From the IMG/VR virus record IMGVR_UViG_3300027969_003137, positions 1 through 64,000 of that record: 64,000 bases of DNA, one strand, 5' to 3'. The notes below the pieces were generated by a model. It did no database searches and had not been told where the DNA came from. It was given only the letters and a program-made list of their open reading frames with translations. Of the stretch, positions 1 to 64,000 are shown piece after piece. Position numbers and translations under genes: made by a program. The first letter of the stretch is position 1. The number at the start of each line of letters is the position of its first letter. The stretch is from a virus.

Positions 1-1
1 T

Positions 2-472
2 ATTGCCGAGGGTAATTACTTTACTAACAGTCCCAAATACCAAACCAAAGAAAATATTTTTGGAAGACCAGAAGCTGTATGGTTGAAATATCGTATGAGT
101 TTTATGTTTAGCGTATTCATGTATCTAGGCCGAGAAGTCAAAGTAAACAACATGATGTCTTGGAGTTTTATGACCAATCTCCAGGGTGCCGAAGATCGCG
201 AAAATCTATGGCATCATCATTGGCATCCAACACACGCTGATGCCAAAATGTTAAGTGGAATAATGTATCTACATATCCCCGACGATGTCAAAGATTACGA
301 TTACTGTGGAACCGAAATGGCGCCAAACGGTCCTGGCGGTGAAGGTAAACTATTTGTGAGGCCTACAGAATACACATGGTTGATCTATCCCAGTAATCAA
401 TGGCACAGACCCGGAATTGTACAAAGCAATCAATATCGTTTTATACTAGCAGCAGACATAGAATATATTTGA
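2..472 (+). CDS. 2OG-Fe(II) oxygenase-like protein, 5'-truncated
   Basis: The frame is open from the left edge, so the N-terminus lies outside the window; about 156 residues remain. The visible part fits the C-terminal half of a prolyl-4-hydroxylase-type double-stranded beta-helix: a His-rich stretch with HAD (HxD metal pair) followed by LSGIMYL, a Gly-rich turn, and a distal QWHRPG histidine followed about 10 residues later by the YRF arginine expected to bind 2-oxoglutarate. Such enzymes hydroxylate a protein, peptide or small-molecule carbon using O2 and 2-oxoglutarate; the substrate is unknown. The stop lies 4 nt before the next 2OG gene, so both are probably co-transcribed. Family assignment is by motif only. 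Confidence 0.7.
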   Translation: MAEGNYFTNSPKYQTKENIFGRPEAVWLKYRMSFMFSVFMYLGREVKVNNMMSWSFMTNLQGAEDRENLWHHHWHPTHADAKMLSGIMYLHIPDDVKDYDYCGTEMAPNGPGGEGKLFVRPTEYTWLIYPSNQWHRPGIVQSNQYRFILAADIEYI

Positions 473-476
473 CTAT

Positions 477-1076
477 ATGATAGAAATTATTGAAGACTGT
501 AGTCCTTACTATATTAGATTTACCGTTGATAGTTTAGGAAGTATAATTGAATTTGCTAAAAGTCAGCCTACAAAATTAATACAGAAATTTCCGGGATACA
601 CTCACGAGCATTATAAAATAGATGCCGCCAACAAAATTATTTTAATGTTAACTGAGTTGACCGCTATCAGATTAAGAAGAGACCGGGCAGCATTGTTTAA
701 CACGCCGCCCGGAGGCGGCTGTGGTATACATAAAGATGGCGGCAATGCTAAAGTTAGTTTTAATATACCTATCGAAGTTATCGATAAAGAATGTTTAACA
801 CACTGGTATACAGATGATGAAGTAACAGAATTTTCAGCGAAGAAAATATTTAACACATATTCGAATAACGTGTGGGGCAACTGGAAAGATCTTAACAATT
901 TCAATCCTGCTAAAACAATGACAGCTAATCCAAACGAAATGTTATTGTTTAACACTAACATTTATCATTGCTGGTCTAATGAAAATTCTAAAAATTATCG
1001 TAAAATGCTCACCTTACGTACTGTAGATACATCTATATTTTTTGAGGATGCAAAGCAGATATTGTATAAACAATAA
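477..1076 (+). CDS. 2OG-Fe(II) oxygenase-like protein
   Basis: A 199-residue protein starting at ATG 477. It carries GIHKDGG (HxD metal-binding pair, middle of the chain), followed by the strand SFNIPIE and, about 80 residues on, a distal histidine in NTNIYHCW with a basic KMLTLR segment placed where the 2-oxoglutarate-binding Arg is expected. This is the signature layout of the aspartyl/asparaginyl hydroxylase-like branch of 2OG oxygenases. Substrate unknown. It follows another 2OG gene and is itself followed after 1 nt by tRNA-Gly, so the tRNA is probably processed from the same transcript. Confidence 0.7.
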   Translation: MIEIIEDCSPYYIRFTVDSLGSIIEFAKSQPTKLIQKFPGYTHEHYKIDAANKIILMLTELTAIRLRRDRAALFNTPPGGGCGIHKDGGNAKVSFNIPIEVIDKECLTHWYTDDEVTEFSAKKIFNTYSNNVWGNWKDLNNFNPAKTMTANPNEMLLFNTNIYHCWSNENSKNYRKMLTLRTVDTSIFFEDAKQILYKQ

Positions 1077-1077
1077 T

Positions 1078-1151
1078 GCGGGATTAGTTTAATGGTCAAA
1101 CGAAACCTTGCCAAGGTTTAGTCAGGAGTTCGATTCTCCTATCCCGCTCCA
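1078..1151 (+). tRNA. tRNA-Gly (GCC)
   Basis: 74-nt cloverleaf: 7-bp acceptor GCGGGAT/ATCCCGC, discriminator T and encoded CCA, anticodon stem AAACC/GGTTT with loop TTGCCAA (anticodon GCC), and a GGAG-TTCGATT-CTCC T-arm (its outermost pair is A-A). It begins one base after the stop codon of the upstream gene. Confidence 0.95.
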
Positions 1152-1155
1152 CGTA

Positions 1156-1230
1156 CTGGCGTTAGCACAATGGATAGTGCAGTAGCCTTCTAAGCTATAG
1201 ATACAGGTTCGATTCCTGTACGCCGGACCA
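1156..1230 (+). tRNA. tRNA-Arg (TCT)
   Basis: 75-nt cloverleaf: acceptor CTGGCGT/ACGCCGG with one G-T pair, discriminator A and encoded CCA, anticodon stem GTAGC/GCTAT (one G-T pair) with loop CTTCTAA (anticodon TCT), and T-arm ACAGG-TTCGATT-CCTGT. Four bases separate it from tRNA-Gly. The TCT anticodon reads AGA/AGG, Arg codons common in this AT-rich window (AGA is frequent in the fibre genes), consistent with a codon-supplementing phage tRNA. Confidence 0.95.
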
Positions 1231-1242
1231 AATAATTATCGG

Positions 1243-1271
1243 TTGACAACTCTTAGGGTTGATTGTATAAT
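1243..1271 (+). promoter_or_regulatory. consensus sigma70 promoter
   Basis: TTGACA at 1243-1248, 17-nt spacer, TATAAT at 1266-1271: a perfect match to both hexamers. Predicted start near 1278, 19 nt upstream of ATG 1297. It lies between the tRNA pair and the small gene, so it drives that gene and the phosphoesterase. Its presence also argues against any upstream start for that gene. Confidence 0.85.
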
Positions 1272-1296
1272 ATATACTTACACAGTAAAGGATTAT

Positions 1297-1470
1297 ATGG
1301 CAGGCAAAGCAAAATCGGTTTATTTGACTATAAACCCAAAAGGTACGTTCAAGACAGTGTTTCACAAGATGTTATTTGATGCTAAGTCATACAACGAATA
1401 TGTTAAAACTGATGAATTTAAAGCCAAATGGCCTACAGAAGAATTTGATATTGTAAAAGAAACTTACTAA
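1297..1470 (+). CDS. small hypothetical protein (57 aa)
   Basis: Start chosen at ATG 1297 because an AAGGA Shine-Dalgarno sequence lies just upstream and the in-frame TTG at 1243 is inside the promoter -35 box. The 57-residue product is basic and aromatic (MAGKAKSVYLT... ending VKETY), has no Cys or membrane segment, and is not a family I recognise. Its stop is 12 nt before the metallophosphoesterase, whose AAAAGGAGG ribosome-binding site fills the gap, so the two form a short promoter-to-terminator operon, plausibly expressed early from host RNA polymerase. Confidence 0.7.
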   Translation: MAGKAKSVYLTINPKGTFKTVFHKMLFDAKSYNEYVKTDEFKAKWPTEEFDIVKETY

Positions 1471-1482
1471 AAAGGAGGCAAT

Positions 1483-2088
1483 ATGCCAAGTGTATTCTTA
1501 GTAAGCGACACGCACTTTGGACACACAGGTGTATGCCGCTTTACCCGCAACGACGGCGTTACAAAACTTCGTCCCTGGGACGATGCAGATGAGATGGATG
1601 AAGCCATGATCAAGGCTTGGAACGAAAGAGTCAAGCCCACTGACAAGGTGTACCATTTGGGTGACGTTGTTATCAACCGCAAGGCCTTGGGCATCATGCG
1701 TAGGTTGAACGGTGACAAGGTCCTGATCCGTGGTAATCACGATATTTTCAAGGATGAGGACTACAGACAGCATTTCCGTGAGTTGCGGGCGTATCACGTT
1801 ATGAACGGAATGATCTTAAGTCATATTCCTGTACACGCAGAAAGTTTGGGTCGTTTCGGAGTTAACATCCACGGACACACTCACGCTAATCGTGTGAAGA
1901 AAGCTCGTGGTGTAGATGCTAAAACGGGAGAAGTATTGTACAGCGATGAAAACGATGTGCGTTATCACTGCGTTTGCGTAGAACAAACACCGGACTTTGC
2001 TCCTATATTGTTTGAAGATGTGTTAAAACGCATTGAAGAAGAAGGTGGGAGTGTTGGGTTTAAGAACGGAAACGGTCCTACAATGTAA
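1483..2088 (+). CDS. calcineurin-like metallophosphoesterase
   Basis: 201 residues with all metallophosphoesterase blocks in order: DTHFGH (residues 9-14), GDVV (about 60), RGNHD (about 84), a histidine in LSHIPVH (about 113) and the terminal GHTH (about 131), which together bind two metal ions. These enzymes hydrolyse phosphomonoesters or phosphodiesters; phage members act on nucleic acids, cyclic nucleotides or protein phosphates, and the substrate cannot be told here. A very strong ribosome-binding site (AAAAGGAGG) precedes ATG 1483. The gene ends 12 nt before an intrinsic terminator, so it is the last gene of the unit. Confidence 0.9.
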   Translation: MPSVFLVSDTHFGHTGVCRFTRNDGVTKLRPWDDADEMDEAMIKAWNERVKPTDKVYHLGDVVINRKALGIMRRLNGDKVLIRGNHDIFKDEDYRQHFRELRAYHVMNGMILSHIPVHAESLGRFGVNIHGHTHANRVKKARGVDAKTGEVLYSDENDVRYHCVCVEQTPDFAPILFEDVLKRIEEEGGSVGFKNGNGPTM

Positions 2089-2100
2089 TATAGTAGCATA

Positions 2101-2127
2101 AAATAGGACCTTCGGGTCCTATTTTTT
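2101..2127 (+). terminator. intrinsic terminator with TTCG tetraloop
   Basis: A 10-bp perfect stem AAATAGGACC / GGTCCTATTT closed by TTCG and followed by further T residues, directly after the phosphoesterase gene and before a late-promoter box. Confidence 0.92.
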
Positions 2128-2152
2128 TGGCTGTACGTTCTCTAGCTCACGG

Positions 2153-2160
2153 CATAAATA
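2153..2160 (+). promoter_or_regulatory. T4-type late promoter box CATAAATA
   Basis: ATAAATA at 2154-2160, placed after the terminator and 30 nt before the fibre gene ATG 2191; it resembles the T4 late consensus TATAAATA recognised by a gp55-type sigma. Confidence 0.65.
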
Positions 2161-2190
2161 CTAGACTAACATTGCCCCGGAGTTATTAAT

Positions 2191-3903
2191 ATGGCCTTAC
2201 AAATCAGACGTGGACCGACCGCAGATCGAATGAGTTATACCCCAGTTGTGGGCGAACTTGTTTGGGATACTTCAACAAATTCATTATACATTGGAAACGG
2301 ATCCATCGCCGGCGGATTACCCGCAGGTACACTGGTCACAGAGGATGTACAAGATATTGCATCCTCTATGCTGATTAACGGCACCCACCAAAACATTACT
2401 TTTACCTATGATGATACATTGGGTAGAATAAATTCCACATTTAATCTTTCCTCATTCGACGGTACTATTAATGCTGCTGGATTTATTGGTTCTCATTATG
2501 CCAACGATTCTACGCTATTGCTAAATGCACTAACTGGCGCTGTTAATTTAAACGGCACAGTTAAAGGACACATTATTCCGTCTACAAACATTGCCTACGA
2601 TCTAGGTAGCACAGCTTATAGATTTAGAGATTTATTCCTTAGCGGTTCCAGTATCAAACTTGGTAGTGCTACTATTACAGCTACAGGCTCGGCTGTTAAT
2701 TTACCAGCAGGATCTACGATAAACGGTGTAGTAATTGGAACTGGATCGGGCGCAGGAGTGGAAGCTGGGATGAACTACAATATCAATATTGTAGGCGACG
2801 ACAGTACAGTAATTGTAAATGCTCGTACACGAGCAATAACTGCCGCTGGTGGATTTACAGGAAATACCGCAGGTACACATACTGGCGCCGTTATTGGCAA
2901 TGTTACAGGAAATACCGCAGGTACACATACTGGTCCTGTTATTGGCAGTGTCACCGGCGTTGTGACAGGTAATGTGATAACTAACCTTATTTCTTCAGCT
3001 GATTCTAGTGCCATTGTGTTTGACACTCCTACACGTTTTCAAGCATCGCTTGATGTAGACGAAGATATAACTTTAAACGGCGGAACTTTAGAAATTCGAG
3101 CTAATGAAATAGACGATAACATTATATTTGCTTCTCATGCTAATAGCAACCAGGCTGGAACATTGTTATTTAGAAGATCAAGAGGCACACGAACAGTGCC
3201 GCAGACTGTTCAAACCAATGATAAACTTCATCAAATTATCTTTAATGCACATGACGGAGCAGCATACCGGCCAGTCGCAACCATACAAGCGCAGGTTCTT
3301 GGTGCAGTATCTTCAGGAATTATCCCAACTGGGTTGAGATTCCTTACTCAAGATGTAGCAGGACAAGAAGTAGAATCTTTCCGAATTAATGAATTTGCTG
3401 CTACTGAATTTTTTACCAATGTTAACATTCATAGTCTAAATGGAAATTCTAATTTTAACACTCTAGCATTACATAATTATCATACCAGTACTACTGATGC
3501 AAGTAACTTAACACTTCGTAGAGCTCGCGGAGTTAGAGACGCAGAAATCATAGTGCAGAACGGAGATCCTATCTACGATATTAATTTTGCTGGCTGGGAT
3601 GGTACACAGTATATTACTGCTGGAGGTATTAGAAGTGTTGTAGCAAATACTCCCGGTGTTGGTGTTGTGCCTGGCAGAGTAGATATCAGAGCGGCAAACA
3701 ATGCTGGTACTAACGGCAACAGAGTACAGATTGACGCTTATAAAACTGTCTTTAACAACGTTCCTGTTTTGCCAACGTTTGCAAACGAAGCAGCAGCTAC
3801 AGCAGCAGTTAACGCTACATTGACAAACGGTATGATGTATTATGATACTGCACTAGCTAAAGTTAGAGCAGTCGCCGGCGGTGTTTGGATAAATCTACAC
3901 TAA
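2191..3903 (+). CDS. tail-fibre/head-fibre-like structural protein
   Basis: 570 residues. The start MALQIRRGPTADRMSYTPVV followed by GELVWDTSTNSLYIGNG matches the N-terminal attachment segment seen on many phage fibres (major tropism determinant N-terminal type). Residues 130-175 hold YDLGSTAYRFRDLFLSGSS and NLPAGSTI, a module repeated in the 829-aa fibre at 48455. Two 16-residue repeats (residues 223-248 region, ending GTHTG) follow. The C-terminus FANEAAATAAV...MMYYDTALAKVRAVAGGVW resembles a common phage fibre tip. Low Cys and high Ser/Thr/Gly/Asn fit a beta-helical fibre. It stands apart from the main structural cassette, at the edge of the accessory island. Ends of receptor-binding fibres often sit there. 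Confidence 0.8.
   Translation: MALQIRRGPTADRMSYTPVVGELVWDTSTNSLYIGNGSIAGGLPAGTLVTEDVQDIASSMLINGTHQNITFTYDDTLGRINSTFNLSSFDGTINAAGFIGSHYANDSTLLLNALTGAVNLNGTVKGHIIPSTNIAYDLGSTAYRFRDLFLSGSSIKLGSATITATGSAVNLPAGSTINGVVIGTGSGAGVEAGMNYNINIVGDDSTVIVNARTRAITAAGGFTGNTAGTHTGAVIGNVTGNTAGTHTGPVIGSVTGVVTGNVITNLISSADSSAIVFDTPTRFQASLDVDEDITLNGGTLEIRANEIDDNIIFASHANSNQAGTLLFRRSRGTRTVPQTVQTNDKLHQIIFNAHDGAAYRPVATIQAQVLGAVSSGIIPTGLRFLTQDVAGQEVESFRINEFAATEFFTNVNIHSLNGNSNFNTLALHNYHTSTTDASNLTLRRARGVRDAEIIVQNGDPIYDINFAGWDGTQYITAGGIRSVVANTPGVGVVPGRVDIRAANNAGTNGNRVQIDAYKTVFNNVPVLPTFANEAAATAAVNATLTNGMMYYDTALAKVRAVAGGVWINLH
2857..2933 (+). repeat. 48-nt tandem repeat inside the fibre gene
   Basis: A 29-nt segment starting ACAGGAAATACCGCAGG is repeated exactly at 2857-2885 and 2905-2933, a 48-nt (16-codon) period, with a degenerate third copy after it. 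It encodes TGNTAGTHTG units. Confidence 0.85.
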
Positions 3904-3928
3904 AATATTGTTAGGGTCAAATATAAGA

Positions 3929-3935
3929 GTAAATA
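3929..3935 (+). promoter_or_regulatory. late-promoter-like box GTAAATA
   Basis: GTAAATA ends 6 nt before ATG 3942, so a late transcript would start at or next to the start codon. Confidence 0.4.
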
Positions 3936-3941
3936 TCTTAT

Positions 3942-4751
3942 ATGACTAGACATAACACTGGATTTGTTTTAGATGAAAAACAATGGTTCTCTGATCAACG
4001 AATTCTTCATCTAAATCGGCACGACGACGAAACAAAGAAAAATATTCTAAGACTAGAACAAAAGTTTGGATCTACCTGTTTTACACCTCTGGATATTCCG
4101 ATCATTCAAGATAAAGCATTTTTCAATTGGTATTTTGAAAATGCCGTTCCTAGCGTAAAACAAAATAAAGATGTGGCAACAGGATATACAGGGGGCAGCA
4201 GCTTTCTTTCAATTGATTTGTTTCCCGACAGATACGACAGTTCGAAATCTATTTGGTCTAAAAATATTAGAAATGATTTAGAAAACTTGTGGCCCGACCT
4301 TTGGGAACAATTTTATCTACATCTGCCCTTTGAAAAAATTGAAGGCATGTCAATATGGTCTAGTACCAAAGATATTGTTCCGCATAGAGACCAAAGCGTT
4401 TTTGTTGATATTCCTTTGGAATTTAGAATTGTCATGGACGAAAACCCAGTTGATAATTTTTGGGTCACAGAAGTTTTACCAAATACAGCCATTGACACGA
4501 AATTAAATACTGCTGTCGTTTCAACAAAATTAGATACAAATAGTTTTGCCTGGAATAATCTCCGAACCCAGCATCATACTAAATTCTATCCAGACCATAA
4601 AAAACTCACATTCATATTTCATTGGGTGAACAAGATCAACTGGAAAAAATATGAAAGCCTTCTCGAACGAAGTTTAGAAAAATATCAAAAAAACCTGTTA
4701 GTTAGTACTCGACCAATTACTGATTTTGTTGAATCAACAACATTATCATGA
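3942..4751 (+). CDS. 2OG-Fe(II)/aspartyl hydroxylase-like protein
   Basis: 269 residues. The recognisable part is the second half: IVPHRDQ (HxD metal pair), a strand LEFRIVMD, FWVTEV, then SFAWNNLRTQHHTKF giving a distal His, and KLTFIFHW. This arrangement, with an Asn-Asn-x5-His pattern, fits the cupin-like aspartyl/asparaginyl hydroxylase group of 2OG oxygenases. The first 130 residues are not recognisable. No ribosome-binding site is visible, but a GTAAATA box lies 6 nt before the ATG. ATGA overlap with the next gene indicates translational coupling and a shared pathway. Substrate unknown. Confidence 0.6.
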   Translation: MTRHNTGFVLDEKQWFSDQRILHLNRHDDETKKNILRLEQKFGSTCFTPLDIPIIQDKAFFNWYFENAVPSVKQNKDVATGYTGGSSFLSIDLFPDRYDSSKSIWSKNIRNDLENLWPDLWEQFYLHLPFEKIEGMSIWSSTKDIVPHRDQSVFVDIPLEFRIVMDENPVDNFWVTEVLPNTAIDTKLNTAVVSTKLDTNSFAWNNLRTQHHTKFYPDHKKLTFIFHWVNKINWKKYESLLERSLEKYQKNLLVSTRPITDFVESTTLS

Positions 4752-5443
4752 GGACCCCAGAGCAAATAGAAAAAATCAAAAAGAATTTTTCTAATCCTAT
4801 AGAGATAAAAAATGTATTAACAGTTGAAGATATAAATCATTTGTTAAAAATCTATGAAGGTGCGGACAATCTAGTATACAAAAATACTGGCCCGATAACA
4901 TTAAACATAGAATCATATCTAGATGATCGTGTGATAAAACACTTACTATCTGTTATTCAACATCATATAGGCAAGTTTGAAATTACCGCTGGATTCTTTT
5001 TCCATACTACCTTTCCGCATATTATACACAACGATGATACTTTTGAATTGCCGGAAAATGTCTACAAGGCCATTACTATTCCGCTAAAACTCGAAACTGA
5101 AAAAATTAAACAATATCCTAAACTATGTTTTTTTGATCAATTCTACTTTCACGGCCCTGCTAAATTCTTTAAAGGTGATGATCATATAGACACGTATTAC
5201 AATGAACAGATATATGACTATACAAATGTAGACGGAATAACTGATAAAAAATTTATTGATAGAGAACGATTGTTTTCTCATTTAAAATCTAGATGGTTAG
5301 AAGGGCTTAGTCTACACTCCACACTAGATTGGGTACCTGGGAATATTATGATTTTTGACAGTCTAAGATTACATTGCGCCAGTGATTTTAGAAAATTAGG
5401 AATCCGATCTAAAACAGCCATGAGCATTTTTACAAAATTATGA
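4748..5443 (+). CDS. 2OG-Fe(II) oxygenase-like protein
   Basis: 231 residues. HNDD near residue 97 supplies the HxD motif after the FFFHTTFPHI strand; the C-terminus PGNIMIFDSLRLHCASDF supplies the distal His, and GIRSKTAMSIF the candidate 2-oxoglutarate-binding Arg. The spacing of about 110 residues between HxD and the distal His is longer than in small members, with an insert at residues 130-190. It overlaps its upstream neighbour by ATGA and the SGNH gene downstream by 4 nt, so the three genes are coupled. Substrate unknown. Confidence 0.65.
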   Translation: MRTPEQIEKIKKNFSNPIEIKNVLTVEDINHLLKIYEGADNLVYKNTGPITLNIESYLDDRVIKHLLSVIQHHIGKFEITAGFFFHTTFPHIIHNDDTFELPENVYKAITIPLKLETEKIKQYPKLCFFDQFYFHGPAKFFKGDDHIDTYYNEQIYDYTNVDGITDKKFIDRERLFSHLKSRWLEGLSLHSTLDWVPGNIMIFDSLRLHCASDFRKLGIRSKTAMSIFTKL

Positions 5444-6282
5444 ATATATACGTAAATGGTGATAGTTTTACTGCCGGTGCCGAATTAACAGATTGGGTCT
5501 TGCCGGGATTTCCCGGGTATGGTACAACTGGTCATCGCGATGGGTTTTGGGAAGTTCCAAAAGAAACAAAAGCATGGTATCGAACAAAACACTATGTTGC
5601 AAGTAAACATTTTGGAAGCATTGAGAATCAGGAGACAACTGAAAAAAATTTAGCATGGCCTGCTGAACTAGGCAAACTTGATCCTACTTTGTTTGTGTAC
5701 AACGGCAGTGCGGCCGGAGCATCAATGACTGGTATTACACATCGTACGGTTGCAGATTTACTAACTTTCAAAGCAAAAGACATTGCATTTGATCAAGTGT
5801 TTATACAACTAACTAGCTGTCACCGGTTTGAAATTTACGACTCAACTATGATTCAAAAAAAATTTATAATTGACAAACCATTTGGCTGGATCGATACTCT
5901 ACCAGGCAGGACTCAACAAGAATTAGGAAAATGCTATATAGCACAATATAAAAATGAAGATCTTGCTATAAAATTTTTATATAATTTATGTACACTAAAG
6001 CAAGCAGTGAAAGGATTAACTGGCCACAATCCAATAATCCTTTCAAGTTTATCGTTGTTTACAACCGCAGTAATAGACCCGTTAAAAAACAATCCAGATC
6101 CTCTTATACAACTATTACTTAAAGAATCTGGAATATTAGATATTCTTCCCGAGTACTGTATGGAAATTGTGCATAGAGATAATAATTTTTTGTATTGTCC
6201 AGGGATGCATTTTGAACATAGGACACATCAAGCATACGCTAAAATTATATATAATAAGTATATAAACTATGATACGCAATAA
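5440..6282 (+). CDS. SGNH/GDSL hydrolase-like protein
   Basis: 280 residues beginning MNIYVNGDSFTAG, the block I GDS nucleophile motif (Ser9) of SGNH hydrolases; NGSAAGASM (about residue 90) fits block II, IQLTSCHRFE block III, and CPGMHFEHRTHQAYA near the C-terminus is in place of the block V catalytic His. SGNH enzymes act as esterases, lipases or sugar O-acyl(de)acetylases; in phage islands they commonly modify polysaccharide. No signal peptide, so it is probably cytoplasmic. Coupled by overlap to 2OG genes on both sides (4 nt upstream, 14 nt downstream). Confidence 0.7.
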   Translation: MNIYVNGDSFTAGAELTDWVLPGFPGYGTTGHRDGFWEVPKETKAWYRTKHYVASKHFGSIENQETTEKNLAWPAELGKLDPTLFVYNGSAAGASMTGITHRTVADLLTFKAKDIAFDQVFIQLTSCHRFEIYDSTMIQKKFIIDKPFGWIDTLPGRTQQELGKCYIAQYKNEDLAIKFLYNLCTLKQAVKGLTGHNPIILSSLSLFTTAVIDPLKNNPDPLIQLLLKESGILDILPEYCMEIVHRDNNFLYCPGMHFEHRTHQAYAKIIYNKYINYDTQ

Positions 6283-6796
6283 ACACATCTATGAATTAGA
6301 CATCGATCTTGATATAGAGTATATCACGGATTTGGTTATGAAAAAACAAAATAAATCTGTTGCTGGTAGAGCTAAACATCATCGTATGGTACAGGAAGAT
6401 TCCTATATGTTATCTATAAAAAATCGGTATCCCTTGTTAAGTAATGTTTACAACATTTATCCAATGCCTGCGTATACAGAAATTCCGCTACATATTGATT
6501 CTAGCAGAAGCTGTGCATTTAATATTCCTATACAAGGGACAGAAGGTACTAGTACTGTCTTTTACGAAGCAGATGATCCGCTAATATTGGAATATGACAA
6601 CAAAAAAATATATAACTTAGTTAAATCTCCAGTTAAAGAAGTGTTTAGTAATACATTATTAAAACCTTTACTAATAAACAACACTACACCACATAAGGTT
6701 ATTAATAATAAGAACACAATGAGAATTACATTGAGTTGGAGTTTAATGGAAGGTTTTACTTTTAAACAAGCTATAGAGTGCTTTAATTTTAGATAA
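6269..6796 (+). CDS. 2OG-Fe(II) oxygenase-like protein
   Basis: 175 residues, compact. PLHIDSSRSCAFNIPIQG contains the HxD pair and the strand typical of aspartyl hydroxylase-like members; the distal His is in TPHKVIN and the Arg in TMRITLSW. All four expected catalytic residues (H, D, H, R) are present, so the protein is likely active. It is the last plus-strand gene of a four-gene overlapping run (3942-6796) and faces convergent minus-strand genes. Confidence 0.7.
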   Translation: MIRNKHIYELDIDLDIEYITDLVMKKQNKSVAGRAKHHRMVQEDSYMLSIKNRYPLLSNVYNIYPMPAYTEIPLHIDSSRSCAFNIPIQGTEGTSTVFYEADDPLILEYDNKKIYNLVKSPVKEVFSNTLLKPLLINNTTPHKVINNKNTMRITLSWSLMEGFTFKQAIECFNFR

Positions 6797-6803
6797 CATA
6801 CAC

Positions 6804-7508
6804 TCAGTGAGTGTGCTGTAAATTAGCAATAACTTTAGCTACACTTTTTGAAGTCATTGGCACATTTAAAATCAGATGTACACTATCGTTGACCCAACTG
6901 ATTGTTCTGTGAGTTTTTCTAGTGTTTACGTAATAGACACGGCCTGGCTCAATTTGTAATTTACGATCATCTATAAGCCAATCATAGTCTAACGGACCAC
7001 AGTTATTGACAAATACCACTAGTCGAAATACATCTCTAGTTATACTAGGATGGTCTCTATGTGGAACAAAGTATCCGCCTATGTCTGACTTTACAAAAAA
7101 TGTTCGGCCTACCTCTGAAAACGTATCAAATAACGGGCTTAGACTTCGACAGGCAGTATACACTTCCGTCTTATGATTAAATTCTAATTCACTCAGTCTG
7201 CGCCCGGCAGCATAACTAGCTTCAGCAAGACTGGGAGCATCCTTGTGAGTCTTTCCGGGCAAGGTAGTTAGAGTTAGCCCTTTACGATTATTTGGTCTAT
7301 CGGTTCTTGGCAAATAGTCTTGCCAATCTTCTCTAAATTGACTTAGCTCATGCATTAGCGCACCAGTATTTATTTTGATGTTAAGAGGCTCAAAGTCTCC
7401 TATAGTTAGGAGGCTAACTTCATTGGCCAACATTTCAGTATTAACTGTTGCCGGGTTGTGATGTGCTGATTGACCGCTTACTCCGGGGGGCACTTTGATA
7501 GATGTCAT
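6804..7508 (-). CDS. 2OG-Fe(II) oxygenase-like protein, Arg position altered
   Basis: 234 residues read from 7508. VPHRDHPSITRDVFRLVVF carries the HxD pair; RVYYVNTRKTHRTISWVN carries the distal His. The close layout match to the 165-aa protein at 15840 (YYADTRRQHTF...NRIHIVM) places Ser-Val-His where that one has Arg-Ile-His, so the usual 2-oxoglutarate-binding Arg appears to be missing, although an Arg could come from elsewhere. First of three minus-strand genes read towards it (9008 to 6804), the other two being PP-loop proteins; only 8 nt separate it from its upstream neighbour. Confidence 0.65.
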   Translation of the reverse strand: MTSIKVPPGVSGQSAHHNPATVNTEMLANEVSLLTIGDFEPLNIKINTGALMHELSQFREDWQDYLPRTDRPNNRKGLTLTTLPGKTHKDAPSLAEASYAAGRRLSELEFNHKTEVYTACRSLSPLFDTFSEVGRTFFVKSDIGGYFVPHRDHPSITRDVFRLVVFVNNCGPLDYDWLIDDRKLQIEPGRVYYVNTRKTHRTISWVNDSVHLILNVPMTSKSVAKVIANLQHTH

Positions 7509-7516
7509 ATAGTAAT

Positions 7517-8092
7517 TTATGCTGCGCCTGTATCTATTTTGTTCAATTGTGAAAAGGCCCAGGCACGTTCAGTACACTGCCAACATTGCCTACACCTTCC
7601 AATTTGTTGTTCTGTGCAAGAATGAGTAATATTGATCAGGTGTTCTTGCCCTTCACTGTACATAATTTGTACTATTTGATCCTTATACATATCAACAAAA
7701 GGGAATATAATTTTAGGATTGTCACTCTTTTTAGCTCGGTGCGGTGCTCCTGGAAGTTTACCCAATTCTGGGGGATTTTGATTTATAGCAACAAACAGTA
7801 TGTCAACTGGATGTTTACTAAAGATATCAGTAATAGCCACTCTGCTTTGTTGTCGGTGAAATACATTAGGATTACCAACAAGTATCGGTTGGGAGAGACT
7901 GGTAGAAAATATTTTATTATAATAATCAACAATAGGACCTGCATATAATGCTGCTCCGTCAAATTTAGGAATAGTAAACGGTTGTAGATTTATAGTAGGA
8001 TTATCTTTTAACAACAGATATAATAGTATTGCACTATCGAGTCCGCCGCTGAGCATTATTCCGTATTGTTTGCTATTATCTGTAGTAATCAT
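7517..8092 (-). CDS. QueC-like PP-loop ATP pyrophosphatase
   Basis: 191 residues read from 8092. The N-terminal LSGGLDSAILLYLLL is the PP-loop (residues 14-28) that binds and adenylates with ATP. The C-terminus has C-x8-C-x2-C-x2-C (SCTEQQIGRCRQCWQCTER), the same kind of zinc site and position as QueC, the 7-cyano-7-deazaguanine synthase. It is shorter than typical QueC (about 230 residues) and sits beside an asparagine-synthetase-like PP-loop gene rather than queDE, so it may use another acid as substrate. It overlaps its upstream partner by 17 nt. Confidence 0.6.
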   Translation of the reverse strand: MITTDNSKQYGIMLSGGLDSAILLYLLLKDNPTINLQPFTIPKFDGAALYAGPIVDYYNKIFSTSLSQPILVGNPNVFHRQQSRVAITDIFSKHPVDILFVAINQNPPELGKLPGAPHRAKKSDNPKIIFPFVDMYKDQIVQIMYSEGQEHLINITHSCTEQQIGRCRQCWQCTERAWAFSQLNKIDTGAA

Positions 8093-9008
8093 CAGGCATC
8101 ATATTTTTTAAAAATCGGTATATAGACATTGTCCATTTACTTGTATAATCTTTGTATTGATAAAGAAATTGATCATTTACTTGATCACACAGTGTTTGTA
8201 CAAATTCAGCGCCATTATATTTTGGCCTAATTTCAGCATCACTCCAATATTTTTGATAGACAAGATATTTAGAATGCCTAATAGTCGACTCTTCGTCGTC
8301 ACTGATAGTTTGTTTTATGATAGGATCCAACGCCATGGCTAACACTATTTCAGGAGTCTGTTGAAAGAAATTTATCGATCCAATTATCTTTTTGCCAACA
8401 GCGTATCTCATCCAAGCTAAGATGTATTCAAATTCTGTATAGGTCCAGATGTCGTTGATTTTTGAAGCATAAAAATCTCCGTTGCCTAATACAGGAATGC
8501 CATTCATCTCAAAATAAACTCGGTTAATTAAGTCCATGGTAGGCAACATTTCAGAATAGGGACATTTAGCGATCTCTGCCATTTCTAAGTAGTGTGGAGA
8601 CGACAGTGCGTTTTCTATATCTAGTTCAATGTACTTCACTTCTAAATTATATTTTTTAGAGAAGCGTTCTATTAATGTAATTTCGTGTTCGTTTAAATTG
8701 TTGGAAAATTTGTTGGACACAATTTTAAATGGCCTACCAGACTCTATAAAACTTCTGACTACTATTTCACTGTCAAGTCCGCCACTGAGTAATACTATAG
8801 GAACACGGCCAATAGACATTGCATAATCACTTATTTTTTCACAAACTTTGATACATTCATCTTTAAAAGAAGTTGGAACATATTGAGCACGTTTGTAGTT
8901 GCATTGAAATTGAGAGTCTGCAGATTCTCTAAAATTATAGATACTGTTGTCATAGCCATAGGAAAAGTTTTCATCTAGAGGATTTTGGAAATTTTTCATG
9001 GCATGCAT
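8076..9008 (-). CDS. asparagine-synthetase-like PP-loop protein (paralogue of 13253)
   Basis: 310 residues read from ATG 9008. An amphipathic VPTSFKDECIKVCEKISDYA helix leads into VLLSGGLDSEIVV (PP-loop, residues 75-80), as in the C-terminal synthetase domain of AsnB; there is no N-terminal glutaminase domain, so ammonia or another amine donor would be needed. EFEYILAWMRYAVGKK and SPEIVLAM-like segments in the second half match the same positions in the 310-aa protein at 13253, showing the two are paralogues of equal length. Probable role: ATP-dependent amide or thioester-like activation of a carboxylate. The next gene, a QueC-like protein, overlaps by 17 nt. Confidence 0.65.
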   Translation of the reverse strand: MHAMKNFQNPLDENFSYGYDNSIYNFRESADSQFQCNYKRAQYVPTSFKDECIKVCEKISDYAMSIGRVPIVLLSGGLDSEIVVRSFIESGRPFKIVSNKFSNNLNEHEITLIERFSKKYNLEVKYIELDIENALSSPHYLEMAEIAKCPYSEMLPTMDLINRVYFEMNGIPVLGNGDFYASKINDIWTYTEFEYILAWMRYAVGKKIIGSINFFQQTPEIVLAMALDPIIKQTISDDEESTIRHSKYLVYQKYWSDAEIRPKYNGAEFVQTLCDQVNDQFLYQYKDYTSKWTMSIYRFLKNMMPDDYYR

Positions 9009-9014
9009 TATAGG

Positions 9015-9021
9015 TTAAATA
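9015..9021 (+). promoter_or_regulatory. late-promoter-like box TTAAATA
   Basis: TTAAATA ends 6 nt before ATG 9028 of the GNAT-like gene. On the other strand TATTTAT at 9020-9026 gives ATAAATA 11 nt before ATG 9008, so this 19-nt gap may hold divergent late promoters. Confidence 0.4.
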
Positions 9022-9027
9022 TTTATT

Positions 9028-9630
9028 ATGAACGCTGACAACCTAAAAATTATCGATATTAAGAAAGAAATTTCAAACTATTCAACTCAATGGTCGGCCT
9101 GCATTGACTATCTTAAAATAAACTGTAAACAAGATGCATTATATCAAAATTACATCGATTTAAATTTAGATAATTTTTTAACATTCACTGCTGTGTTTTA
9201 TCAGGATGATATTATTTCATTTGGTGGAGTAGAAGTAAAGCAAGATCGATGGGGCAACGGTATAGCTAGAGCGTTAACAAGATTTTGGATTAGCCCTAAA
9301 CATCGCACACACGGATTAACCAAGTGGCGAAATGACTCTTTAAAACTAAGCCCGGTTGTTTTAAAAGCTCAGTTAGAATTTTTAAAAACTGTTGAGGACA
9401 TAAAGGCCGTGATCATTACAAGAGAAGGAAAATATCTAAAAAGTTTTAGAGAAATCATTAGATTGGCTAATACTGTGTCGGAACAGGAATTTCAAATACT
9501 GCCAGGAAAATATAACGTATGCGAGTGTATAGCAACTCCTCCCGAAAGTTGTAGACAATTTGTAGCGATCAACAATGTTGAAATGTTTAATCAATCAAGC
9601 AATTTAGGATTTTTTAAAAAGTATGAATAA
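9028..9630 (+). CDS. GNAT-like acyltransferase (weak)
   Basis: 200 residues. The middle, FLTFTAVFYQDDIISFGGVE then RALTRFWISPKHRTHGL, has the beta4-loop-alpha3 look of the GNAT fold (acetyl-CoA pyrophosphate loop, here KHRTHGLTK), followed by IKAVIITREG as beta5. The match is by pattern only. Two other proteins of this type (12693 and 14169) sit next to PP-loop genes, as this one does, which suggests an acyl transfer step associated with the PP-loop enzymes. It overlaps the following 2OG gene by 8 nt. Confidence 0.45.
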   Translation: MNADNLKIIDIKKEISNYSTQWSACIDYLKINCKQDALYQNYIDLNLDNFLTFTAVFYQDDIISFGGVEVKQDRWGNGIARALTRFWISPKHRTHGLTKWRNDSLKLSPVVLKAQLEFLKTVEDIKAVIITREGKYLKSFREIIRLANTVSEQEFQILPGKYNVCECIATPPESCRQFVAINNVEMFNQSSNLGFFKKYE

Positions 9631-10477
9631 ATTTTTTGTAAAAGATTGTCCCGAGGACATGACCATCTTTCAATGGATCAGCCTAACCATAAATTTCAAA
9701 GAAGCATATACCAACTTGACCTGTTCTGTGCCTATAGACAATTGGATTTCTATTCCTCATAGATTAAATATTGCATCACTAATTACAGATACTCAAGACT
9801 GCTTAGACAAAAACGGTATTAAGGGTTGGCAAACCAAAAAAGGAAATTCAAAGGCCTACGGTGGATTGAGTTTAGTTTACAATCCCAACTTAAAAGAAAA
9901 TACAAATCCCAATCAAAGTACATTAGGTACAACAACCAATGCTCCAGAGGAGTTCTATTGGGCCAGTACCAATCGTTTTGATTCGATAAAAAATACCTAT
10001 TTCGATACCTACGGATTTAGAAAACTATCCCCTGCTGTAGAAAATTCTAATTTAAAAAACTTTATCAACAGTTTTAGACTATCTCCTACTAGAGGTAGAA
10101 TAGGAGTGTTAGATGGAGATTATCAAGATCGAGTTAGTGAAGGATTTTTGTGGCATAAAGACGAACCAGTCTACGAAAACCTAAGACTTAATATACCATT
10201 AGTTGGTGACGAATCATTTATGTTTCAAACTGAAGGAAAAGATCCCATGCCTACTCCTGTGGGGAATATCTATACCTCGGACACGAGCATAGCACATCGA
10301 GTATATGCTACCAATAAGAGCTTGACAAAGCGCACACACCTTGTATTGGGTTTTAGTCCATGGCTAGATTACATTACTGAAGATGATAGTTATGTGGTAA
10401 ATGAATTCTTTGGTCGAGTACATCCAATAGATTTACTTTTTAAAGGGCTGGCGCATCCAGACATCGGCAATGAATAA
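9623..10477 (+). CDS. 2OG-Fe(II)/aspartyl hydroxylase-like protein
   Basis: 284 residues. EGFLWHKDEPVYENLRLNIP contains the HxD pair and following strand; TSIAHRVYATNKSLTKRTHL provides the distal His and Arg, and ends with the strand LVLGFSPW. All metal and co-substrate residues are present. The first 130 residues (LTCSVPIDNWISIPH...) are family-specific and unrecognised. Overlaps with both neighbours (8 nt each) form a three-gene plus-strand run GNAT-2OG-2OG at 9028-11162. Substrate unknown. Confidence 0.65.
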   Translation: MNKFFVKDCPEDMTIFQWISLTINFKEAYTNLTCSVPIDNWISIPHRLNIASLITDTQDCLDKNGIKGWQTKKGNSKAYGGLSLVYNPNLKENTNPNQSTLGTTTNAPEEFYWASTNRFDSIKNTYFDTYGFRKLSPAVENSNLKNFINSFRLSPTRGRIGVLDGDYQDRVSEGFLWHKDEPVYENLRLNIPLVGDESFMFQTEGKDPMPTPVGNIYTSDTSIAHRVYATNKSLTKRTHLVLGFSPWLDYITEDDSYVVNEFFGRVHPIDLLFKGLAHPDIGNE

Positions 10478-11162
10478 TATATTATGGATTCCGTTAGACC
10501 TCCCATTGCTGCCTAAAGAATTAACATTAGAAAAATTACAGGATCATTACACATTTGTTCCTAATATATGTGAGAAAGATCGAAGCGAGCTCGAAAGACA
10601 GAAAAAACATCATCTATATGCATGGAACAGTTTTCGCATACACGTACCATCTAAGGAACTAGCAAACCCCTACGAAGCACAAGTAGCTGATATTGATTGG
10701 CATTGGACTACTGAAGCACAGAATCTATGCCCTCAATTAATAGCCTATATCAAACAACATCTGCCATTTAAAAAATTTAAATATGTCACAGCTATCAGTT
10801 CAACTGGTGCTGTGCCATTACACCTAGATCTTACAGACAATCTTACTGAGGAAGAAAAGTTATTTTACAAAGATAACGATCCATGTTTTTATCGACTGTT
10901 ATTGGACGGCGAGATGCATAGAGATAGCTTTTATGTTTATACAAAATCTCTGGGCAAGATATATTGTACATTGCCCGACTCTAGCCCAGGATGGGCCATG
11001 GGCAGTTATAGTTGTGCCCACGGCAATGACGAAGCAGTGCCCAATCAAAAATTATTATTGTATGTTATGGGTGATCTAGATCTCGAAAAACATCAAGACT
11101 TAATCAACAGAAGCTGTAAGATTTACAAAGACTTTGCTGTGGTCAAGGAGTATGAGTTTTAA
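10470..11162 (+). CDS. 2OG-Fe(II) oxygenase-like protein
   Basis: 230 residues. TGAVPLHLDLTDNL gives the HxD pair, FYRLLLDGEMHRDSFYVYT a following strand, and GSYSCAHGNDEAVPNQKLLL the distal His. The position usually held by the 2-oxoglutarate-binding Arg is filled by Lys or is displaced (NQKLLLYVMG), so co-substrate binding may differ. It ends convergently with the desaturase gene, overlapping 20 nt at the 3' ends. Confidence 0.6.
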   Translation: MNNILWIPLDLPLLPKELTLEKLQDHYTFVPNICEKDRSELERQKKHHLYAWNSFRIHVPSKELANPYEAQVADIDWHWTTEAQNLCPQLIAYIKQHLPFKKFKYVTAISSTGAVPLHLDLTDNLTEEEKLFYKDNDPCFYRLLLDGEMHRDSFYVYTKSLGKIYCTLPDSSPGWAMGSYSCAHGNDEAVPNQKLLLYVMGDLDLEKHQDLINRSCKIYKDFAVVKEYEF

Positions 11163-11949
11163 TCTGGGCAAGGCCTAATTTTTTCAACAATAGCACAGAA
11201 TAAAAACTTAAATCAATTTCCCAGGCGCTCATGGCAAATCTTGCTCGACCTGGGTAGCGATGATGTGTGTTGTGCCAACCTTCACCCCAAGTAAGTAGGG
11301 CAACAATAGGACTGTTTTGACTAGAATCTTTTGTATTGTGTCTACGATAATTAAACATTAGTATATCAGAATGTGAGAATTTATTGACAACATTGCTAGC
11401 AATAATAGTCAACAATGCAGGATAGAGAAATCCATAAAAGAAAAAGTCTACGCCTAAAAGACTCCAAGCAACAGCATATAGCGATAACACTAGAAAATAG
11501 TATCTATGTGTAAATCTATTGAAGGCACTGTCTGCATATCTACGTATTCCTCGGGTTCCAACTTTAGGATACTGGCCCATCAGTGTACTAGATATCTTCC
11601 ATGGCGGATGTGGATCTAGCTCAGTGTCTGAATGTAGGTGATGTGCTCTATGTGTCATAACCCAACTGATAACCGAACCTGTGCCGCCCATCATGGCCAT
11701 AAACTTACCGAATGTTTCTACCCAAGGATGAAATACTATAGATCTATGCGTTATAGCTCGATGCAGTGTAGCACTGACACCAAACCCAAATATTAGATAG
11801 TACATAATTACAGATAAACCTAGCATTGGCCAGCTGAAACTGATATAGAAAAAAGAAATTGCTGCTGCAACGAATGCTGCTATTGTAGCATATTGCAACA
11901 GATTTAGATTTTTAGCATTGAAAAAATTGAGAAGATGTCGTGTATTCAT
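11143..11949 (-). CDS. fatty-acid desaturase (acyl-CoA delta-9 type)
   Basis: Read from ATG 11949 (268 residues); an upstream in-frame start is possible but lies before the late box. The three histidine boxes of membrane di-iron desaturases are present: HRAITH (from residue 63), HRAHH followed by LHSDTELDPH, and HNTHH followed by RYPGRARF. Four hydrophobic segments surround them (residues 19-60 and about 155-200). Family members insert a double bond into acyl chains in the membrane using reduced ferredoxin or cytochrome. In a phage it would change host membrane fluidity or supply an unsaturated acyl group to a modification pathway. An ATAAATA box 5 nt upstream predicts a leaderless late mRNA. 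Confidence 0.9.
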   Translation of the reverse strand: MNTRHLLNFFNAKNLNLLQYATIAAFVAAAISFFYISFSWPMLGLSVIMYYLIFGFGVSATLHRAITHRSIVFHPWVETFGKFMAMMGGTGSVISWVMTHRAHHLHSDTELDPHPPWKISSTLMGQYPKVGTRGIRRYADSAFNRFTHRYYFLVLSLYAVAWSLLGVDFFFYGFLYPALLTIIASNVVNKFSHSDILMFNYRRHNTKDSSQNSPIVALLTWGEGWHNTHHRYPGRARFAMSAWEIDLSFYSVLLLKKLGLAQIKTHTP

Positions 11950-11954
11950 ATGGG

Positions 11955-11961
11955 TATTTAT
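11955..11961 (-). promoter_or_regulatory. late-promoter box ATAAATA
   Basis: ATAAATA on the minus strand, preceded by G and followed by C, 5 nt before the desaturase ATG; spacing equals that from a T4 late box to its +1, so the start codon is the predicted first base. Confidence 0.55.
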
Positions 11962-11983
11962 CAACAGGTAAAATGCATATGGA

Positions 11984-11990
11984 TTAAATA
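11984..11990 (+). promoter_or_regulatory. late-promoter-like box TTAAATA
   Basis: TTAAATA ends 4 nt before ATG 11995; divergent to the desaturase late box 22 nt away. Confidence 0.4.
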
Positions 11991-11994
11991 GTCA

Positions 11995-12717
11995 ATGGAC
12001 GTTAACAATATACTTGCCGCTAGTCTAAATTTAGACTTTGATTATAATCAAATCAAGGAAGAAATACTTGCAACCAAACAATTCTGGAATCATTCGCCGC
12101 CGTATGATTTCAATATACAAGCTGCAAAACAAGGACGGATATTTGCTTCTGAATCTTTAGAGTGTTATGATCAAGTAGATTGTCAAACTAGTCAGCATCG
12201 GCACAATAACAAGAATTTAAGAGGTCAGCATATTTTCTATATGAGATACCATGCAGATAACAAAAAAAATGTCAATCGATTTGATGTCACAAAAAAATTA
12301 AATGTCGAAGACTGGCAATGGCGAAAAGAAATCATAGAAAAAACTCCCTATCTAAAGTCTTGTCTAGAAAGTTTGCCATACGAACACATTGGCTGTATAC
12401 GTGTATTCATTACTGAAAATACATTCTTTGCCACACATAGAGATTACGGGTGGGATGAGGAAAAATTAAGCAAGGATTACGATGCCTGTTTTGGTCTAAG
12501 TATTATACCAGATAACGGCGGTGTGCCTATGAAAATATATTCATTTGAAACCAACAAAGTGCATAACGTTTCAGGAAATGCTATGTTGTTTAATGATAGT
12601 GCCTGGCACGGCGTGGGCATGGTAGAGGGTATTAGAATTACTATTAGGGTGTTTGGCAAAATTGATTATCAAAAATTTTTACCTTTTATAAATCACAATA
12701 CAGTGATCTTGGCATAG
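11995..12717 (+). CDS. 2OG-Fe(II) oxygenase-like protein
   Basis: 240 residues. FATHRDYGWDEEKL has the HxD pair; after about 60 residues NAMLFNDSAWHGVGM supplies the distal His and IRITIRVFG the Arg. LSIIPDNGGVPMKIYSF between them is the typical strand pair. All catalytic residues are in place. The gene stands alone on the plus strand between minus-strand genes, its 3' end overlapping the convergent GNAT-like gene by 25 nt. Substrate unknown. Confidence 0.7.
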   Translation: MDVNNILAASLNLDFDYNQIKEEILATKQFWNHSPPYDFNIQAAKQGRIFASESLECYDQVDCQTSQHRHNNKNLRGQHIFYMRYHADNKKNVNRFDVTKKLNVEDWQWRKEIIEKTPYLKSCLESLPYEHIGCIRVFITENTFFATHRDYGWDEEKLSKDYDACFGLSIIPDNGGVPMKIYSFETNKVHNVSGNAMLFNDSAWHGVGMVEGIRITIRVFGKIDYQKFLPFINHNTVILA

Positions 12718-13256
12718 TATTTTGGTTTCAAGTGATGGTGTCTTACAATCTTTCGTTGTTTCCGTATAGTGGTGTTCATAAGATAAACCCAATGCAAATA
12801 GTATTGAGAAAAACACTCCGGTTCTATAACTTCATCTACATAGGTATCATAGCGTTCCCGCCATGTAAATATTGAATTTTTTTTCTTGAGTACATCAACA
12901 GTGTTTAGCATGTCATCGGTTAAGAAAGTGTAAAATCTATATATGCCTTTTTGTTCTCCAAATCGTATGGCATAGTCAACTACTTCCCCCACTCGATTTT
13001 TAAAAATAGAAATCCCTGTTCTCGAAACAATAAAATCTAAAACCTGAGTCTTTTGCTCTACAAGTTCTCGTATAAAACAAGCACTGAGTATTCTTCCACT
13101 ATCGTCAAATTTTGCAAACCCTCTATAATAATCGTCAGTGGCTATGTAATAGGGAACTACGGAGAATGTATCGGCCCTGTGATCCTCACTGGTCATTGCA
13201 GACTGAAAAAATTCTTCTAAGGATCTCAAATCAGATAACAAAATTTGTCGAATCAC
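12693..13256 (-). CDS. GNAT-like acyltransferase
   Basis: 187 residues read from 13256. MIRQILLSDLRSLEEFFQSA is a typical GNAT beta1-alpha1 start; DYYRGFAKFDDSGRILSACF forms beta2-beta3, VLDFIVSR beta4 and RVGEVVDYAIRFGEQKGIYRF the region that usually binds acyl-CoA, although a clear Q/RxxGxG/A loop is absent. It follows the PP-loop gene 13253 with a 4-nt ATGA overlap, implying coupled synthesis and a shared substrate. Basic C-terminus (RKQRKIVRHHHLKPK). Confidence 0.5.
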   Translation of the reverse strand: MIRQILLSDLRSLEEFFQSAMTSEDHRADTFSVVPYYIATDDYYRGFAKFDDSGRILSACFIRELVEQKTQVLDFIVSRTGISIFKNRVGEVVDYAIRFGEQKGIYRFYTFLTDDMLNTVDVLKKKNSIFTWRERYDTYVDEVIEPECFSQYYLHWVYLMNTTIRKQRKIVRHHHLKPKYYAKITVL

Positions 13257-14185
13257 GATATCATCCTTATTAATTCATTATACTCATAGGCCTGTCCGCT
13301 GTGCCTATCATAGAATGTCTTGGCATTTAACTTTCTGTTTAGATTGTTTATTAGAGTTTTTGGAATATATTCGAACCCCCGATACTTGGGCCTATCTTCA
13401 AAATTGAATTCAGGAAAAGTTTTTTTATACAATGGTGCAGCAGTAGTTCTAATAGTGATCTTTCCGTATGGATCATTGTTAACTAACTTTGCAATCATAG
13501 GATCTAATAAAAATGCCAGTATGATTTCAGGGCTCCAATGATAGAAACTAGGACAAGCATCTATATTTTTTCTCATGCAATGAAAATAGTAGGCAGAAAG
13601 ATGCTCGTAATCTTTCCAGTACCATTTACTAGTTTCCGATAAAATAGGATTGTCTCTATGCAATACGACTCCCGGATGATCGCTAATAGGGAAATACATA
13701 TCTTTTATTTTATCTGTAATATCTGTAATTAACTGAAGCTCGATCAATCTGGCATTGTCTGCAACAGCATTGGGAATTGTACTAGCCCTAGAAAAGAATT
13801 CTATCGGGTCAACTTCAAACTGTTTAAGATCTAATTTATATCGATCACAGAATCTATAGACATATTCAGTCTCGTGTCGATTATAGTCGAGCCCATATTT
13901 AACGTGGGCCAGTGAAAAATTCTTTCCGGCCGCAATAAACGAAGCTGCAATAACTTCACTGTCGATACCTCCCGAATACATTACTAACGGAGTTTTATTA
14001 AGTTCGCAACATCTAGCTGATATCTCTTCTGCTGAAGTTATACAGGCTTCTCTAAATGAACTAGGTACCTTATTGACTTTGCCAAATTTAACAAAAAACT
14101 TATCATATAAAGTGCTTCGTGTTGTCCAAGGAACATCGTTATATCCTACGATCATGTGATTGTGTTTACTAAGTTCTATATTCAT
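13253..14185 (-). CDS. asparagine-synthetase-like PP-loop protein (paralogue of 8076)
   Basis: 310 residues read from 14185. VPSSFREACITSAEEISARC precedes LVMYSGGIDSEVIAASF (PP-loop at residues 71-76); RHETEYVYRFCDRYKLDL matches the NEHEITLIERFSKKYNLEV segment of the paralogue, and SPEIILAFLLDPMIAKLV matches TPEIVLAMALDPIIKQTI. Lacks a glutaminase domain. Both paralogues keep the AMP-binding motif, so both are probably active synthetases of amide or related bonds. It lies between two GNAT-like genes, overlapping each (4 nt and 17 nt), a three-gene minus-strand operon. Confidence 0.65.
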   Translation of the reverse strand: MNIELSKHNHMIVGYNDVPWTTRSTLYDKFFVKFGKVNKVPSSFREACITSAEEISARCCELNKTPLVMYSGGIDSEVIAASFIAAGKNFSLAHVKYGLDYNRHETEYVYRFCDRYKLDLKQFEVDPIEFFSRASTIPNAVADNARLIELQLITDITDKIKDMYFPISDHPGVVLHRDNPILSETSKWYWKDYEHLSAYYFHCMRKNIDACPSFYHWSPEIILAFLLDPMIAKLVNNDPYGKITIRTTAAPLYKKTFPEFNFEDRPKYRGFEYIPKTLINNLNRKLNAKTFYDRHSGQAYEYNELIRMIS

Positions 14186-14633
14186 TTCTTAATATCCATA
14201 AAATCACTAACATAGGCTCGTCGTAGACTTTGTACTCTAACACATCGTGGTCTATATTTTCATAGCCGGTTAACGAATTTGGCAGTAGTTGATGTTCTAA
14301 ATACGGCTGATACTTTGTTAATATTTTTTTAAAATTTTCAAATTCTTTGTCTGTGTTTAGTGTAAAAATTTGATAGATTTTTTTTGACTCTAAGTGCTGA
14401 ATTGCATGATTTAACAATTCAGGTTGTACATTGGCTGAATGTATTCTTGATAACGACCAAGCAGGAATCTCTTCATTCTCAATTATCGAGATGCAGGATG
14501 TGCTGTTGCCAAAACAATAAAATCTTGGTTCGTGGTCATTTAAAAAATAATTAATGAATGAGCTTTCTACTGTTGAATCAAGATCTAAGAATTTTTTAAT
14601 TACAGAAATGTCAGCTTTGTTGAGTAATTTCAT
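14169..14633 (-). CDS. GNAT-like small protein (weak)
   Basis: 154 residues read from 14633. LLNKADISVIKKFLDLDS then FYCFGNSTSCISIIENEEIP and SLSRIHSAN have the strand order of a GNAT N-terminal half, followed by LLNHAIQHLESKKIYQIFTL as the acyl-CoA helix region; the pyrophosphate loop is not clear. First gene of the operon 14633-12693, preceded on the minus strand by an ATAAATA box 6 nt from its start codon. Function uncertain. Confidence 0.4.
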   Translation of the reverse strand: MKLLNKADISVIKKFLDLDSTVESSFINYFLNDHEPRFYCFGNSTSCISIIENEEIPAWSLSRIHSANVQPELLNHAIQHLESKKIYQIFTLNTDKEFENFKKILTKYQPYLEHQLLPNSLTGYENIDHDVLEYKVYDEPMLVILWILRNEYRT

Positions 14634-14639
14634 ATCAGA

Positions 14640-14646
14640 TATTTAT
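14640..14646 (-). promoter_or_regulatory. late-promoter box ATAAATA
   Basis: ATAAATA on the minus strand 6 nt before ATG 14633; divergent to the box at 14663. Confidence 0.5.
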
Positions 14647-14662
14647 TAGAATAAACTACGCA

Positions 14663-14670
14663 TATAAATA
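14663..14670 (+). promoter_or_regulatory. late-promoter box TATAAATA
   Basis: Exact T4 late consensus octamer, ending 4 nt before ATG 14675, so a leaderless transcript is predicted. Confidence 0.6.
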
Positions 14671-14674
14671 TATC

Positions 14675-15859
14675 ATGAGCTACATCCCCAATCCCGAGTT
14701 AGGCTATTATGTATGCAATGATATTGCGTTTACATCAAAGATAGAGGCATGTATACATTCTACTAAAAATAATAAACCAATCCAATGGTTCTTCAACGAC
14801 GAATTGTTTAGCCGCAATTACTGGTGGGTCGAACCTGAGGAAACTTTGGATCAGTTGTACAATAAAAGATCAAAATCTATAAGAGAAAAATACGACTACG
14901 TGGCATTGAGCTATAGCGGCGGAGCAGACAGTCATAATATACTAGAAAGCTTCTTGCGACAAAATCTGGTTATTGACGAAATATTGGTTAACGTTTTTGA
15001 AAAGGCCAATAAACTGTATAAGGATGATCCGTTAATCACAGATAATTGGAATTATGGGGCAGAATATGCTTTACAAATTTATCCTAGACTAAATGAAATA
15101 AAATCTAAATCTCCCAATACCAAAATTACAGTGATAGATATGAGCGATGCTGTATTTGATTCGTTGCGAAGCGCAGGTGATGCCAGTTGGATTTTAGACA
15201 AAAGAGAAACATTGAATGTAAGTGGCGCTACTCGATATAACTATGCTTGGTTCAAAGACATCAAGAAACAATTTGATAAAGACAAAAAAATAGTGTTGTT
15301 GGTAGGCGAGGGGAAGCCTATGACCTTTATTCGAGATGGAGAATTTTATATTACATTTTCTGATAAATCTGCCAACGTTATAACTGCCCAAGAGCATCTT
15401 GGGGATCATCCCAACACTCATGTAGAGTTATACTATTGGCATCCAGACTCTCTTCCAATTATGACCAAGCAGGCACATATTATTAGAAAATGGCTCACTG
15501 TACATCCTGCTATGATCGGCATATGGACTCCTAAAACTCGAGAAGAGTTTGATGCCAACAACGGAAAATACTATCAAAAATTGTTAAGAAACATAATCTA
15601 TACAACCTGGAATAACAGTTGGTTTCAAACTGACAAAAGTAAGTTAACGTGGTATGACGAAATCGATACGTGGTTCCATCAACTGTATCACGAAACTACA
15701 GAATATAAAATATGGCTAGAAGGAATAACCTATGTGGCCAATAATGCTGGTGATTATGTACATAGAGATCCTATTAGTAATCGAGCAGAAGGATTACGAG
15801 GATTTATAAAAACCTATCACATAGGAAAAATGCCCGAGACTAGTTATCTACGCACATGA
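14675..15859 (+). CDS. PP-loop ATP pyrophosphatase-like protein
   Basis: 394 residues. YDYVALSYSGGADSHNILES holds a PP-loop SGGADS at residues 81-86, with an Ala in place of the usual Leu/Ile/Val; the rest (NYWWVEPEETL before it; TKITVIDMSDAVFDSL, YYWHPDSLPIMTKQAHIIRKWL after it) is not close to AsnB or QueC. The middle contains strand-helix repeats expected for an adenine nucleotide alpha-hydrolase fold. Probably adenylates an unknown substrate. It starts directly behind an exact TATAAATA box without a ribosome-binding site, and overlaps the convergent 2OG gene by 20 nt. Confidence 0.6.
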   Translation: MSYIPNPELGYYVCNDIAFTSKIEACIHSTKNNKPIQWFFNDELFSRNYWWVEPEETLDQLYNKRSKSIREKYDYVALSYSGGADSHNILESFLRQNLVIDEILVNVFEKANKLYKDDPLITDNWNYGAEYALQIYPRLNEIKSKSPNTKITVIDMSDAVFDSLRSAGDASWILDKRETLNVSGATRYNYAWFKDIKKQFDKDKKIVLLVGEGKPMTFIRDGEFYITFSDKSANVITAQEHLGDHPNTHVELYYWHPDSLPIMTKQAHIIRKWLTVHPAMIGIWTPKTREEFDANNGKYYQKLLRNIIYTTWNNSWFQTDKSKLTWYDEIDTWFHQLYHETTEYKIWLEGITYVANNAGDYVHRDPISNRAEGLRGFIKTYHIGKMPETSYLRT

Positions 15860-16337
15860 CAATGTGTATTCTATTTTCAGTACCGCCATTAGCAAAAGTA
15901 TGTTGTCTTCGAGTGTCGGCATAGTAGGCCTTGCCCGCTGGTAGTCTAAAACATAGGCTATTGTAAGGCCAAATCATCCAACATTGATCATTAGTGACTA
16001 TAGGAATATGTATTCTGGCTGTAGGATCAGCATGAATTGAATAACAGGCTCTAGGTGGCATTATCATTATTCTAGCTCTAAAGCCTTGATAATGATTAAT
16101 TACATTTTCTATTTCTGAACCGACAAGACTTTTATTTAAATATTGATATTTTTTTTCTTCTTGTACTTCTAACTCTTCAATAGAACCTACACCAACTTGC
16201 CATTCTTCAACTTCGGGATCAAGCCCGTGGAGTATGATCTGGTTTGACTTAGGAGAATGCTGTTCGATTAATGTCAATACCTCATCTCGAAGTTTTTCAA
16301 AATTTAAAAGTTGATCTACAGGGTATATTATTTTCAT
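15840..16337 (-). CDS. aspartyl/asparaginyl hydroxylase-like 2OG oxygenase
   Basis: 165 residues read from 16337. ACYSIHADPTARIHIPIV (HxD plus strand), then MIWPYNSLCFRLPAGKAYYA, the distal His in DTRRQHTFANGG and the 2-oxoglutarate Arg in ENRIHIVMCV: a complete and compact core typical of the aspartyl/asparaginyl beta-hydroxylase family. Ten nt after the start of the fused methyltransferase reading on the same strand, so it is the downstream gene of a two-gene unit 17670-15840. Confidence 0.75.
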   Translation of the reverse strand: MKIIYPVDQLLNFEKLRDEVLTLIEQHSPKSNQIILHGLDPEVEEWQVGVGSIEELEVQEEKKYQYLNKSLVGSEIENVINHYQGFRARIMIMPPRACYSIHADPTARIHIPIVTNDQCWMIWPYNSLCFRLPAGKAYYADTRRQHTFANGGTENRIHIVMCVDN

Positions 16338-16344
16338 AATATCA

Positions 16345-16351
16345 TATTTAT
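16345..16351 (-). promoter_or_regulatory. late-promoter box ATAAATA
   Basis: ATAAATA on the minus strand 7 nt before ATG 16337, overlapping the end of the upstream methyltransferase gene. Confidence 0.45.
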
Positions 16352-17670
16352 TTTACCCTGTGCCATTCTGCGTATAGTCTAGTAGAAAAACGCTTGCTGT
16401 CAGGAAAGACTTGGTCTGGATATTTGAGTCTTCTATCGTTCAACTCCTTGCTGGCATTGCGCTGTTCAAATCCAAAATCATGAGCCATCTCGTCTAGTTC
16501 TTCTAGGCTCCATGGATAAAAATCTATACCTTTACACATTTCATTTAGGTGATCTTTATGCCCGGGATTTACCCTCCAAAATATTCTTCCATTAGGAGTT
16601 AGACAAGCAACCACAGCAGCAATTTGTCTTTTAATATCTTCTTTGTTTCCAAAATTGATTGAGCCAAAACATGCAGCAGCATCGAACAGGCGATTGGGTT
16701 TGTATTCTTCGATAGTGGTTTTAATATCAGCAGTATCAAATGCAGGATCAATACCGACAACATTTTTTACCATCTGTTTAAAAGGATTGTATCCGCAGCC
16801 AACATCTAGCAACCATTCAGTATCTTTGATCTGTTTAGCCACTCGAACGTGTGCATCTTCGTGTCCTCTTCTATAACTAGGGGTCCAATTTTTTTCAAAG
16901 TATCTATTAAGAATATCTTGATCTAACTTTCTAGGCTTCTTTTGGAATACAAAGTATAGACGTTCATTAGCATCTTGTTTAAAATTTTCCAAATGAAGGC
17001 TGTACTTTTTAGAAAGCTCATAGGCTATCTCAAAACTCCAGGGGAATATGTCTACATACGGACCAGTGGGCCATTGAATTCCAGGGTTGGCTCTAAAATA
17101 GATCTTGCCTTCTGGTTTGAGAAGTTCAACTACTCGCTTGAATCTTTCTTCGACGTCTTCGAAACTGTTAAAGTTAATACTACCAAAGCAAATTATATGA
17201 TCAAAACTTTCGTTTTCTATGGTAAAATCTAATATGTCGACCATGTAATCGGCATTTTTATTGTAGGGGTCTATGCCTGTAATGTTGTGAATTTTATCTT
17301 TAAATGGATGATACCCGCAGCCTACATCTAGAACTGCTTGAGGATCGGAGCTAGCAATTTCTTCAGCAACTTGCCAACCACTGTAATTATAGCTGTCAAT
17401 AGTAGGTTCCCATATACTTCCAAAGAATTTGTTTAGATATTGTTTATCGAAGCGATTAACTGCTTGTTCGATAGTTCCGGAAAAATCTAAATTGGATAAG
17501 CCTAGTGTATCTATTACGCTAGCCTTAAATTTTTCGTATCTAACCGGAGTCCACGGTAATTGATCGATGTTGGTTGAAAATTTTAAATTTTCTTTTACCT
17601 GTTGATATTTTATAGGATTGAAGGCAATCTTTAATTGTTCAATTAATAAGTTATAAATTTTTTGGTTCAT
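16348..17670 (-). CDS. tandem double SAM-methyltransferase-like protein
   Basis: 440 residues read from 17670. Two copies of the same domain: VLDVGCGYHPFK (residues 113-124) with GIDPYNKNAD, CFGSINF, GKIYFRANPG; and LLDVGCGYNPFK (288-299) with GIDPAFDTAD, CFGSINF, GRIFWRVNPG. Each has a class I SAM-binding motif I (GxGxG variant GCGY), an acidic end of beta2 (GID) and a post-motif RxNPG. A single-domain relative of 185 residues lies at 21934. Substrate unknown; the Arg-x-Asn-Pro-Gly signature is unusual for a methyltransferase. No ribosome-binding site stands out beyond a short AGAG stretch. Confidence 0.75.
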   Translation of the reverse strand: MNQKIYNLLIEQLKIAFNPIKYQQVKENLKFSTNIDQLPWTPVRYEKFKASVIDTLGLSNLDFSGTIEQAVNRFDKQYLNKFFGSIWEPTIDSYNYSGWQVAEEIASSDPQAVLDVGCGYHPFKDKIHNITGIDPYNKNADYMVDILDFTIENESFDHIICFGSINFNSFEDVEERFKRVVELLKPEGKIYFRANPGIQWPTGPYVDIFPWSFEIAYELSKKYSLHLENFKQDANERLYFVFQKKPRKLDQDILNRYFEKNWTPSYRRGHEDAHVRVAKQIKDTEWLLDVGCGYNPFKQMVKNVVGIDPAFDTADIKTTIEEYKPNRLFDAAACFGSINFGNKEDIKRQIAAVVACLTPNGRIFWRVNPGHKDHLNEMCKGIDFYPWSLEELDEMAHDFGFEQRNASKELNDRRLKYPDQVFPDSKRFSTRLYAEWHRVK

Positions 17671-17743
17671 AGTGGTCTCTCAATATTTTTTAAAAATGTT
17701 ATAGGTATTTACTCAAGATAGCCTCACGACGGATTTTTTTTAA

Positions 17744-17772
17744 TTGACAATTTTTTTTCTTTCTAGTATAAT
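17744..17772 (+). promoter_or_regulatory. consensus sigma70 promoter
   Basis: TTGACA at 17744-17749, 17-nt T-rich spacer, TATAAT at 17767-17772, both hexamers perfect. Predicted start near 17779, giving a leader of about 65 nt before the tctA-like gene. Confidence 0.85.
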
Positions 17773-17809
17773 TTTTTTATCAGATTCGACAAATTTTTTA
17801 TCGGTCGTG

Positions 17810-17817
17810 TATAAATA
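17810..17817 (+). promoter_or_regulatory. late-promoter box TATAAATA
   Basis: Exact T4 late consensus in the leader of the tctA-like gene, 27 nt before its ATG; with the sigma70 promoter upstream it suggests expression through both early and late phases. Confidence 0.6.
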
Positions 17818-17844
17818 AAACTGATTTTAAAATACAGGAAACTT

Positions 17845-19308
17845 ATGTTAGATATTTTTGCAAACTATTCTATTTGGGCAATACTGGGAACACTCTACGG
17901 ATTTCTATTCGGAGTCATTCCAGTAGCAGGCGCTACTACTGCTCTGCTGACTGTTTTTGGATTTATCGAAATTTTTAAAGCTGACCCATACAGCCTAGTA
18001 GTTTTTAGCATGGCATTGGTAGTTGCTGTTTGTACTGGAGATTTATTTTCCAGTGTGGTTATGAATGTACCAGGTGGCGGTGGCAGTGCGGCCACCATGG
18101 TGGACGGATACCCAATGGCTAGGAAAGGCGAAGCAGCTAGAGCAATGTCTGCTTCGTTAGGCAGCTCAACTGTACAAGGGTTGTTTTGGGGATTGGTTGC
18201 AATTGTGTTTTTACCGTTTTATGTTCCCTTGGTGCTGGCTTTTGGCACCCCGGAGATGTTTGTATTTGTCCTGCTAGCAATGGCCTGCGGCACCTTTATA
18301 TCAAATGAGTATTGGTTTAGAGGAATTATAGGCCTATGCTTTGGTATATGGGTGGGCTTGATCGGACTAGATCCGGTCACCAACGGTGAAAGATTCACAT
18401 TCGATTGGTACTATTTGGCCAACGGTATACAGTTTGCACCACTAATGGCCGGCGTACTTGCTCTTCCTGAACTATGGGAAGCACTAAGAACAAAAATTAC
18501 CTACATGGTGTCACCTAACAATAACTGGCAACAGATCAAACAGGGGCTGGGTGATGTTTGGAAAAATAAAAGAGACAGTTTTGAAGGTGGTGCAATTGGT
18601 GCGTTTGTTGGGTTCATCCCGGGCATGTCCAGTCAAATTGCTGAATGGATGACCTATGGTCGTGTGGTGGCAAGAAACAAAGACCAAGAAGTGGCGTTTG
18701 GGGAAGGAAATGTAAAAGGTGTGATTGCTCCGGAAGGCGCGAATCTTGCACACAAAGCAACTACCTATGTGCCAACAGTATTGTTTGGGGTTCCCGGAGC
18801 ACCATTTGAAGTGCTGATAATTGCCATGTTGTCAATTGTGGGGTTAGATCTAGGCAGTACCGCTTTACTTGGAAACCCTAAATTTTTCGATCTATTATCT
18901 TATGGGTACATGTTCGCCCTTGCCATGTCATTTGTTATAGGAATATTTTTTATCAGGTATGCAACATTGATAACTAGAATACCAGTCATCTACTGGATTA
19001 CTCCAGTTATGGTATTAATTGTGTGGAGTTGTGTACAATATACAGGTGGTTGGGAAGACTATGCAATCTTGGCAATTTGTACAGTGGTTGGGCTGGCGCT
19101 GAGATATCTAAAGATAAGTCGAATTAGTTTTATTCTAGGCGTTGCACTTTCGGCCAAGATTGAACTACTTGGATTGCAATTTTTTACCTTGTATGAATTT
19201 ACAGACTTGCTGACCCGTCCTATCAGCGTAGTGCTGCTGCTTTGTATAGTAGCAGTTGTTGTTAAGGGGCTGTTTTTTAATAGTGGTTCTAAAATCAAAT
19301 ATGTTTAA
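17845..19308 (+). CDS. tctA: tripartite tricarboxylate transporter large membrane subunit (TctA family)
   Basis: 487 residues with about 11 hydrophobic segments. TctA-family landmarks: YGFLFGVIPVAGATTALL near residue 20 (usual IPGLG here IPVAG), NVPGGGGSAATMVDGYPMAR with KGEAARA (75-105), and in the second half EGGAIGAFVGFIPGMSSQ with APEGANLAHKATTYVPTVLF. The inverted-repeat halves are both complete. TctA is the main permease of a sodium-coupled carboxylate importer in the inner membrane and works with a small TctB and a periplasmic TctC. The receptor follows 11 nt downstream, but no TctB is present. A GGAA ribosome-binding site precedes ATG. Confidence 0.9.
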   Translation: MLDIFANYSIWAILGTLYGFLFGVIPVAGATTALLTVFGFIEIFKADPYSLVVFSMALVVAVCTGDLFSSVVMNVPGGGGSAATMVDGYPMARKGEAARAMSASLGSSTVQGLFWGLVAIVFLPFYVPLVLAFGTPEMFVFVLLAMACGTFISNEYWFRGIIGLCFGIWVGLIGLDPVTNGERFTFDWYYLANGIQFAPLMAGVLALPELWEALRTKITYMVSPNNNWQQIKQGLGDVWKNKRDSFEGGAIGAFVGFIPGMSSQIAEWMTYGRVVARNKDQEVAFGEGNVKGVIAPEGANLAHKATTYVPTVLFGVPGAPFEVLIIAMLSIVGLDLGSTALLGNPKFFDLLSYGYMFALAMSFVIGIFFIRYATLITRIPVIYWITPVMVLIVWSCVQYTGGWEDYAILAICTVVGLALRYLKISRISFILGVALSAKIELLGLQFFTLYEFTDLLTRPISVVLLLCIVAVVVKGLFFNSGSKIKYV

Positions 19309-19319
19309 AGGAGAAATAC

Positions 19320-20375
19320 ATGAAAAAGATTTTAATGGGTATGTTATTTGCCGTTGTGTCTGCTTCGGCAATGGCTGACATGCTTGCGGTTGTTCCTAGT
19401 CCTAAAGGTTGGCACACCATTGTGCTTCCAGAGTTAGCCAAGCATCTTGGCGAGCCGATTCGTATGGAAGTTATCGAAGGTGCTAAGGCTATTCCTGCAG
19501 GTGATAAGTGGCACGAAAAGTATAGATTTGATAATAATGCTATGTGGTTTTCACAAGGAGGCCAAGCAGAAGCATTTCTAATTGACAAGGTCAAATATAA
19601 TTATAACGACTATGAGCCTATTTTTGCTCATAATAATTCTATCATGATGGCCATTAGAAATGGATTTGATATCTATGGCAATGATAAAATAAAGTTTGGA
19701 TATTCAAACGGATCTAATCCAGATATCATGGCGTTGACCATGATGATCTGCGGAGATTTGCCTTCTATGCAGGCCTACAAAGAATGCTATGATAAAAGAG
19801 TTATCTATGTAAAGGGTATGTCTCAACCTGAAATTTACCTAGGATTTACTCGTGGTGAATTAAATGTTATGCGAAATCATCCTAATGAATGGATCACTAA
19901 TTTCGATGGCAAGGATATTGGTAAGGAATGGATGAGTGCTGGTATTACCAATCACAAAACTGGTAAATTAGAAGCAGACACAAACTTTCCAGTTGGTCAA
20001 CGCAGTTTCCCAGAGGCATATAAAGCCAAGTGGGGCAAAGAGCCTAAGGGTGAAATGTACGATGCTTGGTTGTTAGTTAAAGGTTATCGTGATGTTTTAC
20101 AAAAAGTTATCTGGGTTAACAAAAATAATCCAAACAAAGATCGATTAATTGCAGCCGCAAAGAAAATGATTGCTGACCCTGAAAGTCAAAAAATCATTGA
20201 CGAGCGTGTGGGCAAATATCCATGGTTGGTAGGCAATGAAGTCAATCAAGCATATGATCAATTAAATAAAGGGTTGACTAAAAAGAATCTAGAAAACCTA
20301 GTATGGTGGACACAGAATGCTGTTAAGATGGAAGCAACTATGAAACCAGAAATACTCAGCAAAGCTAAAAAGTAA
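19320..20375 (+). CDS. tctC: TctC/Bug-type periplasmic substrate-binding protein
   Basis: 351 residues. The first 20 (MKKILMGMLFAVVSASAMA, cleavage before DM) are a clear signal peptide, so the product is exported to the periplasm. The mature chain begins LAVVPSPKGWHTIVLPELAKHLG, as in Bug/TctC receptors, and has the YEPIFAHNNSIMMAI and KIKFGYSNGS segments that form the ligand pocket; the C-terminus is longer than in ordinary TctC (about 320). Likely ligand: a carboxylate, unknown. Strong AAAGGAG ribosome-binding site; co-transcribed with tctA and closed by an intrinsic terminator. A divergent receptor, so ligand assignment is not possible. Confidence 0.85.
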   Translation: MKKILMGMLFAVVSASAMADMLAVVPSPKGWHTIVLPELAKHLGEPIRMEVIEGAKAIPAGDKWHEKYRFDNNAMWFSQGGQAEAFLIDKVKYNYNDYEPIFAHNNSIMMAIRNGFDIYGNDKIKFGYSNGSNPDIMALTMMICGDLPSMQAYKECYDKRVIYVKGMSQPEIYLGFTRGELNVMRNHPNEWITNFDGKDIGKEWMSAGITNHKTGKLEADTNFPVGQRSFPEAYKAKWGKEPKGEMYDAWLLVKGYRDVLQKVIWVNKNNPNKDRLIAAAKKMIADPESQKIIDERVGKYPWLVGNEVNQAYDQLNKGLTKKNLENLVWWTQNAVKMEATMKPEILSKAKK

Positions 20376-20382
20376 TTTAACC

Positions 20383-20408
20383 GTGGGGGATTCGTCCCCC
20401 ACTCTTTG
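20383..20408 (+). terminator. intrinsic terminator after tctC
   Basis: GTGGGGGA / TCCCCCAC perfect 8-bp stem closed by TTCG (20383-20402), then a short CTCTTTGT tail; the T-run is weak, so termination may be partial. Confidence 0.7.
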
Positions 20409-20413
20409 TATCT

Positions 20414-21100
20414 ATGAAGAAAAGATTATTGATTCTAACTGGCCCACAGGGTTCGGGCAATCACTTGTGGAGTAAAGTATTCAGCGAAGACCCGTCGGTC
20501 AGAGGCTGGGAACAGTTAACCAAGTCCTATTGGGTAGGACACGGCGATGAACCTTTTGTTGATATCTGGGAAAATCCCAAATTATTTTCAAAGATTGACT
20601 GGGACCACGATCTGTATTTTACAAGTATAAGCTGTCCCTATATTCTAGAAGGAGGTCCTATACTTCCCAAAGATAAACCCTTGCGTATTCCTAAATATGA
20701 AGAATTTATCAAGGAAGCATCTCTAGCGGGATTTGAAGTAGTCTTGGTAGTTATAGGCCGAGATAAGAATATATTAGAATTTCAGCAATCGAGAGTTCGA
20801 AAACAATTTACACTACCTACATTTATTGACGTTATAAAAACTAAACTAGTAAACTATAATCCTTTTTTCATAAGTACAGAACAACTTTATCTCTACGAGA
20901 CGGTCTATTTAAATCATGTTTCTAAAATGTTAGACTGGCCTATTAATATTAGTCCTGAGAAACTACAAGATGCACTCAAAGATAACTCCAATCAAAAATA
21001 TCTAAGATCAGTTGACGAGTATTGGTTAGACGAGCTAATGGCCAATACAAAGAATGGCGGGGATGATAATCCTTATAAACATCATGCTAAGAATAATTAA
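20414..21100 (+). CDS. P-loop protein, sulfotransferase/kinase-like (copy A1)
   Basis: 228 residues. LILTGPQGSGNHLWSKVF is a Walker A-like loop (residues 7-20) with the QGSGNH form typical of phosphoadenosyl-sulfotransferase-type PAPS binding rather than GKT/S kinase loops. WEQLTKSYWVGHGDE (about 32-46) is repeated as WDELTENYWVGHQRE in the paralogue at 24396, with VVLVVIGRDKNILEFQQSRV as the second nucleotide-binding strand. Likely a group-transfer enzyme (sulfo or phospho); substrate unknown. First gene of the left half of a duplicated cassette. Confidence 0.6.
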   Translation: MKKRLLILTGPQGSGNHLWSKVFSEDPSVRGWEQLTKSYWVGHGDEPFVDIWENPKLFSKIDWDHDLYFTSISCPYILEGGPILPKDKPLRIPKYEEFIKEASLAGFEVVLVVIGRDKNILEFQQSRVRKQFTLPTFIDVIKTKLVNYNPFFISTEQLYLYETVYLNHVSKMLDWPINISPEKLQDALKDNSNQKYLRSVDEYWLDELMANTKNGGDDNPYKHHAKNN

Positions 21101-21221
21101 GAGATTATTAAACAAATTCTGGATTTGGTCAACACGATATGAGTCTGATGTTGACTTTATGTTGCGCATGGAAAGAGAATATCAAAAATTAAGAGAGGAA
21201 AGACATGGAATTTCAAAATAA
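21084..21221 (+). CDS. small basic protein (45 aa)
   Basis: ATG 21084 to TAA 21221, overlapping the 3' end of the P-loop gene by 17 nt and the start of the 2OG gene by 17 nt. It fills the 104-nt gap between them. The product MLRIIKRLLNKFWIWSTRY... is amphipathic and basic at the N-terminus with a charged, possibly coiled, C-terminus (LRMEREYQKLREERHG). Overlap-coupled short genes are common here, but no homologue is known to me, so this is a tentative gene. Confidence 0.45.
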   Translation: MLRIIKRLLNKFWIWSTRYESDVDFMLRMEREYQKLREERHGISK

Positions 21222-21921
21222 ATCAGACTATCAAAGCAGTTGGGAATGGGCCAGGGCACACAGCAAATATCATTTTGACGACACCAAAAAAGATCAGTTA
21301 GGCGAATGGGTAAAACCGTTAGGCAGATTTGATGGAGACTGGTCAGCTGAAATGGCAGACGTGGTTGAGAAATCTAAGAACTGGACCGTGACATGGGCCA
21401 ATCGAAAGTTCTGGAGAAATGATGATTCTAAAGTTTCTGATATGCTTGAGCAGGAACACTACGATCTAAAAACTACAGGAGCACCTACTGACCTTGCAAT
21501 GTCCAATCGTTATGACTTTGTAGAAGAATATCCTACATTTAAAAAAATGTGCGATTATTTTGCCATGGAAGAAGAATATCATAAGCCTTGGGTGCATGTA
21601 CAGATACCCGGACAGATGTTCAATTTACATATAGATAAATTCTGGGACAAACTAAAAGACACAGATAAACCCGAGTCGATGTCGAGAATTGTGGTTATGT
21701 TAGACGACTGGCGTCCTGGACAGTTCTATCTGTACGGAACACATACATATAGTCATTGGCGAGCTGGCGACATACATGTATTCGATTGGCCGAATGTGCC
21801 CCATGCAACTGCTAACGCCAGTAGATTTCCAAGGCCTACGTTAGTTATCACCGGGTTAAATTCTGCTAGGACTAACGAACTATTGCAAAATTCAAACGAA
21901 ACCACAGTGCATAAAATATAA
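21205..21921 (+). CDS. aspartyl/asparaginyl hydroxylase-like 2OG oxygenase
   Basis: 238 residues, with a GAGAGGA ribosome-binding site. QMFNLHIDKFWDKLKD provides HxD; DIHVFDWPNVPHATANASRF provides the distal His, and SRFPRPTLVITG the Arg. The intervening SRIVVMLDDWRPGQFYLYGT is the strand-loop seen in the family. All catalytic residues are present. It lies in the left half of the duplicated cassette; the right half has an amidohydrolase in the corresponding interval instead. Confidence 0.7.
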   Translation: MEFQNKSDYQSSWEWARAHSKYHFDDTKKDQLGEWVKPLGRFDGDWSAEMADVVEKSKNWTVTWANRKFWRNDDSKVSDMLEQEHYDLKTTGAPTDLAMSNRYDFVEEYPTFKKMCDYFAMEEEYHKPWVHVQIPGQMFNLHIDKFWDKLKDTDKPESMSRIVVMLDDWRPGQFYLYGTHTYSHWRAGDIHVFDWPNVPHATANASRFPRPTLVITGLNSARTNELLQNSNETTVHKI

Positions 21922-21933
21922 GATATATAAAGC

Positions 21934-22491
21934 ATGGAACAAAAAAATTACATAGCAGAATATTTTACAAACTCTACAGATCCAACTAAAGAAGGATATT
22001 GGAGACCAAGATACCTCGACGGCAACCAAGAATCCCTAAAAGAATACGACGATATTGTGGCCGAAATTAAAGATGACGACATTGTAATAGATGTAGGCTG
22101 CGGCTATCACCCATTTAAGGGTCGTATTAAAAATCTAATAGGCATAGACAAATATAATCCCACTGCCGATGTAGTTGTCGATCTCTTAGACTATAATGCT
22201 CCAGAAAATCATTTTGACGTTGTTATTTCATTAGGTGCTACCAATTTAGATTCCTTTGAATTAATTTCACAGCAAATTGAAAGACTAGTCTATTGGTGTA
22301 AGCCGGGAGGTAAAATCTACATGCGAGTTAATCCTGTTTTAGAAGAAGTTGTATCTCCTAAAAAGCATGTTTGCAAATGGACCATAGATCACATTGCTGA
22401 ATATACTAGAAAACACAATTTAGAAATTATAAAACCAGTACGATTAACCAACGGCTTACGATACATATTCACATGGCAAAAGCAAAAGTAA
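21934..22491 (+). CDS. SAM-methyltransferase-like protein, single domain
   Basis: 185 residues. VIDVGCGYHPFK (motif I) with GIDKYNPTAD, LGATNL and GGKIYMRVNP are shared one-to-one with both domains of the 440-aa fusion at 16348, so this is the single-domain version. Start ATG 21934 lies 12 nt after the 2OG gene. The last 19 nt overlap the following gene. Substrate unknown; class I methyltransferase fold is inferred from motifs I and the acidic beta2 end. Confidence 0.75.
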   Translation: MEQKNYIAEYFTNSTDPTKEGYWRPRYLDGNQESLKEYDDIVAEIKDDDIVIDVGCGYHPFKGRIKNLIGIDKYNPTADVVVDLLDYNAPENHFDVVISLGATNLDSFELISQQIERLVYWCKPGGKIYMRVNPVLEEVVSPKKHVCKWTIDHIAEYTRKHNLEIIKPVRLTNGLRYIFTWQKQK

Positions 22492-23207
22492 AAAGAATTT
22501 TTATCAGCGGAACCGCTGGTAGTCTGTGGAGCGGCGTTGATAAATACTTAAGGTATGCACTGTTAGGATTTGTAGACAATTCCGACATCAATGAATATCG
22601 TAATCAAGAAGGCCATCTTGGTGCTTACTGGAATCCCGGTAACGAACCTAGTTGGGACTGGATATTGAACTTTGCCGACTATGATCGAGATCACATAATA
22701 GAAACACTAGACAGTGCATATTCAAACCCAATACCCGATGCCAGCGAAAAAGAATTCATCATACGAACACACAAAAGCCATTTCTGGGCCTTGCATTATG
22801 ACAAGCTAGTTGATCTATTCCCCGACGACGATATTTTAATTTGTCGTACCCCACACCATAAAGCCTGGATATGGTGGCAAATCTGTGGCGGGCATAATAC
22901 TGAATTTAACGATTACAAATATTACAACAGAGACTACGAAGCTATTTGGCAAGAGATAGGTCTGCAACTTTCCTACACTGACAAATTTATTGAAAAACAT
23001 CAATTAGAAAAAGAACTATGGAACCGAAGTTTTATTGAAAAACATTTTATCAAAACTCCGCATCCTTTTCTTGATCGTAGAATCGAAGAGTTCATTAGGC
23101 ACCCAGAAAAAATTGATAGTCTGGCGGGGAGAGGCCAAGGGACACATCTAACAAACGAGACTAGAGTGATAGTGAAATTAGGCAATTATAGGCCATTTGA
23201 AAAATGA
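22473..23207 (+). CDS. sulfotransferase-like protein (copy B1)
   Basis: 244 residues. AKVKRIFISGTAGSLWSGVD carries the P-loop-like start and EFIIRTHKSHFWALHYDKL with ILICRTPHHKAWIWWQICGG match the RTHK and arginine-rich segments of sulfotransferases that bind PAPS. It is paralogous over its full length to the protein at 26510, and 125 nt at 22680-22804 are identical to 26717-26841. It overlaps its neighbours (19 nt upstream, 4 nt downstream). Confidence 0.6.
   Translation: MAKAKVKRIFISGTAGSLWSGVDKYLRYALLGFVDNSDINEYRNQEGHLGAYWNPGNEPSWDWILNFADYDRDHIIETLDSAYSNPIPDASEKEFIIRTHKSHFWALHYDKLVDLFPDDDILICRTPHHKAWIWWQICGGHNTEFNDYKYYNRDYEAIWQEIGLQLSYTDKFIEKHQLEKELWNRSFIEKHFIKTPHPFLDRRIEEFIRHPEKIDSLAGRGQGTHLTNETRVIVKLGNYRPFEK
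22680..22804 (+). repeat. direct repeat, copy 1 (125 nt)
   Basis: Read base by base, 125 nt here are identical to 26717-26841 (4037 nt downstream), inside the two copies of the sulfotransferase-like gene; flanks diverge quickly. It starts TATGATCGAGATC and ends CATTATGACAA. Confidence 0.9.
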
Positions 23208-23773
23208 GAATAAATTATTGGGTAGGATTGCCCCATTCTCTATATGTAGCACGAGACATATTAAAACAATGTCCAGACGTTAATACTCCAGTGCTACCTG
23301 TGTATAAACCGTTATACTGGGTTCATCATCTTATATTGGACGATACTAGCATAGTTAAATATGTTACTGACATATGGGAAACTGACAACAAAAAAGAATT
23401 CAATTTTGGATCAGATAACTTGGAAGACAATCAGAGCAACCCTCTCTTTACTCCTTTTATGGAAAAATTTCCATCAGGATCTAGATTTTGGTTTTTTAGA
23501 TTTAAAGATATAGCAGACTACGCAGACGCATACGACGATGCTCAAACTGATCCATTAATTAGAGATTGGGTAGTTGAAACGAAAAAGAAAATTCCAGGAT
23601 GGAAAAATTTAAGTCGTCAAGAAATTTTTAACAGGTTATATACACGTCTAGATAAAGTTGCTAGTATGGTCGGAGCAGATCCTAAATGGCGGGAATTTGA
23701 TCTATCCGTATATATGGACAATAAAATGCAACTAGAAACAAATTTAGAATATCGACTTTATTCTAAGCCTTGA
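23204..23773 (+). CDS. hypothetical protein (copy C1)
   Basis: 189 residues, starting MRINYWVGL with an ATGA overlap. Paralogous along its whole length to the 192-aa protein at 27241: shared INTPILP/VNTPVLP near residue 25, GSRFWFFRFKDI/GSRFWFFKLKTV at 95-110 and C-terminal YRLYTKP/YRLYSKP. No motif I recognise; the pairing with gene B in both cassette halves suggests a complex or a shared substrate. Its 3' end overlaps the convergent gene at 23758 by 16 nt. Confidence 0.75.
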   Translation: MRINYWVGLPHSLYVARDILKQCPDVNTPVLPVYKPLYWVHHLILDDTSIVKYVTDIWETDNKKEFNFGSDNLEDNQSNPLFTPFMEKFPSGSRFWFFRFKDIADYADAYDDAQTDPLIRDWVVETKKKIPGWKNLSRQEIFNRLYTRLDKVASMVGADPKWREFDLSVYMDNKMQLETNLEYRLYSKP

Positions 23774-24327
23774 CCTAGAATTGTATACATATGCGGACCT
23801 GGCTCTGTTTTGATCCTTACTGGCGATAACTCTATAGTTGGATTCAATGCCATGGATGTCCACAGATTATCTGCAATATGGTCTACACAAAAAGTTGATA
23901 CTTTTGCATCAATTGCATTTTTAATTGCTAATTCTTCAGGAATATTGGTATTCCAGTGCGAATGTGTAAATGCGGCATCAATGGCGCCAAACGCTGGATT
24001 TTCTTTTACAATGATAAACGATGCGCTATCACAATATTGAGCATATATCTGCTCAATAAACATTGAAATACGATATCCATAAAATATAACAACATCAAAC
24101 TCTAGCCCTGATACTTCTATAAAGTCGTTTACATGAAAATCTAATTCTTCAAATGTTGAATCATGATATCTTGCCACTCTAGATGTTGGAATATTGTTGT
24201 TGTGATTGTTTGCAAACTGTTTTAAAAATACGGTTTTTCCGGATTGATGATAAGCAGCTTCTAATGCATTGATTAGAAAATTTCGTGTACCCGAATTACC
24301 GGCTGTAAAAATGTATTTTGTAGGCAT
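23758..24327 (-). CDS. P-loop-like hypothetical protein
   Basis: Read from ATG 24327, which has GGAG ribosome-binding and an ATAAATA box 26 nt upstream; a longer ORF to 24372 lacks such signals. The 189-residue product begins MPTKYIFTAGNSGTRNFLIN, where AGNSGTRNF resembles the P-loop of sulfotransferases, as in the A-type genes beside it; SFIIVKENPAFGAIDAAFTH follows. No family is clear. It is the only minus-strand gene in 20.4-33.7 kb and separates the two cassette halves. Confidence 0.6.
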   Translation of the reverse strand: MPTKYIFTAGNSGTRNFLINALEAAYHQSGKTVFLKQFANNHNNNIPTSRVARYHDSTFEELDFHVNDFIEVSGLEFDVVIFYGYRISMFIEQIYAQYCDSASFIIVKENPAFGAIDAAFTHSHWNTNIPEELAIKNAIDAKVSTFCVDHIADNLWTSMALNPTIELSPVRIKTEPGPHMYTILGQGLE

Positions 24328-24353
24328 AAAAGTCTCCGTGGATCTTGTATCAT

Positions 24354-24360
24354 TATTTAT
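24354..24360 (-). promoter_or_regulatory. late-promoter box ATAAATA
   Basis: ATAAATA on the minus strand, 26 nt before ATG 24327, with a GGAG ribosome-binding site between. Confidence 0.5.
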
Positions 24361-24380
24361 CCACGCAAACATAAACGAAC

Positions 24381-24387
24381 TTAAATA
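24381..24387 (+). promoter_or_regulatory. late-promoter-like box TTAAATA
   Basis: TTAAATA ends 8 nt before ATG 24396 of P-loop gene A2; divergent to the box at 24354. Confidence 0.4.
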
Positions 24388-24395
24388 GTACTATT

Positions 24396-25082
24396 ATGCA
24401 ATCTCAAAAACAACTTCTAATAACCTGTGGACCGCAAGGTTCTGGGAATCATATATTTGCTAGAATCTTTAGTATGCATCCAGATGTCAATGGATGGGAC
24501 GAACTTACGGAAAACTATTGGGTAGGTCATCAACGAGAAAAATTTGCAATGTATTGGTGGTACCCCCAATTAATGAAACCAGAAGTTTTCGATGACGGAC
24601 AATACTTTATTACAAACGTCAGTTATCCATATGTATTTGATGGATATAATATTAAACCAAAAATTTTAGAAGTTGCAAATATAGCCAAGAGCTGGGGCAT
24701 CGATGTACAGATCGCTGTAATTGCTCGAGATGAAAAAATATCTAGATTACAACAAGAACGGATAAGAAAAAAACCCACAATAGATTATGCTAAAGATTAT
24801 ATTATCAATACGTTGTTGGCTAGTGATTTTCCTGTAAACTTTATAAGTCTAGAAACATTTTTTTGTTATAAAACTAACTATCTAAAATATTTAGAAAAAA
24901 CTTTAAATTTTCCAATAGATCATACCAGCCCAGAAATTTTAAAATTCATCGACGATCAGAGCCCAAATGAAAAATATATAATTCCTGCTGAACCCTATCC
25001 TGGTGAGGAACTAAAAGGAGTAGAGGGCGAAGAGATCGATGAATTGTTTAGCCCCATGTCTAAAGGAAACAAAGATGATTAA
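24396..25082 (+). CDS. P-loop protein, sulfotransferase/kinase-like (copy A2)
   Basis: 228 residues, the same length as copy A1 at 20414. LLITCGPQGSGNHIFARIFS (P-loop), WDELTENYWVGHQREKFA and LIKRD-like IAVIARDEKISRLQQERI match A1 positions. The C-terminus is acidic (EGEEIDELFSPMSKGNKDD), where A1 ends NNPYKHHAKNN. First gene of the right cassette half; the stop overlaps the next start (ATG 25075). Confidence 0.6.
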   Translation: MQSQKQLLITCGPQGSGNHIFARIFSMHPDVNGWDELTENYWVGHQREKFAMYWWYPQLMKPEVFDDGQYFITNVSYPYVFDGYNIKPKILEVANIAKSWGIDVQIAVIARDEKISRLQQERIRKKPTIDYAKDYIINTLLASDFPVNFISLETFFCYKTNYLKYLEKTLNFPIDHTSPEILKFIDDQSPNEKYIIPAEPYPGEELKGVEGEEIDELFSPMSKGNKDD

Positions 25083-25593
25083 TTCAAATAAGATATATTT
25101 TATAACTTCACCGTTAGGACAATATAATGTCTGGTGTTTGGACAAGCTCAAAACACTGTTTCATTACGATGATAATAATAAGATTTATTTTAGATTCGGC
25201 TCGTTATCAAGACTAGACCTAGAACTGATGTACGATCACTATGATCGAATATCATTGATCATCAACGATCAAATTTCCAATTTTCATAATACAAACTTTT
25301 TTTATTATGGTTGGGAAATTTTGCCGTGTTTAGATGAACTCTACAGAGATTTTCCGGGGTCTGAATTTTTATTAGTCGTTAATAATTTAGATGATGATTC
25401 ATTTCAACTTGCAGCAAACAAAAAAAAGGGCAAGTTAAAAGATCCTGCATTTGTAGCTGCTGCCGAAGCAAATCAAAAGACAGCAATTAAAAATTTCATC
25501 AAGGGTAAAATTTACACAGATCGAGTTCGAGAGAGAAAATCTGAAAATGGGGCTGTTGAAAGATCTATTACTACCTACTATTTAAAAAATTAA
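25075..25593 (+). CDS. hypothetical protein
   Basis: 172 residues when started at ATG 25075, which lies inside the end of the preceding gene (8-nt overlap); an AAAGGAAACAAAG ribosome-binding site precedes it. MINSNKIYFITSPLGQYNVW followed by charged, Tyr/Phe-rich sequence; a basic segment KKKGKLKDPAFV at about 115. No recognised motif; no counterpart in the left cassette half. Its position between a P-loop transferase and an amidohydrolase implies a pathway role. Confidence 0.6.
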   Translation: MINSNKIYFITSPLGQYNVWCLDKLKTLFHYDDNNKIYFRFGSLSRLDLELMYDHYDRISLIINDQISNFHNTNFFYYGWEILPCLDELYRDFPGSEFLLVVNNLDDDSFQLAANKKKGKLKDPAFVAAAEANQKTAIKNFIKGKIYTDRVRERKSENGAVERSITTYYLKN

Positions 25594-25594
25594 T

Positions 25595-26500
25595 ATGTAT
25601 CAAGACAAACTAATAGATGCCATGGCTCAAATTTATTTTAATATTAAAGATGAAGTATTTGAATCATATCTCGAAAGTTCTGGAATAGATTATATTGCAA
25701 TATCAGCTGGCATACCCGGCGGAAAAGATTGTTCGTTAAGATTAAAACAAAAATTCAACAGTAGAATACTGTTAGGAACTAGTAAACGATTTGACCAACG
25801 GGATGACTTTGATCCTCAATACATCAACACAATTATACAAGAACTCAAAGACCCGTCCTATCGATATATAGGCGAGTTGCATTTTACTCATGCCGACAAA
25901 GAAGATGGCGAAATAAATGATGAACTTGAAAGGCGTGTTAGTGCAGTATCGCCTAATACTAAAAAATTATTAGATCATATTTCTGCATATCAAGTACCTG
26001 TTTTTTTTCATTGGGAAGTGTTTCATTGGGAAAGAGATTGGCCAGAGATTAGTAAAATGTTAAAGTCTTATCCTAATTTAAAATTTGTTTGGCCGCACTG
26101 CGGGTTTGCTACCGTTGACCAAATAGATAAAGTACTATCAGAACATCCAAATGTTTATGCTACACTAAGTAAACGAGAATTAAAAAGATGGAAGAACTTG
26201 TGGATAGGACCCGATAATACAGATCTTGGGGGGTTTCAGATAGTTAATTCCGAATGGTGGGATAAAGTAGATAGTAATTCTATAGTAGACGACCATAACA
26301 AGATTAGACAAGAATGGGTCACACTAATTGATAAATTTCAAGATCGATTTTTATTTGCCACTGATGCCCATAAAACTTTAAGATGGAACAGCTACAACAA
26401 TATTGTGTTATGTTGGAGAAACATTCTTGGACAACTAGATGCAGATTTAGCCAAAAAAATATCCTATACCAATGCTGCAAAGCTATATAAGATATCATAA
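25595..26500 (+). CDS. amidohydrolase-2-like (TIM-barrel) metal-dependent hydrolase
   Basis: 301 residues. YQVPVFFHWEVFHWERDWPE gives a His-Trp-Glu strand, LKFVWPHCGFATVDQIDKVL the metal-binding His on a barrel strand, and RFLFATDAHKTLRWNSYNNI the catalytic Asp near the C-terminus with NAAKLYKI as the usual last helix. Pattern of amidohydrolase family 2 (decarboxylases, lactonases, amidases). Substrate unknown. Sits in the right cassette half exactly between A2 and B2, opposite the 2OG and methyltransferase genes of the left half. Confidence 0.7.
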   Translation: MYQDKLIDAMAQIYFNIKDEVFESYLESSGIDYIAISAGIPGGKDCSLRLKQKFNSRILLGTSKRFDQRDDFDPQYINTIIQELKDPSYRYIGELHFTHADKEDGEINDELERRVSAVSPNTKKLLDHISAYQVPVFFHWEVFHWERDWPEISKMLKSYPNLKFVWPHCGFATVDQIDKVLSEHPNVYATLSKRELKRWKNLWIGPDNTDLGGFQIVNSEWWDKVDSNSIVDDHNKIRQEWVTLIDKFQDRFLFATDAHKTLRWNSYNNIVLCWRNILGQLDADLAKKISYTNAAKLYKIS

Positions 26501-26509
26501 AGGAATAGC

Positions 26510-27244
26510 GTGACAAAGGCCAAAGTAAAAAGAATATTTGTGTGCGGTCCTCCGGGAGGCATGTTCTCAACCATAGATCGATACCTGCGTGTGGGATTGC
26601 TTCAACATGTTGACAATTCTGATATAACGCCCCAGAGATTCTGGGGCGGACATATTGGTGCTTACTGGCACCCGGGCAACGAACCTAGTTGGGACTGGAT
26701 ATTAAACTTCGGCGAATATGATCGAGATCACATAATAGAAACACTAGACAGTGCATATTCAAACCCAATACCCGATGCCAGCGAAAAAGAATTCATCATA
26801 CGAACACACAAAAGCCATTTCTGGGCCTTGCATTATGACAAAATTATAGAGTTATTTCCCGAAGCAGACATAATTACAACAATTATAGAACCGCATGTTG
26901 CTTTTATATGGTGGGAACTATGTGGTGGCCACGACACTGTACATAATAATTACAAATTTTTTCATAGGAACTATGAGGCTATCTGGCAAGAAATAAATGT
27001 ACAAACTACGGCAACAAAGAAATTTGTTGAAAAATATAATATTACTCCTGTCTATTATGATATGGATTTTCTTACAAAAAATTATGGGACTATGTCTATA
27101 CATTTAAAAAGAATGGCAGCAGAAGGCATGCGCCATCCGGGCGGATACAATCATTTTTTAGGGGGAATGGCAGATGGTACAGGGTTGAGCGATAATGTGA
27201 AAGTTGCCTTTAAACCGGGATGTCCTAGACAGTTTAATCTATGA
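26510..27244 (+). CDS. sulfotransferase-like protein (copy B2)
   Basis: GTG start at 26510 (AAAGGAAT upstream), 244 residues, equal in length to copy B1. TKAKVKRIFVCGPPGGMFST is P-loop-like; EFIIRTHKSHFWALHYDKI is identical in both copies over 125 nt of DNA; TIIEPHVAFIWWELCGGH replaces CRTPHHKAWIWWQICGG. The second half diverges most (VYYDMDFLTKNYGTMS), suggesting different acceptors. ATGA overlap with C2. Confidence 0.6.
   Translation: MTKAKVKRIFVCGPPGGMFSTIDRYLRVGLLQHVDNSDITPQRFWGGHIGAYWHPGNEPSWDWILNFGEYDRDHIIETLDSAYSNPIPDASEKEFIIRTHKSHFWALHYDKIIELFPEADIITTIIEPHVAFIWWELCGGHDTVHNNYKFFHRNYEAIWQEINVQTTATKKFVEKYNITPVYYDMDFLTKNYGTMSIHLKRMAAEGMRHPGGYNHFLGGMADGTGLSDNVKVAFKPGCPRQFNL
26717..26841 (+). 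repeat. direct repeat, copy 2 (125 nt)
   Basis: Identical to 22680-22804; see copy 1. Confidence 0.9.
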
Positions 27245-27819
27245 GAATGAATTATTGGTTAGGCGGTGGGTACACTGCCCATATTCCTCGTGAAATCTTA
27301 GAAAAAAATGATAATACTATCAATACACCTATATTACCAACAGTTAGTCATCATTCTAGATTTGAATGGATATACAAATATATAGGCGAAAAGAAATCTG
27401 TAATTCCTGCATTAAAATTGATGTTTTATACTACTGATAAAGAAGAGTATAATCTCGGTACACATAGTCTTAATCTAGATGACGGTGATTTCTTTTTTAA
27501 ATATTGTCTACCTCATACTCCGCCTGGATCTAGATTTTGGTTTTTTAAATTGAAAACTGTTAAGTTATATTTAGAAGAATACGAAGACTCTCTAAAGAAT
27601 GTCACAATGACCGATTGGATGGAAGTTAAACGATTAGAAAATCCAAAATTAGCAACTGCCTCTAGAGAGAGGATGGCTGAGCTTATGCTCGAAAGATTGG
27701 ACAAAGTTGCTGATAGATACGGTGCTGGTGAGTGGAAACCGTTTACTCCCAATGACTATTTCGATAATGGGGATCTAAGTGAAACTCCCTTGTTATATCG
27801 ATTGTATACAAAACCTTAA
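27241..27819 (+). CDS. hypothetical protein (copy C2)
   Basis: 192 residues starting MRMNYWLGGG inside an ATGA overlap with B2. Paralogue of C1 at 23204 throughout, with the conserved GSRFWFF core and RLYTKP end. It closes the duplicated cassette. The gap that follows (27820-27879) holds a promoter for the tRNA-like gene. Confidence 0.75.
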   Translation: MRMNYWLGGGYTAHIPREILEKNDNTINTPILPTVSHHSRFEWIYKYIGEKKSVIPALKLMFYTTDKEEYNLGTHSLNLDDGDFFFKYCLPHTPPGSRFWFFKLKTVKLYLEEYEDSLKNVTMTDWMEVKRLENPKLATASRERMAELMLERLDKVADRYGAGEWKPFTPNDYFDNGDLSETPLLYRLYTKP

Positions 27820-27844
27820 AATTTTACATTTGGTAGTCTAGTAC

Positions 27845-27873
27845 TTGCTATTTAATTATAGACCAACTATACT
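27845..27873 (+). promoter_or_regulatory. probable sigma70 promoter of the tRNA-like gene
   Basis: TTGCTA (4 of 6) at 27845-27850, 17-nt spacer, TATACT (5 of 6) at 27868-27873. The predicted start, 7 nt after the -10, is 27880, the first base of the tRNA-like gene. Confidence 0.6.
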
Positions 27874-27879
27874 ATACTT

Positions 27880-27990
27880 GTGGTCGTGAGTGGAATTGGC
27901 AGACCTCCCGCTTGGCCCATAGCCAAGAGTGGGGACGGGACAAAGTCGTAGACAGAGTCTTTGTAGGTTCGAAACCTACCGACCATACCA
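27880..27990 (+). tRNA. unusual 111-nt tRNA-like gene, anticodon unresolved
   Basis: Ends are fully tRNA-like: acceptor GTGGTCG / CGACCAT (one G-T pair), discriminator A with encoded CCA, T-arm GTAGG-TTCGAAA-CCTAC (5 bp), and a D-loop ATTGGCAGA with the GG pair. The middle is about 24 nt too long even for a class II tRNA. Two readings compete: a stem CTTGG/CCAAG with a 7-nt loop CCCATAG (anticodon CAT, but C at position 33), or a stem TCCCG/CGGGA with a 25-nt loop beginning CTTGG (U33, anticodon TGG). A further stem CAAAG/CTTTG (27941-27963) looks like a long variable arm. Confidence 0.6.
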
Positions 27991-28053
27991 GTTTTAAGCC
28001 CCTACAAGCAAGGTGGCTTATAAGTATTAGAACATAACTATAAGGAAACAATT

Positions 28054-28245
28054 ATGTCAACAACAGTAGAACAACTAAAAGCAGACTTCGAAGCATTCTT
28101 AGCAGAGGACGCAAAATTCACAGCTGGCAACGGTGCAGCAGGAACTCGTGCTCGCAAAGCTCTTCAAGAAGTTGCCAAGGGTGTTAAAGCTCGTCGCAAC
28201 GAAATCACAGAAGAAAAGAACGCTCGCAAAGAAGCCAAGGCCTAA
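28054..28245 (+). CDS. small histone H1/Hc1-like protein
   Basis: 63 residues, with AAGGAAACA ribosome-binding site. N-terminal helix VEQLKADFEAFLAEDAKFTA then GNGAAGTRARKALQEVAKGV and a Lys/Arg/Ala tail (KNARKEAKA). The Gly-Asn-x-Ala-Ala-Gly-Thr-Arg-Ala-Arg segment resembles bacterial/phage Hc1-like histone proteins that bind DNA; whether it does here is not shown. Located right after the tRNA-like gene and 4 nt upstream of the next gene. A strong ribosome-binding site and small size suggest high expression. Confidence 0.65.
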   Translation: MSTTVEQLKADFEAFLAEDAKFTAGNGAAGTRARKALQEVAKGVKARRNEITEEKNARKEAKA

Positions 28246-28249
28246 TAAA

Positions 28250-28756
28250 ATGAGCGATCAAGATTCTATAGTAGATCTTGGTGAAGACAGTGCCACTGCC
28301 ACAATTGATTGGGGTGGCACTGATACCATTACTCTTAGCCCAGGTACGTACGGAGTTGATTTAAGTAGCATGAGTACTATCACCCTACCAAGTCCTAGTA
28401 CTACTTTTACTTACAGCGGAATGGGTGCAACTGTTGGTGGCATTACTACTATTAATAATATCAACAGCAATAGTCAATGGACTACAGGAACAACAGGTTA
28501 TGCATATAACAATACTCTTACTCCTAACACAGTCAATATCAGTACCACAGGTATTGAAATGGCTGCTGGGACCGATATTACTGTTGGTGGGCAGAGTTTA
28601 AAAGAGTTCATGAAGAAGATGGAACAGAGACTTGCTATACTAGTACCTGATCCTGCAAAACTTGAAAAGTTTGAAGCACTTAAGAAAGCCTATGAACATT
28701 ACAAGACCATGGAAAGTCTTTGTTTCGATGAACCAATTGAAGAACCCGAGCAGTAA
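28250..28756 (+). CDS. phage structural-type protein (168 aa)
   Basis: Start at ATG 28250, 4 nt after the upstream stop. N-terminal part is Ser/Thr/Gly-rich beta (DLGEDSATATIDWGGTDTI, TYSGMGATVGG) with repeated NTV/NNI motifs; the C-terminal part from about residue 125 is helical (LKEFMKKMEQRLAILVPDPA) then charged and acidic (EEPEQ). Two-part build fits a virion or neck/fibre accessory protein as seen in T4-like viruses of picocyanobacteria, though I cannot name it. Confidence 0.55.
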   Translation: MSDQDSIVDLGEDSATATIDWGGTDTITLSPGTYGVDLSSMSTITLPSPSTTFTYSGMGATVGGITTINNINSNSQWTTGTTGYAYNNTLTPNTVNISTTGIEMAAGTDITVGGQSLKEFMKKMEQRLAILVPDPAKLEKFEALKKAYEHYKTMESLCFDEPIEEPEQ

Positions 28757-28762
28757 ATACAA

Positions 28763-29428
28763 ATGAATGTTAAACTTTTATCATACAGCCAACCCGCAGT
28801 CGAATTTCGAGATATGGGCATCGAAGATGCGCAGGAACTCATTGCGTATTGCGCCCGTGTCAGCAATCCTGCCAATCAACTCAACACAGACACATCCGAA
28901 AAACTCATCAGATACTTGGTCAAGCACCAACACTGGAGCCCACTTGAAATGGTCTCCGCCTGTATCGAAATCACCACCACCCGAGATATTGCCCGACAGA
29001 TCCTTAGACACAGAAGTTTCTCATTCCAAGAGTTCAGTCAGCGATATGCTGACCCTACTAAAGACCTGTCGTTTGTATGTAGAGAAGCACGGCTCCAAGA
29101 TCCAAAAAACAGACAGAACAGCGTCCCAGTCGATGATCAACTCTTACAAAATGAATGGTATCGTGCTCAACAACGAGTTATCTATGCTGCCAAACGAGAA
29201 TACGAATGGGCCATTGCCAACGGCATAGCCAAGGAACAGGCTCGTGCTGTGCTGCCGGAAGGTCTTACAGAAAGTCGCCTGTATATGAATGGCACACTGC
29301 GTTCATGGGTACACTTCATTGAACTACGTTCGGCCAATGGCACACAACTAGAGCATCAGGAAGTTGCTAAGGCCTGTGCCAAAGTAATTGCAGAAATATT
29401 TCCATTGGCAGAAAGTCTTGTCAAATGA
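28763..29428 (+). CDS. thyX: flavin-dependent thymidylate synthase ThyX
   Basis: 221 residues. The ThyX signature RHRSFSFQEFSQRY (residues 82-95) matches RHRxxSxxExSxRY, and RSANGTQLEHQEVAKAC near residue 190 is the usual C-terminal dUMP/FAD-binding helix. ThyX converts dUMP to dTMP using FAD, NADPH and methylenetetrahydrofolate, supplying dTTP for phage DNA. Length is typical. The coding sequence is visibly richer in G+C than its neighbours (long runs of C-rich codons around 28900-29010), hinting at later acquisition. ATGA overlap with next gene. Confidence 0.95.
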   Translation: MNVKLLSYSQPAVEFRDMGIEDAQELIAYCARVSNPANQLNTDTSEKLIRYLVKHQHWSPLEMVSACIEITTTRDIARQILRHRSFSFQEFSQRYADPTKDLSFVCREARLQDPKNRQNSVPVDDQLLQNEWYRAQQRVIYAAKREYEWAIANGIAKEQARAVLPEGLTESRLYMNGTLRSWVHFIELRSANGTQLEHQEVAKACAKVIAEIFPLAESLVK

Positions 29429-29808
29429 AAGAAAAGATTGATCAGTTTTGCAAAAACTACGAAATTCAAATCGTAGATGATCAAAAACGTAGGGCCAGAT
29501 ATCACCCTCCTAAGTATTTTACAGATCCCTCTCGAGCAGACATTGTAAGTAAAGATTTTGTAGAATATGAAACAGAAAAAGTCTTTACCGTTCAAATACC
29601 CGAAAGCCGCTTTCGTGCTCTTGTAGAAATGGAGCAGAGATTTTTTGGCAATCACACGCACGGTTATAGCGATGCTGATATGTTTTCCATGCTGATGGAA
29701 AAGGAACGTGAGGAAAGTTGGTATCGGCAGTCAAATCAAGCTGTACAAAAAGCCTACGAACAATATTCAATCATGCTCAATCTAGTAGGATATCAAAGGA
29801 AGATATGA
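29425..29808 (+). CDS. conserved phage hypothetical protein
   Basis: 127 residues with ATGA overlaps on both sides. Highly charged, begins MKEKIDQFCKNYEIQIVDDQ; the middle PPKYFTDPSRADIVSKDFVE then ETEKVFTVQIPESRFRALVE and a helical C-terminus (DMFSMLMEKEREESWYRQ). No Cys-pair, signal or membrane segment. Probable cytoplasmic accessory of the nucleotide/regulation region; function unknown. Confidence 0.65.
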   Translation: MKEKIDQFCKNYEIQIVDDQKRRARYHPPKYFTDPSRADIVSKDFVEYETEKVFTVQIPESRFRALVEMEQRFFGNHTHGYSDADMFSMLMEKEREESWYRQSNQAVQKAYEQYSIMLNLVGYQRKI

Positions 29809-30158
29809 ACGAAATACAGATATTATCAGGATGTTTGGCATTTTTAGTATTATGTGGAGCAGTTTATCGACATATCGGATTTGATAAAATGAGAGAATGC
29901 TACGGCATTTGGTTTACAAAGACGTACTGGACAGACTACAATACCGTAGAATTTGCCAGTTGGACCGCTAAAGCCTGCATCATTATTCCCGGATTAATTT
30001 TTGGAATTAGTATTTGGTGGTTGTATTTCTTTACCTTGGCAACAAGTCTAACACTTATCTGGGCCAGTGAAAAGAAACTACTGCCAACACTCGTAGGATT
30101 TAACACCATTTGGGTTTGGATCAGCTGCATGGTTTTGGCACAAAATCTTGTGAAATAA
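29805..30158 (+). CDS. small inner-membrane protein (117 aa)
   Basis: Start at ATG 29805 inside the overlap with the preceding gene; a longer reading frame upstream has no ribosome-binding site. Four likely hydrophobic segments: ILSGCLAFLVLCGAV (6-20), KACIIIPGLIFGISIWW (about 56-72), FFTLATSLTLIWA (about 75-87) and LVGFNTIWVWISCMVLAQ (about 96-113). Short charged ends. Phage-encoded membrane proteins of this size commonly affect superinfection or host envelope; the role here is unknown. Confidence 0.6.
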   Translation: MNEIQILSGCLAFLVLCGAVYRHIGFDKMRECYGIWFTKTYWTDYNTVEFASWTAKACIIIPGLIFGISIWWLYFFTLATSLTLIWASEKKLLPTLVGFNTIWVWISCMVLAQNLVK

Positions 30159-30180
30159 AACGATTCAAAAAAGATTCTTA

Positions 30181-30209
30181 TTGACAGGTTTCTAGAAAGA
30201 TAGTATAAT
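30181..30209 (+). promoter_or_regulatory. consensus sigma70 promoter
   Basis: TTGACA at 30181-30186, 17-nt spacer, TATAAT at 30204-30209; both hexamers perfect. Predicted start near 30216, 24 nt before ATG 30240. Confidence 0.85.
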
Positions 30210-30239
30210 TAAGTTGTTCAACAGAGAAAACACACTATT

Positions 30240-31079
30240 ATGGCACATCACACAAACTACTGGTCATGCACTCCTTTTGCAGATTGGCTCCGCGGCACTA
30301 AAAAACTCAGTGCGGGCACCAGCGAGGAATGGGACGATTGGACCACTGCGGCTCAGATGAAGCACAATTTTCGTTACTGGCTAGCTGAAGAGGCCCTAGG
30401 CTATATCCAGGATTTTGTCACTTGGCCTGTTAGAAAGATCTACGATGTTAAGTATTACATCAATAACCGTTGGATTACTCGTACTCACTCTCTTACCGCC
30501 CATGCTCGTGATATCAAGCCTGGCGCTTGGTGTGATGTTGGCAATCGGTTCCTGCCATGCCTATTTAATGAGTTGGTGGATTTTGTCGAAGTCGAATCCG
30601 CATGGTCGCACATTGCCTGGGGAGATAAGGAAGCTCGTGCAAAGTATGATCCTCCCTTTTACGCTACTGGTTGGTGGCGCTGGCGCACTTGGCGTTGCCC
30701 TCAAGCAGGTATCGATCATCTTGACTGGGCAATGACACTGACTAATACCGACTGGTGTGGTCCAGAGCATCCAGACTACGGCAAGCCAACTGGTCAAGCC
30801 ATCCGTGCAAAAGAAATCAAAGAACTTTATGTATGGTGGACCACTACCTATCGTGCTCGTCCTGATCCCTACGATGCCAGTGGCTGGACTGCGGCCTGTG
30901 AAGCACAGCGAGAAGCCAATGGTGGAAAGTTAAGTTTTAGCACCCCTAAAGATCCTGTACTTAAAAAAGCCAGCGATAAGGCTCATAAGTTGCTTCAAAA
31001 GATTGAAGAGGGTTATGAAAAAGAAGATGAAGCTATGATGATTCGACTGATCAAAGCTCGTGACAGCCTATGGACTTAA
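30240..31079 (+). CDS. conserved phage protein, Trp-rich (279 aa)
   Basis: 279 residues, unusually rich in Trp (more than 15), with WWRWRTWRCPQAGIDHLDWA (about 140-160) as the densest region and a charged helical C-terminus. No P-loop, zinc or membrane signature. I recognise the general look of hypothetical proteins conserved in T4-like cyanophages, but give no function. It is driven by its own perfect sigma70 promoter, so it is probably an early gene. AACAGAGAAAA precedes ATG with no strong ribosome-binding site. Confidence 0.7.
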   Translation: MAHHTNYWSCTPFADWLRGTKKLSAGTSEEWDDWTTAAQMKHNFRYWLAEEALGYIQDFVTWPVRKIYDVKYYINNRWITRTHSLTAHARDIKPGAWCDVGNRFLPCLFNELVDFVEVESAWSHIAWGDKEARAKYDPPFYATGWWRWRTWRCPQAGIDHLDWAMTLTNTDWCGPEHPDYGKPTGQAIRAKEIKELYVWWTTTYRARPDPYDASGWTAACEAQREANGGKLSFSTPKDPVLKKASDKAHKLLQKIEEGYEKEDEAMMIRLIKARDSLWT

Positions 31080-31228
31080 ACCTAAACTATTGTGATTGCG
31101 AGAATAAAAAATTATACTCGCAAGAGTATGACGCTTACTATTGCAAGTCTTGCGATAAATGGTTAGAGGATAAATGTGATGACCCAACGTGTGAATATTG
31201 TACCAACCGACCACAGACACCAGTCTAG
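31070..31228 (+). CDS. small Cys-rich zinc-ribbon-like protein (52 aa)
   Basis: ATG 31070 overlaps the end of the upstream gene by 10 nt; stop at 31226-31228. The 52-residue product has seven Cys in pairs: YCDC, YYCKSC, KCDDPTCEYC, the spacing of two CxxC-type zinc knuckles. The pattern is unlikely by chance in a random short frame. It overlaps the next start by 50 nt. Role unknown; phage zinc-ribbon miniproteins often bind host RNA polymerase or DNA. Confidence 0.6.
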   Translation: MDLNLNYCDCENKKLYSQEYDAYYCKSCDKWLEDKCDDPTCEYCTNRPQTPV

Positions 31229-31379
31229 CCCTTTTAGACGATGGGTCAACGAACTTTGGATGGAGAATCGAGAAGAACGGTTGCTCTATGGCGAAGAACC
31301 TGCTACAATAAATCAGTATTGGGAACGATACAAATTTTGGCTCAAACGAGAATACAAACATCAACGAGATAAAGCATGA
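31179..31379 (+). CDS. hypothetical protein (66 aa)
   Basis: Start at ATG 31179, with AGAGGAT ribosome-binding site; a GTG directly before is an alternative. Basic and aromatic: SPFRRWVNELWMENREERLL, then YWERYKFWLKREYKHQRD. No known motif. Overlaps the Cys-rich gene by 50 nt upstream and the next gene by ATGA downstream. Confidence 0.55.
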   Translation: MTQRVNIVPTDHRHQSSPFRRWVNELWMENREERLLYGEEPATINQYWERYKFWLKREYKHQRDKA

Positions 31380-31705
31380 AAGCACAGACACCTGCTGAGG
31401 GAATTTTAAAGACCAACGACTGGGGAGACAGTCGTGCCTATCATGTAGTATGCGAGTGTGGCAGTCCAGACTGTTCTCATAACCTATGGGTCGAGGCAGA
31501 CGACACCGGCGTGGCTGTAATAGTCTACACAACCGTTCGGTCTAACTTTTGGTCTAAGCGTCGGTGGACTCACCTTTGGACCTTGCTCACCAAAGGCTAT
31601 GTAGACTTTGAAGGCAGTATTCATCTAAAAGAACAAACAGCATTAAACTACGCAGAAACTCTCAAATTGGCAATCAAAGATGTTAAAGATTTCAAAAAGC
31701 CCTAA
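31376..31705 (+). CDS. hypothetical protein (109 aa)
   Basis: ATGA-coupled to the gene before it. CECGSPDCSHNLWVEADDTG has C-x-C-x4-C and a following His, a possible zinc site at residues 22-30; the rest is SKRRWTHLWTLLTKGYVDFE and a basic helical end. Length and Cys spacing fit a small zinc-containing phage regulator; not recognised. Confidence 0.6.
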   Translation: MKAQTPAEGILKTNDWGDSRAYHVVCECGSPDCSHNLWVEADDTGVAVIVYTTVRSNFWSKRRWTHLWTLLTKGYVDFEGSIHLKEQTALNYAETLKLAIKDVKDFKKP

Positions 31706-31709
31706 CCGA

Positions 31710-32228
31710 ATGACCTTTCAACAAGAACGTTCTGAAAAGCGATTGGAAGATCCCGCTATCACTGAAGAACAACGAGTCAACGCACAGGCCTATGTTGACA
31801 TGTGGGCCGATTGGCGGGCCGAAGCCGATTCACGAGAACTCACCCCCGAGTGGCAGGAAAACAACATGGAGTACGATCTCCGTACCTGCGAACTGATGTT
31901 AAATAAAGTTCGAAGCAGTGATACCTATGCTCAAAACTTATATGCGGCCATGTGCAATAGACAATTTCAAAAATTGGATCTCATGCCTGTTCTCAAAGAC
32001 GAGCGATGGAGTGCCAGTTGGCGTAGTGCCGGTGGAATAATTGCCAATATGCGTGAGGAAGGTGATTACATTGATTGGTACTGCTCTGGCATCGGAGATG
32101 GTCTAGGCAATGGTGATCTAGATGGCACTAAAGGATATGTTCCAGAAAGTGTAGTCACTGATGAAATTCGTGAGGATCTAAAACAATTGGGTTGGATTGT
32201 TTTGGATATAGAAGATGATGACCGTTAA
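31710..32228 (+). CDS. hypothetical protein (172 aa)
   Basis: Start at ATG 31710, 4 nt after the preceding stop. Acidic, helical N-terminal half (QQERSEKRLEDPAITEEQRV), then LDLMPVLKDERWSASWRSAG and a Gly-rich stretch IIANMREEGDYIDWYCSGIG that looks like a ligand-binding loop. No family known to me. The next ribosome-binding site (AAGGAGG) starts at its stop codon. Confidence 0.6.
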   Translation: MTFQQERSEKRLEDPAITEEQRVNAQAYVDMWADWRAEADSRELTPEWQENNMEYDLRTCELMLNKVRSSDTYAQNLYAAMCNRQFQKLDLMPVLKDERWSASWRSAGGIIANMREEGDYIDWYCSGIGDGLGNGDLDGTKGYVPESVVTDEIREDLKQLGWIVLDIEDDDR

Positions 32229-32249
32229 GGAGGTTAGAAAGCAACCAAA

Positions 32250-32456
32250 ATGACATATATGCTATACGAAGTTTGGGCCGAAGATGAGGACGGCCATAAT
32301 GAATTATTAGATACCACTGCTAGTCAAAAAGAAGCATTTGAAATAGCACAATCTAGTCTCAGCGACGGATATCTATCATCCACAGTTTATCAAGAAACTG
32401 ATAATGGAGACCCAATCCTTATCAAAACTTTTCAAAATGACCCGCTTGACAACTAG
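32250..32456 (+). CDS. hypothetical protein (68 aa)
   Basis: 68 residues, acidic. MTYMLYEVWAEDEDGHNELL and a C-terminal half SDGYLSSTVYQETDNGD. AAGGAGG lies about 16 nt upstream of ATG, longer than usual; ATG 32259 is a further possibility. The promoter for the next gene overlaps its stop. Unrecognised. Confidence 0.55.
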   Translation: MTYMLYEVWAEDEDGHNELLDTTASQKEAFEIAQSSLSDGYLSSTVYQETDNGDPILIKTFQNDPLDN

Positions 32457-32474
32457 ACAAAACGATGTTATAAT
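32446..32474 (+). promoter_or_regulatory. consensus sigma70 promoter
   Basis: TTGACA at 32446-32451, 17-nt spacer, TATAAT at 32469-32474, both perfect; the -35 lies inside the 3' end of the preceding gene. Predicted start near 32481, leader about 26 nt. Confidence 0.85.
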
Positions 32475-32506
32475 ATACATATTGTTTAATTAATAGGAGT
32501 GTGGCA

Positions 32507-33673
32507 ATGGCAACTAAGGCAAAACATCTAGCAGAAGCTCGTGCATCTAAAGGCAAAGACTATTCTCCAAAGTGGGACGGTCACGAAGCTTGGGATACTA
32601 ATCAGTTCCTGCGTCAGTTCCATATTGCCATGAGCTGGTATCGTTTAGAGTCTAGTGGTAAAGAACTCAAACCCAAAGTGATCAATTGGATGAGTGCTAA
32701 CGGCTACACCAAAGATCAAATTGCTGAATTTAAGAAAACCAAAGACAATCGCTGTGGTACAACTGTAGGTGCAATTGCTGCCTGTTTGTTAAAAGGTATG
32801 CCACCTGTTCGTGCAGACTTTAACGACGGTCGTAGTTCAGCTGTTTGGTTAGGCCAAGCCATTGCCAAGATTGTCAGTGAAGGCAAAGATGACACAGATG
32901 ACAGCGAAGAAGTAGAAGTTAAACCCGCCGGCCCTGTTGTTAGTATTCAAGACCGGGTACGTGAAGCATCTTACAAGATGACTGAGGAAATTGAAACAGC
33001 CATTGAGGCGTTTCAAACAGATCCAGAAACATTTGATCCCAAGGCATTCAAAGTTCTTAACTTACTTAAGGCCCATCAAGCCAAAGCAGCCCATGCTCGA
33101 GTTATTCGAGATTTTTATGCTAGAGATTTAGATGAGCTAGTGGAAGCGGCCACAACTAAAGACGAACAACTTAAAGAAGCCTACAGTCATCTAAGCAAGA
33201 TACAACTGCGTAAGATTACAGCATTCTATCAAGAAATTGTCAGTGCCTGCGAGATGTTGGCACAAGAAGCCAAAGTCAACCGCAAGCCCAAGGCTAAAAA
33301 GGCTGTGCCTGCAGAGAAGATTATTGCCAAGCTCAAATACAAAAAAGCAGATGAGCCGCTTAAATTGGTGTCTATTAATCCTGCAGATATCCTAGGTGCT
33401 AAAGAACTGTGGACCTACAATACCAAGAGCCGTAAGTTGGGCAAGTACTTGGCTGCTGAGTTCCAAGAACTTGGCGTCAAGGGTACCACAATTACAGGCT
33501 TTAACGAAGCAACATCTGTACAAAAGACACTGCGTAAACCAGCTGATCAGCTTAAAGAATTTAAGGCAGCAGGTAAAGTGGTGCTACGTAAATTCCTTGA
33601 AGATATCAATGCCGTCGATACACGCATGAACGGGCGTATCAACGAAGACATAATTCTGTTAAAAATTGTCTAA
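32507..33673 (+). CDS. hypothetical phage protein (388 aa), helical
   Basis: ATG 32507 is favoured over GTG 32501 by an AGGAG at 32494-32498. 388 residues with long charged helices: KDDTDDSEEVEVK near residue 135, then VSIQDRVREASYKMTEEIE, and a basic KVNRKPKAKKAVPAEK linker at about 260-275, followed by a compact C-terminal domain (ELWTYNTKSRKLGKYL). No enzymatic motif. The basic linker and helices suggest nucleic-acid binding. Driven by a dedicated sigma70 promoter. Overrepresentation of Lys/Ala fits an early abundant protein. Confidence 0.65.
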   Translation: MATKAKHLAEARASKGKDYSPKWDGHEAWDTNQFLRQFHIAMSWYRLESSGKELKPKVINWMSANGYTKDQIAEFKKTKDNRCGTTVGAIAACLLKGMPPVRADFNDGRSSAVWLGQAIAKIVSEGKDDTDDSEEVEVKPAGPVVSIQDRVREASYKMTEEIETAIEAFQTDPETFDPKAFKVLNLLKAHQAKAAHARVIRDFYARDLDELVEAATTKDEQLKEAYSHLSKIQLRKITAFYQEIVSACEMLAQEAKVNRKPKAKKAVPAEKIIAKLKYKKADEPLKLVSINPADILGAKELWTYNTKSRKLGKYLAAEFQELGVKGTTITGFNEATSVQKTLRKPADQLKEFKAAGKVVLRKFLEDINAVDTRMNGRINEDIILLKIV

Positions 33674-33691
33674 CGTTTAGATCGGAGTTTG

Positions 33692-33698
33692 ATAAATA
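33692..33698 (+). promoter_or_regulatory. late-promoter box ATAAATA
   Basis: GATAAATAC context, ending 5 nt before ATG 33704; T4 late spacing to +1 would put the transcript start on the start codon. Confidence 0.6.
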
Positions 33699-33703
33699 CT
33701 GGT

Positions 33704-34579
33704 ATGAACAATACCAATATCGATCAAACTCTAACAGATTTAAGCAGAGTTCTTAAAGAACTTGTTGATGCGGCCCACCAACCTGTTGCCCAAGAAATAA
33801 CTCAATACTTAGAATTCCGTGCCCGCAAAGGTGAGGAAAACTTTGGAAAAGGCGTTATTTGGAGCGGTAATGGGTATACTAAACAGTTTGTATTCAACGG
33901 AAATCCTGATAGATTTTTCTCATCAGAAAGCATTGATCTAGATAAAGATCGACATCTTGCTATTGGTGGAACTGTTGTACTATCTAGTAAAGAGCTAGGT
34001 ACATCAGTGACCAAAAGCAATTTACAAACTGTTGGTAGACTCAAGGGGTTGATTGTTGATGGTTCATTAAATATCAATCAATACCTGATTTATAACGGTA
34101 CTACTGATCGATTAGGCCTAGGCACTGACGCACCCAATGCTGCTCTTAGTGTTGCAGAAAATGCCATTGAAGTTATGTTAGGTACTAACGATGCATTCCA
34201 TGGAATGGTTGGTACATACGCTAGTACAGATTTTGATATTGTCACTGATAATACCGCACGTATTTCAGTAAAGGCCAACGGCAATGTCGAGCTAGGCAAT
34301 CCCAACCGAAATCCTATACAGGTCAAGGTTAACGGAAAACTAAGCGTTGGTGTTGAGAATCCAGATCCTGCTGTTGATTTACATGTGGCAGGGGCTGTAC
34401 GTTTCAGCGGTCATATTCATATGTACGCAGGAGAACCTCCGCAAGAAGGTACCTATGCAGTAGGCGACATTATTTGGAATACCAATGCCAGAGTTGGTAC
34501 AGGTGTAGGTTGGGTCTGTCTAAGAGCCGGTAGTCCAGGTGCGTGGTATCCATTTGGTGAGATCAAAGAAAGAGGCTAA
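33704..34579 (+). CDS. fibre/adhesin-like structural protein
   Basis: 291 residues, started at ATG 33704 rather than the non-ATG codon upstream because the late box ends 5 nt before. DGSLNINQYLIYNGTTDRLG then LGTDAPNAALSVAENAIEVM and NGKLSVGVENPDPAVDLHVA are the beta-helix/knot-type repeats of phage fibre proteins; the C-terminus has a GAWYPFGEIKERG tip. Probable late structural gene separated from the main cassette, adjacent to surface-sugar genes. Confidence 0.7.
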   Translation: MNNTNIDQTLTDLSRVLKELVDAAHQPVAQEITQYLEFRARKGEENFGKGVIWSGNGYTKQFVFNGNPDRFFSSESIDLDKDRHLAIGGTVVLSSKELGTSVTKSNLQTVGRLKGLIVDGSLNINQYLIYNGTTDRLGLGTDAPNAALSVAENAIEVMLGTNDAFHGMVGTYASTDFDIVTDNTARISVKANGNVELGNPNRNPIQVKVNGKLSVGVENPDPAVDLHVAGAVRFSGHIHMYAGEPPQEGTYAVGDIIWNTNARVGTGVGWVCLRAGSPGAWYPFGEIKERG

Positions 34580-34582
34580 ACT

Positions 34583-35215
34583 ATGGCCAACACGGCCCTT
34601 GTTATAGGCAACGGCGAAAGTCGTTTTCAAATCAACCTAAATGATTTTACAGACACACATGTTCTTGTAGGCTGCAATGCCATACATAGGGACTGTGTTG
34701 TTGATCATTTGATCTGTTGTGATCACAGAATGGTTAGAGAAGCATTAGAAAATCCCAGTACCGCAAACTCAACTATTCATGTTAGAGACAACTGGCATCA
34801 CTATTTTAGAAAGATAGAAAAAAATAAAAACGTAAAACTTCTTCCCGACCTTCCCTATCAAGGAGATCTTCGTCCTGATAAAGCTATTCATTGGGGGTCT
34901 GGTCCGTATGCTGTTCTTGTTGCCTCACAATTAAATTTACCTACGGTATCACTTGTTGGTTTTGATTTATACGGTAGACAAGATGTTGTAAACAACATGT
35001 ACAAGGGAACTAATAATTATTCTCATCCAACCTCTAGTGCTGTGGATCCTAGCTATTGGATATACCAAATAGGAAAATTGTTTTCATTGTTTCCTAATAC
35101 TCAATTTAATATCATCAATACAGAAGGTTGGAAGATGCCCATAGAATGGCAATACGATAATGTTAAAAAAGAATCTATTGGGGTTGCATTACCTATAAAT
35201 ACCTTGTATAATTAA
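34583..35215 (+). CDS. DUF115/MptE-like protein
   Basis: 210 residues. ANTALVIGNGESRFQINLND starts with a Rossmann-like GNGES nucleotide loop, DHLICCDHRM a second strand, and SGPYAVLVASQLNLPTVSLVG then FDLYG the conserved core of DUF115 (6-hydroxymethylpterin pyrophosphokinase MptE or motility accessory factor family, some being glycosyltransferases of surface structures). With a fibre gene before and kdsA and a GT8-like gene after, a glycan or pseudaminic-acid transfer role is plausible but unproven. Confidence 0.6.
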   Translation: MANTALVIGNGESRFQINLNDFTDTHVLVGCNAIHRDCVVDHLICCDHRMVREALENPSTANSTIHVRDNWHHYFRKIEKNKNVKLLPDLPYQGDLRPDKAIHWGSGPYAVLVASQLNLPTVSLVGFDLYGRQDVVNNMYKGTNNYSHPTSSAVDPSYWIYQIGKLFSLFPNTQFNIINTEGWKMPIEWQYDNVKKESIGVALPINTLYN

Positions 35216-35314
35216 TCTATACACACAGGCACAGCGGACTTTTTAACGTCATTCATCCCGCTATATAAACTCTGCATGTCGTCAAACTTGCTACCTTAAT
35301 AAAGGAGACTAGAG

Positions 35315-35764
35315 ATGGCAAAATTTTTCTCAACAAAACATTACGGACACAACATCGGTCTGTCGGCGGTATTCCGTCAACCCAACGCAGATCACAGTCA
35401 CTGTCACTTGCTACATGGCTACAGTCTAGCGTTTACGTTCACATTTGGCTGTGACTCATTAGACAACAAAAACTGGGCAGTAGACTTTGGCGGGCTCAAA
35501 CCACTCAAGGCATGGCTGGAAGATAACTTCGATCATAAATTAGCTTTGGATAAATCAGATCCGCACTTGGCCAAGTTTCAAGAACTAGAAGCATTGGATC
35601 TAGCAGAGATTAGAATATTTGATGGTGTAGGTGCAGAGAAGTTTGCCGAACATGCCTTTAACTTTGCTGATCAATTAATTCGAGAAAAGACCAACAATCG
35701 TTGCTATTGTGTTCGAGTTGAATGTGCCGAGCACGGTGCTAACTCCGCAATATACGAAGCCTAA
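35315..35764 (+). CDS. 6-carboxytetrahydropterin synthase-like (QueD) protein
   Basis: 149 residues with an AAAGGAG ribosome-binding site. The catalytic region DHSHCHLLHGYSLAF aligns with the QueD/PTPS CxxxHGH motif: Cys30, His34, but Tyr36 instead of the second zinc-binding His. The C-terminus CVRVECAEHGANSAIYEA carries a later Glu/His pair. QueD makes 6-carboxytetrahydropterin for 7-deazaguanine or folate-like cofactors; this close variant, which I recall from T4-like phages, may do something related. The 99-nt gap upstream (35216-35314) holds no gene or clear promoter. Confidence 0.75.
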   Translation: MAKFFSTKHYGHNIGLSAVFRQPNADHSHCHLLHGYSLAFTFTFGCDSLDNKNWAVDFGGLKPLKAWLEDNFDHKLALDKSDPHLAKFQELEALDLAEIRIFDGVGAEKFAEHAFNFADQLIREKTNNRCYCVRVECAEHGANSAIYEA

Positions 35765-35776
35765 CACAATGTACGC

Positions 35777-35783
35777 ATAAATA
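35777..35783 (+). promoter_or_regulatory. late-promoter box ATAAATA
   Basis: ATAAATA ends 5 nt before ATG 35789 of kdsA. Confidence 0.55.
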
Positions 35784-35788
35784 ATAAT

Positions 35789-36622
35789 ATGCGTACATTT
35801 AACATTAACCAACTTACCATCGGTAACAAACTACCCTTTGTTCTTATTGCTGGCCCGTGTCAAATAGAAAGTCAGGATCATGCCGAGGCAACCTGTGCCA
35901 GACTGATTGCTATTACAGCATTACTTGGTATTCCTCTGATATACAAAAGCAGTTTTGATAAAGCCAATCGTTCTAGTATTAGCACTAAACGAGGTGTCGG
36001 TATTACAGAAGGTCTTGACATTCTCAATGCTATCAAGCATACTTTCGGAGTGCCTGTTTTAACAGATATTCACGAATCGTGGCAGGCAAAAGAATGTGCA
36101 GACGCTGGTATTGACATATTACAAATCCCTGCATTCCTTTGCAGACAAACTGATTTATTATTAGCCGCTGGAGAAACCGGATGTGCTATCAATGTCAAGA
36201 AAGGGCAGTTTCTTGCTCCTCACGATATGAAGAACGTTGCTGCAAAGATTGCGTCAACTGGTAATGAACGTATTATGTTATGCGAAAGAGGATACACTCA
36301 TGGATATAATAATCTTGTTGTTGATATGCGTAGTTTACCCATTATGGCAGGCACCGGGTATCCAGTGGTCTTTGATGCCACACATTCTGTTCAGCAGCCA
36401 GGGGGATTGGGCACAGTCTCCGGAGGGGATCGCACTATGGTCCCGTACCTCGCGAGGGCAGCAGTGGCCACCGGATGCGTAAGTGCTGTGTTCATGGAAT
36501 GTCATGAAGATCCAGATAACGCACCCAGCGACGGTCCTAACATGATCAAATTAGACGACCTCAGCGATATTTTAAAAGACCTAATAGCCATCGATGAAAT
36601 TGTCAAAAGAAAATCTCACTAA
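35789..36622 (+). CDS. kdsA: 3-deoxy-D-manno-octulosonate 8-phosphate synthase
   Basis: 277 residues, full length for Kds[72 protein letters not shown] and [11 protein letters not shown] all occur in order and match the KdsA TIM-barrel motifs (PEP and arabinose-5-P binding, metal Cys in GPC). The enzyme condenses phosphoenolpyruvate with D-arabinose 5-phosphate to give KDO-8-P for lipopolysaccharide inner core. In a phage this could support cell-surface remodelling. The segment 36400-36480 is clearly richer in G+C than the gene ends. Confidence 0.95.
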
Positions 36623-37418
36623 AGATCAGTGGCGCCACTATAAGAAATTTGGGTTTCCTCCTACAGAAATTAGTGTAGAGGAACCAATAGTTCAAGAACC
36701 TAAACCCATACCTTCTCACACTGAAACAATTTCTGTGTTATGTGTACGGTTTGGCTGGCGATATGGTCGTGAATATGTTGAACGTCTACGCAACATGGTA
36801 GCTAGACATCTAACAGTACCTTACGAATTTTATTGTTTAACTGACGATCAACATCCAATAGACGGTGTTATCAGCATTGTAAGACCTAATGAAGGCTATG
36901 CTAAAGGTTGGTGGCATAAAGTTCACATGTTCGATCCCAGGTTAAATCTTCGTGGAAGAGTTTTATATTTTGATTTGGATATTGTTATTCACAATAACAT
37001 TGACAAGTTGGTATTAGGATATGACCAAGAGTTTTTGGGCATTAGAGATTTCAACAGAAAATTTAATCCCCAATGGAATATTCTTAATAGTTCTGTTATG
37101 AGTTGGCCTGCAGGATTGCATCCGGATATCTTTACCGTATTCCAAACTAATCCCAAGCAGGCTCAAAAATTACACGGTGATCAAGATTGGATTTGGCAAG
37201 TGGCAAAAAGTCGTATAACCTTTTGGCCTGAACGATGGATACAGAGCTACAAATGGGAAATCCGAGATAGAAACGAACTTACGTATAGTGGCGGTAAAAG
37301 ACATTTTAAAGATATTCGCAGCCCAAAGATACATCCAGAGTGTTCGGTATGTGTATTCCACGGCGAACCAAAACCCGAAGATGTTAAAGACCCTTTTATT
37401 GTTGACAACTGGCAGTGA
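36594..37418 (+). CDS. GT8-like glycosyltransferase
   Basis: 274 residues, overlapping the kdsA 3' end by 29 nt. [20 protein letters not shown] starts the nucleotide-sugar fold; [15 protein letters not shown] carries the DxD-type metal motif (FDLDI), with [10 protein letters not shown] and [12 protein letters not shown] as later catalytic-site segments. Fits a glycosyltransferase family 8-like or capsular-sugar transferase. It can use a UDP-hexose or similar sugar to modify host or phage surface. Coupled to kdsA, suggesting a shared surface-sugar role. No membrane segment. Confidence 0.7.
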
Positions 37419-37430
37419 TTGTGTTATACT
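37402..37430 (+). promoter_or_regulatory. sigma70 promoter, predicted leaderless transcript
   Basis: TTGACA at 37402-37407, 17-nt spacer, TATACT (5 of 6) at 37425-37430, overlapping the stop of the glycosyltransferase gene. Start predicted at about 37437, which is the A of ATG 37437. Confidence 0.75.
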
Positions 37431-37436
37431 AGTAGT

Positions 37437-37730
37437 ATGACAAATACTATTACCCCCGAAGCGTTACGCACTCTTCTTCTTGAAAATGAGTGCATTGTTG
37501 AGTTTACCAAAGTGAATGGCGAGATTCGATCAATGCCCTGTACACTTAAAGCAGAGTTTATTCCTGATCCTGTCCCTGCCCCGCATTTCACTAATACAGA
37601 CAATCCCATTGACTTGCCCAAAGTTAAAAAAGAAAACCCAGATGTTATGAATGTTTGGTGCCTAGATAAAAATGAATGGCGCAGTTTCCGTATTGCTAAT
37701 GTTATTTCAGCGAAAGTAAAAAATGCCTAA
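37437..37730 (+). CDS. DUF2693-like small protein
   Basis: 97 residues when started at ATG 37437; the longer reading frame from 37419 overlaps the -10 box and is not transcribed. ECIVEFTKVNGEIRSMPCTL and the C-terminal NVWCLDKNEWRSFRIANVIS form an SH3-like beta-barrel pattern seen in DUF2693 phage proteins. Function unknown. The predicted transcript begins at the start codon, so it would be leaderless. Overlaps the UvdE start by 8 nt. Confidence 0.65.
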   Translation: MTNTITPEALRTLLLENECIVEFTKVNGEIRSMPCTLKAEFIPDPVPAPHFTNTDNPIDLPKVKKENPDVMNVWCLDKNEWRSFRIANVISAKVKNA

Positions 37731-38760
37731 ACGTATCGGCTTTGCCTGCAAGTGGATCGATGGTCCCAATCAAATTAACGGGATCAAGCAAAAAGACAAC
37801 TGTAAACAGTATAATACAGGGTCTACTACGGTATCTTGGTTAAATAGACAACAGAAAGAAACAGCCGAACAGAAGCTCTGGTCCCTGATGGAACAGAATA
37901 TTGAAAGCTGTCGCTTACTGGTTGAAAAGGTAGGTACACTTAATGAAAATCTTAGAATGGTACGACTCAGCAGCGATATCCTTCCTGTTTACACTGAGCC
38001 ATCTTGGAGCTGGTTTTGGCGGCTTCCCGATGTTAGGGCATATTGCGAAAGAGGATTTGGACAAATCGGAGATGTGGCTCGTAAGGCTGATGTTCGGTTG
38101 TCTATGCACCCTGGCCAGTTTACTGTGCTTGCATCTGAGTCTGATGATATTGTAAATCGATCAATAGAGGAATTCGAATATCATGTGGACATGGCTAGAT
38201 GGATGGGATATGGCAAAACGTTTCAAGACTTTAAAATCAACGTTCATATCTCGGGTCGACGAGGCCCCAATGGAATACGTGCTGTTCTGGGCCGCTTGAC
38301 GCCCGAGGCTCGTAATACACTCACAATCGAAAACGACGAAATGACCTGGGGTATTGAACACAGCCTTGAGCTAGTCAATGACTGTGCGTTGGTCATGGAC
38401 ATACATCATCATTGGATTAAAACTGGAGAATACATTGACCCATCTGACGACCGTGTTAAAAGGATTATTGATAGTTGGCGTGGTGTTCGCCCTACTTTAC
38501 ATTACAGTGTTTCACGGGAAGACTGTATTATTGACCATCCCGGACATATCCGCCCCGATCTTCCGTCCCTCTTAGAACAGGGCTACAAGAAACAAAAACT
38601 CAGAGCCCACTCAAACTTCTACTGGAACACAGCAGTGAATGAATGGGCACTGAGCTTTAGAGACGACTTTGATATGATGTGCGAAAGCAAGGCTAAGAAT
38701 CTAGCCAGCTTTGCACTCTACGAACAAAGTCTTACGCAGCCGGCTTTGCTTTTGGCTTAG
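37723..38760 (+). CDS. uvdE: UV damage endonuclease (UvdE/UvsE)
   Basis: 345 residues, TIM-barrel metal-dependent endonuclease. Characteristic segments: LRMVRLSSDILPVYTEPSWS, VRLSMHPGQFTVLASE, DFKINVHISGRRG, LTIENDEMTWGIEHSLELV, MDIHHHWIKTGEYI and the terminal RAHSNFYWNTAVNEWA; His and Glu residues in these coordinate three metals. It nicks DNA 5' to pyrimidine dimers and 6-4 photoproducts. In phage it repairs UV-damaged genome. Length typical. The 3' end overlaps the convergent gene at 38732. Confidence 0.92.
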   Translation: MPKRIGFACKWIDGPNQINGIKQKDNCKQYNTGSTTVSWLNRQQKETAEQKLWSLMEQNIESCRLLVEKVGTLNENLRMVRLSSDILPVYTEPSWSWFWRLPDVRAYCERGFGQIGDVARKADVRLSMHPGQFTVLASESDDIVNRSIEEFEYHVDMARWMGYGKTFQDFKINVHISGRRGPNGIRAVLGRLTPEARNTLTIENDEMTWGIEHSLELVNDCALVMDIHHHWIKTGEYIDPSDDRVKRIIDSWRGVRPTLHYSVSREDCIIDHPGHIRPDLPSLLEQGYKKQKLRAHSNFYWNTAVNEWALSFRDDFDMMCESKAKNLASFALYEQSLTQPALLLA

Positions 38761-38998
38761 AAGGTGCTTTTGGCTTTGCAGTCTTTGGAGCAGCAGGCTT
38801 CTTGGCGAACTGTTGCTTTTTAGGTGCAGGCTTTTTAGCAGGTGCCTGAGCAACCACAGCCTCTGGTACAACTACCACTGCGTCAACTGCTGGTGCAGGT
38901 GATGCCTCTACAACTGGCACTGTCTCAACTTTGTATGGTACTTCCGCAGCTTGTTCTGCTGGCTTACCACCAAATAGTTTCTTTAATAAACCGATCAT
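38732..38998 (-). CDS. Ala/Lys/Pro-rich basic protein
   Basis: 88 residues read from 38998, AAGGAG ribosome-binding site. MIGLLKKLFGGKPAEQAAEV is an amphipathic start; the rest is a low-complexity APAVD...AKKPAPKKQQFAKKPAA chain with many Lys, like eukaryotic H1 or bacterial AlgP tails. Probably binds DNA or RNA nonspecifically, or is virion-associated. The ATAAATA box 20 nt upstream supports late expression. Overlaps the UvdE 3' end by 29 nt convergently. Confidence 0.65.
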   Translation of the reverse strand: MIGLLKKLFGGKPAEQAAEVPYKVETVPVVEASPAPAVDAVVVVPEAVVAQAPAKKPAPKKQQFAKKPAAPKTAKPKAPSKPKAKPAA

Positions 38999-39018
38999 AT
39001 TAAAATCTCCTTGTAGGT

Positions 39019-39025
39019 TATTTAT
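39019..39025 (-). promoter_or_regulatory. late-promoter box ATAAATA
   Basis: ATAAATA on the minus strand 20 nt upstream of ATG 38998, with a ribosome-binding site between. The plus-strand CTAAATA at 39029 makes this a divergent late region. Confidence 0.5.
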
Positions 39026-39028
39026 GCG

Positions 39029-39035
39029 CTAAATA
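39029..39035 (+). promoter_or_regulatory. late-promoter-like box CTAAATA
   Basis: CTAAATA ends 4 nt before ATG 39040 of the superoxide dismutase gene. Confidence 0.45.
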
Positions 39036-39039
39036 TAGG

Positions 39040-39600
39040 ATGGCACTACATTTCATCAAATACCTACACGAAGATACTGATACCAGAGAGATAGTTCAAA
39101 ACAAGTTGAGTTTTGGCAAAGAAGAGCTTGATCCTGTTATGAGTAAAGCTACTCTAGACTATCACTTTTCTGGGCTAGCTGCCAAGTACGTTGAAAGATA
39201 CAATGCAGGTGAAGGCGATGCTAAGTTTAATTATGGCGGTGCAATGCTGCATAATTTTTACTTTGGAAATCTAACTCCTCCTAGGGCTGCTAATAAGCCC
39301 ACGGAAATGTCGGGTAAACTGATTAACGATGTCTATGGCAGCTTTGATGCATTTAAAGAAGCTGTTGAAAAAGAAGCTATGGCTATTCAAGGTTCAGGTT
39401 GGGTGTATATGGACGTTGCGGGTAAACTGCATACCATACACAATCACGAATATGCTAAAGGAATGAAAATTGCTCTGTTAATAGATTGGTGGGAACATGC
39501 ATGGGCACTGGACTACCAACAGGACAAGGCCAAATACCTTTCAAATATTTGGCGTATCATCGACTGGTCTGTCGTGAACGACCGCTTAATAGGAGAATAA
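39040..39600 (+). CDS. Fe/Mn superoxide dismutase
   Basis: 186 residues, full length. SODs bind metal through a His in YHFSGLA (His42), a His in LHNFYFGN (His71), and Asp149/His153 in DWWEHAW; all four are present. AIQGSGWVY is the conserved GSGW stretch. It converts superoxide to H2O2 and O2. Phage-borne, it may protect the infected host or virion from oxidative damage, in line with the Fe-S genes next door. GAGAATAA at the end contains the ribosome-binding site for the following small gene. Confidence 0.92.
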   Translation: MALHFIKYLHEDTDTREIVQNKLSFGKEELDPVMSKATLDYHFSGLAAKYVERYNAGEGDAKFNYGGAMLHNFYFGNLTPPRAANKPTEMSGKLINDVYGSFDAFKEAVEKEAMAIQGSGWVYMDVAGKLHTIHNHEYAKGMKIALLIDWWEHAWALDYQQDKAKYLSNIWRIIDWSVVNDRLIGE

Positions 39601-39601
39601 C

Positions 39602-39715
39602 ATGTTAGAAACATTATTTTGGTTAGCACTAGGTGCAGTTATTGGTTGGAATTTTCCGCAACCGGAATTTGCAAAAACCATACAAGCTAAGATCGTATCA
39701 GCATTCAAGAAGTAA
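39602..39715 (+). CDS. small single-TM protein (37 aa)
   Basis: ATG 39602, directly after the superoxide dismutase stop, with TAGGAG ribosome-binding inside it. MLETLFWLALGAVIGWNFPQ is a hydrophobic segment followed by PEFAKTIQAKIVSAFKK, a basic amphipathic end; a single-pass membrane microprotein. Small ORF with good context; function unknown. Confidence 0.6.
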   Translation: MLETLFWLALGAVIGWNFPQPEFAKTIQAKIVSAFKK

Positions 39716-39771
39716 ACAAAACCCACGCCGTAGGCGTTGTATATAATATAAACACTCTAAAGGAGAATGTT

Positions 39772-40068
39772 ATGAAGAAGCTAGTTATAGCATTGTTAAT
39801 TGCAGGTGCAGGTGTTACATCGGCACACGCAGACGGGTATCGTCATCACGGTGGACATTATCGTGGAGGAAACGGTTGGGGTTGGGTAGCACCGTTAGCT
39901 ATTGGGGGAGTTATTGGTTATGAACTTAACCGCCCCCGATACTACGACCCGCCAGTGATTGTACAGCAACCAATCTACTCGGTAACCACATCTCAAAACT
40001 GCACAGTTTGGACTGAAACCCAATATGCAGATGGTACCATAACACGTACTAGGACTTGTACACAATAA
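39772..40068 (+). CDS. exported Gly/His-rich small protein
   Basis: 98 residues with a strong AAAGGAGAA site. Signal peptide: MKKLVIALLIAGAGVTSAHA, cleavage after AHA. The mature part has DGYRHHGGHYRGGNGWGW, then APLAIGGVIGYELNRP and a C-terminal QNCTVWTETQYADGTITRTR with two Cys. Similar short exported bacterial proteins carry metal-binding HG repeats and a C-terminal Cys pair. A TATAAT-like sequence at 39742 has no matching -35. Function unknown. Confidence 0.65.
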   Translation: MKKLVIALLIAGAGVTSAHADGYRHHGGHYRGGNGWGWVAPLAIGGVIGYELNRPRYYDPPVIVQQPIYSVTTSQNCTVWTETQYADGTITRTRTCTQ

Positions 40069-40069
40069 T

Positions 40070-40456
40070 ATGGCATACTCAGATAAAGTAATCGATCATT
40101 ATGAAAATCCCAGGAATGTCGGATCTTTTGATAAGAGCGATCCAAGCGTAGGCACCGGTATGGTTGGTGCCCCTGCTTGTGGTGATGTAATGAAATTACA
40201 AATAAAGGTGGATCATGATACAGGTATTATTACAGATGCAAAATTTAAAACGTATGGCTGCGGATCGGCTATCGCGAGTTCGAGTCTCATTACAGAGTGG
40301 GTCAAAGGCATGCACCTCGACCAAGCCGGAGCAATCAAAAACTCCGACATCGCCGAAGAACTAGCCCTACCTCCAGTTAAGATACATTGTAGCATATTGG
40401 CCGAGGATGCTATTAAAGCAGCCGTTGATGATTACCGTAACCGACACAGCCAGTAA
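40070..40456 (+). CDS. iscU: Fe-S cluster scaffold IscU
   Basis: 128 residues, the usual length. Cluster ligands Cys37 (PACGD), Cys64 (YGCGSA) and Cys107 (IHCSIL) are present, and ALPPVKIHC carries the LPPVK HscA chaperone-binding site. HENPRNVGSFD matches the N-terminus. IscU assembles 2Fe-2S clusters. The ATG follows the previous stop by one base; it overlaps the next gene (A-type carrier) by 29 nt. Confidence 0.95.
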   Translation: MAYSDKVIDHYENPRNVGSFDKSDPSVGTGMVGAPACGDVMKLQIKVDHDTGIITDAKFKTYGCGSAIASSSLITEWVKGMHLDQAGAIKNSDIAEELALPPVKIHCSILAEDAIKAAVDDYRNRHSQ

Positions 40457-40754
40457 ACGAATTAAACAAAATTTGGCAAAACGTGGCCATGGTGTTGGTA
40501 TTCGTATAGGTGTAAGAACTACAGGCTGTAGTGGTCTAGCATACACCATGGAATATGTGGATGAATACACCGCAGAAGTGGGAGTGACTAATTTTGCACA
40601 CGACGGGTTTGTTGTATTAGTAGATGCCAAAAGTCTGGCTTATTTAAACGGGTTGACCATGGATTGGATTCGCAATGGACTCAATGAAGGATTCGATTTT
40701 ATCAATCCCAACGAGCGCGATCGTTGCGGGTGCGGCGAAAGTTTTAGAGTTTAA
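40428..40754 (+). CDS. A-type Fe-S carrier (IscA/ErpA family)
   Basis: 108 residues started at ATG 40428 within iscU. The three cluster Cys of the A-type carrier are in place: Cys34 (TTGCSGLAY), and Cys100/Cys102 in RCGCGESF. GIRIGVRTTGCSGLA and DGFVVLVDAKSLAYL match the family. It transfers Fe-S clusters from the scaffold to apo-proteins. Coupling with iscU but no IscS means the cysteine desulfurase must come from the host. Converges with the minus-strand gene 40751 (4-nt overlap). Confidence 0.92.
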   Translation: MITVTDTASKRIKQNLAKRGHGVGIRIGVRTTGCSGLAYTMEYVDEYTAEVGVTNFAHDGFVVLVDAKSLAYLNGLTMDWIRNGLNEGFDFINPNERDRCGCGESFRV

Positions 40755-41038
40755 TATTTGCCTACAGGCAGTTCAGTGCTGGCCGGCATATCCCAAATCT
40801 GCTTGCGTTCAACACCCTTACGCTGAGCAAATTTCTTGGCATCACAACTAGAGCAGACATGAAAGTAGTTGTTGCTCAAACGCTTGTGATCCATATGTTT
40901 TAGATCCCTAGTAAAAGTTTCATCGCAATTATCGCAACGGAAGACTGCAACGGTCTTTTTACGAACGTATTCATGCGGTGTTCCCAATTTACTGAGTCTA
41001 ACATGTTGAGTTTGTTGGGTTTCTTTTTTTAAGAACAT
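40751..41038 (-). CDS. zinc-ribbon phage protein
   Basis: 95 residues from ATG 41038; a GTG just before is an alternative. FRCDNCDETF and HVCSSCDAKKFAQRKG form a CxxC...CxxC zinc-ribbon about 35 residues apart, with basic surroundings (KHMDHKRL). Probably binds nucleic acid; a common accessory beside phage genes and homing endonucleases, no nuclease domain is present here. A GTAAATA box lies 4 nt upstream. Confidence 0.7.
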   Translation of the reverse strand: MFLKKETQQTQHVRLSKLGTPHEYVRKKTVAVFRCDNCDETFTRDLKHMDHKRLSNNYFHVCSSCDAKKFAQRKGVERKQIWDMPASTELPVGKY

Positions 41039-41042
41039 CACG

Positions 41043-41049
41043 TATTTAC
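41043..41049 (-). promoter_or_regulatory. late-promoter-like box GTAAATA
   Basis: GTAAATA on the minus strand ends 4 nt before ATG 41038; divergent to the CTAAATA box at 41072. Confidence 0.4.
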
Positions 41050-41071
41050 ATTCGGCTTATAAAACTTTGGG

Positions 41072-41078
41072 CTAAATA
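41072..41078 (+). promoter_or_regulatory. late-promoter-like box CTAAATA
   Basis: CTAAATA, 30 nt before ATG 41109, at the head of the structural cassette. Confidence 0.5.
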
Positions 41079-41108
41079 GTAGAGCAACCATACATCTTAG
41101 GATCTACC

Positions 41109-44100
41109 ATGGCAAGAAAAATTATTGATACCGGCGTTGTAGGCAACGACGGCACTGGCGACAGTATACGAGACTCATTCCGTAAGGTAAATGACAACTT
41201 TAGAGAACTTTACAGTTCGTTAGGTTTAGGTGAGAAGCTTACTTTTAAAAATCTAGACGATACTCCTAGCAGTTATCTTGGGCAAGAAAACGCATTACTT
41301 GCCGTTAATAATACCGAGACAGGAGTTGTTTTTAAACAGTTAACTCCGGGCTCTGGTATCAGTTTAGATTTTACTACCAACATAAACGAAATTAGAGTTA
41401 GCTCTGAGTTTTCGGAAGTTGTTGGAGATTCTAGTCCTCAACTAGGCGGAAATCTAAGTGCAAGATCTGGAGGACTACAATATAGAATTTTAGATCTAGG
41501 AACTAACGCACTTCCTATCACCCCACTATACGAACACGAAGCTGTTAATAAACGATATGCCGATAGCAAAATTGCTAGAGCAGGTGTTGATACAGTAGAT
41601 CCTAGAACTGGGTTAACTAACAGTTCGTTTGGTAGAATGAGCGGACCTCTTATACTTTCTAGAGATCCTGAACCAGAAGACGATGATATTTATGGCGGAT
41701 TAATTGCTGCAACTAAAAGATATGTAGACAATTCAGCTTTTGGCAGTTCAGTAAACTTGTATGTTGCAACTTCTGGTCAAGATGATAGAGTTGGGGTTAG
41801 TGCTGCTCTACAAGGTCGTGCATTGGCCTATGCCTATCGCACGTTGGAAGCTGCGCTTAAACGGGCAGAGGAAATAGTATTAGAAGCCAGAAACGAAATT
41901 GGTCCTTACAAAAAAACATTAACTTATAATAATGGTGCAGCAGAATGTACCTTGGATGACATAACAGACGCTCCCGCCAGTGGTTCTGGGTTTAGCGGAT
42001 CACCGTTAATGAGTGTGGATTCAGTAGTTGTTAATAATGTTGGTGTGAACTATAGACCAGGTGATATACTGACTGTTGTCGGTGGAGCATTTGTTCAGCC
42101 AGCTAGAATTGAAATATTATCAACCACTGAAGCGGGCGGTGCATTAACATTTAGAATATTATCTACTGGTGTTTACAGCAGTTTACCTCCTACCAACACC
42201 AATGTGGCCACTACTGATGACAGTGCTAACGGACAACTTGCCACACTGAATCTAACCTATAGAGTCAACAATGTTGTGGTAAATGCTGGTGGAAGTGGCT
42301 ACGGACTTGTATCTGTTAGAATTTCAGGTGGTGGCGGGTCAGGTGCATTTGGAACTGCTGATGTCCTTAGCGGCATTGTTCAAAGTATTACCATAACTGA
42401 CCAAGGTTCTGGTTTTACCAGCTTACCTGTGGTATCAGTGTCTCTTCCAAGATTCTTAATTAATACTGACGGATACCGAACAGACTTTACAGGTGATGTG
42501 ACCACATCAACTCCAAGTGCTGTTAGAAGCAGAGACATTCGAGAAGGTCTGTATCTTCGAGGTGAATCATCAGGTGCACTGGCACAGATACTATCTCACC
42601 AAGGTGCATTAGATAGCCTCGGCAACGAAATTTTTGATGTGGATCTAAAGTACGGAACTTTTGTGATTGGCGAAGTAATATCTTACGGCGACGTTGCAAA
42701 AAATATTCAAATTAGTATATTAGTAGAAACTGGTGTCTACGAAGAAAATTTACCCTTAAGACTTCCCAACAACGTGTCTATTATTGGTGACGAATTTAGA
42801 CGTTGTATTATTAGACCCAAGCCAGGCATAAGTTCAAGTCCTTGGGCGTTTTTGCATTTTAGAAGAGACCTATCAGTGGGTGTTGCTGGCACTGACTTGA
42901 TAACACTAACTGATAGACTGTTTGGATATCACTATCTCCAAGACACATCACAGCCCATTTATCCTCTAGTTAACAATCGAGGCTTTTATAGATCAGCTGC
43001 ACAGCTCCTACAATTAAATCGTGTGTTCATACAAAAAGAAGTAGTGGGCTGGATAGCTGATCAAGTGGCAGAAGAAATTTCTCCGTTCACTGCTGCTTTC
43101 TTGTACAACAGCGAAACTTGTGAAAGGGATGTAGGACTTATTATTGACTCTATGATATTTGATTTGAAGTGGGGCGGCTCAAATAGAACCATATCATCGG
43201 CACTTAAATATTATGGCAATGCCAGCGGATTAATTGCAATCAATGCTCAACTATCACAGACTATTGCGGCTATTCGACGACTGGGCACACTTGCTCAACT
43301 GGTTATTCGAAATGTAGAAATCCAAGAACTTTATCAAGATGCCTATCCTCAAATCATAGACGGTGCCTATATTGCTGAAGTTGGTACTACCGGAACATCA
43401 TTTAATATTACCGGAGTCACTAACGCCAACCCAATTGCAATTACTACCGCTACTGCTCACGGACTAGCTTCAGGCAACCAAATTTTAATTAGTGGAGTAG
43501 GTGGTACCACACAAATCAATGGCAACGACTATTATGTCACTGTTATAAATGCAACATCATTTTACATATACAGTGATGCTGCAAGAACAATTTCAGTTAG
43601 CGGTGTAACCTATGGAACATATACATCCGGCGGTAGTGCCGTTAGTATTGGCGGAGTGGTAGGTGCATTAATTAATGTTGTTATTGATGTCATTGATAAT
43701 TCAGGAAGTGTTAACTATCCTAAAAATAACGACGAGATGGACGTTATATTGTGTAATGACGCTGTACGTATACAGTCAATCACATTCCAAGGGCATGGCG
43801 GATTTGCCATGGTACTTGATCCAGAGGGCCAGATCCTTGCCAAATCTCCATACGCTCAAGAGTGTGCGTCGTTCTCAAAGGGAACTGGGGCTCAGACGTT
43901 TGCAGGCGGCCAATACATTGACGGCTTTACCGGCAACTTAAAATTTAAAATTCTAAGTAAAGATTCAAATACGTTCTTGCGTGTGGGCGAGTTGAAGCGC
44001 ATACCTCAACTGCCTGCTTCTTTTATTGTTGAAGACACAGTATATAGAATTAACTATGTTAGAGACTACACATTTAACACAGCAGGTTCTACAGCGTCAT

Positions 44101-47100
44101 TTGTTCTAGATGAAACGACTCCTTGGCCGTTTGATTTATTCACCTACAACGAAGCTATCTGCTCTAGAGACGTTGGCCTAATTTTAAATGGCGTTGGCTA
44201 TGACGTTGTGTTTGGCACTAATTATCATTCTAGACGATCTGGTTTGACCTATAGACTGGCAGCTGCCAGCGTGGTCATCGAAGATCAATTAGATTTAACT
44301 GTTCGAGCAATAGAAGAAGCGCACACACTGGCATCTAATTATTTGACATTGTATCCTACTGCGCAGTCAATTGTCGAGACCAGTAAAGTCAATATTGCCA
44401 ATATTGTTAGAAATGGTAGTACATTTGCAGCGGCTTTATCGTTTACAAATCCTCCTGGGCTAGCAGCTAATAGAGTCAACGCCAGTTCATTACTGCAAGC
44501 AAACATTCAATTTATCAAAGATGAGACTGTTGGATACCTAGCCTCTACCTACCCCTCACTGTCATTTAATCAAACAACCTGCGCTCGAGATGTTGAGTAC
44601 CTTGTTGAATCATTGATATATGATATTTTGTATGGTGGTAATAGTGAAACTAGAAAAGCAGGTATCAAATATTGGGATGGAGTAGGATCTGCGGCTGTAT
44701 TGCAAGTTCCTGTAGGACAACAAGCACAAACTGCCGACGGCATTAACTATGCCAAATATCTAGCCAAGCAGGTCATTGTTAGTCTAGCTCCTACTATCTC
44801 ATACACAGCTACTCCAAGAGTGGGTGGCTCTGCAAGCGATGGTGCCATTCAATCTGTAATCGAAACATTGTTAACTAATGTTGCAGCCATTGTGACCAGC
44901 GGTGTAGGATCTGCTACTGCTGAAACATTGCCTAACCTGGGGGCATACGCATATGCTGGGACTGCTATAACTGCACGTACAATAATTAACACAAATAAAA
45001 CTGCCATTCAAGCGGCAGTAATTACTTTTGTAAATGAAAATGCCAATGCCTACGAAGTACTGATGCCTGGTAATAGATCGATGTTGTCCAACGACTACAC
45101 GCAGATCAATGACCTAGGTTATGGTATTGTGGTCAACAACGGTGGATTAGCAGAATGTGTGAGTATGTTTACCTACTACTGCCATATCTCATATTACTCG
45201 ATTGGCGGTGGACAGATTCGATCAATTGGCGGATCAAGTGCTCACGGTAATTTTGCACTAGTTGCTGAAGGTAGCGATCCTCTAGAAGTTCCAACTCCTG
45301 TGTCAACATATTACGATCTTGCTCAAGGAGCAAGATGTTATTTCCCTTCAGGATCATATGCCAACGTAGCAGGCGGGCTATCAATATATGTTACTAACTA
45401 TACATATCCGCCGTCACCAAATTCAGAATTAGAAGTCGACCACGGTCTTGGAACTATATTTAGATATCCAATTACTGGAGTATCTACTGATGATTCGTTG
45501 CCTGCTGGAGTGGCAAGACTAAGTCTACGAAGTTCCGAAGGTGCAGGCATCACCGGTCTTGCAGCCGTAATTGCCAACACCACTATATTAACCATTAGAC
45601 AAAACTCCACAGTGGTTCTAACTGGCAATGCCGTGGACGTTGCTGTTCGACCAAGTACTGGACTAGTGCTTGCTGAGTCCCCTGAAGTATATCGAGTGCT
45701 ACAATTTGAAGCATATGCCGACCCTGTGGGTGCTAGAACTATTACTATTGCCCTAGGTACTCCTGGAATTATAACCAGAGCATCTCATGGTCTTCAACCA
45801 GGATATCAAATTGTTATTACCACAACTGGTGCATTGCCTACAGGATTAACAGCAGGTATAGTTTATTATGTACAGTCAGACGGCTTCACTGCAAATAGTT
45901 TTAGACTAGCTACAACAAAACGTGGTGTTGCTATTAATGCAACCGGCAGTCAAAGTGGGACCCATTCCTACACAGTATTTGGTCTTGCGCAGACCACACT
46001 GAGAGAAAATTACAACTATATCGATATATCATTATATCCAGAGCAACCATTTGTGACTGCTCCAAGGGTGTGTACAATTTCCATTGCTAATCCTGCGGTA
46101 GTTACATTAACCAGTCACGGATTTAGTGCAAACAATGTTGTTAGATTTACCACAACTGGTGCATTGCCTAGCGGAATTTCACTTACTAGACTGTATTTTG
46201 TTAAAACGGTATTAGATGCAAATACATTTACCATAACAGATATTGCAACCAGCTCGTCATTACCATTAGAGTGTACGGGAATTCAATATGGTGTCCAACG
46301 TGTAGGTCTAGTAATAGGTCGTGCAGGAGATAGTACTGTTGCCATTGTGCCAATCAGCGGTGCAGAAGAGAATCGAGTCCTTGGTACCAAGATTGTGTAC
46401 AAAGGTGTAGAGTACACCGTGCAGGCCTATCAGAATGAAACAACAACTGGAGATAATTATGGATTGATAACTGTCAGCCCTGCGTTATCAAACTCTTTGA
46501 TTTATTTTACAAGTCTGCCAACTCTTAAATCTGCGGTACCAAAAGACGAACCAGGCACACTCACAATTAGGATTTCTTTAACTCGTGTGACTTCACATGA
46601 TCTATTAGAAATTGGTACTGGCTCTTATGCCGATACAAATTATCCAAACGAAATTTATGGTCCGGCAGTTAACGCACTAGATCCAGATTCTGAAACTCAA
46701 GAGCGTAGTGTAGGTCGAGTTTTCTATGTGACCACTGACCAATTTGGTAATTTCTCTGTTGGTCCATACTTCCGTGTTGACCAAGGTACTGGTAGTGTGA
46801 CTTTTGCGGCGTCAATTGCGCTGTCGAATCTAGACGGTATTGGTTTTAAACGAGGTGTTCCAGTAAGTGAATTTTCAACTGACAGTTCGTTCAGTGACAA
46901 CGCCACTGACACAGTACCGACAGAAAATGCTGCAAGAGGCTATATCGAACGTAGATTAGGAATCAGCCATACTGGTGCTGTATTGCCCTTGGGCACATTG
47001 ATCCCGGCATTCAGTGGCGGGTATATGGCTCTTGACGGCCAATTGGCCATGAAGTCCGATATGGATCTAGGCAATTTTAAAATTAGGAATGTGGCGGATC

Positions 47101-48455
47101 CAGTAAATCCAACCGATGCCCTCAATCTTAGAAGTTTAACTCTCAACAACTTAGTTGACTTTCAAGCCACTAATCCGCGAAGTGGTGACATTTTAACATT
47201 TACTGGTGCAGGGACATTTGCGCAGAACTCTGCGGTGGTAGGAGATATTAGCCTTAATATTGATTCTACTGCCAACACAGTTGATATTCAGATTAATCCA
47301 GGTGTAATTATTGATGCCGATATTAACAATGCTGCTAATATTGTTCAAAGTAAATTGCTGTTATCATCTGCTACAACTAGAGCAAATGCCGCTGGCATAA
47401 CACAGGCAGAAAAAGGCATATCCAGTTTTGATAATGCGCAGTTTGATGTCACTGACGGGTGGGTCACACTAAAAGACAACGGTGTTAATTTAACAGACCT
47501 TCCACAGATTGCAACTAAAACAGTGCTAGGCAATTCAACTCTGGCAACTGCTAACGTATCAGCTGTGCTGTTCAGCACAGTAGTCAATGACGGTGGCGCC
47601 ATTAAGAAATCACAGTACAATGGCGGAACTGGCTATCTAAGAAGAATTGGTTTTACTTCTACTAATGACGCTGACTATGCTATTGTAGACGAATCTACCA
47701 GCGTTGCTGCAAGCACATTGGTCAAGCGTGATGTCAACGGCGACTTTGCTGGTAGATTCGTCAGCATAGACAAACTCATTGTTGACACAAAAACCATTCT
47801 TGATACTACAACAACCTCAACAGGTGGATATACTCAGCTGTATGGATTTTCAAATAACGTTGGTATTTTAATTGGTGACGGAACTACCTTGCCTGATCGT
47901 AGAACATTCTACGACAACGACTCACATACGTTTAGAACATACAATGGTCTGAGTAATGCTCCTATAACTGTAGGATCAATTACTACTCCAGTACTCACTA
48001 CAGGTGCTGTTAGCTCTGGTGGTACAATAACTGGTCTTTGGGGGCTAAGTTCTGGTAGTAGATTAACAGCTACCTATGCAGACTTAGCTGAATACTACGA
48101 AGGCGATCGTGAATATGCAGTTGGAACTGTGTTAATATTTGGTGGAGATAAAGAAGTCACTATGTCGTCAACGTACGGGGATCATAAAGTTGTTGGCGTG
48201 GTCAGTGATACTGCTGCATATATTATGAATGAACAATGCGCCGGCACAAAAAATCTAGTAGCATTACAAGGTCGTGTGCCCTGTAAGGTAGTAGGAAAAA
48301 TTAACAAAGGCGATTTAATAGTAACATCCAATATTCCAGGTGTTGGTATATCAGCAGGAGGCAATGCCAAAACTGGTACCGTTATTGGTAAGGCAATAGC
48401 AGATTACAACTCAGATCACATTGGCACTATTGAAGTTGCCGTAGGAAGAACATAA
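41109..48455 (+). CDS. giant virion structural protein (2448 aa)
   Basis: Probably a long fibre or head-to-tail protein. The N-terminus has GNDGTGDSIRDSFRKVNDNF, a motif shared with other structural genes here. A domain with CxRDVG is repeated three times (about residues 666, 1011 and 1152: ETCERDVGLIIDS, AICSRDVGLILNG, TTCARDVEYLVES), each 100-400 residues. FCCH-type repeats follow (about 780, 1570, 1670), for example TTTGALPTGLTAGIVYYV and TTTGALPSGISLTRLYFV. The last 120 residues, LAEYYEGDREYAVGTVLIFG to IGTIEVAVGRT, resemble the autoproteolytic Peptidase_G2-type domain of phage fibres. It is the largest gene in the window and heads the cassette. Confidence 0.85.
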   Translation: MARKIIDTGVVGNDGTGDSIRDSFRKVNDNFRELYSSLGLGEKLTFKNLDDTPSSYLGQENALLAVNNTETGVVFKQLTPGSGISLDFTTNINEIRVSSEFSEVVGDSSPQLGGNLSARSGGLQYRILDLGTNALPITPLYEHEAVNKRYADSKIARAGVDTVDPRTGLTNSSFGRMSGPLILSRDPEPEDDDIYGGLIAATKRYVDNSAFGSSVNLYVATSGQDDRVGVSAALQGRALAYAYRTLEAALKRAEEIVLEARNEIGPYKKTLTYNNGAAECTLDDITDAPASGSGFSGSPLMSVDSVVVNNVGVNYRPGDILTVVGGAFVQPARIEILSTTEAGGALTFRILSTGVYSSLPPTNTNVATTDDSANGQLATLNLTYRVNNVVVNAGGSGYGLVSVRISGGGGSGAFGTADVLSGIVQSITITDQGSGFTSLPVVSVSLPRFLINTDGYRTDFTGDVTTSTPSAVRSRDIREGLYLRGESSGALAQILSHQGALDSLGNEIFDVDLKYGTFVIGEVISYGDVAKNIQISILVETGVYEENLPLRLPNNVSIIGDEFRRCIIRPKPGISSSPWAFLHFRRDLSVGVAGTDLITLTDRLFGYHYLQDTSQPIYPLVNNRGFYRSAAQLLQLNRVFIQKEVVGWIADQVAEEISPFTAAFLYNSETCERDVGLIIDSMIFDLKWGGSNRTISSALKYYGNASGLIAINAQLSQTIAAIRRLGTLAQLVIRNVEIQELYQDAYPQIIDGAYIAEVGTTGTSFNITGVTNANPIAITTATAHGLASGNQILISGVGGTTQINGNDYYVTVINATSFYIYSDAARTISVSGVTYGTYTSGGSAVSIGGVVGALINVVIDVIDNSGSVNYPKNNDEMDVILCNDAVRIQSITFQGHGGFAMVLDPEGQILAKSPYAQECASFSKGTGAQTFAGGQYIDGFTGNLKFKILSKDSNTFLRVGELKRIPQLPASFIVEDTVYRINYVRDYTFNTAGSTASFVLDETTPWPFDLFTYNEAICSRDVGLILNGVGYDVVFGTNYHSRRSGLTYRLAAASVVIEDQLDLTVRAIEEAHTLASNYLTLYPTAQSIVETSKVNIANIVRNGSTFAAALSFTNPPGLAANRVNASSLLQANIQFIKDETVGYLASTYPSLSFNQTTCARDVEYLVESLIYDILYGGNSETRKAGIKYWDGVGSAAVLQVPVGQQAQTADGINYAKYLAKQVIVSLAPTISYTATPRVGGSASDGAIQSVIETLLTNVAAIVTSGVGSATAETLPNLGAYAYAGTAITARTIINTNKTAIQAAVITFVNENANAYEVLMPGNRSMLSNDYTQINDLGYGIVVNNGGLAECVSMFTYYCHISYYSIGGGQIRSIGGSSAHGNFALVAEGSDPLEVPTPVSTYYDLAQGARCYFPSGSYANVAGGLSIYVTNYTYPPSPNSELEVDHGLGTIFRYPITGVSTDDSLPAGVARLSLRSSEGAGITGLAAVIANTTILTIRQNSTVVLTGNAVDVAVRPSTGLVLAESPEVYRVLQFEAYADPVGARTITIALGTPGIITRASHGLQPGYQIVITTTGALPTGLTAGIVYYVQSDGFTANSFRLATTKRGVAINATGSQSGTHSYTVFGLAQTTLRENYNYIDISLYPEQPFVTAPRVCTISIANPAVVTLTSHGFSANNVVRFTTTGALPSGISLTRLYFVKTVLDANTFTITDIATSSSLPLECTGIQYGVQRVGLVIGRAGDSTVAIVPISGAEENRVLGTKIVYKGVEYTVQAYQNETTTGDNYGLITVSPALSNSLIYFTSLPTLKSAVPKDEPGTLTIRISLTRVTSHDLLEIGTGSYADTNYPNEIYGPAVNALDPDSETQERSVGRVFYVTTDQFGNFSVGPYFRVDQGTGSVTFAASIALSNLDGIGFKRGVPVSEFSTDSSFSDNATDTVPTENAARGYIERRLGISHTGAVLPLGTLIPAFSGGYMALDGQLAMKSDMDLGNFKIRNVADPVNPTDALNLRSLTLNNLVDFQATNPRSGDILTFTGAGTFAQNSAVVGDISLNIDSTANTVDIQINPGVIIDADINNAANIVQSKLLLSSATTRANAAGITQAEKGISSFDNAQFDVTDGWVTLKDNGVNLTDLPQIATKTVLGNSTLATANVSAVLFSTVVNDGGAIKKSQYNGGTGYLRRIGFTSTNDADYAIVDESTSVAASTLVKRDVNGDFAGRFVSIDKLIVDTKTILDTTTTSTGGYTQLYGFSNNVGILIGDGTTLPDRRTFYDNDSHTFRTYNGLSNAPITVGSITTPVLTTGAVSSGGTITGLWGLSSGSRLTATYADLAEYYEGDREYAVGTVLIFGGDKEVTMSSTYGDHKVVGVVSDTAAYIMNEQCAGTKNLVALQGRVPCKVVGKINKGDLIVTSNIPGVGISAGGNAKTGTVIGKAIADYNSDHIGTIEVAVGRT

Positions 48456-50944
48456 TGTCTAGAAAAACAATAAATTCAGGTTCTGCTCCAATACTGTGGA
48501 GCACAGTTGACGAAGCATTTAATAGAATAAATGACAACTTTACAGAGCTGTATCTAAGCGTAGGTGGTGGCGGTGCTATTGATCTAACAGCAATAAACAG
48601 CAACATCAACCCAGGAGCGAACGAAACATATGATCTAGGATCGCCAACTAAACGTTGGAGAGACATCTATCTTAGTGGCAGCTCGATTCATCTGGGAACA
48701 GCGGTAATTACTTCACAATACGGTGCAGTTAATCTTCCGGCAGGATCTACCATCGGTAGTCTAGCACTAGACGAAAACTATTTTAAAACTATTGCTGTGC
48801 CCGGTCAGCCAAGTATTGTTGCCGACACCGGAACTGATACACTAATTATTGCAGCCAGCAGTGGTATTACATTGACTACAGCAGCGGGACTTGATCGATT
48901 GACTATTGCTAACAGCGGAGTATTAACCAATGCTGGCGGTACAGGTATTACGGTCAGTGGGTCAACTGGCAATGTTGTAATTAACAATGCGGGTGTAGTT
49001 TCAGCCGTTGCTGGATACGGTATCAGTGTTAGTTCAGCAACAGGTAATGTCACTATTGCCAATACCGGAATAGTTAGCATTATCACTGACCCAGGATCTG
49101 GTATTGCATTAGATACCAGTGTTCCTGGTACTGTTCGAATTACAAACTCAGCGCCCAGCGTGCCGCAAAATATTTTCCAAACTGTGGCAGTTAGCGGTCA
49201 ATCAAATGTGGTCGCAGATAGTACATCAGACATATTGACATTTGTAAACGGTACAGGCATTAGTATCACTACCAATGCTGGTGCTGACTCGATTACATTT
49301 ACCAACTCAGGTGTGACCAGCTTTGCAGTATCTGGTGTTGGTCTAAGCGCAAGTGCTGCCACAGGATCGATCACATTATCCAACACCGGAGTCACTGCTA
49401 TATCGGCAGGCGATGGCATTTCCATTAACCAAAGTACTGGTACAGTTATTGTCACAAACACAAGATTTGGATTTACTTCTATTGCAGTAGGTGGACAATC
49501 ATCCGTATTAGCTGATAACACCACAGACACCTTGGTGTTGGTAGCAGGTGAAGGTATACAATTAACCACAAACGCAGTCAGCGATAGCATCACATTTGAT
49601 GTGACATACCTCAAGGGTTCTGTGTTCTCAGACACATCCACACTGGTGATCAACGGTGCTACTGGCACGGTGGTTGGCGCTGTTGCAACTTCAAGTTTAC
49701 GTACTTCAGAAACCAAAATAGCATTAGGATATGGTGCAGGCAGTGTTTCTCAAGGCAATGCTGCGGTTGCAGTTGGACCATTTGCTGGGCAAACAACGCA
49801 AGGCCAAAATGCGGTAGCTGTCGGTTTCAATGCCGGCCAAACTACTCAAGGTATTGCAGCCGTAGCTGTCGGCATAGCATCTGGTTATCTTCTTCAAGGC
49901 GTCGACGCTGTTGCAATCGGAAGCGGTGCTGGTTATACTAGTCAAGGCACGCAATCAGTTGCCATTGGTAAACTAGCTGGTAATACTGGACAAGGCCTAC
50001 AAGCGATTGCCATAGGATCTGGAGCTGGCCAAACTAGCCAGCCCGCAAATAGTATTGTTATCAATGCCAGCGGCTCCATACTCAACGGCGCAGCAGCTGG
50101 CTTCTATGTAAGACCAATTAGGGAAGTCACTGGTCCGCAAACCGTATACTACAATCCTGTCACATATGAAGTCACGTGGGGACCTGTACCCTCAGGTGGT
50201 GTAGGCGGTGGTGGCACCAGCAATTATGAATTCAGTGTAGCCGGTGATGACTCCACACAGCGAGTGATCAGCAATGGTGAGACATTACGCTTTGCAGGTG
50301 CAGGAGGAATTAGCACAACCACAGATGGTGAAGGTCGAGTCACAATTACCGGACCAACATTGACCACAGTGGCCACAAGTGGTAGCTATACTGACTTAAC
50401 AAATAAACCAACCATACCAGCAGCCTACTCTTCAACCAGTATCGACGCCCTAAGTGATGTTGATACAACCACTAGTGCACCTACAAATGGTCAAGCACTT
50501 GTATGGAGCTCAGCAGGAAGTAAATGGTTGCCTGGCACAGTGTCGGGAGGTGGTGGTGGTACACTGGCATCAAGAGCCGCAGTGGCGGGGACTACTGCAA
50601 GCCTAGCTAATGCCGCAAGAGGCAACTTGACCATTACTGGCTATAAAGGCTACATGCTTTACAAGATTCAAACATCAGCTGCTGCATGGGTAAGAATTTA
50701 CACAGACATTGCCAGCAGAACAGCAGATGCAACTAGAGTAGAAGGCGCTGATCCAACTCCAGGTTCAGGTGTTGTTGCTGAGGTAATTACCACAGGAGCA
50801 CAGACTATTTTGATTAGTCCAGGTGCATTAGGGTTCAGCAACGAAACTGTTCCAGATACAAATATACAATTAGCAGTGACCAACAAAAGTGGCGGGACAA
50901 CTACAATCACTGTCACATTAACTGCTGTGCAACTAGAGGCATAA
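48455..50944 (+). CDS. fibre protein with YadA-like head repeats (829 aa)
   Basis: The start overlaps the previous stop by 1 nt. N-terminal FNRINDNFTELYLSVG resembles the other structural proteins. Residues about 50-95 hold YDLGSPTKRWRDIYLSGSS and NLPAGSTI, the same module as in the 570-aa fibre at 2191. Then several SGV..ISVSSATGNV-type beta repeats, and at residues 433-528 six exact 16-residue repeats of the QGxxAVAxGxxAGxxx type, the left-handed beta-roll of trimeric YadA-like adhesins. The C-terminal TGYKGYMLYKIQTSAAAWVR domain is a putative receptor tip. Probably a trimeric fibre. Confidence 0.85.
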   Translation: MSRKTINSGSAPILWSTVDEAFNRINDNFTELYLSVGGGGAIDLTAINSNINPGANETYDLGSPTKRWRDIYLSGSSIHLGTAVITSQYGAVNLPAGSTIGSLALDENYFKTIAVPGQPSIVADTGTDTLIIAASSGITLTTAAGLDRLTIANSGVLTNAGGTGITVSGSTGNVVINNAGVVSAVAGYGISVSSATGNVTIANTGIVSIITDPGSGIALDTSVPGTVRITNSAPSVPQNIFQTVAVSGQSNVVADSTSDILTFVNGTGISITTNAGADSITFTNSGVTSFAVSGVGLSASAATGSITLSNTGVTAISAGDGISINQSTGTVIVTNTRFGFTSIAVGGQSSVLADNTTDTLVLVAGEGIQLTTNAVSDSITFDVTYLKGSVFSDTSTLVINGATGTVVGAVATSSLRTSETKIALGYGAGSVSQGNAAVAVGPFAGQTTQGQNAVAVGFNAGQTTQGIAAVAVGIASGYLLQGVDAVAIGSGAGYTSQGTQSVAIGKLAGNTGQGLQAIAIGSGAGQTSQPANSIVINASGSILNGAAAGFYVRPIREVTGPQTVYYNPVTYEVTWGPVPSGGVGGGGTSNYEFSVAGDDSTQRVISNGETLRFAGAGGISTTTDGEGRVTITGPTLTTVATSGSYTDLTNKPTIPAAYSSTSIDALSDVDTTTSAPTNGQALVWSSAGSKWLPGTVSGGGGGTLASRAAVAGTTASLANAARGNLTITGYKGYMLYKIQTSAAAWVRIYTDIASRTADATRVEGADPTPGSGVVAEVITTGAQTILISPGALGFSNETVPDTNIQLAVTNKSGGTTTITVTLTAVQLEA
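49751..50038 (+). repeat. six 48-nt/16-aa repeats (YadA-type)
   Basis: Six consecutive 48-nt units encode QG-x2-[AS]-[VI]-A-[VI]-G-x2-[AS]-G-x3 with no indels: QGNAAVAVGPFAG... to QGLQAIAIGSGAG.... Period equals the 16-residue repeat of the fibre at 2191. Confidence 0.9.
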
Positions 50945-50945
50945 T

Positions 50946-53633
50946 ATGTCAGAAATGCTGTCGTACATACAGACTAGAAAGTACATTGTCACTGTGTACA
51001 ACCACGATGACCTTGGTGTCATCTATGAAGAATTAGAAACAGCAGGTAAGGCTCCGCCTGAAACAGAGATATTTCGTGATGTAGAATGCCTAGAACGCAG
51101 ACCTATGAGCAGAAATACTGTTTATAGGCTGACCGATTGGGAATCCAGTCAATTAAAAAATGATCCCAGAATAAAGGCAGTGAGCATACATCCAGACGAA
51201 TTAGGTATCCAGGCCGGTACTAACACAACCACGCAGACCAGTTCTGCTTGGGACAAATCAAGCGGTACTTCTTCCACAATGAAAAACTGGGCTTTGTTGA
51301 GATGCACCGAAGGCCAACAACGTGCAGGGTGGGGCGGAACTGGCTATCAAGGCAACGGATCGGGCACTGCGGCGCAAACTGGCACCATCGAATTAACTCA
51401 GACCGGGCGTAATGTTGATGTTGTGATCTGCGACACTGGACTGCCAACACAGGCACATCCAGAATTTGCAGTTAATGCGGACGGTACGGGAGGATCAAGA
51501 GTTGTTAACTACAATTGGTTTCAACACAATCCAGAAGTCACTGGCGGTGCGGTGGGCACCTACAATCTAGGACTAATTGATCCGCACGGCATGCATGTGG
51601 CAGGCACCGTGGCAGGCAACACACAAGGATGGGCACGTGACTCCACAATCTATAGTTTATACTATGATACTGGCAACACCGGTAATTTTAGTTTGGTATT
51701 TGATTATGTACGAGCTTTTCATAGAAACAAAACAGTTAATGTTGCAACTGGTAGAAAGAATCCCACAATTGTAAACAACAGTTGGGGTATGAGTGTGTTT
51801 CCTAGTGAATGGTCGTTAACTGATATTACTGCGGTGACTTACAGAGGAACTAGATATACTCCAGGCGGTGCTACTACTTTCCTTGGAACTAGCGGTGTAT
51901 GCACCAGTTCGACTAGGTTGGCAAATTTATTAGGATTAGAAAATTTTGGTAATAGAATAACCACTGCAGGACCAGTTGGTGCCACAGGTGGCACTATCAG
52001 TACAAAACCCGCTGCATGGACTCTAGAATCAAATCAGTCGGCGTATCTTTTAGGAACATCGCCACCAGACGCAACTTATGTAATAACATTAACTACCACA
52101 GGTAATAACACCACAATAAGAGTTAAAAATGATGTTGCCTCGGGTGGCCAAACTGGTCAGACCAGCTTGTCCATGGGCATACAGATAGTTAGACAAAGTG
52201 ATAACTCTGTGATAACATCATTTAGTCAAGGACCGTTTACATCAATCGAAGGCGGTGAGGTCAGTGCTGTCATCGATGAAAATGTAATACTGCCAACTAC
52301 TGGCACGTATACTATTACCTATACAACAGCATTAGACGTTAGTCAAGCTAATAATTCATTAACAGCATTTGCCATGCTGTGTACAATCACACAAACACCA
52401 AGTGGCAGCGAAACTGCTACAGTTAGCAGTATTACACCCAGCTTGCTAGGAGCAGCAAGTCTAACAGCATCAACCTCTCCCACAGTGGGAAACAACGACG
52501 ACGGCTATTGGACATTGGCATTACCTTTTAACATTACCTATCTAGGAACTACATACAGTACACTATATCCTAGTACAAACTTTTATCTAACATTTGGCAA
52601 TGGTTCAACGGTATGGAGTGGGGTTAGCATTACCAATCCTGCACTACCTAAGATAATGTGGTGCGCACAAGACAATTCAGTACAAAGAATTTACTACGGC
52701 ACCGAAGGTGTTGCACCAAATAGAACATTTAGAGTAAGACAAGAAGGAACATCAACTACCGGCGGAACTGTAGGCAGTCCCTCAATGGTATGCGAGTGGA
52801 CATTCTACGAAAATGCTCCTAGTCGAATAGATCTACAAGTTGGGGTTAACAGCGCCAAAACAACTGGCGGTGGTTTTACTACTCAACAACTTAACGATTG
52901 GGGATTTATCAGTGGACAACGTATTCCTTTAAGGGTTCCTGCCTGCGATGATGATATCGAAGATCTCTACGACGAAGGCATTGTTATGGTAGGCGCTGCA
53001 GGGAACGGTCGATGGAAACATGATGTACCAGGCGGAGTTGATTGGAACAACACATTTGAAATGGCTGTTAGATATCCTGCTAGCGTTTTGCAACCCTACT
53101 ATACTCATCGAGGAACAAGCCCTACCGCCAATGACACATTAGCCTACGGTACACACGACCTACCAGCAATATGCGTGGGCTCAGTTGACACTATTCAAAT
53201 TGATCAAAAGGTATTATATAGTGACTGCGGTGCAGGAGTTGATCTATTTGCCCCAGGTACATATATTGTCAGCGCATTGCCTAGTGGTACTGCTGATCCC
53301 AGAAATGCCAGCTATTTTATTGGCAAGTATAGTGGAACCAGTATGGCAAGCCCGCAGGTATGCGGTGTATTAGCCTGTGCGTTAGAAGTGTATCCGGATA
53401 TGAATCAAGAGCGGGCCAAAGCCTATATAACAGCTATTGCCAAGGCAGGACAAATTACAGCAACATCAGGCGGCCCTACAGACGGGCAAGATTTACAAGG
53501 TACGCCTAATTTATATTTGTTTTACAAAAAAGAACGGGAAACTAGTGGCAACGTATTTCCAAAAATCAATTATAAACCAAGACCCACAACAGGATCCGTT
53601 TATCCTAGACCTAGAATTAAAAGAACATTATAA
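50946..53633 (+). CDS. subtilisin-like serine protease (S8), virion-cassette
   Basis: 895 residues. Catalytic triad: Asp163 in VVICDTGLPTQAHPEF, His214 in DPHGMHVAGTVAGN, and Ser799 in SGTSMASPQVCGVLA, with NNSWG and VGAAGNG as supporting core segments. About 585 residues lie between His and Ser, far above the roughly 150 of ordinary subtilisins, because of a beta-rich insert (residues about 330-640, Thr/Ser-rich) not otherwise recognised. No signal peptide. It lies between two fibre genes, so it is likely virion-associated or processes structural proteins, or attacks host surface proteins. C-terminus ends in basic RPRIKRTL. Confidence 0.9.
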   Translation: MSEMLSYIQTRKYIVTVYNHDDLGVIYEELETAGKAPPETEIFRDVECLERRPMSRNTVYRLTDWESSQLKNDPRIKAVSIHPDELGIQAGTNTTTQTSSAWDKSSGTSSTMKNWALLRCTEGQQRAGWGGTGYQGNGSGTAAQTGTIELTQTGRNVDVVICDTGLPTQAHPEFAVNADGTGGSRVVNYNWFQHNPEVTGGAVGTYNLGLIDPHGMHVAGTVAGNTQGWARDSTIYSLYYDTGNTGNFSLVFDYVRAFHRNKTVNVATGRKNPTIVNNSWGMSVFPSEWSLTDITAVTYRGTRYTPGGATTFLGTSGVCTSSTRLANLLGLENFGNRITTAGPVGATGGTISTKPAAWTLESNQSAYLLGTSPPDATYVITLTTTGNNTTIRVKNDVASGGQTGQTSLSMGIQIVRQSDNSVITSFSQGPFTSIEGGEVSAVIDENVILPTTGTYTITYTTALDVSQANNSLTAFAMLCTITQTPSGSETATVSSITPSLLGAASLTASTSPTVGNNDDGYWTLALPFNITYLGTTYSTLYPSTNFYLTFGNGSTVWSGVSITNPALPKIMWCAQDNSVQRIYYGTEGVAPNRTFRVRQEGTSTTGGTVGSPSMVCEWTFYENAPSRIDLQVGVNSAKTTGGGFTTQQLNDWGFISGQRIPLRVPACDDDIEDLYDEGIVMVGAAGNGRWKHDVPGGVDWNNTFEMAVRYPASVLQPYYTHRGTSPTANDTLAYGTHDLPAICVGSVDTIQIDQKVLYSDCGAGVDLFAPGTYIVSALPSGTADPRNASYFIGKYSGTSMASPQVCGVLACALEVYPDMNQERAKAYITAIAKAGQITATSGGPTDGQDLQGTPNLYLFYKKERETSGNVFPKINYKPRPTTGSVYPRPRIKRTL

Positions 53634-53636
53634 CGG

Positions 53637-53643
53637 GTAAATA
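53637..53643 (+). promoter_or_regulatory. late-promoter-like box GTAAATA
   Basis: GTAAATA, 18 nt before ATG 53662, right after the protease stop. Confidence 0.4.
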
Positions 53644-53661
53644 TACTAAAGAGAGCGGAAT

Positions 53662-54204
53662 ATGACAATACAACCAATCAATATCGGCAATGCAGTCAAC
53701 GACGGACTAGGTGATGATCTTAGATCAGCCTTTCAAAAGGTAAATGCCAACTTTGCAGATCTAGCTGCCAGCATTACTGTGACCGCTAGTAATTTAGGCG
53801 GTGGTAGCGGAGTATTTAAAAATAAGGTCGGAGTTGATCTACAGTTTAAATCTCTAGTCGCTGGTACTAAAATGTTCATCAATGAACTAACCAACACTAT
53901 TGTAATTAACAATCAACAGCCCGACGGCTTTGCTAGAATTGACACAGACCTTGGCATTGTTGAAGCTAGCAGTCATCTTAATATAACCCTTGAAGGTGGA
54001 GACAATGTCAACGTTTCTGCTGTTGGTTCTGTGATTACAGTAGACACCAATTTAGATCTAAATCAAATTATTGCAGGCTTTGACTTTGGAGTGTTGGGCA
54101 ACAATTTTCAATTCTCCCCTCAGCTGGCCCTAGCAGCAGCTAATGTAGATTTTGGTACGATTACTAATCCAGGGACCATTAATTTAGACCTTGGTGCATT
54201 TTAA
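53662..54204 (+). CDS. virion structural protein with shared N-terminal motif (180 aa)
   Basis: 180 residues. INIGNAVNDGLGDDLRSAFQ with KVNANFADLAAS is the same N-terminal motif as in the 2448-aa protein, followed by beta sequence (VGVDLQFKSLVAGTKMFINE, SHLNITLEGGDNVNVSAVGS). Likely a small structural partner or a short fibre attached by the same N-terminus. GAGAGCGGA precedes ATG. Confidence 0.7.
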   Translation: MTIQPINIGNAVNDGLGDDLRSAFQKVNANFADLAASITVTASNLGGGSGVFKNKVGVDLQFKSLVAGTKMFINELTNTIVINNQQPDGFARIDTDLGIVEASSHLNITLEGGDNVNVSAVGSVITVDTNLDLNQIIAGFDFGVLGNNFQFSPQLALAAANVDFGTITNPGTINLDLGAF

Positions 54205-54216
54205 GGATATAGATTT

Positions 54217-56682
54217 GTGGCTATAACTTGGATCACTCCTGCAGGTAGCTTGGGAATACTAGTAGAAAGAAATACTTTAGAAATTCCCGTTCTTGCAACT
54301 TCAAACTCTGGATCTATTACCTACAGCGTAATAGCCGGACGTCTACCACGAGGACTGAGATTATCTAACAATGTGATTAACGGCAGTCCTGTAGAAGTGA
54401 GACGATTTACAGAATATCGATTTGTCATACGTGCCAACGACGGAATAGATTTAGAAGATCGTACTTTTGGCCTGTCGGTTGACGGTAGCGATTTGCCCTA
54501 TTGGTTGACTCAAGAGGGATTTTTAAAAGTAGGAGAAAATAATGCTTACTTTGTGTTGGACAATGCCTATGTAGAATTTCAACTGGAAGCCGATGACACT
54601 GACATCAATGCCGGAGACTCACTGGAATACTACCTAGTACCAGTTGGGGGGGAACTACCGCCGGGATTGTCATTAAGCAAAACCGGCGTAATATCTGGAT
54701 TTACTGACCCAGTATTTGCTGTTGACTATTCAGAAACTCAAACCGGATCATACGATACTGCGGCCTTTGACATCCTGCCATTGGACAAGCCTGAAGCAAG
54801 ATCCAACGGCTTTGACAGCTTTCTCTATGATAATGTGACCTTTGACTACAACGAACCCAGTCGTGCTCCAAGACGCCTAAGTAGATTTTATACGTTTATT
54901 GTTGCTGTTAGTGATGGCGTTAATGAGGTGCGCAGAGTATTTAGAATATATGTGGTCACCGAAGAATTCCTACAAGCTGACAACACCATAGTTCAAGTTG
55001 ATACCAATCTGTTCCAGGCAGATGCCACAGGTGATCGTGTTCCGCTGTGGATTACAGAAAGCAATTTGGGTAGATTTAGAGCAGACAACTATGTCACTAT
55101 ATATCTAGATGTTTACGATCCAGTTTCATTGTCGGGCACGATCACTTACTTTCTGTTAGCCACTAACCCCGACGGGTCACCTAGTGTTATTCCTCCAGGA
55201 TTAATTCTAGATACTATAACTGGAGAACTGGCTGGCAGGGTTCCTTATCAGGCCGCTATAACTAAGACCTATCAGTTTACCATGCAGGCTGTGAATTTTC
55301 CTACATCACTGGCCGATATTAATTATACGTTGGTAGGTGATTGGAGTTCCACTAGAATTTATTTTGAAAACCAAGCTGTTAGATACTTAGGCTTTGTCTA
55401 TATCTGTTTACAGGAACACAGAAACGTGGTTCCAGTAGACGGACCTTATTGGAATTTAGGGGTTGCAACCTCTGAAAAAACATTTACTGTAGATATTATT
55501 GGAGAAATAGAAAGTGCTATTCAATGGATTAGTTCTAATGATCTAGGTTCTATAAAACCTAATCAACCAAGCACAATAAATGTGCAGGCAGAAAGCCTGC
55601 TATACGGAAACAAAGTGATATACGAATTACAATCAGGTCTGCTACCTCCGGGGTTGAGTTTGCTTTCTACAGGTATCATTCAAGGCAAGGTAAAACAATT
55701 TGCCGATAGTCAAGGTCCAGGACTAACTAGATTCTTTGACAGAGATTCATCTCTGGTAGACTCAACTGGTACTATAACATTTAATACCACGTTTGATAAC
55801 AATACTACTAGTTTTGGTAAACAATTTACATTTAAAATAAAAGCCAGAGATACTGCGAAATTTGCAGAAACTATCAAAGAATTTTTTATTAATGTTATTT
55901 CAAGTACAGAAAAAACCTTTGCAAATTTATATCTAAAAGCATTCCAGACCAAAGACAAAAGATTAAATTGGTATAATTTCATTACCGATTCTAACATTTT
56001 TAGAGCAACTGATATCTATAGATACGGCGATTCGAACTTTGGAATTCAAACTGAATTAAGAGTGTTGGTATTTGCCGGTATCGAAAGTGTTGGTGCAGTA
56101 AGCTATGTTCAGGCCATGAGTCAGAACCACTATAGAAAGAATTTAAAATTTGGAAATGTTAAATACGCAGTGGCTAAGGATCTGCTAACTCAAGACCCTT
56201 TATATGAAGTAATATATGTAGATGTTGTTGACGAATTTGAAAAAAACGGTAATAGTATCAGTGGTACTGTAAATTTATCTAATAACATTAACAGCAAGAT
56301 TTTGGTTAGTTATGATGCTATTAAAGTAGACAGCAATATTCCATTTGCCAGTGATAGTGACCACCAGCGCATATTTCCTAACAGTATCAAGAACATGCGT
56401 AGAAGAATTCGAGGAGTAGGCGAAAGAGATCGAGAATTTTTGCCTTTGTGGATGCGTAGTATCCAAACAGATAGCTTTGTAGAAACAGGTTATGTGAAAG
56501 CCTTGATACTGTGCTATCTACAACCAGGGCAGTCCGAAAGAGTGATTTCTAGAATAAAATCCAGTGGATTTGACTTTAAATCAATCGATTTTACTGCCGA
56601 TCGATATGTGATAGATATTTTAGACGGAGAAATAGAGGATAAATACCTTGCATTCCCGCAACGTGGAGAAAAATTACCGTGA
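54217..56682 (+). CDS. Ig-like (He_PIG repeat) structural protein (821 aa)
   Basis: GTG start at 54217, AAGGAT upstream. Repeated Ig-fold units with the LPPGLxLxxxGxIxG signature: GRLPRGLRLSNNVINGSPVE, ELPPGLSLSKTGVISGFTDP, VIPPGLILDTITGELAGRVP and GLLPPGLSLLSTGIIQGKVK, spread over about residues 45-500. A C-terminal region (LRVLVFAGIESVGAVSYVQA) lacks the repeat and may anchor or interact with the baseplate. Such proteins are found in T4-like phage tails/baseplates. Overlaps the next gene by 4 nt. Confidence 0.75.
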   Translation: MAITWITPAGSLGILVERNTLEIPVLATSNSGSITYSVIAGRLPRGLRLSNNVINGSPVEVRRFTEYRFVIRANDGIDLEDRTFGLSVDGSDLPYWLTQEGFLKVGENNAYFVLDNAYVEFQLEADDTDINAGDSLEYYLVPVGGELPPGLSLSKTGVISGFTDPVFAVDYSETQTGSYDTAAFDILPLDKPEARSNGFDSFLYDNVTFDYNEPSRAPRRLSRFYTFIVAVSDGVNEVRRVFRIYVVTEEFLQADNTIVQVDTNLFQADATGDRVPLWITESNLGRFRADNYVTIYLDVYDPVSLSGTITYFLLATNPDGSPSVIPPGLILDTITGELAGRVPYQAAITKTYQFTMQAVNFPTSLADINYTLVGDWSSTRIYFENQAVRYLGFVYICLQEHRNVVPVDGPYWNLGVATSEKTFTVDIIGEIESAIQWISSNDLGSIKPNQPSTINVQAESLLYGNKVIYELQSGLLPPGLSLLSTGIIQGKVKQFADSQGPGLTRFFDRDSSLVDSTGTITFNTTFDNNTTSFGKQFTFKIKARDTAKFAETIKEFFINVISSTEKTFANLYLKAFQTKDKRLNWYNFITDSNIFRATDIYRYGDSNFGIQTELRVLVFAGIESVGAVSYVQAMSQNHYRKNLKFGNVKYAVAKDLLTQDPLYEVIYVDVVDEFEKNGNSISGTVNLSNNINSKILVSYDAIKVDSNIPFASDSDHQRIFPNSIKNMRRRIRGVGERDREFLPLWMRSIQTDSFVETGYVKALILCYLQPGQSERVISRIKSSGFDFKSIDFTADRYVIDILDGEIEDKYLAFPQRGEKLP

Positions 56683-57263
56683 CGAGCAATATTAACTATT
56701 TGGGCATAAATGAAAACTTTCCTGTAGCAGGAGAGGACAACGACACGCAGGTGTTTAGAGATAACTTTGATACTATCAAAACCAGTCTTAACACAGCTAA
56801 AACTGAGATTACTGATCTACAGACCAATGTAGCAAGAACTGACACTGATACCGATTTCAATCGAAAATTGATTAGCAATGCAGTTATGTTAAACAATTAC
56901 AATAAGAAGTTTGATGGTGGTGTAATTACTGCGCCGTTGACTGTGGATTATGAAAATGGCAACTATCAAATTTTTAGATTTGGTGTTAGTACTACAGTAG
57001 AATTTTTAAATTTCCCAAACGACGAATCTAGCCCATCTGGGCTTGGCAAGGTCACATTAGAATTGTACGGTGACGGAACTGCTAGAACATTGACTTTTAG
57101 TACCAGTGGCGGAACTGTTGTTAAAAAGAATGCTACATTTCCTAGTCCGTTTACATTAACATCAGCAGAAGCTGCTGCTGGCAGTGGTAATCCTGTTATT
57201 ATTGAAGTTTGGAAACACAAAACGGATAGAATCTTTTTACACTACCTGGGGCAATTCAGTTAA
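56679..57263 (+). CDS. virion structural protein (194 aa)
   Basis: GTG start 56679 within a GTGA overlap. The NINYLGINENFPVAGEDNDT start and FRDNFDTIKTSLNTAKTEIT helix resemble the shared N-terminal motif of other genes here. The remainder is beta (VKNATFPSPFTLTSAEAAAG, HKTDRIFLHYLGQFS). Last gene of the structural cassette; small and possibly a fibre-associated protein. Confidence 0.65.
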   Translation: MTSNINYLGINENFPVAGEDNDTQVFRDNFDTIKTSLNTAKTEITDLQTNVARTDTDTDFNRKLISNAVMLNNYNKKFDGGVITAPLTVDYENGNYQIFRFGVSTTVEFLNFPNDESSPSGLGKVTLELYGDGTARTLTFSTSGGTVVKKNATFPSPFTLTSAEAAAGSGNPVIIEVWKHKTDRIFLHYLGQFS

Positions 57264-57265
57264 TA

Positions 57266-57502
57266 ATGCTACATCCATTATCTGTTGACCTTTCGGCGTT
57301 AAAAGACTCCGAGGTTGAAGAAAAATTACAAGAATTAACAAGAAAATATTTTGCTGCTCAGCGTTTAGGTAAACCTGAGCTCTTGACACAGATCTCAACT
57401 TTTGTTACAATATATAAACAAGAGTTATCAAGAAGGTATTTAGAAAAAACTAATCCCGAACTTGATGGAGATTTGGATCAATTAATTAATGTTAACAAAT
57501 AA
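57266..57502 (+). CDS. small conserved phage protein (78 aa)
   Basis: 78 residues, mostly helical and charged: LKDSEVEEKLQELTRKYFAA, TQISTFVTIYKQELSRRYLE, then an acidic tail. No motif. It starts 2 nt after the structural gene and overlaps the DnaE-like gene by 14 nt. Probably replication- or packaging-linked by position. Confidence 0.6.
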   Translation: MLHPLSVDLSALKDSEVEEKLQELTRKYFAAQRLGKPELLTQISTFVTIYKQELSRRYLEKTNPELDGDLDQLINVNK

Positions 57503-57956
57503 TACCAATGAAAATTTAATCGAAGGAGTACTTAGACACGGTCCGGATATCCTGGCTCATTGTCAAACTTCTGCCGATATTCAGCAGTATCTAGATAGAA
57601 TAGCATTTGAACATCTAAGCTATCCAACACCCCCAACTGACATTGATCCTAAACATTGGTTTATACCGGAAGAGTACAGAACCATGGATATCTTAGATTG
57701 GTTATATCATCGATGTCCTACTCCTGAAATTCGTGAACGGGTAGTTGAGGAACTTAGGTTATTTGCCAAACACGACATGATTCCCATGTTAAAAACCATG
57801 AAATATGTTGTAGATACTCTTAGAGCTAATAATGTAGTTTGGGGAGTAGGGCGTGGATCTAGCGTGGCCAGTTATGTGCTTCACATTATTGGGGTTCACA
57901 AGATTGACAGCATTAAATACAATATACCAATAGAAGAATTCTTTAAGGAGATATAA
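57489..57956 (+). CDS. mini-protein carrying a DNA polymerase III alpha motif
   Basis: 155 residues. VVWGVGRGSSVASYVLHIIG (from about residue 117) followed by KIDSIKYNIPIEEFF matches the conserved GPGRGSxAGSLVxYxLxI...DP..Y/F segment of bacterial DnaE (C-family polymerase palm). The helix before it (ERVVEELRLFAKHDMIPMLK) fits the position just before. However the catalytic PDxDxDF that follows in DnaE is absent and the chain ends, so it cannot be a polymerase. It may be a regulator, decoy or tethering protein. Overlaps the gene before by 14 nt. Confidence 0.65.
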   Translation: MLTNNTNENLIEGVLRHGPDILAHCQTSADIQQYLDRIAFEHLSYPTPPTDIDPKHWFIPEEYRTMDILDWLYHRCPTPEIRERVVEELRLFAKHDMIPMLKTMKYVVDTLRANNVVWGVGRGSSVASYVLHIIGVHKIDSIKYNIPIEEFFKEI

Positions 57957-57957
57957 C

Positions 57958-58194
57958 ATGGGTAGAGTCTACACAAGTATGCAAGGTAAACAAATCGATA
58001 TGGAAAAACTACAACTTAGAAATGAGTTGTCGCCTGCCGTCGGAAACATGAAAGTAAATGCCAGAGGTGATGAGTTGGGTGCTGGTGGTAAAATTGTTCG
58101 TACACGAGAACAGATCTTACAAGATTATTATAAAAATAATCCAAGAGCAATTGCCGATGAGGTTGTAGGTTCACGTGCAGGTGGAAAGAAATAA
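57958..58194 (+). CDS. small basic conserved phage protein (78 aa)
   Basis: 78 residues: MGRVYTSMQGKQIDMEKLQL then NELSPAVGNMKVNARGDELG and a basic tail RSRAGGKK-like (VVGSRAGGKK). No recognisable domain. It ends 2 nt before gp31-like gene, so part of the same operon. Probably structural or regulatory. Confidence 0.6.
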   Translation: MGRVYTSMQGKQIDMEKLQLRNELSPAVGNMKVNARGDELGAGGKIVRTREQILQDYYKNNPRAIADEVVGSRAGGKK

Positions 58195-58196
58195 TA

Positions 58197-58556
58197 ATGG
58201 CTACAAACTTTGATGTTAAACATGTTAAGATACGAGCCCTTCATGATTGGGTTATTGTTTCAGACATGGACTTTGGCGAAATTACTACCGCGGCTGGATT
58301 AGTTATTCGAAGTGATAATGGTAAAACACATGGCATTAAACCTCGGTGGGGTAAGGTTTACTGTATAGGGCCTGAACAAAAAGATGTCAAAGTAGGTGAT
58401 TGGATTTTAATTGAACATGGTCGATGGACTAGAGCCATGCACATTAACGACGGCGAACAAGAAGTCAAAATTCATCGAGTTGATGCTAACTGTATCATAG
58501 GCATATCTGATACACCGCCTACATCGGAAGAATGGTACGTTGCCGATTCAATGTAA
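58197..58556 (+). CDS. co-chaperonin gp31/GroES-like
   Basis: 119 residues, length similar to T4 gp31. KIRALHDWVIVSDMDFGEIT corresponds to the GroES opening strand, AAGLVIRSDNGKTHGIKP to the mobile loop and KPRWGKVYCIGPEQKDVKVG then DWILIEHGRWTRAM to the beta-barrel. T4 gp31 replaces GroES on host GroEL to fold the capsid protein. Fits T4-like replication neighbourhood. The assignment rests on pattern of strands rather than sequence identity. Confidence 0.8.
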   Translation: MATNFDVKHVKIRALHDWVIVSDMDFGEITTAAGLVIRSDNGKTHGIKPRWGKVYCIGPEQKDVKVGDWILIEHGRWTRAMHINDGEQEVKIHRVDANCIIGISDTPPTSEEWYVADSM

Positions 58557-58559
58557 TAT

Positions 58560-58799
58560 ATGCACATGAAGAAAAAGTCATGGAGCGTGGAGGAAATTGC
58601 CACGCAAATCCATGCCATTGCTAGGGAATGTTCTAGTCCCTACAATGAAGGGTTCACTGCATTTGAACTCAAAAAAGATCTCTATCAAATTAAAGAAATC
58701 TTAGAAACAGCCATTAAACAAAGTCCCACCTTTTATGGCGAACAAGAGTGGTTGACAGAACAAGAAAAAAAGCGTATTATTAAGATATTAAAGTCTTAA
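58560..58799 (+). CDS. small conserved phage protein (79 aa)
   Basis: 79 residues, ATG 58560 (alternative ATG 58566). Helical and basic: MKKKSWSVEEIATQIHAIAR then ELKKDLYQIKEILETAIKQS, end basic. No motif. Followed by AAGGAG for the next gene. Unknown. Confidence 0.55.
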   Translation: MHMKKKSWSVEEIATQIHAIARECSSPYNEGFTAFELKKDLYQIKEILETAIKQSPTFYGEQEWLTEQEKKRIIKILKS

Positions 58800-58808
58800 G
58801 GAGATACT

Positions 58809-59189
58809 GTGACTAATCCATTTCGTGATCAAGAAAAGTTCATGCGGGCCTGCGACCAAAGTGTTGGCAAATTTGACGAACTACAATTTGCATTGTATAC
58901 TAATCTTATTACTGAAGAGCATCAAGAATTTCTAGAGGCCACACTAGCAGAAGATCCGATAGAACAATTAGATGCACTTATTGACATACTAGTAGTCACC
59001 ATTGGTGCTATTCACAGCATGGGTGCAGATGCAGAAGGTGCATGGAAAGAAGTAATGATGACTAACTTTGCCAAGATTGATTCGGAGACCGGTAAGGTTC
59101 GCAAGCGTGAAGATGGCAAAGTACTAAAGCCAATCGGTTGGGAGTCACCTGCATTAGGACAGTTTGTATTTAAAAAGGCAAAAGAATGA
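58809..59189 (+). CDS. MazG-like NTP pyrophosphohydrolase
   Basis: GTG start 58809, AAGGAGATACT upstream. 126 residues. LITEEHQEFLEAT has the E-x2-E metal-binding pairs and EQLDALIDILVVTIGA the second acidic helix of all-alpha NTP pyrophosphohydrolases, with GKVRKREDGKVLKPIGW as the C-terminal extension. These enzymes hydrolyse NTPs (or dNTPs such as dUTP) to NMP and pyrophosphate, lowering odd nucleotides or ppGpp. Lies directly before the clamp loader with an ATGA overlap. Confidence 0.8.
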   Translation: MTNPFRDQEKFMRACDQSVGKFDELQFALYTNLITEEHQEFLEATLAEDPIEQLDALIDILVVTIGAIHSMGADAEGAWKEVMMTNFAKIDSETGKVRKREDGKVLKPIGWESPALGQFVFKKAKE

Positions 59190-60100
59190 AAGAACTATGG
59201 GTAGAAAAATACCGTCCTAAAACTATTGACGGCTTTGTGTGGCGAGACGAGGCTCAACGTAAACAGGTAATGACCTGGATCAAAGATAAAAGTGTTCCAC
59301 ATCTATTGTTAAGTGGACCACCCGGTATCGGAAAGACCACTATGGCCAAGATGCTGGTAAATGAAATTGGTATCGAAGATGCTGATGTCCTAGAAGTCAA
59401 TGCTAGTAGAGAAACAGGTATTGATTTTATTAGAGACAAGATTGTTCCATTCATTTCTACTATTGCTTGGGGTCCGTTTAAAGTTGTACTACTAGATGAG
59501 GCAGATCGTCTTAGCCCTAATGCACAAGATTCTCTAAAGGGTATCATTGAGGAGTATAGTTCCTTTGCTAGGTTTATTTTAACCTGCAATAGTCCAAATA
59601 AAATTGTTCCTGCTTTGCACAGTAGATGTCAGCAGTTTCATTTTAGCAAACTGGATATGACTGAGTATACTGCAAGAGCTGCTACCATACTGGTCGAAGA
59701 GTCTATTGAATTTGATTTAGAAACATTGGATTTGTATGTTAGTACTGCATATCCAGATTTAAGAAAGTGTATTAACCTGTTGCAACAGCATGTTAATGAT
59801 GATAAACTTCATGTTCCTACAAAAGAAGATGCAGGTACTATGGAGTGGAAGTTTGATATGGTTGCACTTTTCAAAGCTGGAAAAATTACAGAAGCACGTA
59901 AACTAATCTGTAGTAAAATCCGTGTAGAAGAAGTAGAAGAAGTATTTCGTTGGTTGTACGACAATCTTGATGTGTTTGGTGATGATCAAAAACAAGACTC
60001 GGCTATTATCATTATCAAGCAAGGATTAGCTGATCATACATTGGTAGCTGACCCAGAAATCAATCTTGCAGCCACATTGGTCAAGCTGGCACGTCTCTAA
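59186..60100 (+). CDS. 44: sliding-clamp loader large subunit (T4 gp44-like)
   Basis: 304 residues; T4 gp44 has 319. MKELWVEKYRPKTIDGFV is the RFC start, GPPGIGKTT (44-52) Walker A, VLLDEADRLS Walker B (about 107-116), and LHSRCQQFHF the SRC arginine-finger motif. AAA+ ATPase that loads the sliding clamp onto primer-template. Consistent with a T4-like replisome; clamp, gp62 and polymerase are not in the window. ATGA overlap upstream; overlaps the DUF2452 gene by 1 nt. Confidence 0.93.
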   Translation: MKELWVEKYRPKTIDGFVWRDEAQRKQVMTWIKDKSVPHLLLSGPPGIGKTTMAKMLVNEIGIEDADVLEVNASRETGIDFIRDKIVPFISTIAWGPFKVVLLDEADRLSPNAQDSLKGIIEEYSSFARFILTCNSPNKIVPALHSRCQQFHFSKLDMTEYTARAATILVEESIEFDLETLDLYVSTAYPDLRKCINLLQQHVNDDKLHVPTKEDAGTMEWKFDMVALFKAGKITEARKLICSKIRVEEVEEVFRWLYDNLDVFGDDQKQDSAIIIIKQGLADHTLVADPEINLAATLVKLARL

Positions 60101-60573
60101 TGTCAGATGATAAGTCTAACTCTGCCAAGGGCCGTACCAGCTACGACTCTACATCAACAGGTTCTCTGATACCATTCTTTAATAGGAATGTGTCAGAGTA
60201 TCCCACAGAAGCTGGTGGTGTTAAATTTGATCTAGTGCCTGTCACCAAACAAAAAGATATCATGATTAATCATGCTAGGATTTATGCCCAGCAAGAGTAT
60301 GATCGAATTATGGAACTGGTTGCTGTGTTAGAGAATCAAGCTCAGGCAATTAAGCGACGACTGGATATTACTGATGCCGTACATGGAGCCGTTTATCAAT
60401 TTCAACCTGTAATGGGCAACATCTATTGGCTGGCATGGGATAAACGGAAACAGCATACCTTATTAACACAAAACGGACCGAACAATTGGTCTAGTAGTTC
60501 ACCGGAAGATTACGAATACAAGGCGCAGGTAAAGTATATGGGCGACCATACCTGGATGGAAATAAATGAATAA
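60100..60573 (+). CDS. DUF2452 phage protein
   Basis: 157 residues. SAKGRTSYDSTSTGSLIPFF and FNRNVSEYPTEAGGVKFDLV open the protein; HARIYAQQEYDRIMELVAVL and the C-terminal GNIYWLAWDKRKQHTLLTQN are conserved in DUF2452 phage proteins that sit next to replication genes. Function unknown. Overlaps both neighbours, so translation is coupled with gp44. Confidence 0.7.
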   Translation: MSDDKSNSAKGRTSYDSTSTGSLIPFFNRNVSEYPTEAGGVKFDLVPVTKQKDIMINHARIYAQQEYDRIMELVAVLENQAQAIKRRLDITDAVHGAVYQFQPVMGNIYWLAWDKRKQHTLLTQNGPNNWSSSSPEDYEYKAQVKYMGDHTWMEINE

Positions 60574-60811
60574 CAGATATATGATTGTGACCTATGTACA
60601 AAAGTCTGATGGTAAATGGGACGAGCTCACTGAATTTAAAAATAGTATTAGACCAAAACATCTGCAGAATGCCAAGGTCATTCTTGATTTTAGATATAAA
60701 AAAGTCGTCAAAAACACCCTCAATAAAGAAGCTGGATTTGACGACATGTTGGAATTTTACAAGAGGCTGTTAGGAGATCAACTAACACCCTATCTGCCTC
60801 CTGAGCTTTAA
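60566..60811 (+). CDS. small hypothetical phage protein (81 aa)
   Basis: 81 residues; ATG 60566 within the end of the DUF2452 gene. DGKWDELTEFKNSIRPKHLQ followed by NAKVILDFRYKKVVKNTLNK is a charged alpha/beta pattern with no known motif. The 3' end overlaps the convergent phoH gene by 4 nt. Confidence 0.55.
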   Translation: MNNRYMIVTYVQKSDGKWDELTEFKNSIRPKHLQNAKVILDFRYKKVVKNTLNKEAGFDDMLEFYKRLLGDQLTPYLPPEL

Positions 60812-61548
60812 GTTTCTCCGTAGATTGCTAGTATCTCCTTGACAGCTTCATGGCGTTCAACGTCACTCACAGTAAAATGACAGGTGTCTACATATCTGTG
60901 ATTTTCAAAGTTATTATATAACTTCAGGAATTCAAGCAACCCATTATTGCTTGGGCGGTCGGCCTGCTGTAGATCTCCAGTGACAACCATTCTAGATCCC
61001 TGTCCTAGTCGAGTCAGCAGCATCTTCATCTGACTAGGCGTTGTGTTTTGCATTTCGTCGGCTATAACGATGGCATTCTTAAACGTTCTGCCTCGCATAT
61101 AAGCTAGTGGACTGGTTTCAATGATTCCTTCTGCAACCATATGTTCAATCTCTTTAGCGTTATAATTCTCGGCAATTACATCAAAGATTGGTCTCGTCCA
61201 TGGGGCCATCTTTTCATTAAGATCACCTGGTAAAAACCCGTGTTCCTCATCCACTGAAACAGCTGGTCTGGTAATTATAATTTTATCAACTTCACCGTAC
61301 TTGAGTTGATCCACCGCCCATTGTACAGCTAACATGGTTTTACCCGTGCCGGCTGGACCTGTAGCAAATACGATCATTTTAGTTGAATCGTTTAGCTTTA
61401 ACAGGTAATTTTCTTGATTAAGGTTTTTGGGATATATTTGAACTCTTGGACGTTTTTTGTAGGATGTTGTATCTACTATTTTAATTACGTTAGACTCTTG
61501 GTGATATTGATTAGCTTTCAGTGCTACTGCTGCTCTTTTACGCTTCAT
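60808..61548 (-). CDS. phoH: PhoH-like ATPase
   Basis: 246 residues read from 61548. Walker A GPAGTGKT (64-71), VDEEHGFLPGDLNEKMAPW, and Walker B IVIADEMQNTTPSQMKMLLT with GDLQQADRPSNNGL near the C-terminus are all typical of PhoH, an RNA helicase/ATPase-related protein that is widespread in marine T4-like phages. The only minus-strand gene of the replication region; upstream (61549-61692) carries no gene. Role in infection unknown; linked to phosphate stress or RNA turnover in bacteria. Confidence 0.93.
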   Translation of the reverse strand: MKRKRAAVALKANQYHQESNVIKIVDTTSYKKRPRVQIYPKNLNQENYLLKLNDSTKMIVFATGPAGTGKTMLAVQWAVDQLKYGEVDKIIITRPAVSVDEEHGFLPGDLNEKMAPWTRPIFDVIAENYNAKEIEHMVAEGIIETSPLAYMRGRTFKNAIVIADEMQNTTPSQMKMLLTRLGQGSRMVVTGDLQQADRPSNNGLLEFLKLYNNFENHRYVDTCHFTVSDVERHEAVKEILAIYGET

Positions 61549-61670
61549 ATAAGGTTAGCCCTCCTTGTTATGTGTTAGGCACGGACCTTTTAACCGACGT
61601 GTCCGTGTACGAACACACAAGTATTTAACTCCAGGATCTAAAAGTTATGTGTTATGTTTGTATTTTGACG

Positions 61671-61677
61671 ATAAATA
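61671..61677 (+). promoter_or_regulatory. late-promoter box ATAAATA
   Basis: ATAAATA in a GATAAATAC context, 15 nt before ATG 61693, with TAGGAGA ribosome-binding in between. Confidence 0.6.
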
Positions 61678-61692
61678 CAATTAGGAGAAATC

Positions 61693-62223
61693 ATGGCCGA
61701 TATTAAAGATATTATACAAAATATAGAACAGCTTTACGGGTCTAATAACAGCTTGAACATGCTTAAAGATTTTGAGCGTGTTGTAGACGAGTTAGATGTC
61801 TATGTTTATGAAAACTGGATTGACGGTGAGCTAGTTGCCGGACCCAAAGAATCACGCTACTTTGTAGAGTGTACATTCATGTGGCCCGAAGAAAAGATGC
61901 CTGAGCCGCAAGGCGGCAAGCGCCTATTAGACTACGGTTGCAAAGTTCAGTACGCTGAAAGCAGCATTTCTAAAGTGCGTAAAATTAAAACCCCAGATGA
62001 TGTTCGTCCTGGTACAAAGAAAGGCAAGATTGATCATGAGCCTGTGTGGATGGTAAAAATTTCCATGCCCAAGAAATTAATGAACGACATCAATCGTGGT
62101 TATAAAAATCTCGATGCAAATAAAGTAGAAGATATACTAAATCAAAATGGAGTAGTAGCAGCTCAACCAGAAGCTACTGCGCCTGCAGAAGGAGCCGCAG
62201 ATGCCGCACAGCCAACAGCTTAA
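61693..62223 (+). CDS. conserved T4-like phage protein (176 aa)
   Basis: 176 residues. MADIKDIIQNIEQLYGSNNS and DFERVVDELDVYVYENWIDG form the first part; EKMPEPQGGKRLLDYGCKVQ and KISMPKKLMNDINRGYKNLD follow, and the C-terminus is a low-complexity Ala/Pro tail (AQPEATAPAEGAADAAQPTA). Resembles a conserved hypothetical of T4-like cyanophages with virion association, but I cannot name it. Strong ribosome-binding site plus late box suggest high late expression. Overlaps the next gene. Confidence 0.6.
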   Translation: MADIKDIIQNIEQLYGSNNSLNMLKDFERVVDELDVYVYENWIDGELVAGPKESRYFVECTFMWPEEKMPEPQGGKRLLDYGCKVQYAESSISKVRKIKTPDDVRPGTKKGKIDHEPVWMVKISMPKKLMNDINRGYKNLDANKVEDILNQNGVVAAQPEATAPAEGAADAAQPTA

Positions 62224-62947
62224 TGAAGGACTACGTCCAATGGACCTAGCCGAAATGGTTAATAAAACTTTTGAAGTAGATACCTTTCGATCAAAGATGG
62301 GCGAGGACCGTGACGTATGTGTATTAACATTCACTGTGCTTGATAGAAATCCTGCAAAGGATCTCATGGAGTTTATCGAGAAGGGCTACGACTTTGTGCT
62401 AGATGCCGATGTCAGCAGTGGCGAGAATACCAATGGCGAGTATAGTGTATTTGTTGAATTGTCAAGAACCAAAGACCTTGCTGAACAGATCAAAGAACTA
62501 ACCTACGGTATTAAAAAACTAACAGGTATTGGTGATTGGGAATTCCGCTATCACAAAGACGGCAAGAAGTTTCAGGTATCAGAAGAAACTCTTAAATCAG
62601 TTATTCCACCATCGCCAGGTGCCTATGATGGACTAATGAGCAAGATGCGTACTGAAGGAATCAAACGTTTCTTCAACAAGACTCTAATGGACGATCTAAC
62701 ACTAGACGGTGATATTATCACCATTCACAAACCTTTTGACCGACAGGTCAAACTGCGTATGGTTAAAGAAGCTGCTACCGATTCTATTCTAGAAGGTGTA
62801 GTAGATCCTATCACAATGGATGATGTTTCTACTAGCGAAATATTTTGGTTAACCAAAGTACTAGGCGACTACAATATCAACAAGGTAGGCGACAAATTTA
62901 TGTTTGACAACAACGGTCAAGCAATGCTATTACAAAGGATAGATTAA
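62201..62947 (+). CDS. conserved T4-like phage protein (248 aa)
   Basis: ATG 62201 has AGAAGGAG at 7 nt, so it is preferred over ATG 62240. 248 residues, alpha/beta: EDRDVCVLTFTVLDRNPAKD, KGYDFVLDADVSSGENTNGE, GIKKLTGIGDWEFRYHKDGK. No catalytic motif; conserved-looking Asp/Glu-rich strands suggest a structural or regulatory protein. It is placed between a virion-linked gene and the lysis cassette. Confidence 0.55.
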   Translation: MPHSQQLNEGLRPMDLAEMVNKTFEVDTFRSKMGEDRDVCVLTFTVLDRNPAKDLMEFIEKGYDFVLDADVSSGENTNGEYSVFVELSRTKDLAEQIKELTYGIKKLTGIGDWEFRYHKDGKKFQVSEETLKSVIPPSPGAYDGLMSKMRTEGIKRFFNKTLMDDLTLDGDIITIHKPFDRQVKLRMVKEAATDSILEGVVDPITMDDVSTSEIFWLTKVLGDYNINKVGDKFMFDNNGQAMLLQRID

Positions 62948-63576
62948 TGAGCTTTACATTCGATTTTACAAAAGACCAACTGAAAGAAATGATTCCCAAG
63001 AATTCCTATGTGGATCAATGGTTTGAAGCATTAGACAATATACTACCAGAGTACGATATCACAACTCCACAACGTGTGGCTGCTTTCCTAGCACAGTGCG
63101 CTCACGAAAGCGGTGGTTTTGTTTTCCTAAAAGAAAACCTAAACTACAAGGCAGCAAGCCTACGCAGAGTGTTTCCCAAGTATTTTCCAGACGATGCCAT
63201 TGCTGCTCAGTATGCTGGCAAGGGCGAAATGATTGCCAATCGAGTGTATGCTAATCGTATGGGCAATGGCTCAGAAGCATCAGGCGATGGATTTAAGTAC
63301 TGCGGTCGTGGGCTTATTCAGTTGACTGGCAAGAACAACTACACATTCTTTGCAGGATCGCTAGACATTCCTGTAGAAGAAGCCAGCGAATACCTACAGA
63401 CATTCGAAGGCGCTGTGCAGTCAGCCTGTTTTTTCTGGGAACAAAACAAACTAAATCAGTACGCAGATAGTGGTGATATTTTAACAATGACCAAACGTAT
63501 CAACGGTGGCACCATTGGTCTAGAAGATCGCATCAAGCATTACGAACACGCATTACACATATTTGGAGCAGCATAA
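62947..63576 (+). CDS. GH19 endolysin (chitinase/lysozyme family)
   Basis: 209 residues. The catalytic Glu of GH19 is in AQCAHESGGF (Glu54), and the second in LKENLNYKAA (Glu63); GDGFKYCGRGLIQLTGKNNY is the conserved core and FWEQNKLNQYADSGDILTMT with RINGGTIGLEDR the C-terminal barrel. GH19 endolysins cut the glycan strand of peptidoglycan at the end of infection. No signal peptide. The start overlaps the previous stop and the membrane protein follows (TAATG), making a lysis cassette. Confidence 0.9.
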   Translation: MSFTFDFTKDQLKEMIPKNSYVDQWFEALDNILPEYDITTPQRVAAFLAQCAHESGGFVFLKENLNYKAASLRRVFPKYFPDDAIAAQYAGKGEMIANRVYANRMGNGSEASGDGFKYCGRGLIQLTGKNNYTFFAGSLDIPVEEASEYLQTFEGAVQSACFFWEQNKLNQYADSGDILTMTKRINGGTIGLEDRIKHYEHALHIFGAA

Positions 63577-64000
63577 TGACCCTGATAGGATGGCTGTTCG
63601 GTATTATTCCTGATAGTCTTTTTATTTGGATTACCTATATTCTGTTCGGAATAGGTGTTGTGTTATACTCGGCTAGCAAGTTGGTTCCTTGGATTCCCAT
63701 GATGGGCCAATACAAACTTCCGGCAGAGCTATTTGGTATTGTATTTCTAGTTATAGGTTCCTATATGTTTGGTAGCTATGGAACTGAAATGGTGTGGCGC
63801 GAACGTGTAGCAGAACTAGAAGCAAAAGTTAAGGTTGCCGAAGAAAAAAGTCAACAGGTCAACACAGTTATCGAAACTAAAATAGTTACAAAAGTCAAAG
63901 TCATTAAGGAAAATGTATATGTTAACAGAGAAATCATCAAAGAAGTTGCGGGCAAGCAGTTGGATGCTCAGTGTACTTTGCCTCGGTCTACTGTCAGCTT
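63576..64000 (+). CDS. two-TM membrane protein with coiled-coil, holin/spanin-like, 3'-truncated
   Basis: Runs off the right edge; 141 codons visible. Two hydrophobic segments (SLFIWITYILFGIGVVLYSA at 14-33 and ELFGIVFLVIGSYMFGSYG at about 52-70) then a long charged helix (RVAELEAKVKVAEEKSQQVN) continuing to QLDAQCTLPR. The layout of transmembrane segments followed by a periplasmic coiled coil fits a lysis accessory (holin or inner-membrane spanin), placed directly after the endolysin with a TAATG overlap. Confidence 0.6.
   Translation, partial: MTLIGWLFGIIPDSLFIWITYILFGIGVVLYSASKLVPWIPMMGQYKLPAELFGIVFLVIGSYMFGSYGTEMVWRERVAELEAKVKVAEEKSQQVNTVIETKIVTKVKVIKENVYVNREIIKEVAGKQLDAQCTLPRSTVS

Follow-up and report, generated by a model that had tools for sequence, protein, structure and literature searches.

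The island at positions 3,942 to 27,819 of the window (the whole stretch of 64,000 nt analysed here, positions 1 to 64,000 of the IMG/VR record IMGVR_UViG_3300027969_003137) encodes an enzyme set that recurs in other phages and is undescribed; it is a variant of the islands found beside tail-fibre genes in T4-like phages. Its left two thirds (about 3.9-20.4 kb) may form a biosynthetic module, and the remaining part (20.4-27.8 kb) is a less conserved halo outside the recurrent core. The core consists of the ligase-like PP310 (two copies) and PP390, the transferase GNAT200, a second GNAT and a desaturase, and recurs in divergent IMG/VR phages. The chances are about even that this module encodes a phage-borne pathway, in which a carboxylate is taken up and made into an amide, and the product is tailored.

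The full record is a phage contig of 87,518 bp from an environmental sample; among its products are a DNA polymerase of phage type, a clamp loader and tail proteins. The G+C fraction is 0.361 in the island versus 0.413 in the backbone. The tail-fibre-like protein on the left of the island is related to the fibre/baseplate-connector protein encoded at 48455-50944 (52% over 67 aa), and homologues occupy the equivalent position in the related loci G001, L010 and L087. This flank is conserved, while the island contents are reshuffled among G000, G001, L010 and L087. A thymidylate synthase gene is located just outside the island. The features are summarized in Table 1.

Table 1. Features of the island and its left neighbour (positions in the window; halo features from 20414 onwards are given by gene starts)
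Feature	Position	Strand	Evidence
Tail-fibre-like protein	2191..3903	+	Fixed left neighbour of the island in the phage group
OG3942, 2OG-oxygenase-like	3942..4751	+	69% to G001; H148-D150 and distal His conserved
OG4748, 2OG-oxygenase-like	4748..5443	+	58% to L087; H94-D96...H209 conserved
SGNH-hydrolase-like candidate	5440..6282	+	GDS motif only, from sequence
OG6269, 2OG-oxygenase-like	6269..6796	+	H75-D77...H142...R152 conserved; homologue in L020
OG6804, 2OG-oxygenase, PF05118-like	6804..7508	-	74% to L087, 68% to G001; triad conserved
QueC-like PP-loop protein, C-terminal Cys cluster	7517..8092	-	PF06508 E 1e-9; phrog_1550 E 7.5e-15; 49% to L087
PP310, PP-loop ligase-like (core)	8076..9008	-	SGGxDS; PF06508 E 6e-5
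GNAT200, GNAT-fold transferase (core)	9028..9630	+	AlphaFold2 pLDDT 86; Foldseek to GNATs, prob 1.00
2OG284, Asp/Asn beta-hydroxylase-like 2OG-oxygenase	9623..10477	+	80% to G001
OG10470, 2OG-oxygenase-like	10470..11162	+	72% to G001; H118-D120 and distal His conserved
Membrane acyl-CoA-desaturase-like enzyme (core)	11143..11964	-	PF00487 E 5e-12
OG11995, 2OG-oxygenase-like	11995..12717	+	82% to G001; H148-D150...H205...R218 conserved
GN12693, second GNAT-like protein (core)	12693..13256	-	81% to G001; homologue beside PP310 in 9/15 GNAT200 loci
PP310 second copy, PP-loop ligase-like (core)	13253..14185	-	62% to G001; SGGIDS; QueC E 2e-5
Weak GNAT-like protein	14169..14633	-	45% to G001; weak family relation to GN12693 members
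PP390, AsnB/beta-lactam-synthetase-class PP-loop ligase (core)	14675..15859	+	SGGxDS motif and Foldseek
2OG-oxygenase, Asp_Arg_Hydrox PF05118	15840..16337	-	E 7e-7, above cut-off; triad conserved
Tandem class I methyltransferase	16348..17670	-	PF13489 E 1e-12, two stretches
TctA, tripartite tricarboxylate transporter permease	17845..19308	+	PF01970 E 4e-85
Probable periplasmic solute-binding partner of TctA, diverged	19320..20375	+	Signal peptide; 11 nt after TctA
Cassette A, two copies	20414, 24396		37% identical
OG21205, 2OG-oxygenase-like	21205		HxD and distal His conserved
Methyltransferase-like	21934		PF13489, weaker match
Cassette B, two copies	22473, 26510		57% identical
Cassette C, two copies	23204, 27241		33% identical
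Small ORFs	23758, 25039		
Amidohydrolase	25595		PF04909 Amidohydro_2 E 2e-13

The preliminary description of the window had read the island as one modification system of oxygenases, PP-loop proteins and transferases. It largely holds: the ORF coordinates, the same-strand overlaps of 4-20 nt and most of the gene content were borne out, whereas two labels were not. The SGNH-hydrolase candidate is without a Pfam or NCBIfam match. The 'P-loop transferase' label of the A/B/C cassette, whose duplication is real, found no confirmation, and a sulfotransferase reading of cassette A was rejected: profile comparison with phage sulfotransferase-like proteins gave a probability of 16% and a PDB search returned no sensible match. 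A homologue of cassette A is present in locus L023; a search of viral contigs with cassette B yielded nothing. The amidohydrolase and both methyltransferase-like proteins were recovered by Pfam. An amidohydrolase of locus L048, considered as a relative of that in the halo, shows no BLAST similarity to it.

Each of the nine 2OG-oxygenase-like proteins of the island has an HxD motif and a distal His that are conserved in homologues, i.e. the triads are intact; with two further genes at 477 and 83 the window total of eleven stands. In 2OG284 the residues H178-D180...H225...R237 are kept in 16 members. Of the three proteins described as GNAT-like, GNAT200 is upheld by its fold; the other two are without a Pfam or NCBIfam match, and the assignment of GN12693 comes solely from family relation across loci. 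The desaturase is closest in the PDB to SCD1 (4zyo/4ymk; E about 1e-25, best E 3e-25), and its three His boxes and NxxxH are conserved in four divergent members. It matches 3 of 50,697 INPHARED records, a low background. A desaturase match in Acinetobacter phage MD-2021a was discarded, since its context looks chromosomal.

Co-occurrence in other phages had been proposed as a check of the island, and the core passes it. Three independent anchors, 2OG284 (13 viral loci), GNAT200 (18 loci; 15 unique ones with the window added) and PP390 (191 loci, 39 of which, dereplicated and at least 15 kb long, were used for neighbourhood counts), yield overlapping gene sets. The 15 unique GNAT200 loci contain the desaturase in 14 cases, PP310 in 13, a 2OG family in 13, PP390 in 11 and the second GNAT in nine. 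Around PP390, PP310 was found in 25 of the 39 loci, a PF03060 flavoprotein in 18, the desaturase in 15, radical SAM in 11 and the FA_hydroxylase family in seven. Gene order is shuffled between loci, so the recurrence is more than collinear inheritance. For the core, co-occurrence is beyond chance and the island is non-random. The main core genes have pN/pS values of 0.10-0.35, with dS at or near saturation, as compared to 0.14 for DNA polymerase; judged from these sequence ratios, they are under purifying selection, as is the polymerase. The claim of a functional set thus passes this check for the core and fails it for the whole 24 kb, because about 20.4-27.8 kb is not recurrent.

These observations bear on the notion of a flexible island that collects unrelated accessory genes, each of which would act by itself, for instance in carbon uptake or on the 2-oxoglutarate/nitrogen status. 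The islands are indeed shuffled and variable among relatives, the G+C content departs from that of the backbone, and metaviromic islands adjoining tail fibres are already known (PMC3909814). Core co-occurrence under three anchors, the receptor-ligase adjacency described below and strong purifying selection speak against it, and such a pool is considered quite improbable.

All four PP-loop proteins of the preliminary description were recovered: the QueC-like protein scores above the QueC cut-off, both PP310 copies barely above it, and PP390 by motif and fold only. The PP motifs of the core ligases are intact. A weak resemblance of the first PP310 copy to QatC was dismissed (17.8 bits versus a cut-off of 280 bits). 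PP390 was found in 191 viral contigs and has no sequence match in Pfam, NCBIfam, PHROG or PDB. Its fold is nearest to carbapenam synthetase, beta-lactam synthetase (BLS) and AsnB (best Foldseek matches 1q19, 1mbz and 1ct9; model pLDDT 75), with modest matches (best E 3e-4, TM 0.37). PP390 would share PP-loop amide synthesis with these enzymes; it differs from the AsnB class in having neither the N-terminal glutaminase (Ntn) domain nor Cys2, and no sequence relation to it was detected in PDB searches. SGGxD[S/T] is kept in 106 of 113 members and the PP motif begins near residue 78. Because Cys2 is found in just three of the 113, PP390 is without a glutaminase site. The 50,697 INPHARED records contain no match to PP310, PP390 or 2OG284, so that no named phage was recognised as a relative from sequence. 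A search of cellular genomes, for which phage records served as positive control, detected PP390 and GNAT200 in none of 399 Burkholderiales and none of 398 Pseudomonadota.

The uptake genes are the best hint at the mechanism. TctA and its 3' neighbour had been missed in the preliminary description. The TctA gene has a G+C fraction of 0.43 versus 0.36 for the island, and the neighbouring protein matches the TctC profile weakly (E 0.15). No TctB match was found among the scanned island genes, and just 11 nt separate the two genes. In other phage islands PF03401 (TctC-type) proteins score above cut-off. A gene for a TctC-type periplasmic receptor lies near PP390 in 22 of the 39 dereplicated loci; 21 of 30 TctC genes have a PP-loop gene no more than 40 bp away, in 18 cases on the same strand, and 29 of the 30 products have a signal-peptide-like N-terminus. 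The order TctC-TctA-PP390 is consecutive in L082, and in G001 a porin gene is followed by a TctC-like gene. Because the gene of the joining enzyme adjoins that of a nutrient-capture protein in many relatives, the phages seem to own a small biosynthetic pathway.

From these genes we infer the substrate, the order of steps, the product and the purpose as follows. A TctC-type periplasmic binding protein would capture a carboxylic acid, to be imported via TctA, phage-encoded or the host's. PP390, of the asparagine/beta-lactam-synthetase class, and PP310 would activate the carboxylate with ATP and couple it to an amine. Acyl groups would be added by the GNATs, a double bond by the membrane desaturase, and the product would be hydroxylated by PF05118-type and other 2OG oxygenases. 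Infected cells may in this way produce a small molecule or aminolipid that is acylated, hydroxylated and amide-linked; its most plausible role would be to change the envelope or the state of the host cell to the disadvantage of competing phages. Several products are possible, because many PP390 neighbourhoods lack the desaturase (missing from 24 of the 39) or GNAT200. No exporter or carrier protein was found in the island. Put forward more tentatively is a dedicated, phage-specific natural-product pathway in phages of aquatic bacteria, with TctC and PP390 as uptake-and-amidation pair, the PP310-GNAT-desaturase-2OG core for tailoring, and PP390 as a large phage family absent from public family libraries.

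The desaturase, the PF05118 oxygenases, FA hydroxylase and the GNATs could instead remodel host membrane aminolipids, with the ligases providing an amide head group. PF05118 includes LpxO/OlsC, relatives of the PF05118 oxygenases; SCD1 is nearest to the desaturase, FA_hydroxylase occurs in the PP390 loci noted above and L023 carries a ketoacyl synthase. Freshwater pelagimyophages encode fabF and a stearoyl-CoA desaturase (PMC7029224). GNAT200, however, is unrelated in sequence to the lipid N-acyltransferase families known to Pfam, and most PP390 loci lack the desaturase. Lipid remodelling is rather unlikely.

Action of the oxygenases, ligases and GNATs on a phage tail fibre or on a host surface protein or polysaccharide, not on a free small molecule, is likewise unlikely. 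Asp/Asn residues of proteins can be substrates of PF05118 enzymes, the island abuts a tail-fibre-like gene in the phage group, cousin clusters in phage Mosig adjoin tail fibres, and an Achromobacter homologue of 2OG284 is encoded beside a YcaO/nitroreductase protein near flagellar genes. Against this, the island has no glycosyltransferase, neither a membrane desaturase of the acyl-CoA type nor a periplasmic receptor for carboxylates is easily accommodated, and no tail-fibre gene was recognised next to the core in L050 and L045.

For nucleic-acid modification, GNAT200 would act like Mu Mom, and the QueC-like protein would feed a 7-deazaguanine pathway on phage DNA or tRNA. Mom (8bv8) is the top Foldseek match of GNAT200, the QueC-like gene is present and thymidylate synthase is encoded just past the island; yet the scores of other GNATs differ from that of Mom by no more than a factor of two, most loci lack the QueC-like gene, and there is no place in such a pathway for the membrane desaturase and the periplasmic receptor. 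Among the island genes, Pfam scans revealed no FolE, QueD, QueE or transglycosylase, only the QueC-like protein. GNAT200 as a Mom-like DNA modifier was rejected after hhalign (probability 7.6%, one 17-residue motif in 17 columns). This reading is very improbable.

The accessory genes of phages are commonly seen as individual aids to the metabolism of the host. If the uptake-and-amidation pathway is real, many phages would run their own multi-step biosynthesis, with core ligases absent as families from Pfam, PHROGs and NCBIfam. For each TctC gene abutting a PP390 gene, the receptor ligand is predicted to be the ligase substrate.

A literature search for the gene combination of the island found nothing, and the following known systems are closest. 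TctABC and the orphan Bug receptors (PMC5994714) have counterparts in the TctA permease of the window and in the TctC-type receptors of the PP390 loci, many of which are orphans, a situation also seen in beta-proteobacteria; these counterparts are phage-encoded, lie beside a PP-loop ligase and come with no detected TctB. Binding proteins of the TctC family may also act in sensing (PMC5994714), and papers report tctA as a domain match only in SUP05 phages. The sole cellular home found for 2OG284 is an Achromobacter operon (SagB/YcaO - 2OG284 - ATP-grasp); cellular homologues are rare, with 2 of 43 Achromobacter and 1 of 399 Burkholderiales positive. The operon likewise combines 2OG284 with an amide-chemistry enzyme set, but no PP310, GNAT200 or desaturase was recognised there.

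The host recognition cluster of T4-like pelagimyophages and cyanomyophages (PMC7029224), positioned between VrlC and the gp14 neck gene, is likewise large and variable, adjoins tail fibres and contains accessory metabolic genes; in freshwater members these include fabF, stearoyl-CoA desaturase and a 2OG oxygenase. It has conspicuous glycosyltransferases, and neither substrate transport nor radical SAM is reported to occur in the freshwater members, whereas the islands compared here have PP-loop ligases paired with TctC receptors. The cyanophage S-SSM6a/P-SSM2 cluster (PMC7824862) is a phage multi-enzyme set with several 2OG oxygenases and a predicted secondary metabolite, but is built on carbamoyltransferases, a halogenase, a HemK-like methylase and HAD phosphatases, with PP-loop proteins and desaturase unmentioned; Pfam scans of the island recovered none of the core families of that cluster. 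The cluster Mosig_00072-00096 of the cultured Pelagibacter phage Mosig EXVC030M (MT647606.1) likewise has a desaturase and two PF05118 oxygenases, one of which (Mosig_00081) is 34% identical to OG6804, and also encodes TauD, a GNAT, radical SAM and aminotransferases next to tail fibres. It differs in having a carbamoyltransferase and nitroreductases and no PP310, PP390 or confident GNAT200. As a cultured cousin, it opens part of the question to experiment.

The record is 87,518 bp long, the window being its first 64 kb. That it belongs to a tailed phage is confirmed by a phage DNA polymerase and clamp loader, together with tail-fibre proteins and others related to the baseplate. The island (3942-27819) is bordered on the left by a conserved phosphoesterase and a fibre-like gene and on the right by a ThyX gene. 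Two tRNA genes lie just ahead of it. The ORF coordinates and overlaps in the preliminary description were reproduced when the sequence was re-checked; its gene inventory overlooked TctA, a transporter permease (17845-19308), whose match is much stronger than any other in the island. Pfam identifies only part of the island genes, and functions are inferred from family and genomic context. The remaining 2OG proteins were without a match in the Pfam scan of the island; they keep HxD...H across homologues, mostly with a following Arg.

Features of the island, its borders and the compared loci (L numbers; single numbers are gene starts in the window)
Feature	Position	Basis
tRNA-Gly(gcc), tRNA-Arg(tct)	1078-1230	
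Phosphoesterase and fibre-like gene	1483-3903	
QueC-like	7517, 8076, 13253	Pfam
FA_desaturase	11143	Pfam
PF05118	15840	Pfam
Methyltransferase	16348	Pfam
TctA	17845	Pfam, E 4e-85
Amidohydrolase	25595	Pfam
ThyX	28763	
Nitronate-monooxygenase-like flavoprotein	L073:6726-7658	PF03060
Rieske-domain proteins	L043:8722-9582, L044:3115-3951, L048:11470-12312, L053:11392-12234	
ATP-grasp ligase and aminotransferase-like proteins	L014:10846-12087, L014:19617-20672, L053:18261-19166	
Cassette-A homologue	L023:11056-11673	41% identity
DctP-family (TRAP) binding proteins	L085:5609-6550, L076:6840-7772, L048:17243-18199	
Outer-membrane porin and the TctC-like receptor after it (G001)	L001:714-2674	PF13609 (porin), E 1e-40
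Locus with the Mosig cluster (L056)	MT647606.1 41699-78304	

A relative of the phage across the whole genome, the contig G001 (86,275 bp), is collinear with most island genes between 3942 and 14633 and with 15840, at identities of 45-87%; its outer part is different. Synonymous sites between the two are close to saturation. The main core genes have pN/pS values of 0.10-0.35, which fall within the spread seen for backbone genes such as the DNA polymerase, and 14169 and 15840 have values of 0.46-0.48. The island genes compared with G001 are therefore maintained by selection.

Co-occurrence was followed from three anchors. Search candidates were required to match a peptide pattern, so that the counts are samples and not prevalences; thresholds, iterative HMMs and 10-kb neighbourhoods were chosen by the analyst, and the contigs are metagenomic. 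The 2OG-oxygenase family of gene 9623 (2OG284) gave 13 viral loci, and in most of them the neighbourhood includes a desaturase or PP-loop proteins. The GNAT family of gene 9028 (GNAT200) gave 18 loci, or 15 once the window was added and duplicates were removed; these contain the desaturase (14/15), the ligase-like PP-loop family PP310 (13/15), the second PP-loop family, PP390 (11/15), and the second GNAT, GN12693 (9/15). A typical gene order is GN12693-PP310-desaturase, followed by divergent GNAT200-PP310-PP390 (L047/L048, L052, L053). With PP390 as anchor 191 loci were found, of which 78 were kept, 48 remained at 90% dereplication and 39 were at least 15 kb long. Among these 39, PP310 occurs in 25, a TctC-type periplasmic receptor in 22, a PF03060-type flavoprotein in 18, the desaturase in 15 and radical SAM proteins in 11. 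The preliminary description had treated the whole 24 kb as one set; the stretch from 20.4 to 27.8 kb is unsupported as part of the core.

Other genes were seen in these loci. The flavoprotein and its relatives could be FabK- or NMO-like, Rieske-domain proteins recurrently adjoin PP310 or PP390, and ATP-grasp ligase and aminotransferase-like proteins bring further amide chemistry to some islands. Next to the cassette-A homologue, whose P-loop reads GPQGSGNH, are an RpiB-like protein and a relative of 2OG284.

In the 39 PP390 loci, 21 of 30 TctC genes are at most 40 bp from a PP-loop gene (PP390 in 20 of the 21); 18 are co-stranded with it, many overlapping. A signal-like N-terminus is present in 29 of the 30 proteins, and one representative matched Pfam over the cut-off (E 6e-12). 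A TctC-like gene, TctA (E 7e-139) and PP390 are consecutive in L082, whose receptor, without a Pfam match, was assigned to the TctC family via an iterated profile. A search of 50,697 annotated phage records gave no TctC homologue of the phage-island type. DctP-family proteins occur in 10 of the 39 loci; several apparently start at the first strand of the mature protein and show no clear signal peptide, which suggests that these may be cytosolic carriers. The porin of G001 is directly followed by a TctC-like receptor and is similar to Burkholderiales porins, in a search of a biased plasmid collection. Burkholderiales have many orphan TctC receptors and few permeases shared among them (PMC5994714). 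We infer that Burkholderiales are the probable host of this phage group and that the phage receptors would supply host or phage TctA.

PP390 and GNAT200 were found in none of 399 Burkholderiales and 398 Pseudomonadota genomes, while the same profiles match phage records. At the sensitivity used, the GTDB collection yielded 2OG284 in a single contig; the family was also present in 2/43 Achromobacter and in 1/399 Burkholderiales. Within the genomes searched the module is therefore mainly viral. The cellular 2OG284 stands near flagellar genes; it is accompanied by a nitroreductase-YcaO protein and by what is probably an ATP-grasp protein, the latter read by eye and without a Pfam match. In the Achromobacter loci L025 and L030 an insertion at the flagellar operon comprises 2OG284, a nitroreductase-YcaO fusion, and ATP-grasp-like and TPR genes; L025 additionally has a very large YD-repeat (Rhs-like) protein beside this set.

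The GNAT200 model is good (pLDDT 86) and has the GNAT fold. That of PP390 is moderate (pLDDT 75), with carbapenam, beta-lactam and asparagine synthetases nearest; sequence profiles found no PDB relative. PP390 has no glutaminase domain, which suggests that free ammonia or an amine substrate, and not glutamine, supplies its nitrogen. All His boxes are present in the SCD1-like desaturase, which suggests that one substrate is an acyl chain. Together, the PP390 class, the GNAT200 fold and the desaturase argue for an acylated amide as the product.

Hypervariable islands are known at the tail fibres of T4-like pelagimyophages (PMC7029224). For a cyanophage cluster that includes 2OG oxygenases, the predicted product is a secondary metabolite (PMC7824862). 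The cultured Pelagibacter phage Mosig (EXVC030M) carries a cousin cluster, biosynthetic and about 17 kb long, which is unmentioned in its genome announcement. In the literature searched, no paper described the core gene set or the receptor-ligase pairing. The island is hence a variant of islands already known, and there is a real chance that it is a distinct system.

Follow-up and report, generated by a model that had tools for sequence, protein, structure and literature searches.

The tRNA-like domain of tmRNA has tRNA-like ends without an anticodon, and the same holds for the phage element described here which, unlike tmRNA, has no message part, lacking the tag-coding part and the pseudoknots. 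Bacterial class II tRNA-Leu shares with the element the L-shape, A73, the A15/U48/A20a set, a long variable arm, and CCA. The element differs from class II tRNA-Leu in that its anticodon-position arm appears unable to decode, its variable arm consists of two parts, an extra base precedes the 2-bp D-stem, the start is fixed at base 1, and the score falls below the Rfam tRNA cut-off. Bacterial tRNA-Tyr is also a class II tRNA. The tRNA-Tyr of phages T5 and T6, set against the tRNA-targeting defences retron-Eco7 and Septu, is likewise phage-borne and tRNA-shaped and could be a decoy or a supplement; these are, however, complete decoding tRNAs, whereas the element could not replace a lost tRNA and could only serve as bait.

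Human tRNA-like RNAs provide another point of comparison. As described in the available part of PMC11693755, mascRNA and menRNA (MALAT1/NEAT1) keep the elbow and have lost the anticodon, combining an acceptor, a T-arm, and the D-loop GG with a non-decoding stem in the anticodon position; human mascRNA is released by RNase P and RNase Z, receives CCA, and is reported in that part of the source not to be aminoacylated. The element likewise combines tRNA-like ends with a stem that does not decode at the place of the anticodon arm. Unlike mascRNA, the phage RNA retains leucine-identity nucleotides, has CCA encoded in most members, and seems to have its start at base 1. The reason phages carry tRNAs at all is termed long-debated in the accessible text of PMC10264068. 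A conserved non-decoding RNA of tRNA shape separates codon supply from every other proposed tRNA role and, with codon supply set aside, the other roles become open to direct testing, since bait, carrier, and processing functions are all that is left. Among bacterial viruses, it would also exemplify a tRNA-like RNA with a promoter-set 5' end.

The window analyzed here comprises 64,000 nucleotides (positions 1 to 64,000) of the 87.5-kb virus record IMGVR_UViG_3300027969_003137. The first-pass annotation, made from the letters of this window, described a tRNA-like gene with perfect ends, an abnormal anticodon region, and a promoter placed so that transcription would start at its first base. The ends are indeed canonical, with a 7-bp acceptor stem, discriminator A, CCA, T-arm, D-loop GG, and elbow nucleotides all present in the sequence, and the promoter has the proposed placement (Table 1). 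On balance, we consider it probable that this is a phage non-coding RNA, a non-decoding mimic of tRNA-Leu that would act in trans, possibly in leucylated form, as a decoy or carrier. The window also contains ordinary phage genes for tRNA-Gly(gcc) and tRNA-Arg(tct), each encoding its CCA (1078-1230), and a ThyX-type thymidylate synthase gene (Pfam Thy1; 28763-29428) located two genes downstream of the Hc1 gene.

Table 1. Parts of the tRNA-Leu-like element and adjacent features in the window
Feature	Position	Strand	Details
Non-decoding tRNA-Leu-like RNA	27880..27990	+	111 nt; covariance model R1, 127.4 bits; covariation
Sigma70-type promoter	27845..27873	+	-35 TTGCTA 27845-27850, 17-nt spacer, -10 TATACT 27868-27873
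Gap from -10 box end to base 27880			6 nt
Acceptor stem, 5' strand	27880..27886	+	7 bp, pairs with 27980-27986
D-arm region	27889..27906	+	AG/CU 2-bp stem; equivalents of A14 A15, G18 G19, A20a, A21
Central arm, anticodon position	27907..27933	+	Loop CCATA 27917-27921; stem covaries; apex varies among relatives
Two-part variable arm	27937..27961	+	GGGAC/GTCTT and GTC-GTA-GAC
T-arm	27963..27979	+	5 bp, loop TTCGAAA
Acceptor 3' strand and 3' end	27980..27990	+	Discriminator A73 = 27987; encoded CCA 27988-27990
Hc1 (histone H1-like) ORF	28054..28245	+	63 aa; Pfam PF07432, E 5.6e-14

Relatives of the element were collected through the adjacent gene and through its own sequence, with overlapping records in the two sets. 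Among the best 80 of the 449 viral contigs with a relative of the Hc1 ORF, 78 have a complete element upstream of Hc1, and the other two contigs end within 60 nt. A 16-base pattern from the 5' end of the element matched at least 120 viral stretches; for the 119 loci among the matches listed (L095-L213), a regular expression recovered the full element in 107, the remaining 12 comprising 3 loci truncated at contig ends and 9 chance matches within other sequence. Hc1 adjoins the element in 98 of these 107 loci; five others lie where the contig ends, in three a different ORF comes first, and one (L176) is without Hc1, which was not found anywhere in its 76-kb record. An additional, acceptor-independent search of viral contigs required the promoter and the D-arm and forced the acceptor start to GC. 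Each of the 18 loci obtained has the remainder of the structure (65-106 bits with R1, the covariance model built from the element alignment), and their acceptor stems include GCAGACG/CGTCTGT, GCGACCG/CGGTCGT, GCGGCTG/CAGCCGT, and GCGGTCG/CGACTGC; the same search of viral contigs with a GA or GG acceptor start found none.

The 85 distinct members that were aligned are 94-115 nt long; they share ancestry, and counts across them are not independent. All members found come from uncultured viruses. A blastn search against named phages yielded no full match, only short weak matches, partly to ordinary tRNAs, plus the Hc1 gene of S-SRM01; in the bacterial and archaeal genome collection, the patterns used found no member, the two bacterial matches being chance ones with no R1 score. 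No described match was recognized in the literature searched, most subscription journals lying outside its coverage. According to the first-pass annotation, relatives with a normal 85-90 nt version would reveal an insertion artefact or a sequencing error. No such normal decoding version was found, and the shortest relatives (L176, L307, L317, L322) are without the decoding arm altogether. Sequencing or assembly error is ruled out by dozens of distinct relatives in separate contigs.

Single-sequence folding of the window element is unremarkable (z -1.38) and uninformative, so that comparative evidence from the relatives carries the case. The first alignment included 43 distinct sequences with that of the window, aligned by sequence only, and was scored against a named structure of 31 pairs: standard pairs make up 92.9% of the pair cells, 14 pairs show both-side changes compared to a shuffled mean of 9.0, and no measure was reached by any of 500 shuffles. 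The second alignment, of 85 distinct sequences with the GC-acceptor loci added, is biased in favour of the model to which it was fitted; here, both-side changes occur in 24 of the 31 pairs, and 95.4% of the cells are paired, compared to 83.3% when shuffled and 27-50% when slid. In these 85 sequences, all cells of the acceptor stem and the T-arm are paired (100% each), and both-side changes affect six of the seven acceptor pairs and six of the eight variable-arm pairs. Given these patterns, the acceptor stem, the T-arm, the two-part variable arm, and the central hairpin are held by compensatory changes, and the element is not an isolated oddity but a member of an RNA family in phages. Unaided, RNAalifold recovered the acceptor, variable, and T stems but missed the central arm because its length and register differ between groups.

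The element escapes the standard programs for tRNA annotation that were applied here. In the window, ARAGORN called the two normal tRNAs and did not call the element, nor did it call a tRNA in any of the 80 regions upstream of the best-80 Hc1 relatives; the exception is a member of the wider set, L317, called as tRNA-Gly(gcc). The window element scores 25.1 bits with the Rfam tRNA family (RF00005), below the gathering cut-off of 29, a threshold reached by none of the elements of 20 relatives and by 57 true tRNA matches in the same loci. With R1, the next match in the window after the element is the true tRNA-Arg, at 20.5 bits. Across 46 virus records of up to 353 kb, R1 found exactly one strong match (95-129 bits) in 45, the record without one representing a chance pattern match, whereas the true tRNAs in these 46 records scored at most 43.8 bits. 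A piece of tmRNA was rejected as a candidate: Rfam matched no tmRNA anywhere in the window, the element included, and ARAGORN likewise found none there.

For comparison with true phage tRNAs, we used 12 stretches (from 11 element-bearing records and L277) containing 120 ARAGORN tRNAs, of which 21 are Leu. The top 16 R1 matches in these stretches comprise 15 called by ARAGORN, every one as tRNA-Leu, and one that is uncalled. In all 71 parsed elements, U8, A14, A15, G18, G19, A20a, A21, U48, U54, U55, C56, A58, and A73 are invariant, and the single unparsed element (of 72) keeps the same positions by eye; many of these nucleotides are common to tRNAs in general. The quartet A15/U48/A20a/A73 is present in 71 of 71 elements and 20 of 20 phage tRNA-Leu, compared to 11 of 86 other phage tRNAs. 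Judged by these sequence features, the element descends from class II tRNA-Leu. The 3' end is CCA in 70 of the 71 parsed elements and CCG in one; in the wider set, encoded CCA is not universal (TAA in L319, L320, L322, and L323; CAA in L315; CCG in L307).

The leucine identity set given in the accessible part of PMC9976931 (A73, A15-U48, A20a, G18G19, U8:A14, and U54:A58) is complete in 71 of 71 elements. The same part of that source states that charging by Escherichia coli LeuRS needs A73 and contacts in the D- and T-loops, and that E. coli tRNA-Leu without the anticodon arm and the variable arm is still charged. These rules make charging of the element plausible, and, by analogy, the host leucyl-tRNA synthetase may charge it even though it would be unable to decode. 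The D-stem consists of 2 bp with one extra base ahead of the stem, which may misplace the leucine contacts. Leu/Phe-transferase (PF03588) and class I synthetase (PF00133), enzymes that could use a leucyl carrier, were not found in 13 records, which are possibly fragments, and this absence counts against the carrier role.

The central arm keeps its stem, whereas its apical loop varies in both sequence and size. Trimmed folding of the 71 elements, in which some folds are approximate, gave GNRA tetraloops in at least 24 and CAT-bearing loops in 20, with CUA, CTATA, TTTTT, and TTAG among the other apical loops. Only a small remnant hairpin occupies the anticodon position in L176, L307, and L317, and L322, otherwise nearly identical to its sister L319, lacks the hairpin. 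The 7-nt anticodon loop with U33 typical of canonical tRNAs is absent, position 33 being C in the window and the loops of relatives having other sizes or the GNRA form. Since the apex is not conserved, the comparison indicates that it does not function as an anticodon. A functional tRNA that has CAU as its anticodon and an atypical variable region would account for the CCCATAG loop of the window and for the canonical CTCATAG loop of two relatives (L002, L004); it is nevertheless very improbable in view of C33 in the window and of the CUA loops, GNRA tetraloops, or small remnant hairpin in other relatives, and for the family as a whole, the loop variation already refutes a working tRNA-Met(CAU).

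The first-pass annotation had drawn two conflicting anticodon arms. The hairpin with loop CCATA stands, being supported by the relatives; the TCCCG/CGGGA arm has no such support, as CGGGA has its G-run paired within the variable arm. The latter pairing also bears on another of its proposals, a tRNA gene interrupted by a small removable intron or insertion, to which the location of the arm at the usual intron position of tRNAs and the drawable outer stem TCCCG/CGGGA would lend themselves. The stem of the arm covaries, excision of the hairpin restores no constant anticodon in the relatives, and no Rfam intron family matched at the element; an interrupted gene is rejected as very improbable. The annotation's non-decoding option is the one that the variable apical loops of the relatives support. 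Its suggestion of a packaging or processing role gained no support, and a decoy role is possible. We regard as least probable of all a tRNA-Leu pseudogene in decay that travels with a mobile promoter-Hc1 module: the clear tRNA-Leu ancestry and the lost decoding arm would be expected of such a relic, but the compensatory stem changes, the invariance of the elbow, A73, and T-loop across many distinct sequences, and at least four further acceptor-stem sequences among the members would not.

Of 96 distinct loci, 95 have a TATAAT-like -10 box ending exactly 6 nt upstream of base 1, and the last one has it at 7 nt, whereas none of 119 true phage tRNAs has this promoter geometry. By promoter rules, the first transcribed base is most likely base 1 of the acceptor stem. 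With such a start, no RNase P step is needed, and the geometry suggests that the 5' end is probably fixed by initiation rather than by RNase P. Host tRNA 3' maturation would probably generate the A73/CCA terminus, a step that would separate the element from the downstream Hc1 or other RNA.

In the 78 Hc1 loci, CCA lies 19-63 nt ahead of the Hc1 start codon, so that the element and Hc1 most likely form one transcript. The element usually heads an Hc1 operon; elsewhere, it precedes tRNA arrays or genes of other kinds, and one locus has it on its own. A position ahead of a coding gene also fits a cis-acting 5' leader, that is, a stable tRNA-like cap that would remain unreleased and protect the mRNA or tune translation of Hc1-type genes. 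The element starts at +1 and precedes Hc1 closely in these loci, the next ORF begins 12-30 nt past it in L306, L308, L317, L319, and L321, and a coding gene directly follows in most loci. However, a leader has no need for A73 and CCA, and the arrangement is not constant: in G048, two genes, one an uncharacterized ORF and the other desaturase-like by eye, separate the element from Hc1; in L307, L312, L314, and L318, the element heads tRNA arrays; and in L313, the following gene lies on the opposite strand, and the element's own strand has no ORF of at least 60 aa for ~775 nt. We consider a leader rather unlikely. Of the 12 downstream regions of the GC-acceptor set that were viewed by ORF, only that of L315 encodes Hc1. 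In L306, L308, L317, and L321, the element is followed by a conserved small secreted-looking protein with an MKK-type start and an HE-V/R-x-HCFQG motif.

The Hc1 genes of a cyanophage-like clade (L214-L293, nearest to that of Synechococcus phage S-SRM01) have the element in none of 80 loci. A regulator specific to Hc1 was rejected on this ground and because the element also occurs without adjacent Hc1; the element is not a switch for Hc1 but a portable gene for a non-coding RNA. In the cyanophage-like clade (e.g., L277, L281, and L245), Hc1 directly precedes a tRNA array, so that the tRNA-like RNA of the window's clade and the tRNAs of this clade lie on opposite sides of Hc1.

The preferred reading, a non-decoding tRNA-Leu mimic acting in trans, can be put as a sequence of putative steps. 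A relative of class II tRNA-Leu would have had its decoding arm swapped for a dispensable hairpin, and its own sigma70-type promoter would start transcription at acceptor base 1. The L-shape elbow and the bacterial leucine-identity nucleotides are kept, so that host LeuRS may charge the RNA. In trans, it could be a bait for host enzymes or for tRNA-targeting defences whose recognition involves the acceptor, elbow, or variable arm; alternatively, it could be a non-ribosomal leucyl carrier. The narrower proposal of a leucine-accepting RNA that has shed its decoding end, is charged by host LeuRS, acts in trans as bait for tRNA-attacking host enzymes or as leucyl donor, and has its 5' end set by initiation is tentative, and we rate it as possible.

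Further RNA matches lie on other viral contigs. ARAGORN called a candidate permuted tmRNA with the tag ANDEQFLMVA in L319 (6552-7061), and L313 contains an Rfam selenocysteine tRNA match (1438-1522; 50.2 bits against a cut-off of 47). A group I intron match at the Rfam cut-off lies near a phage tRNA array in L307 (983-1186, minus strand). Phage tRNAs called as Glu(ctc) and Ile(tat), 92-99 nt in length and with variable regions of unusual length, lie in L299 (897-995), L297 (2747-2838), and L298 (709-800).
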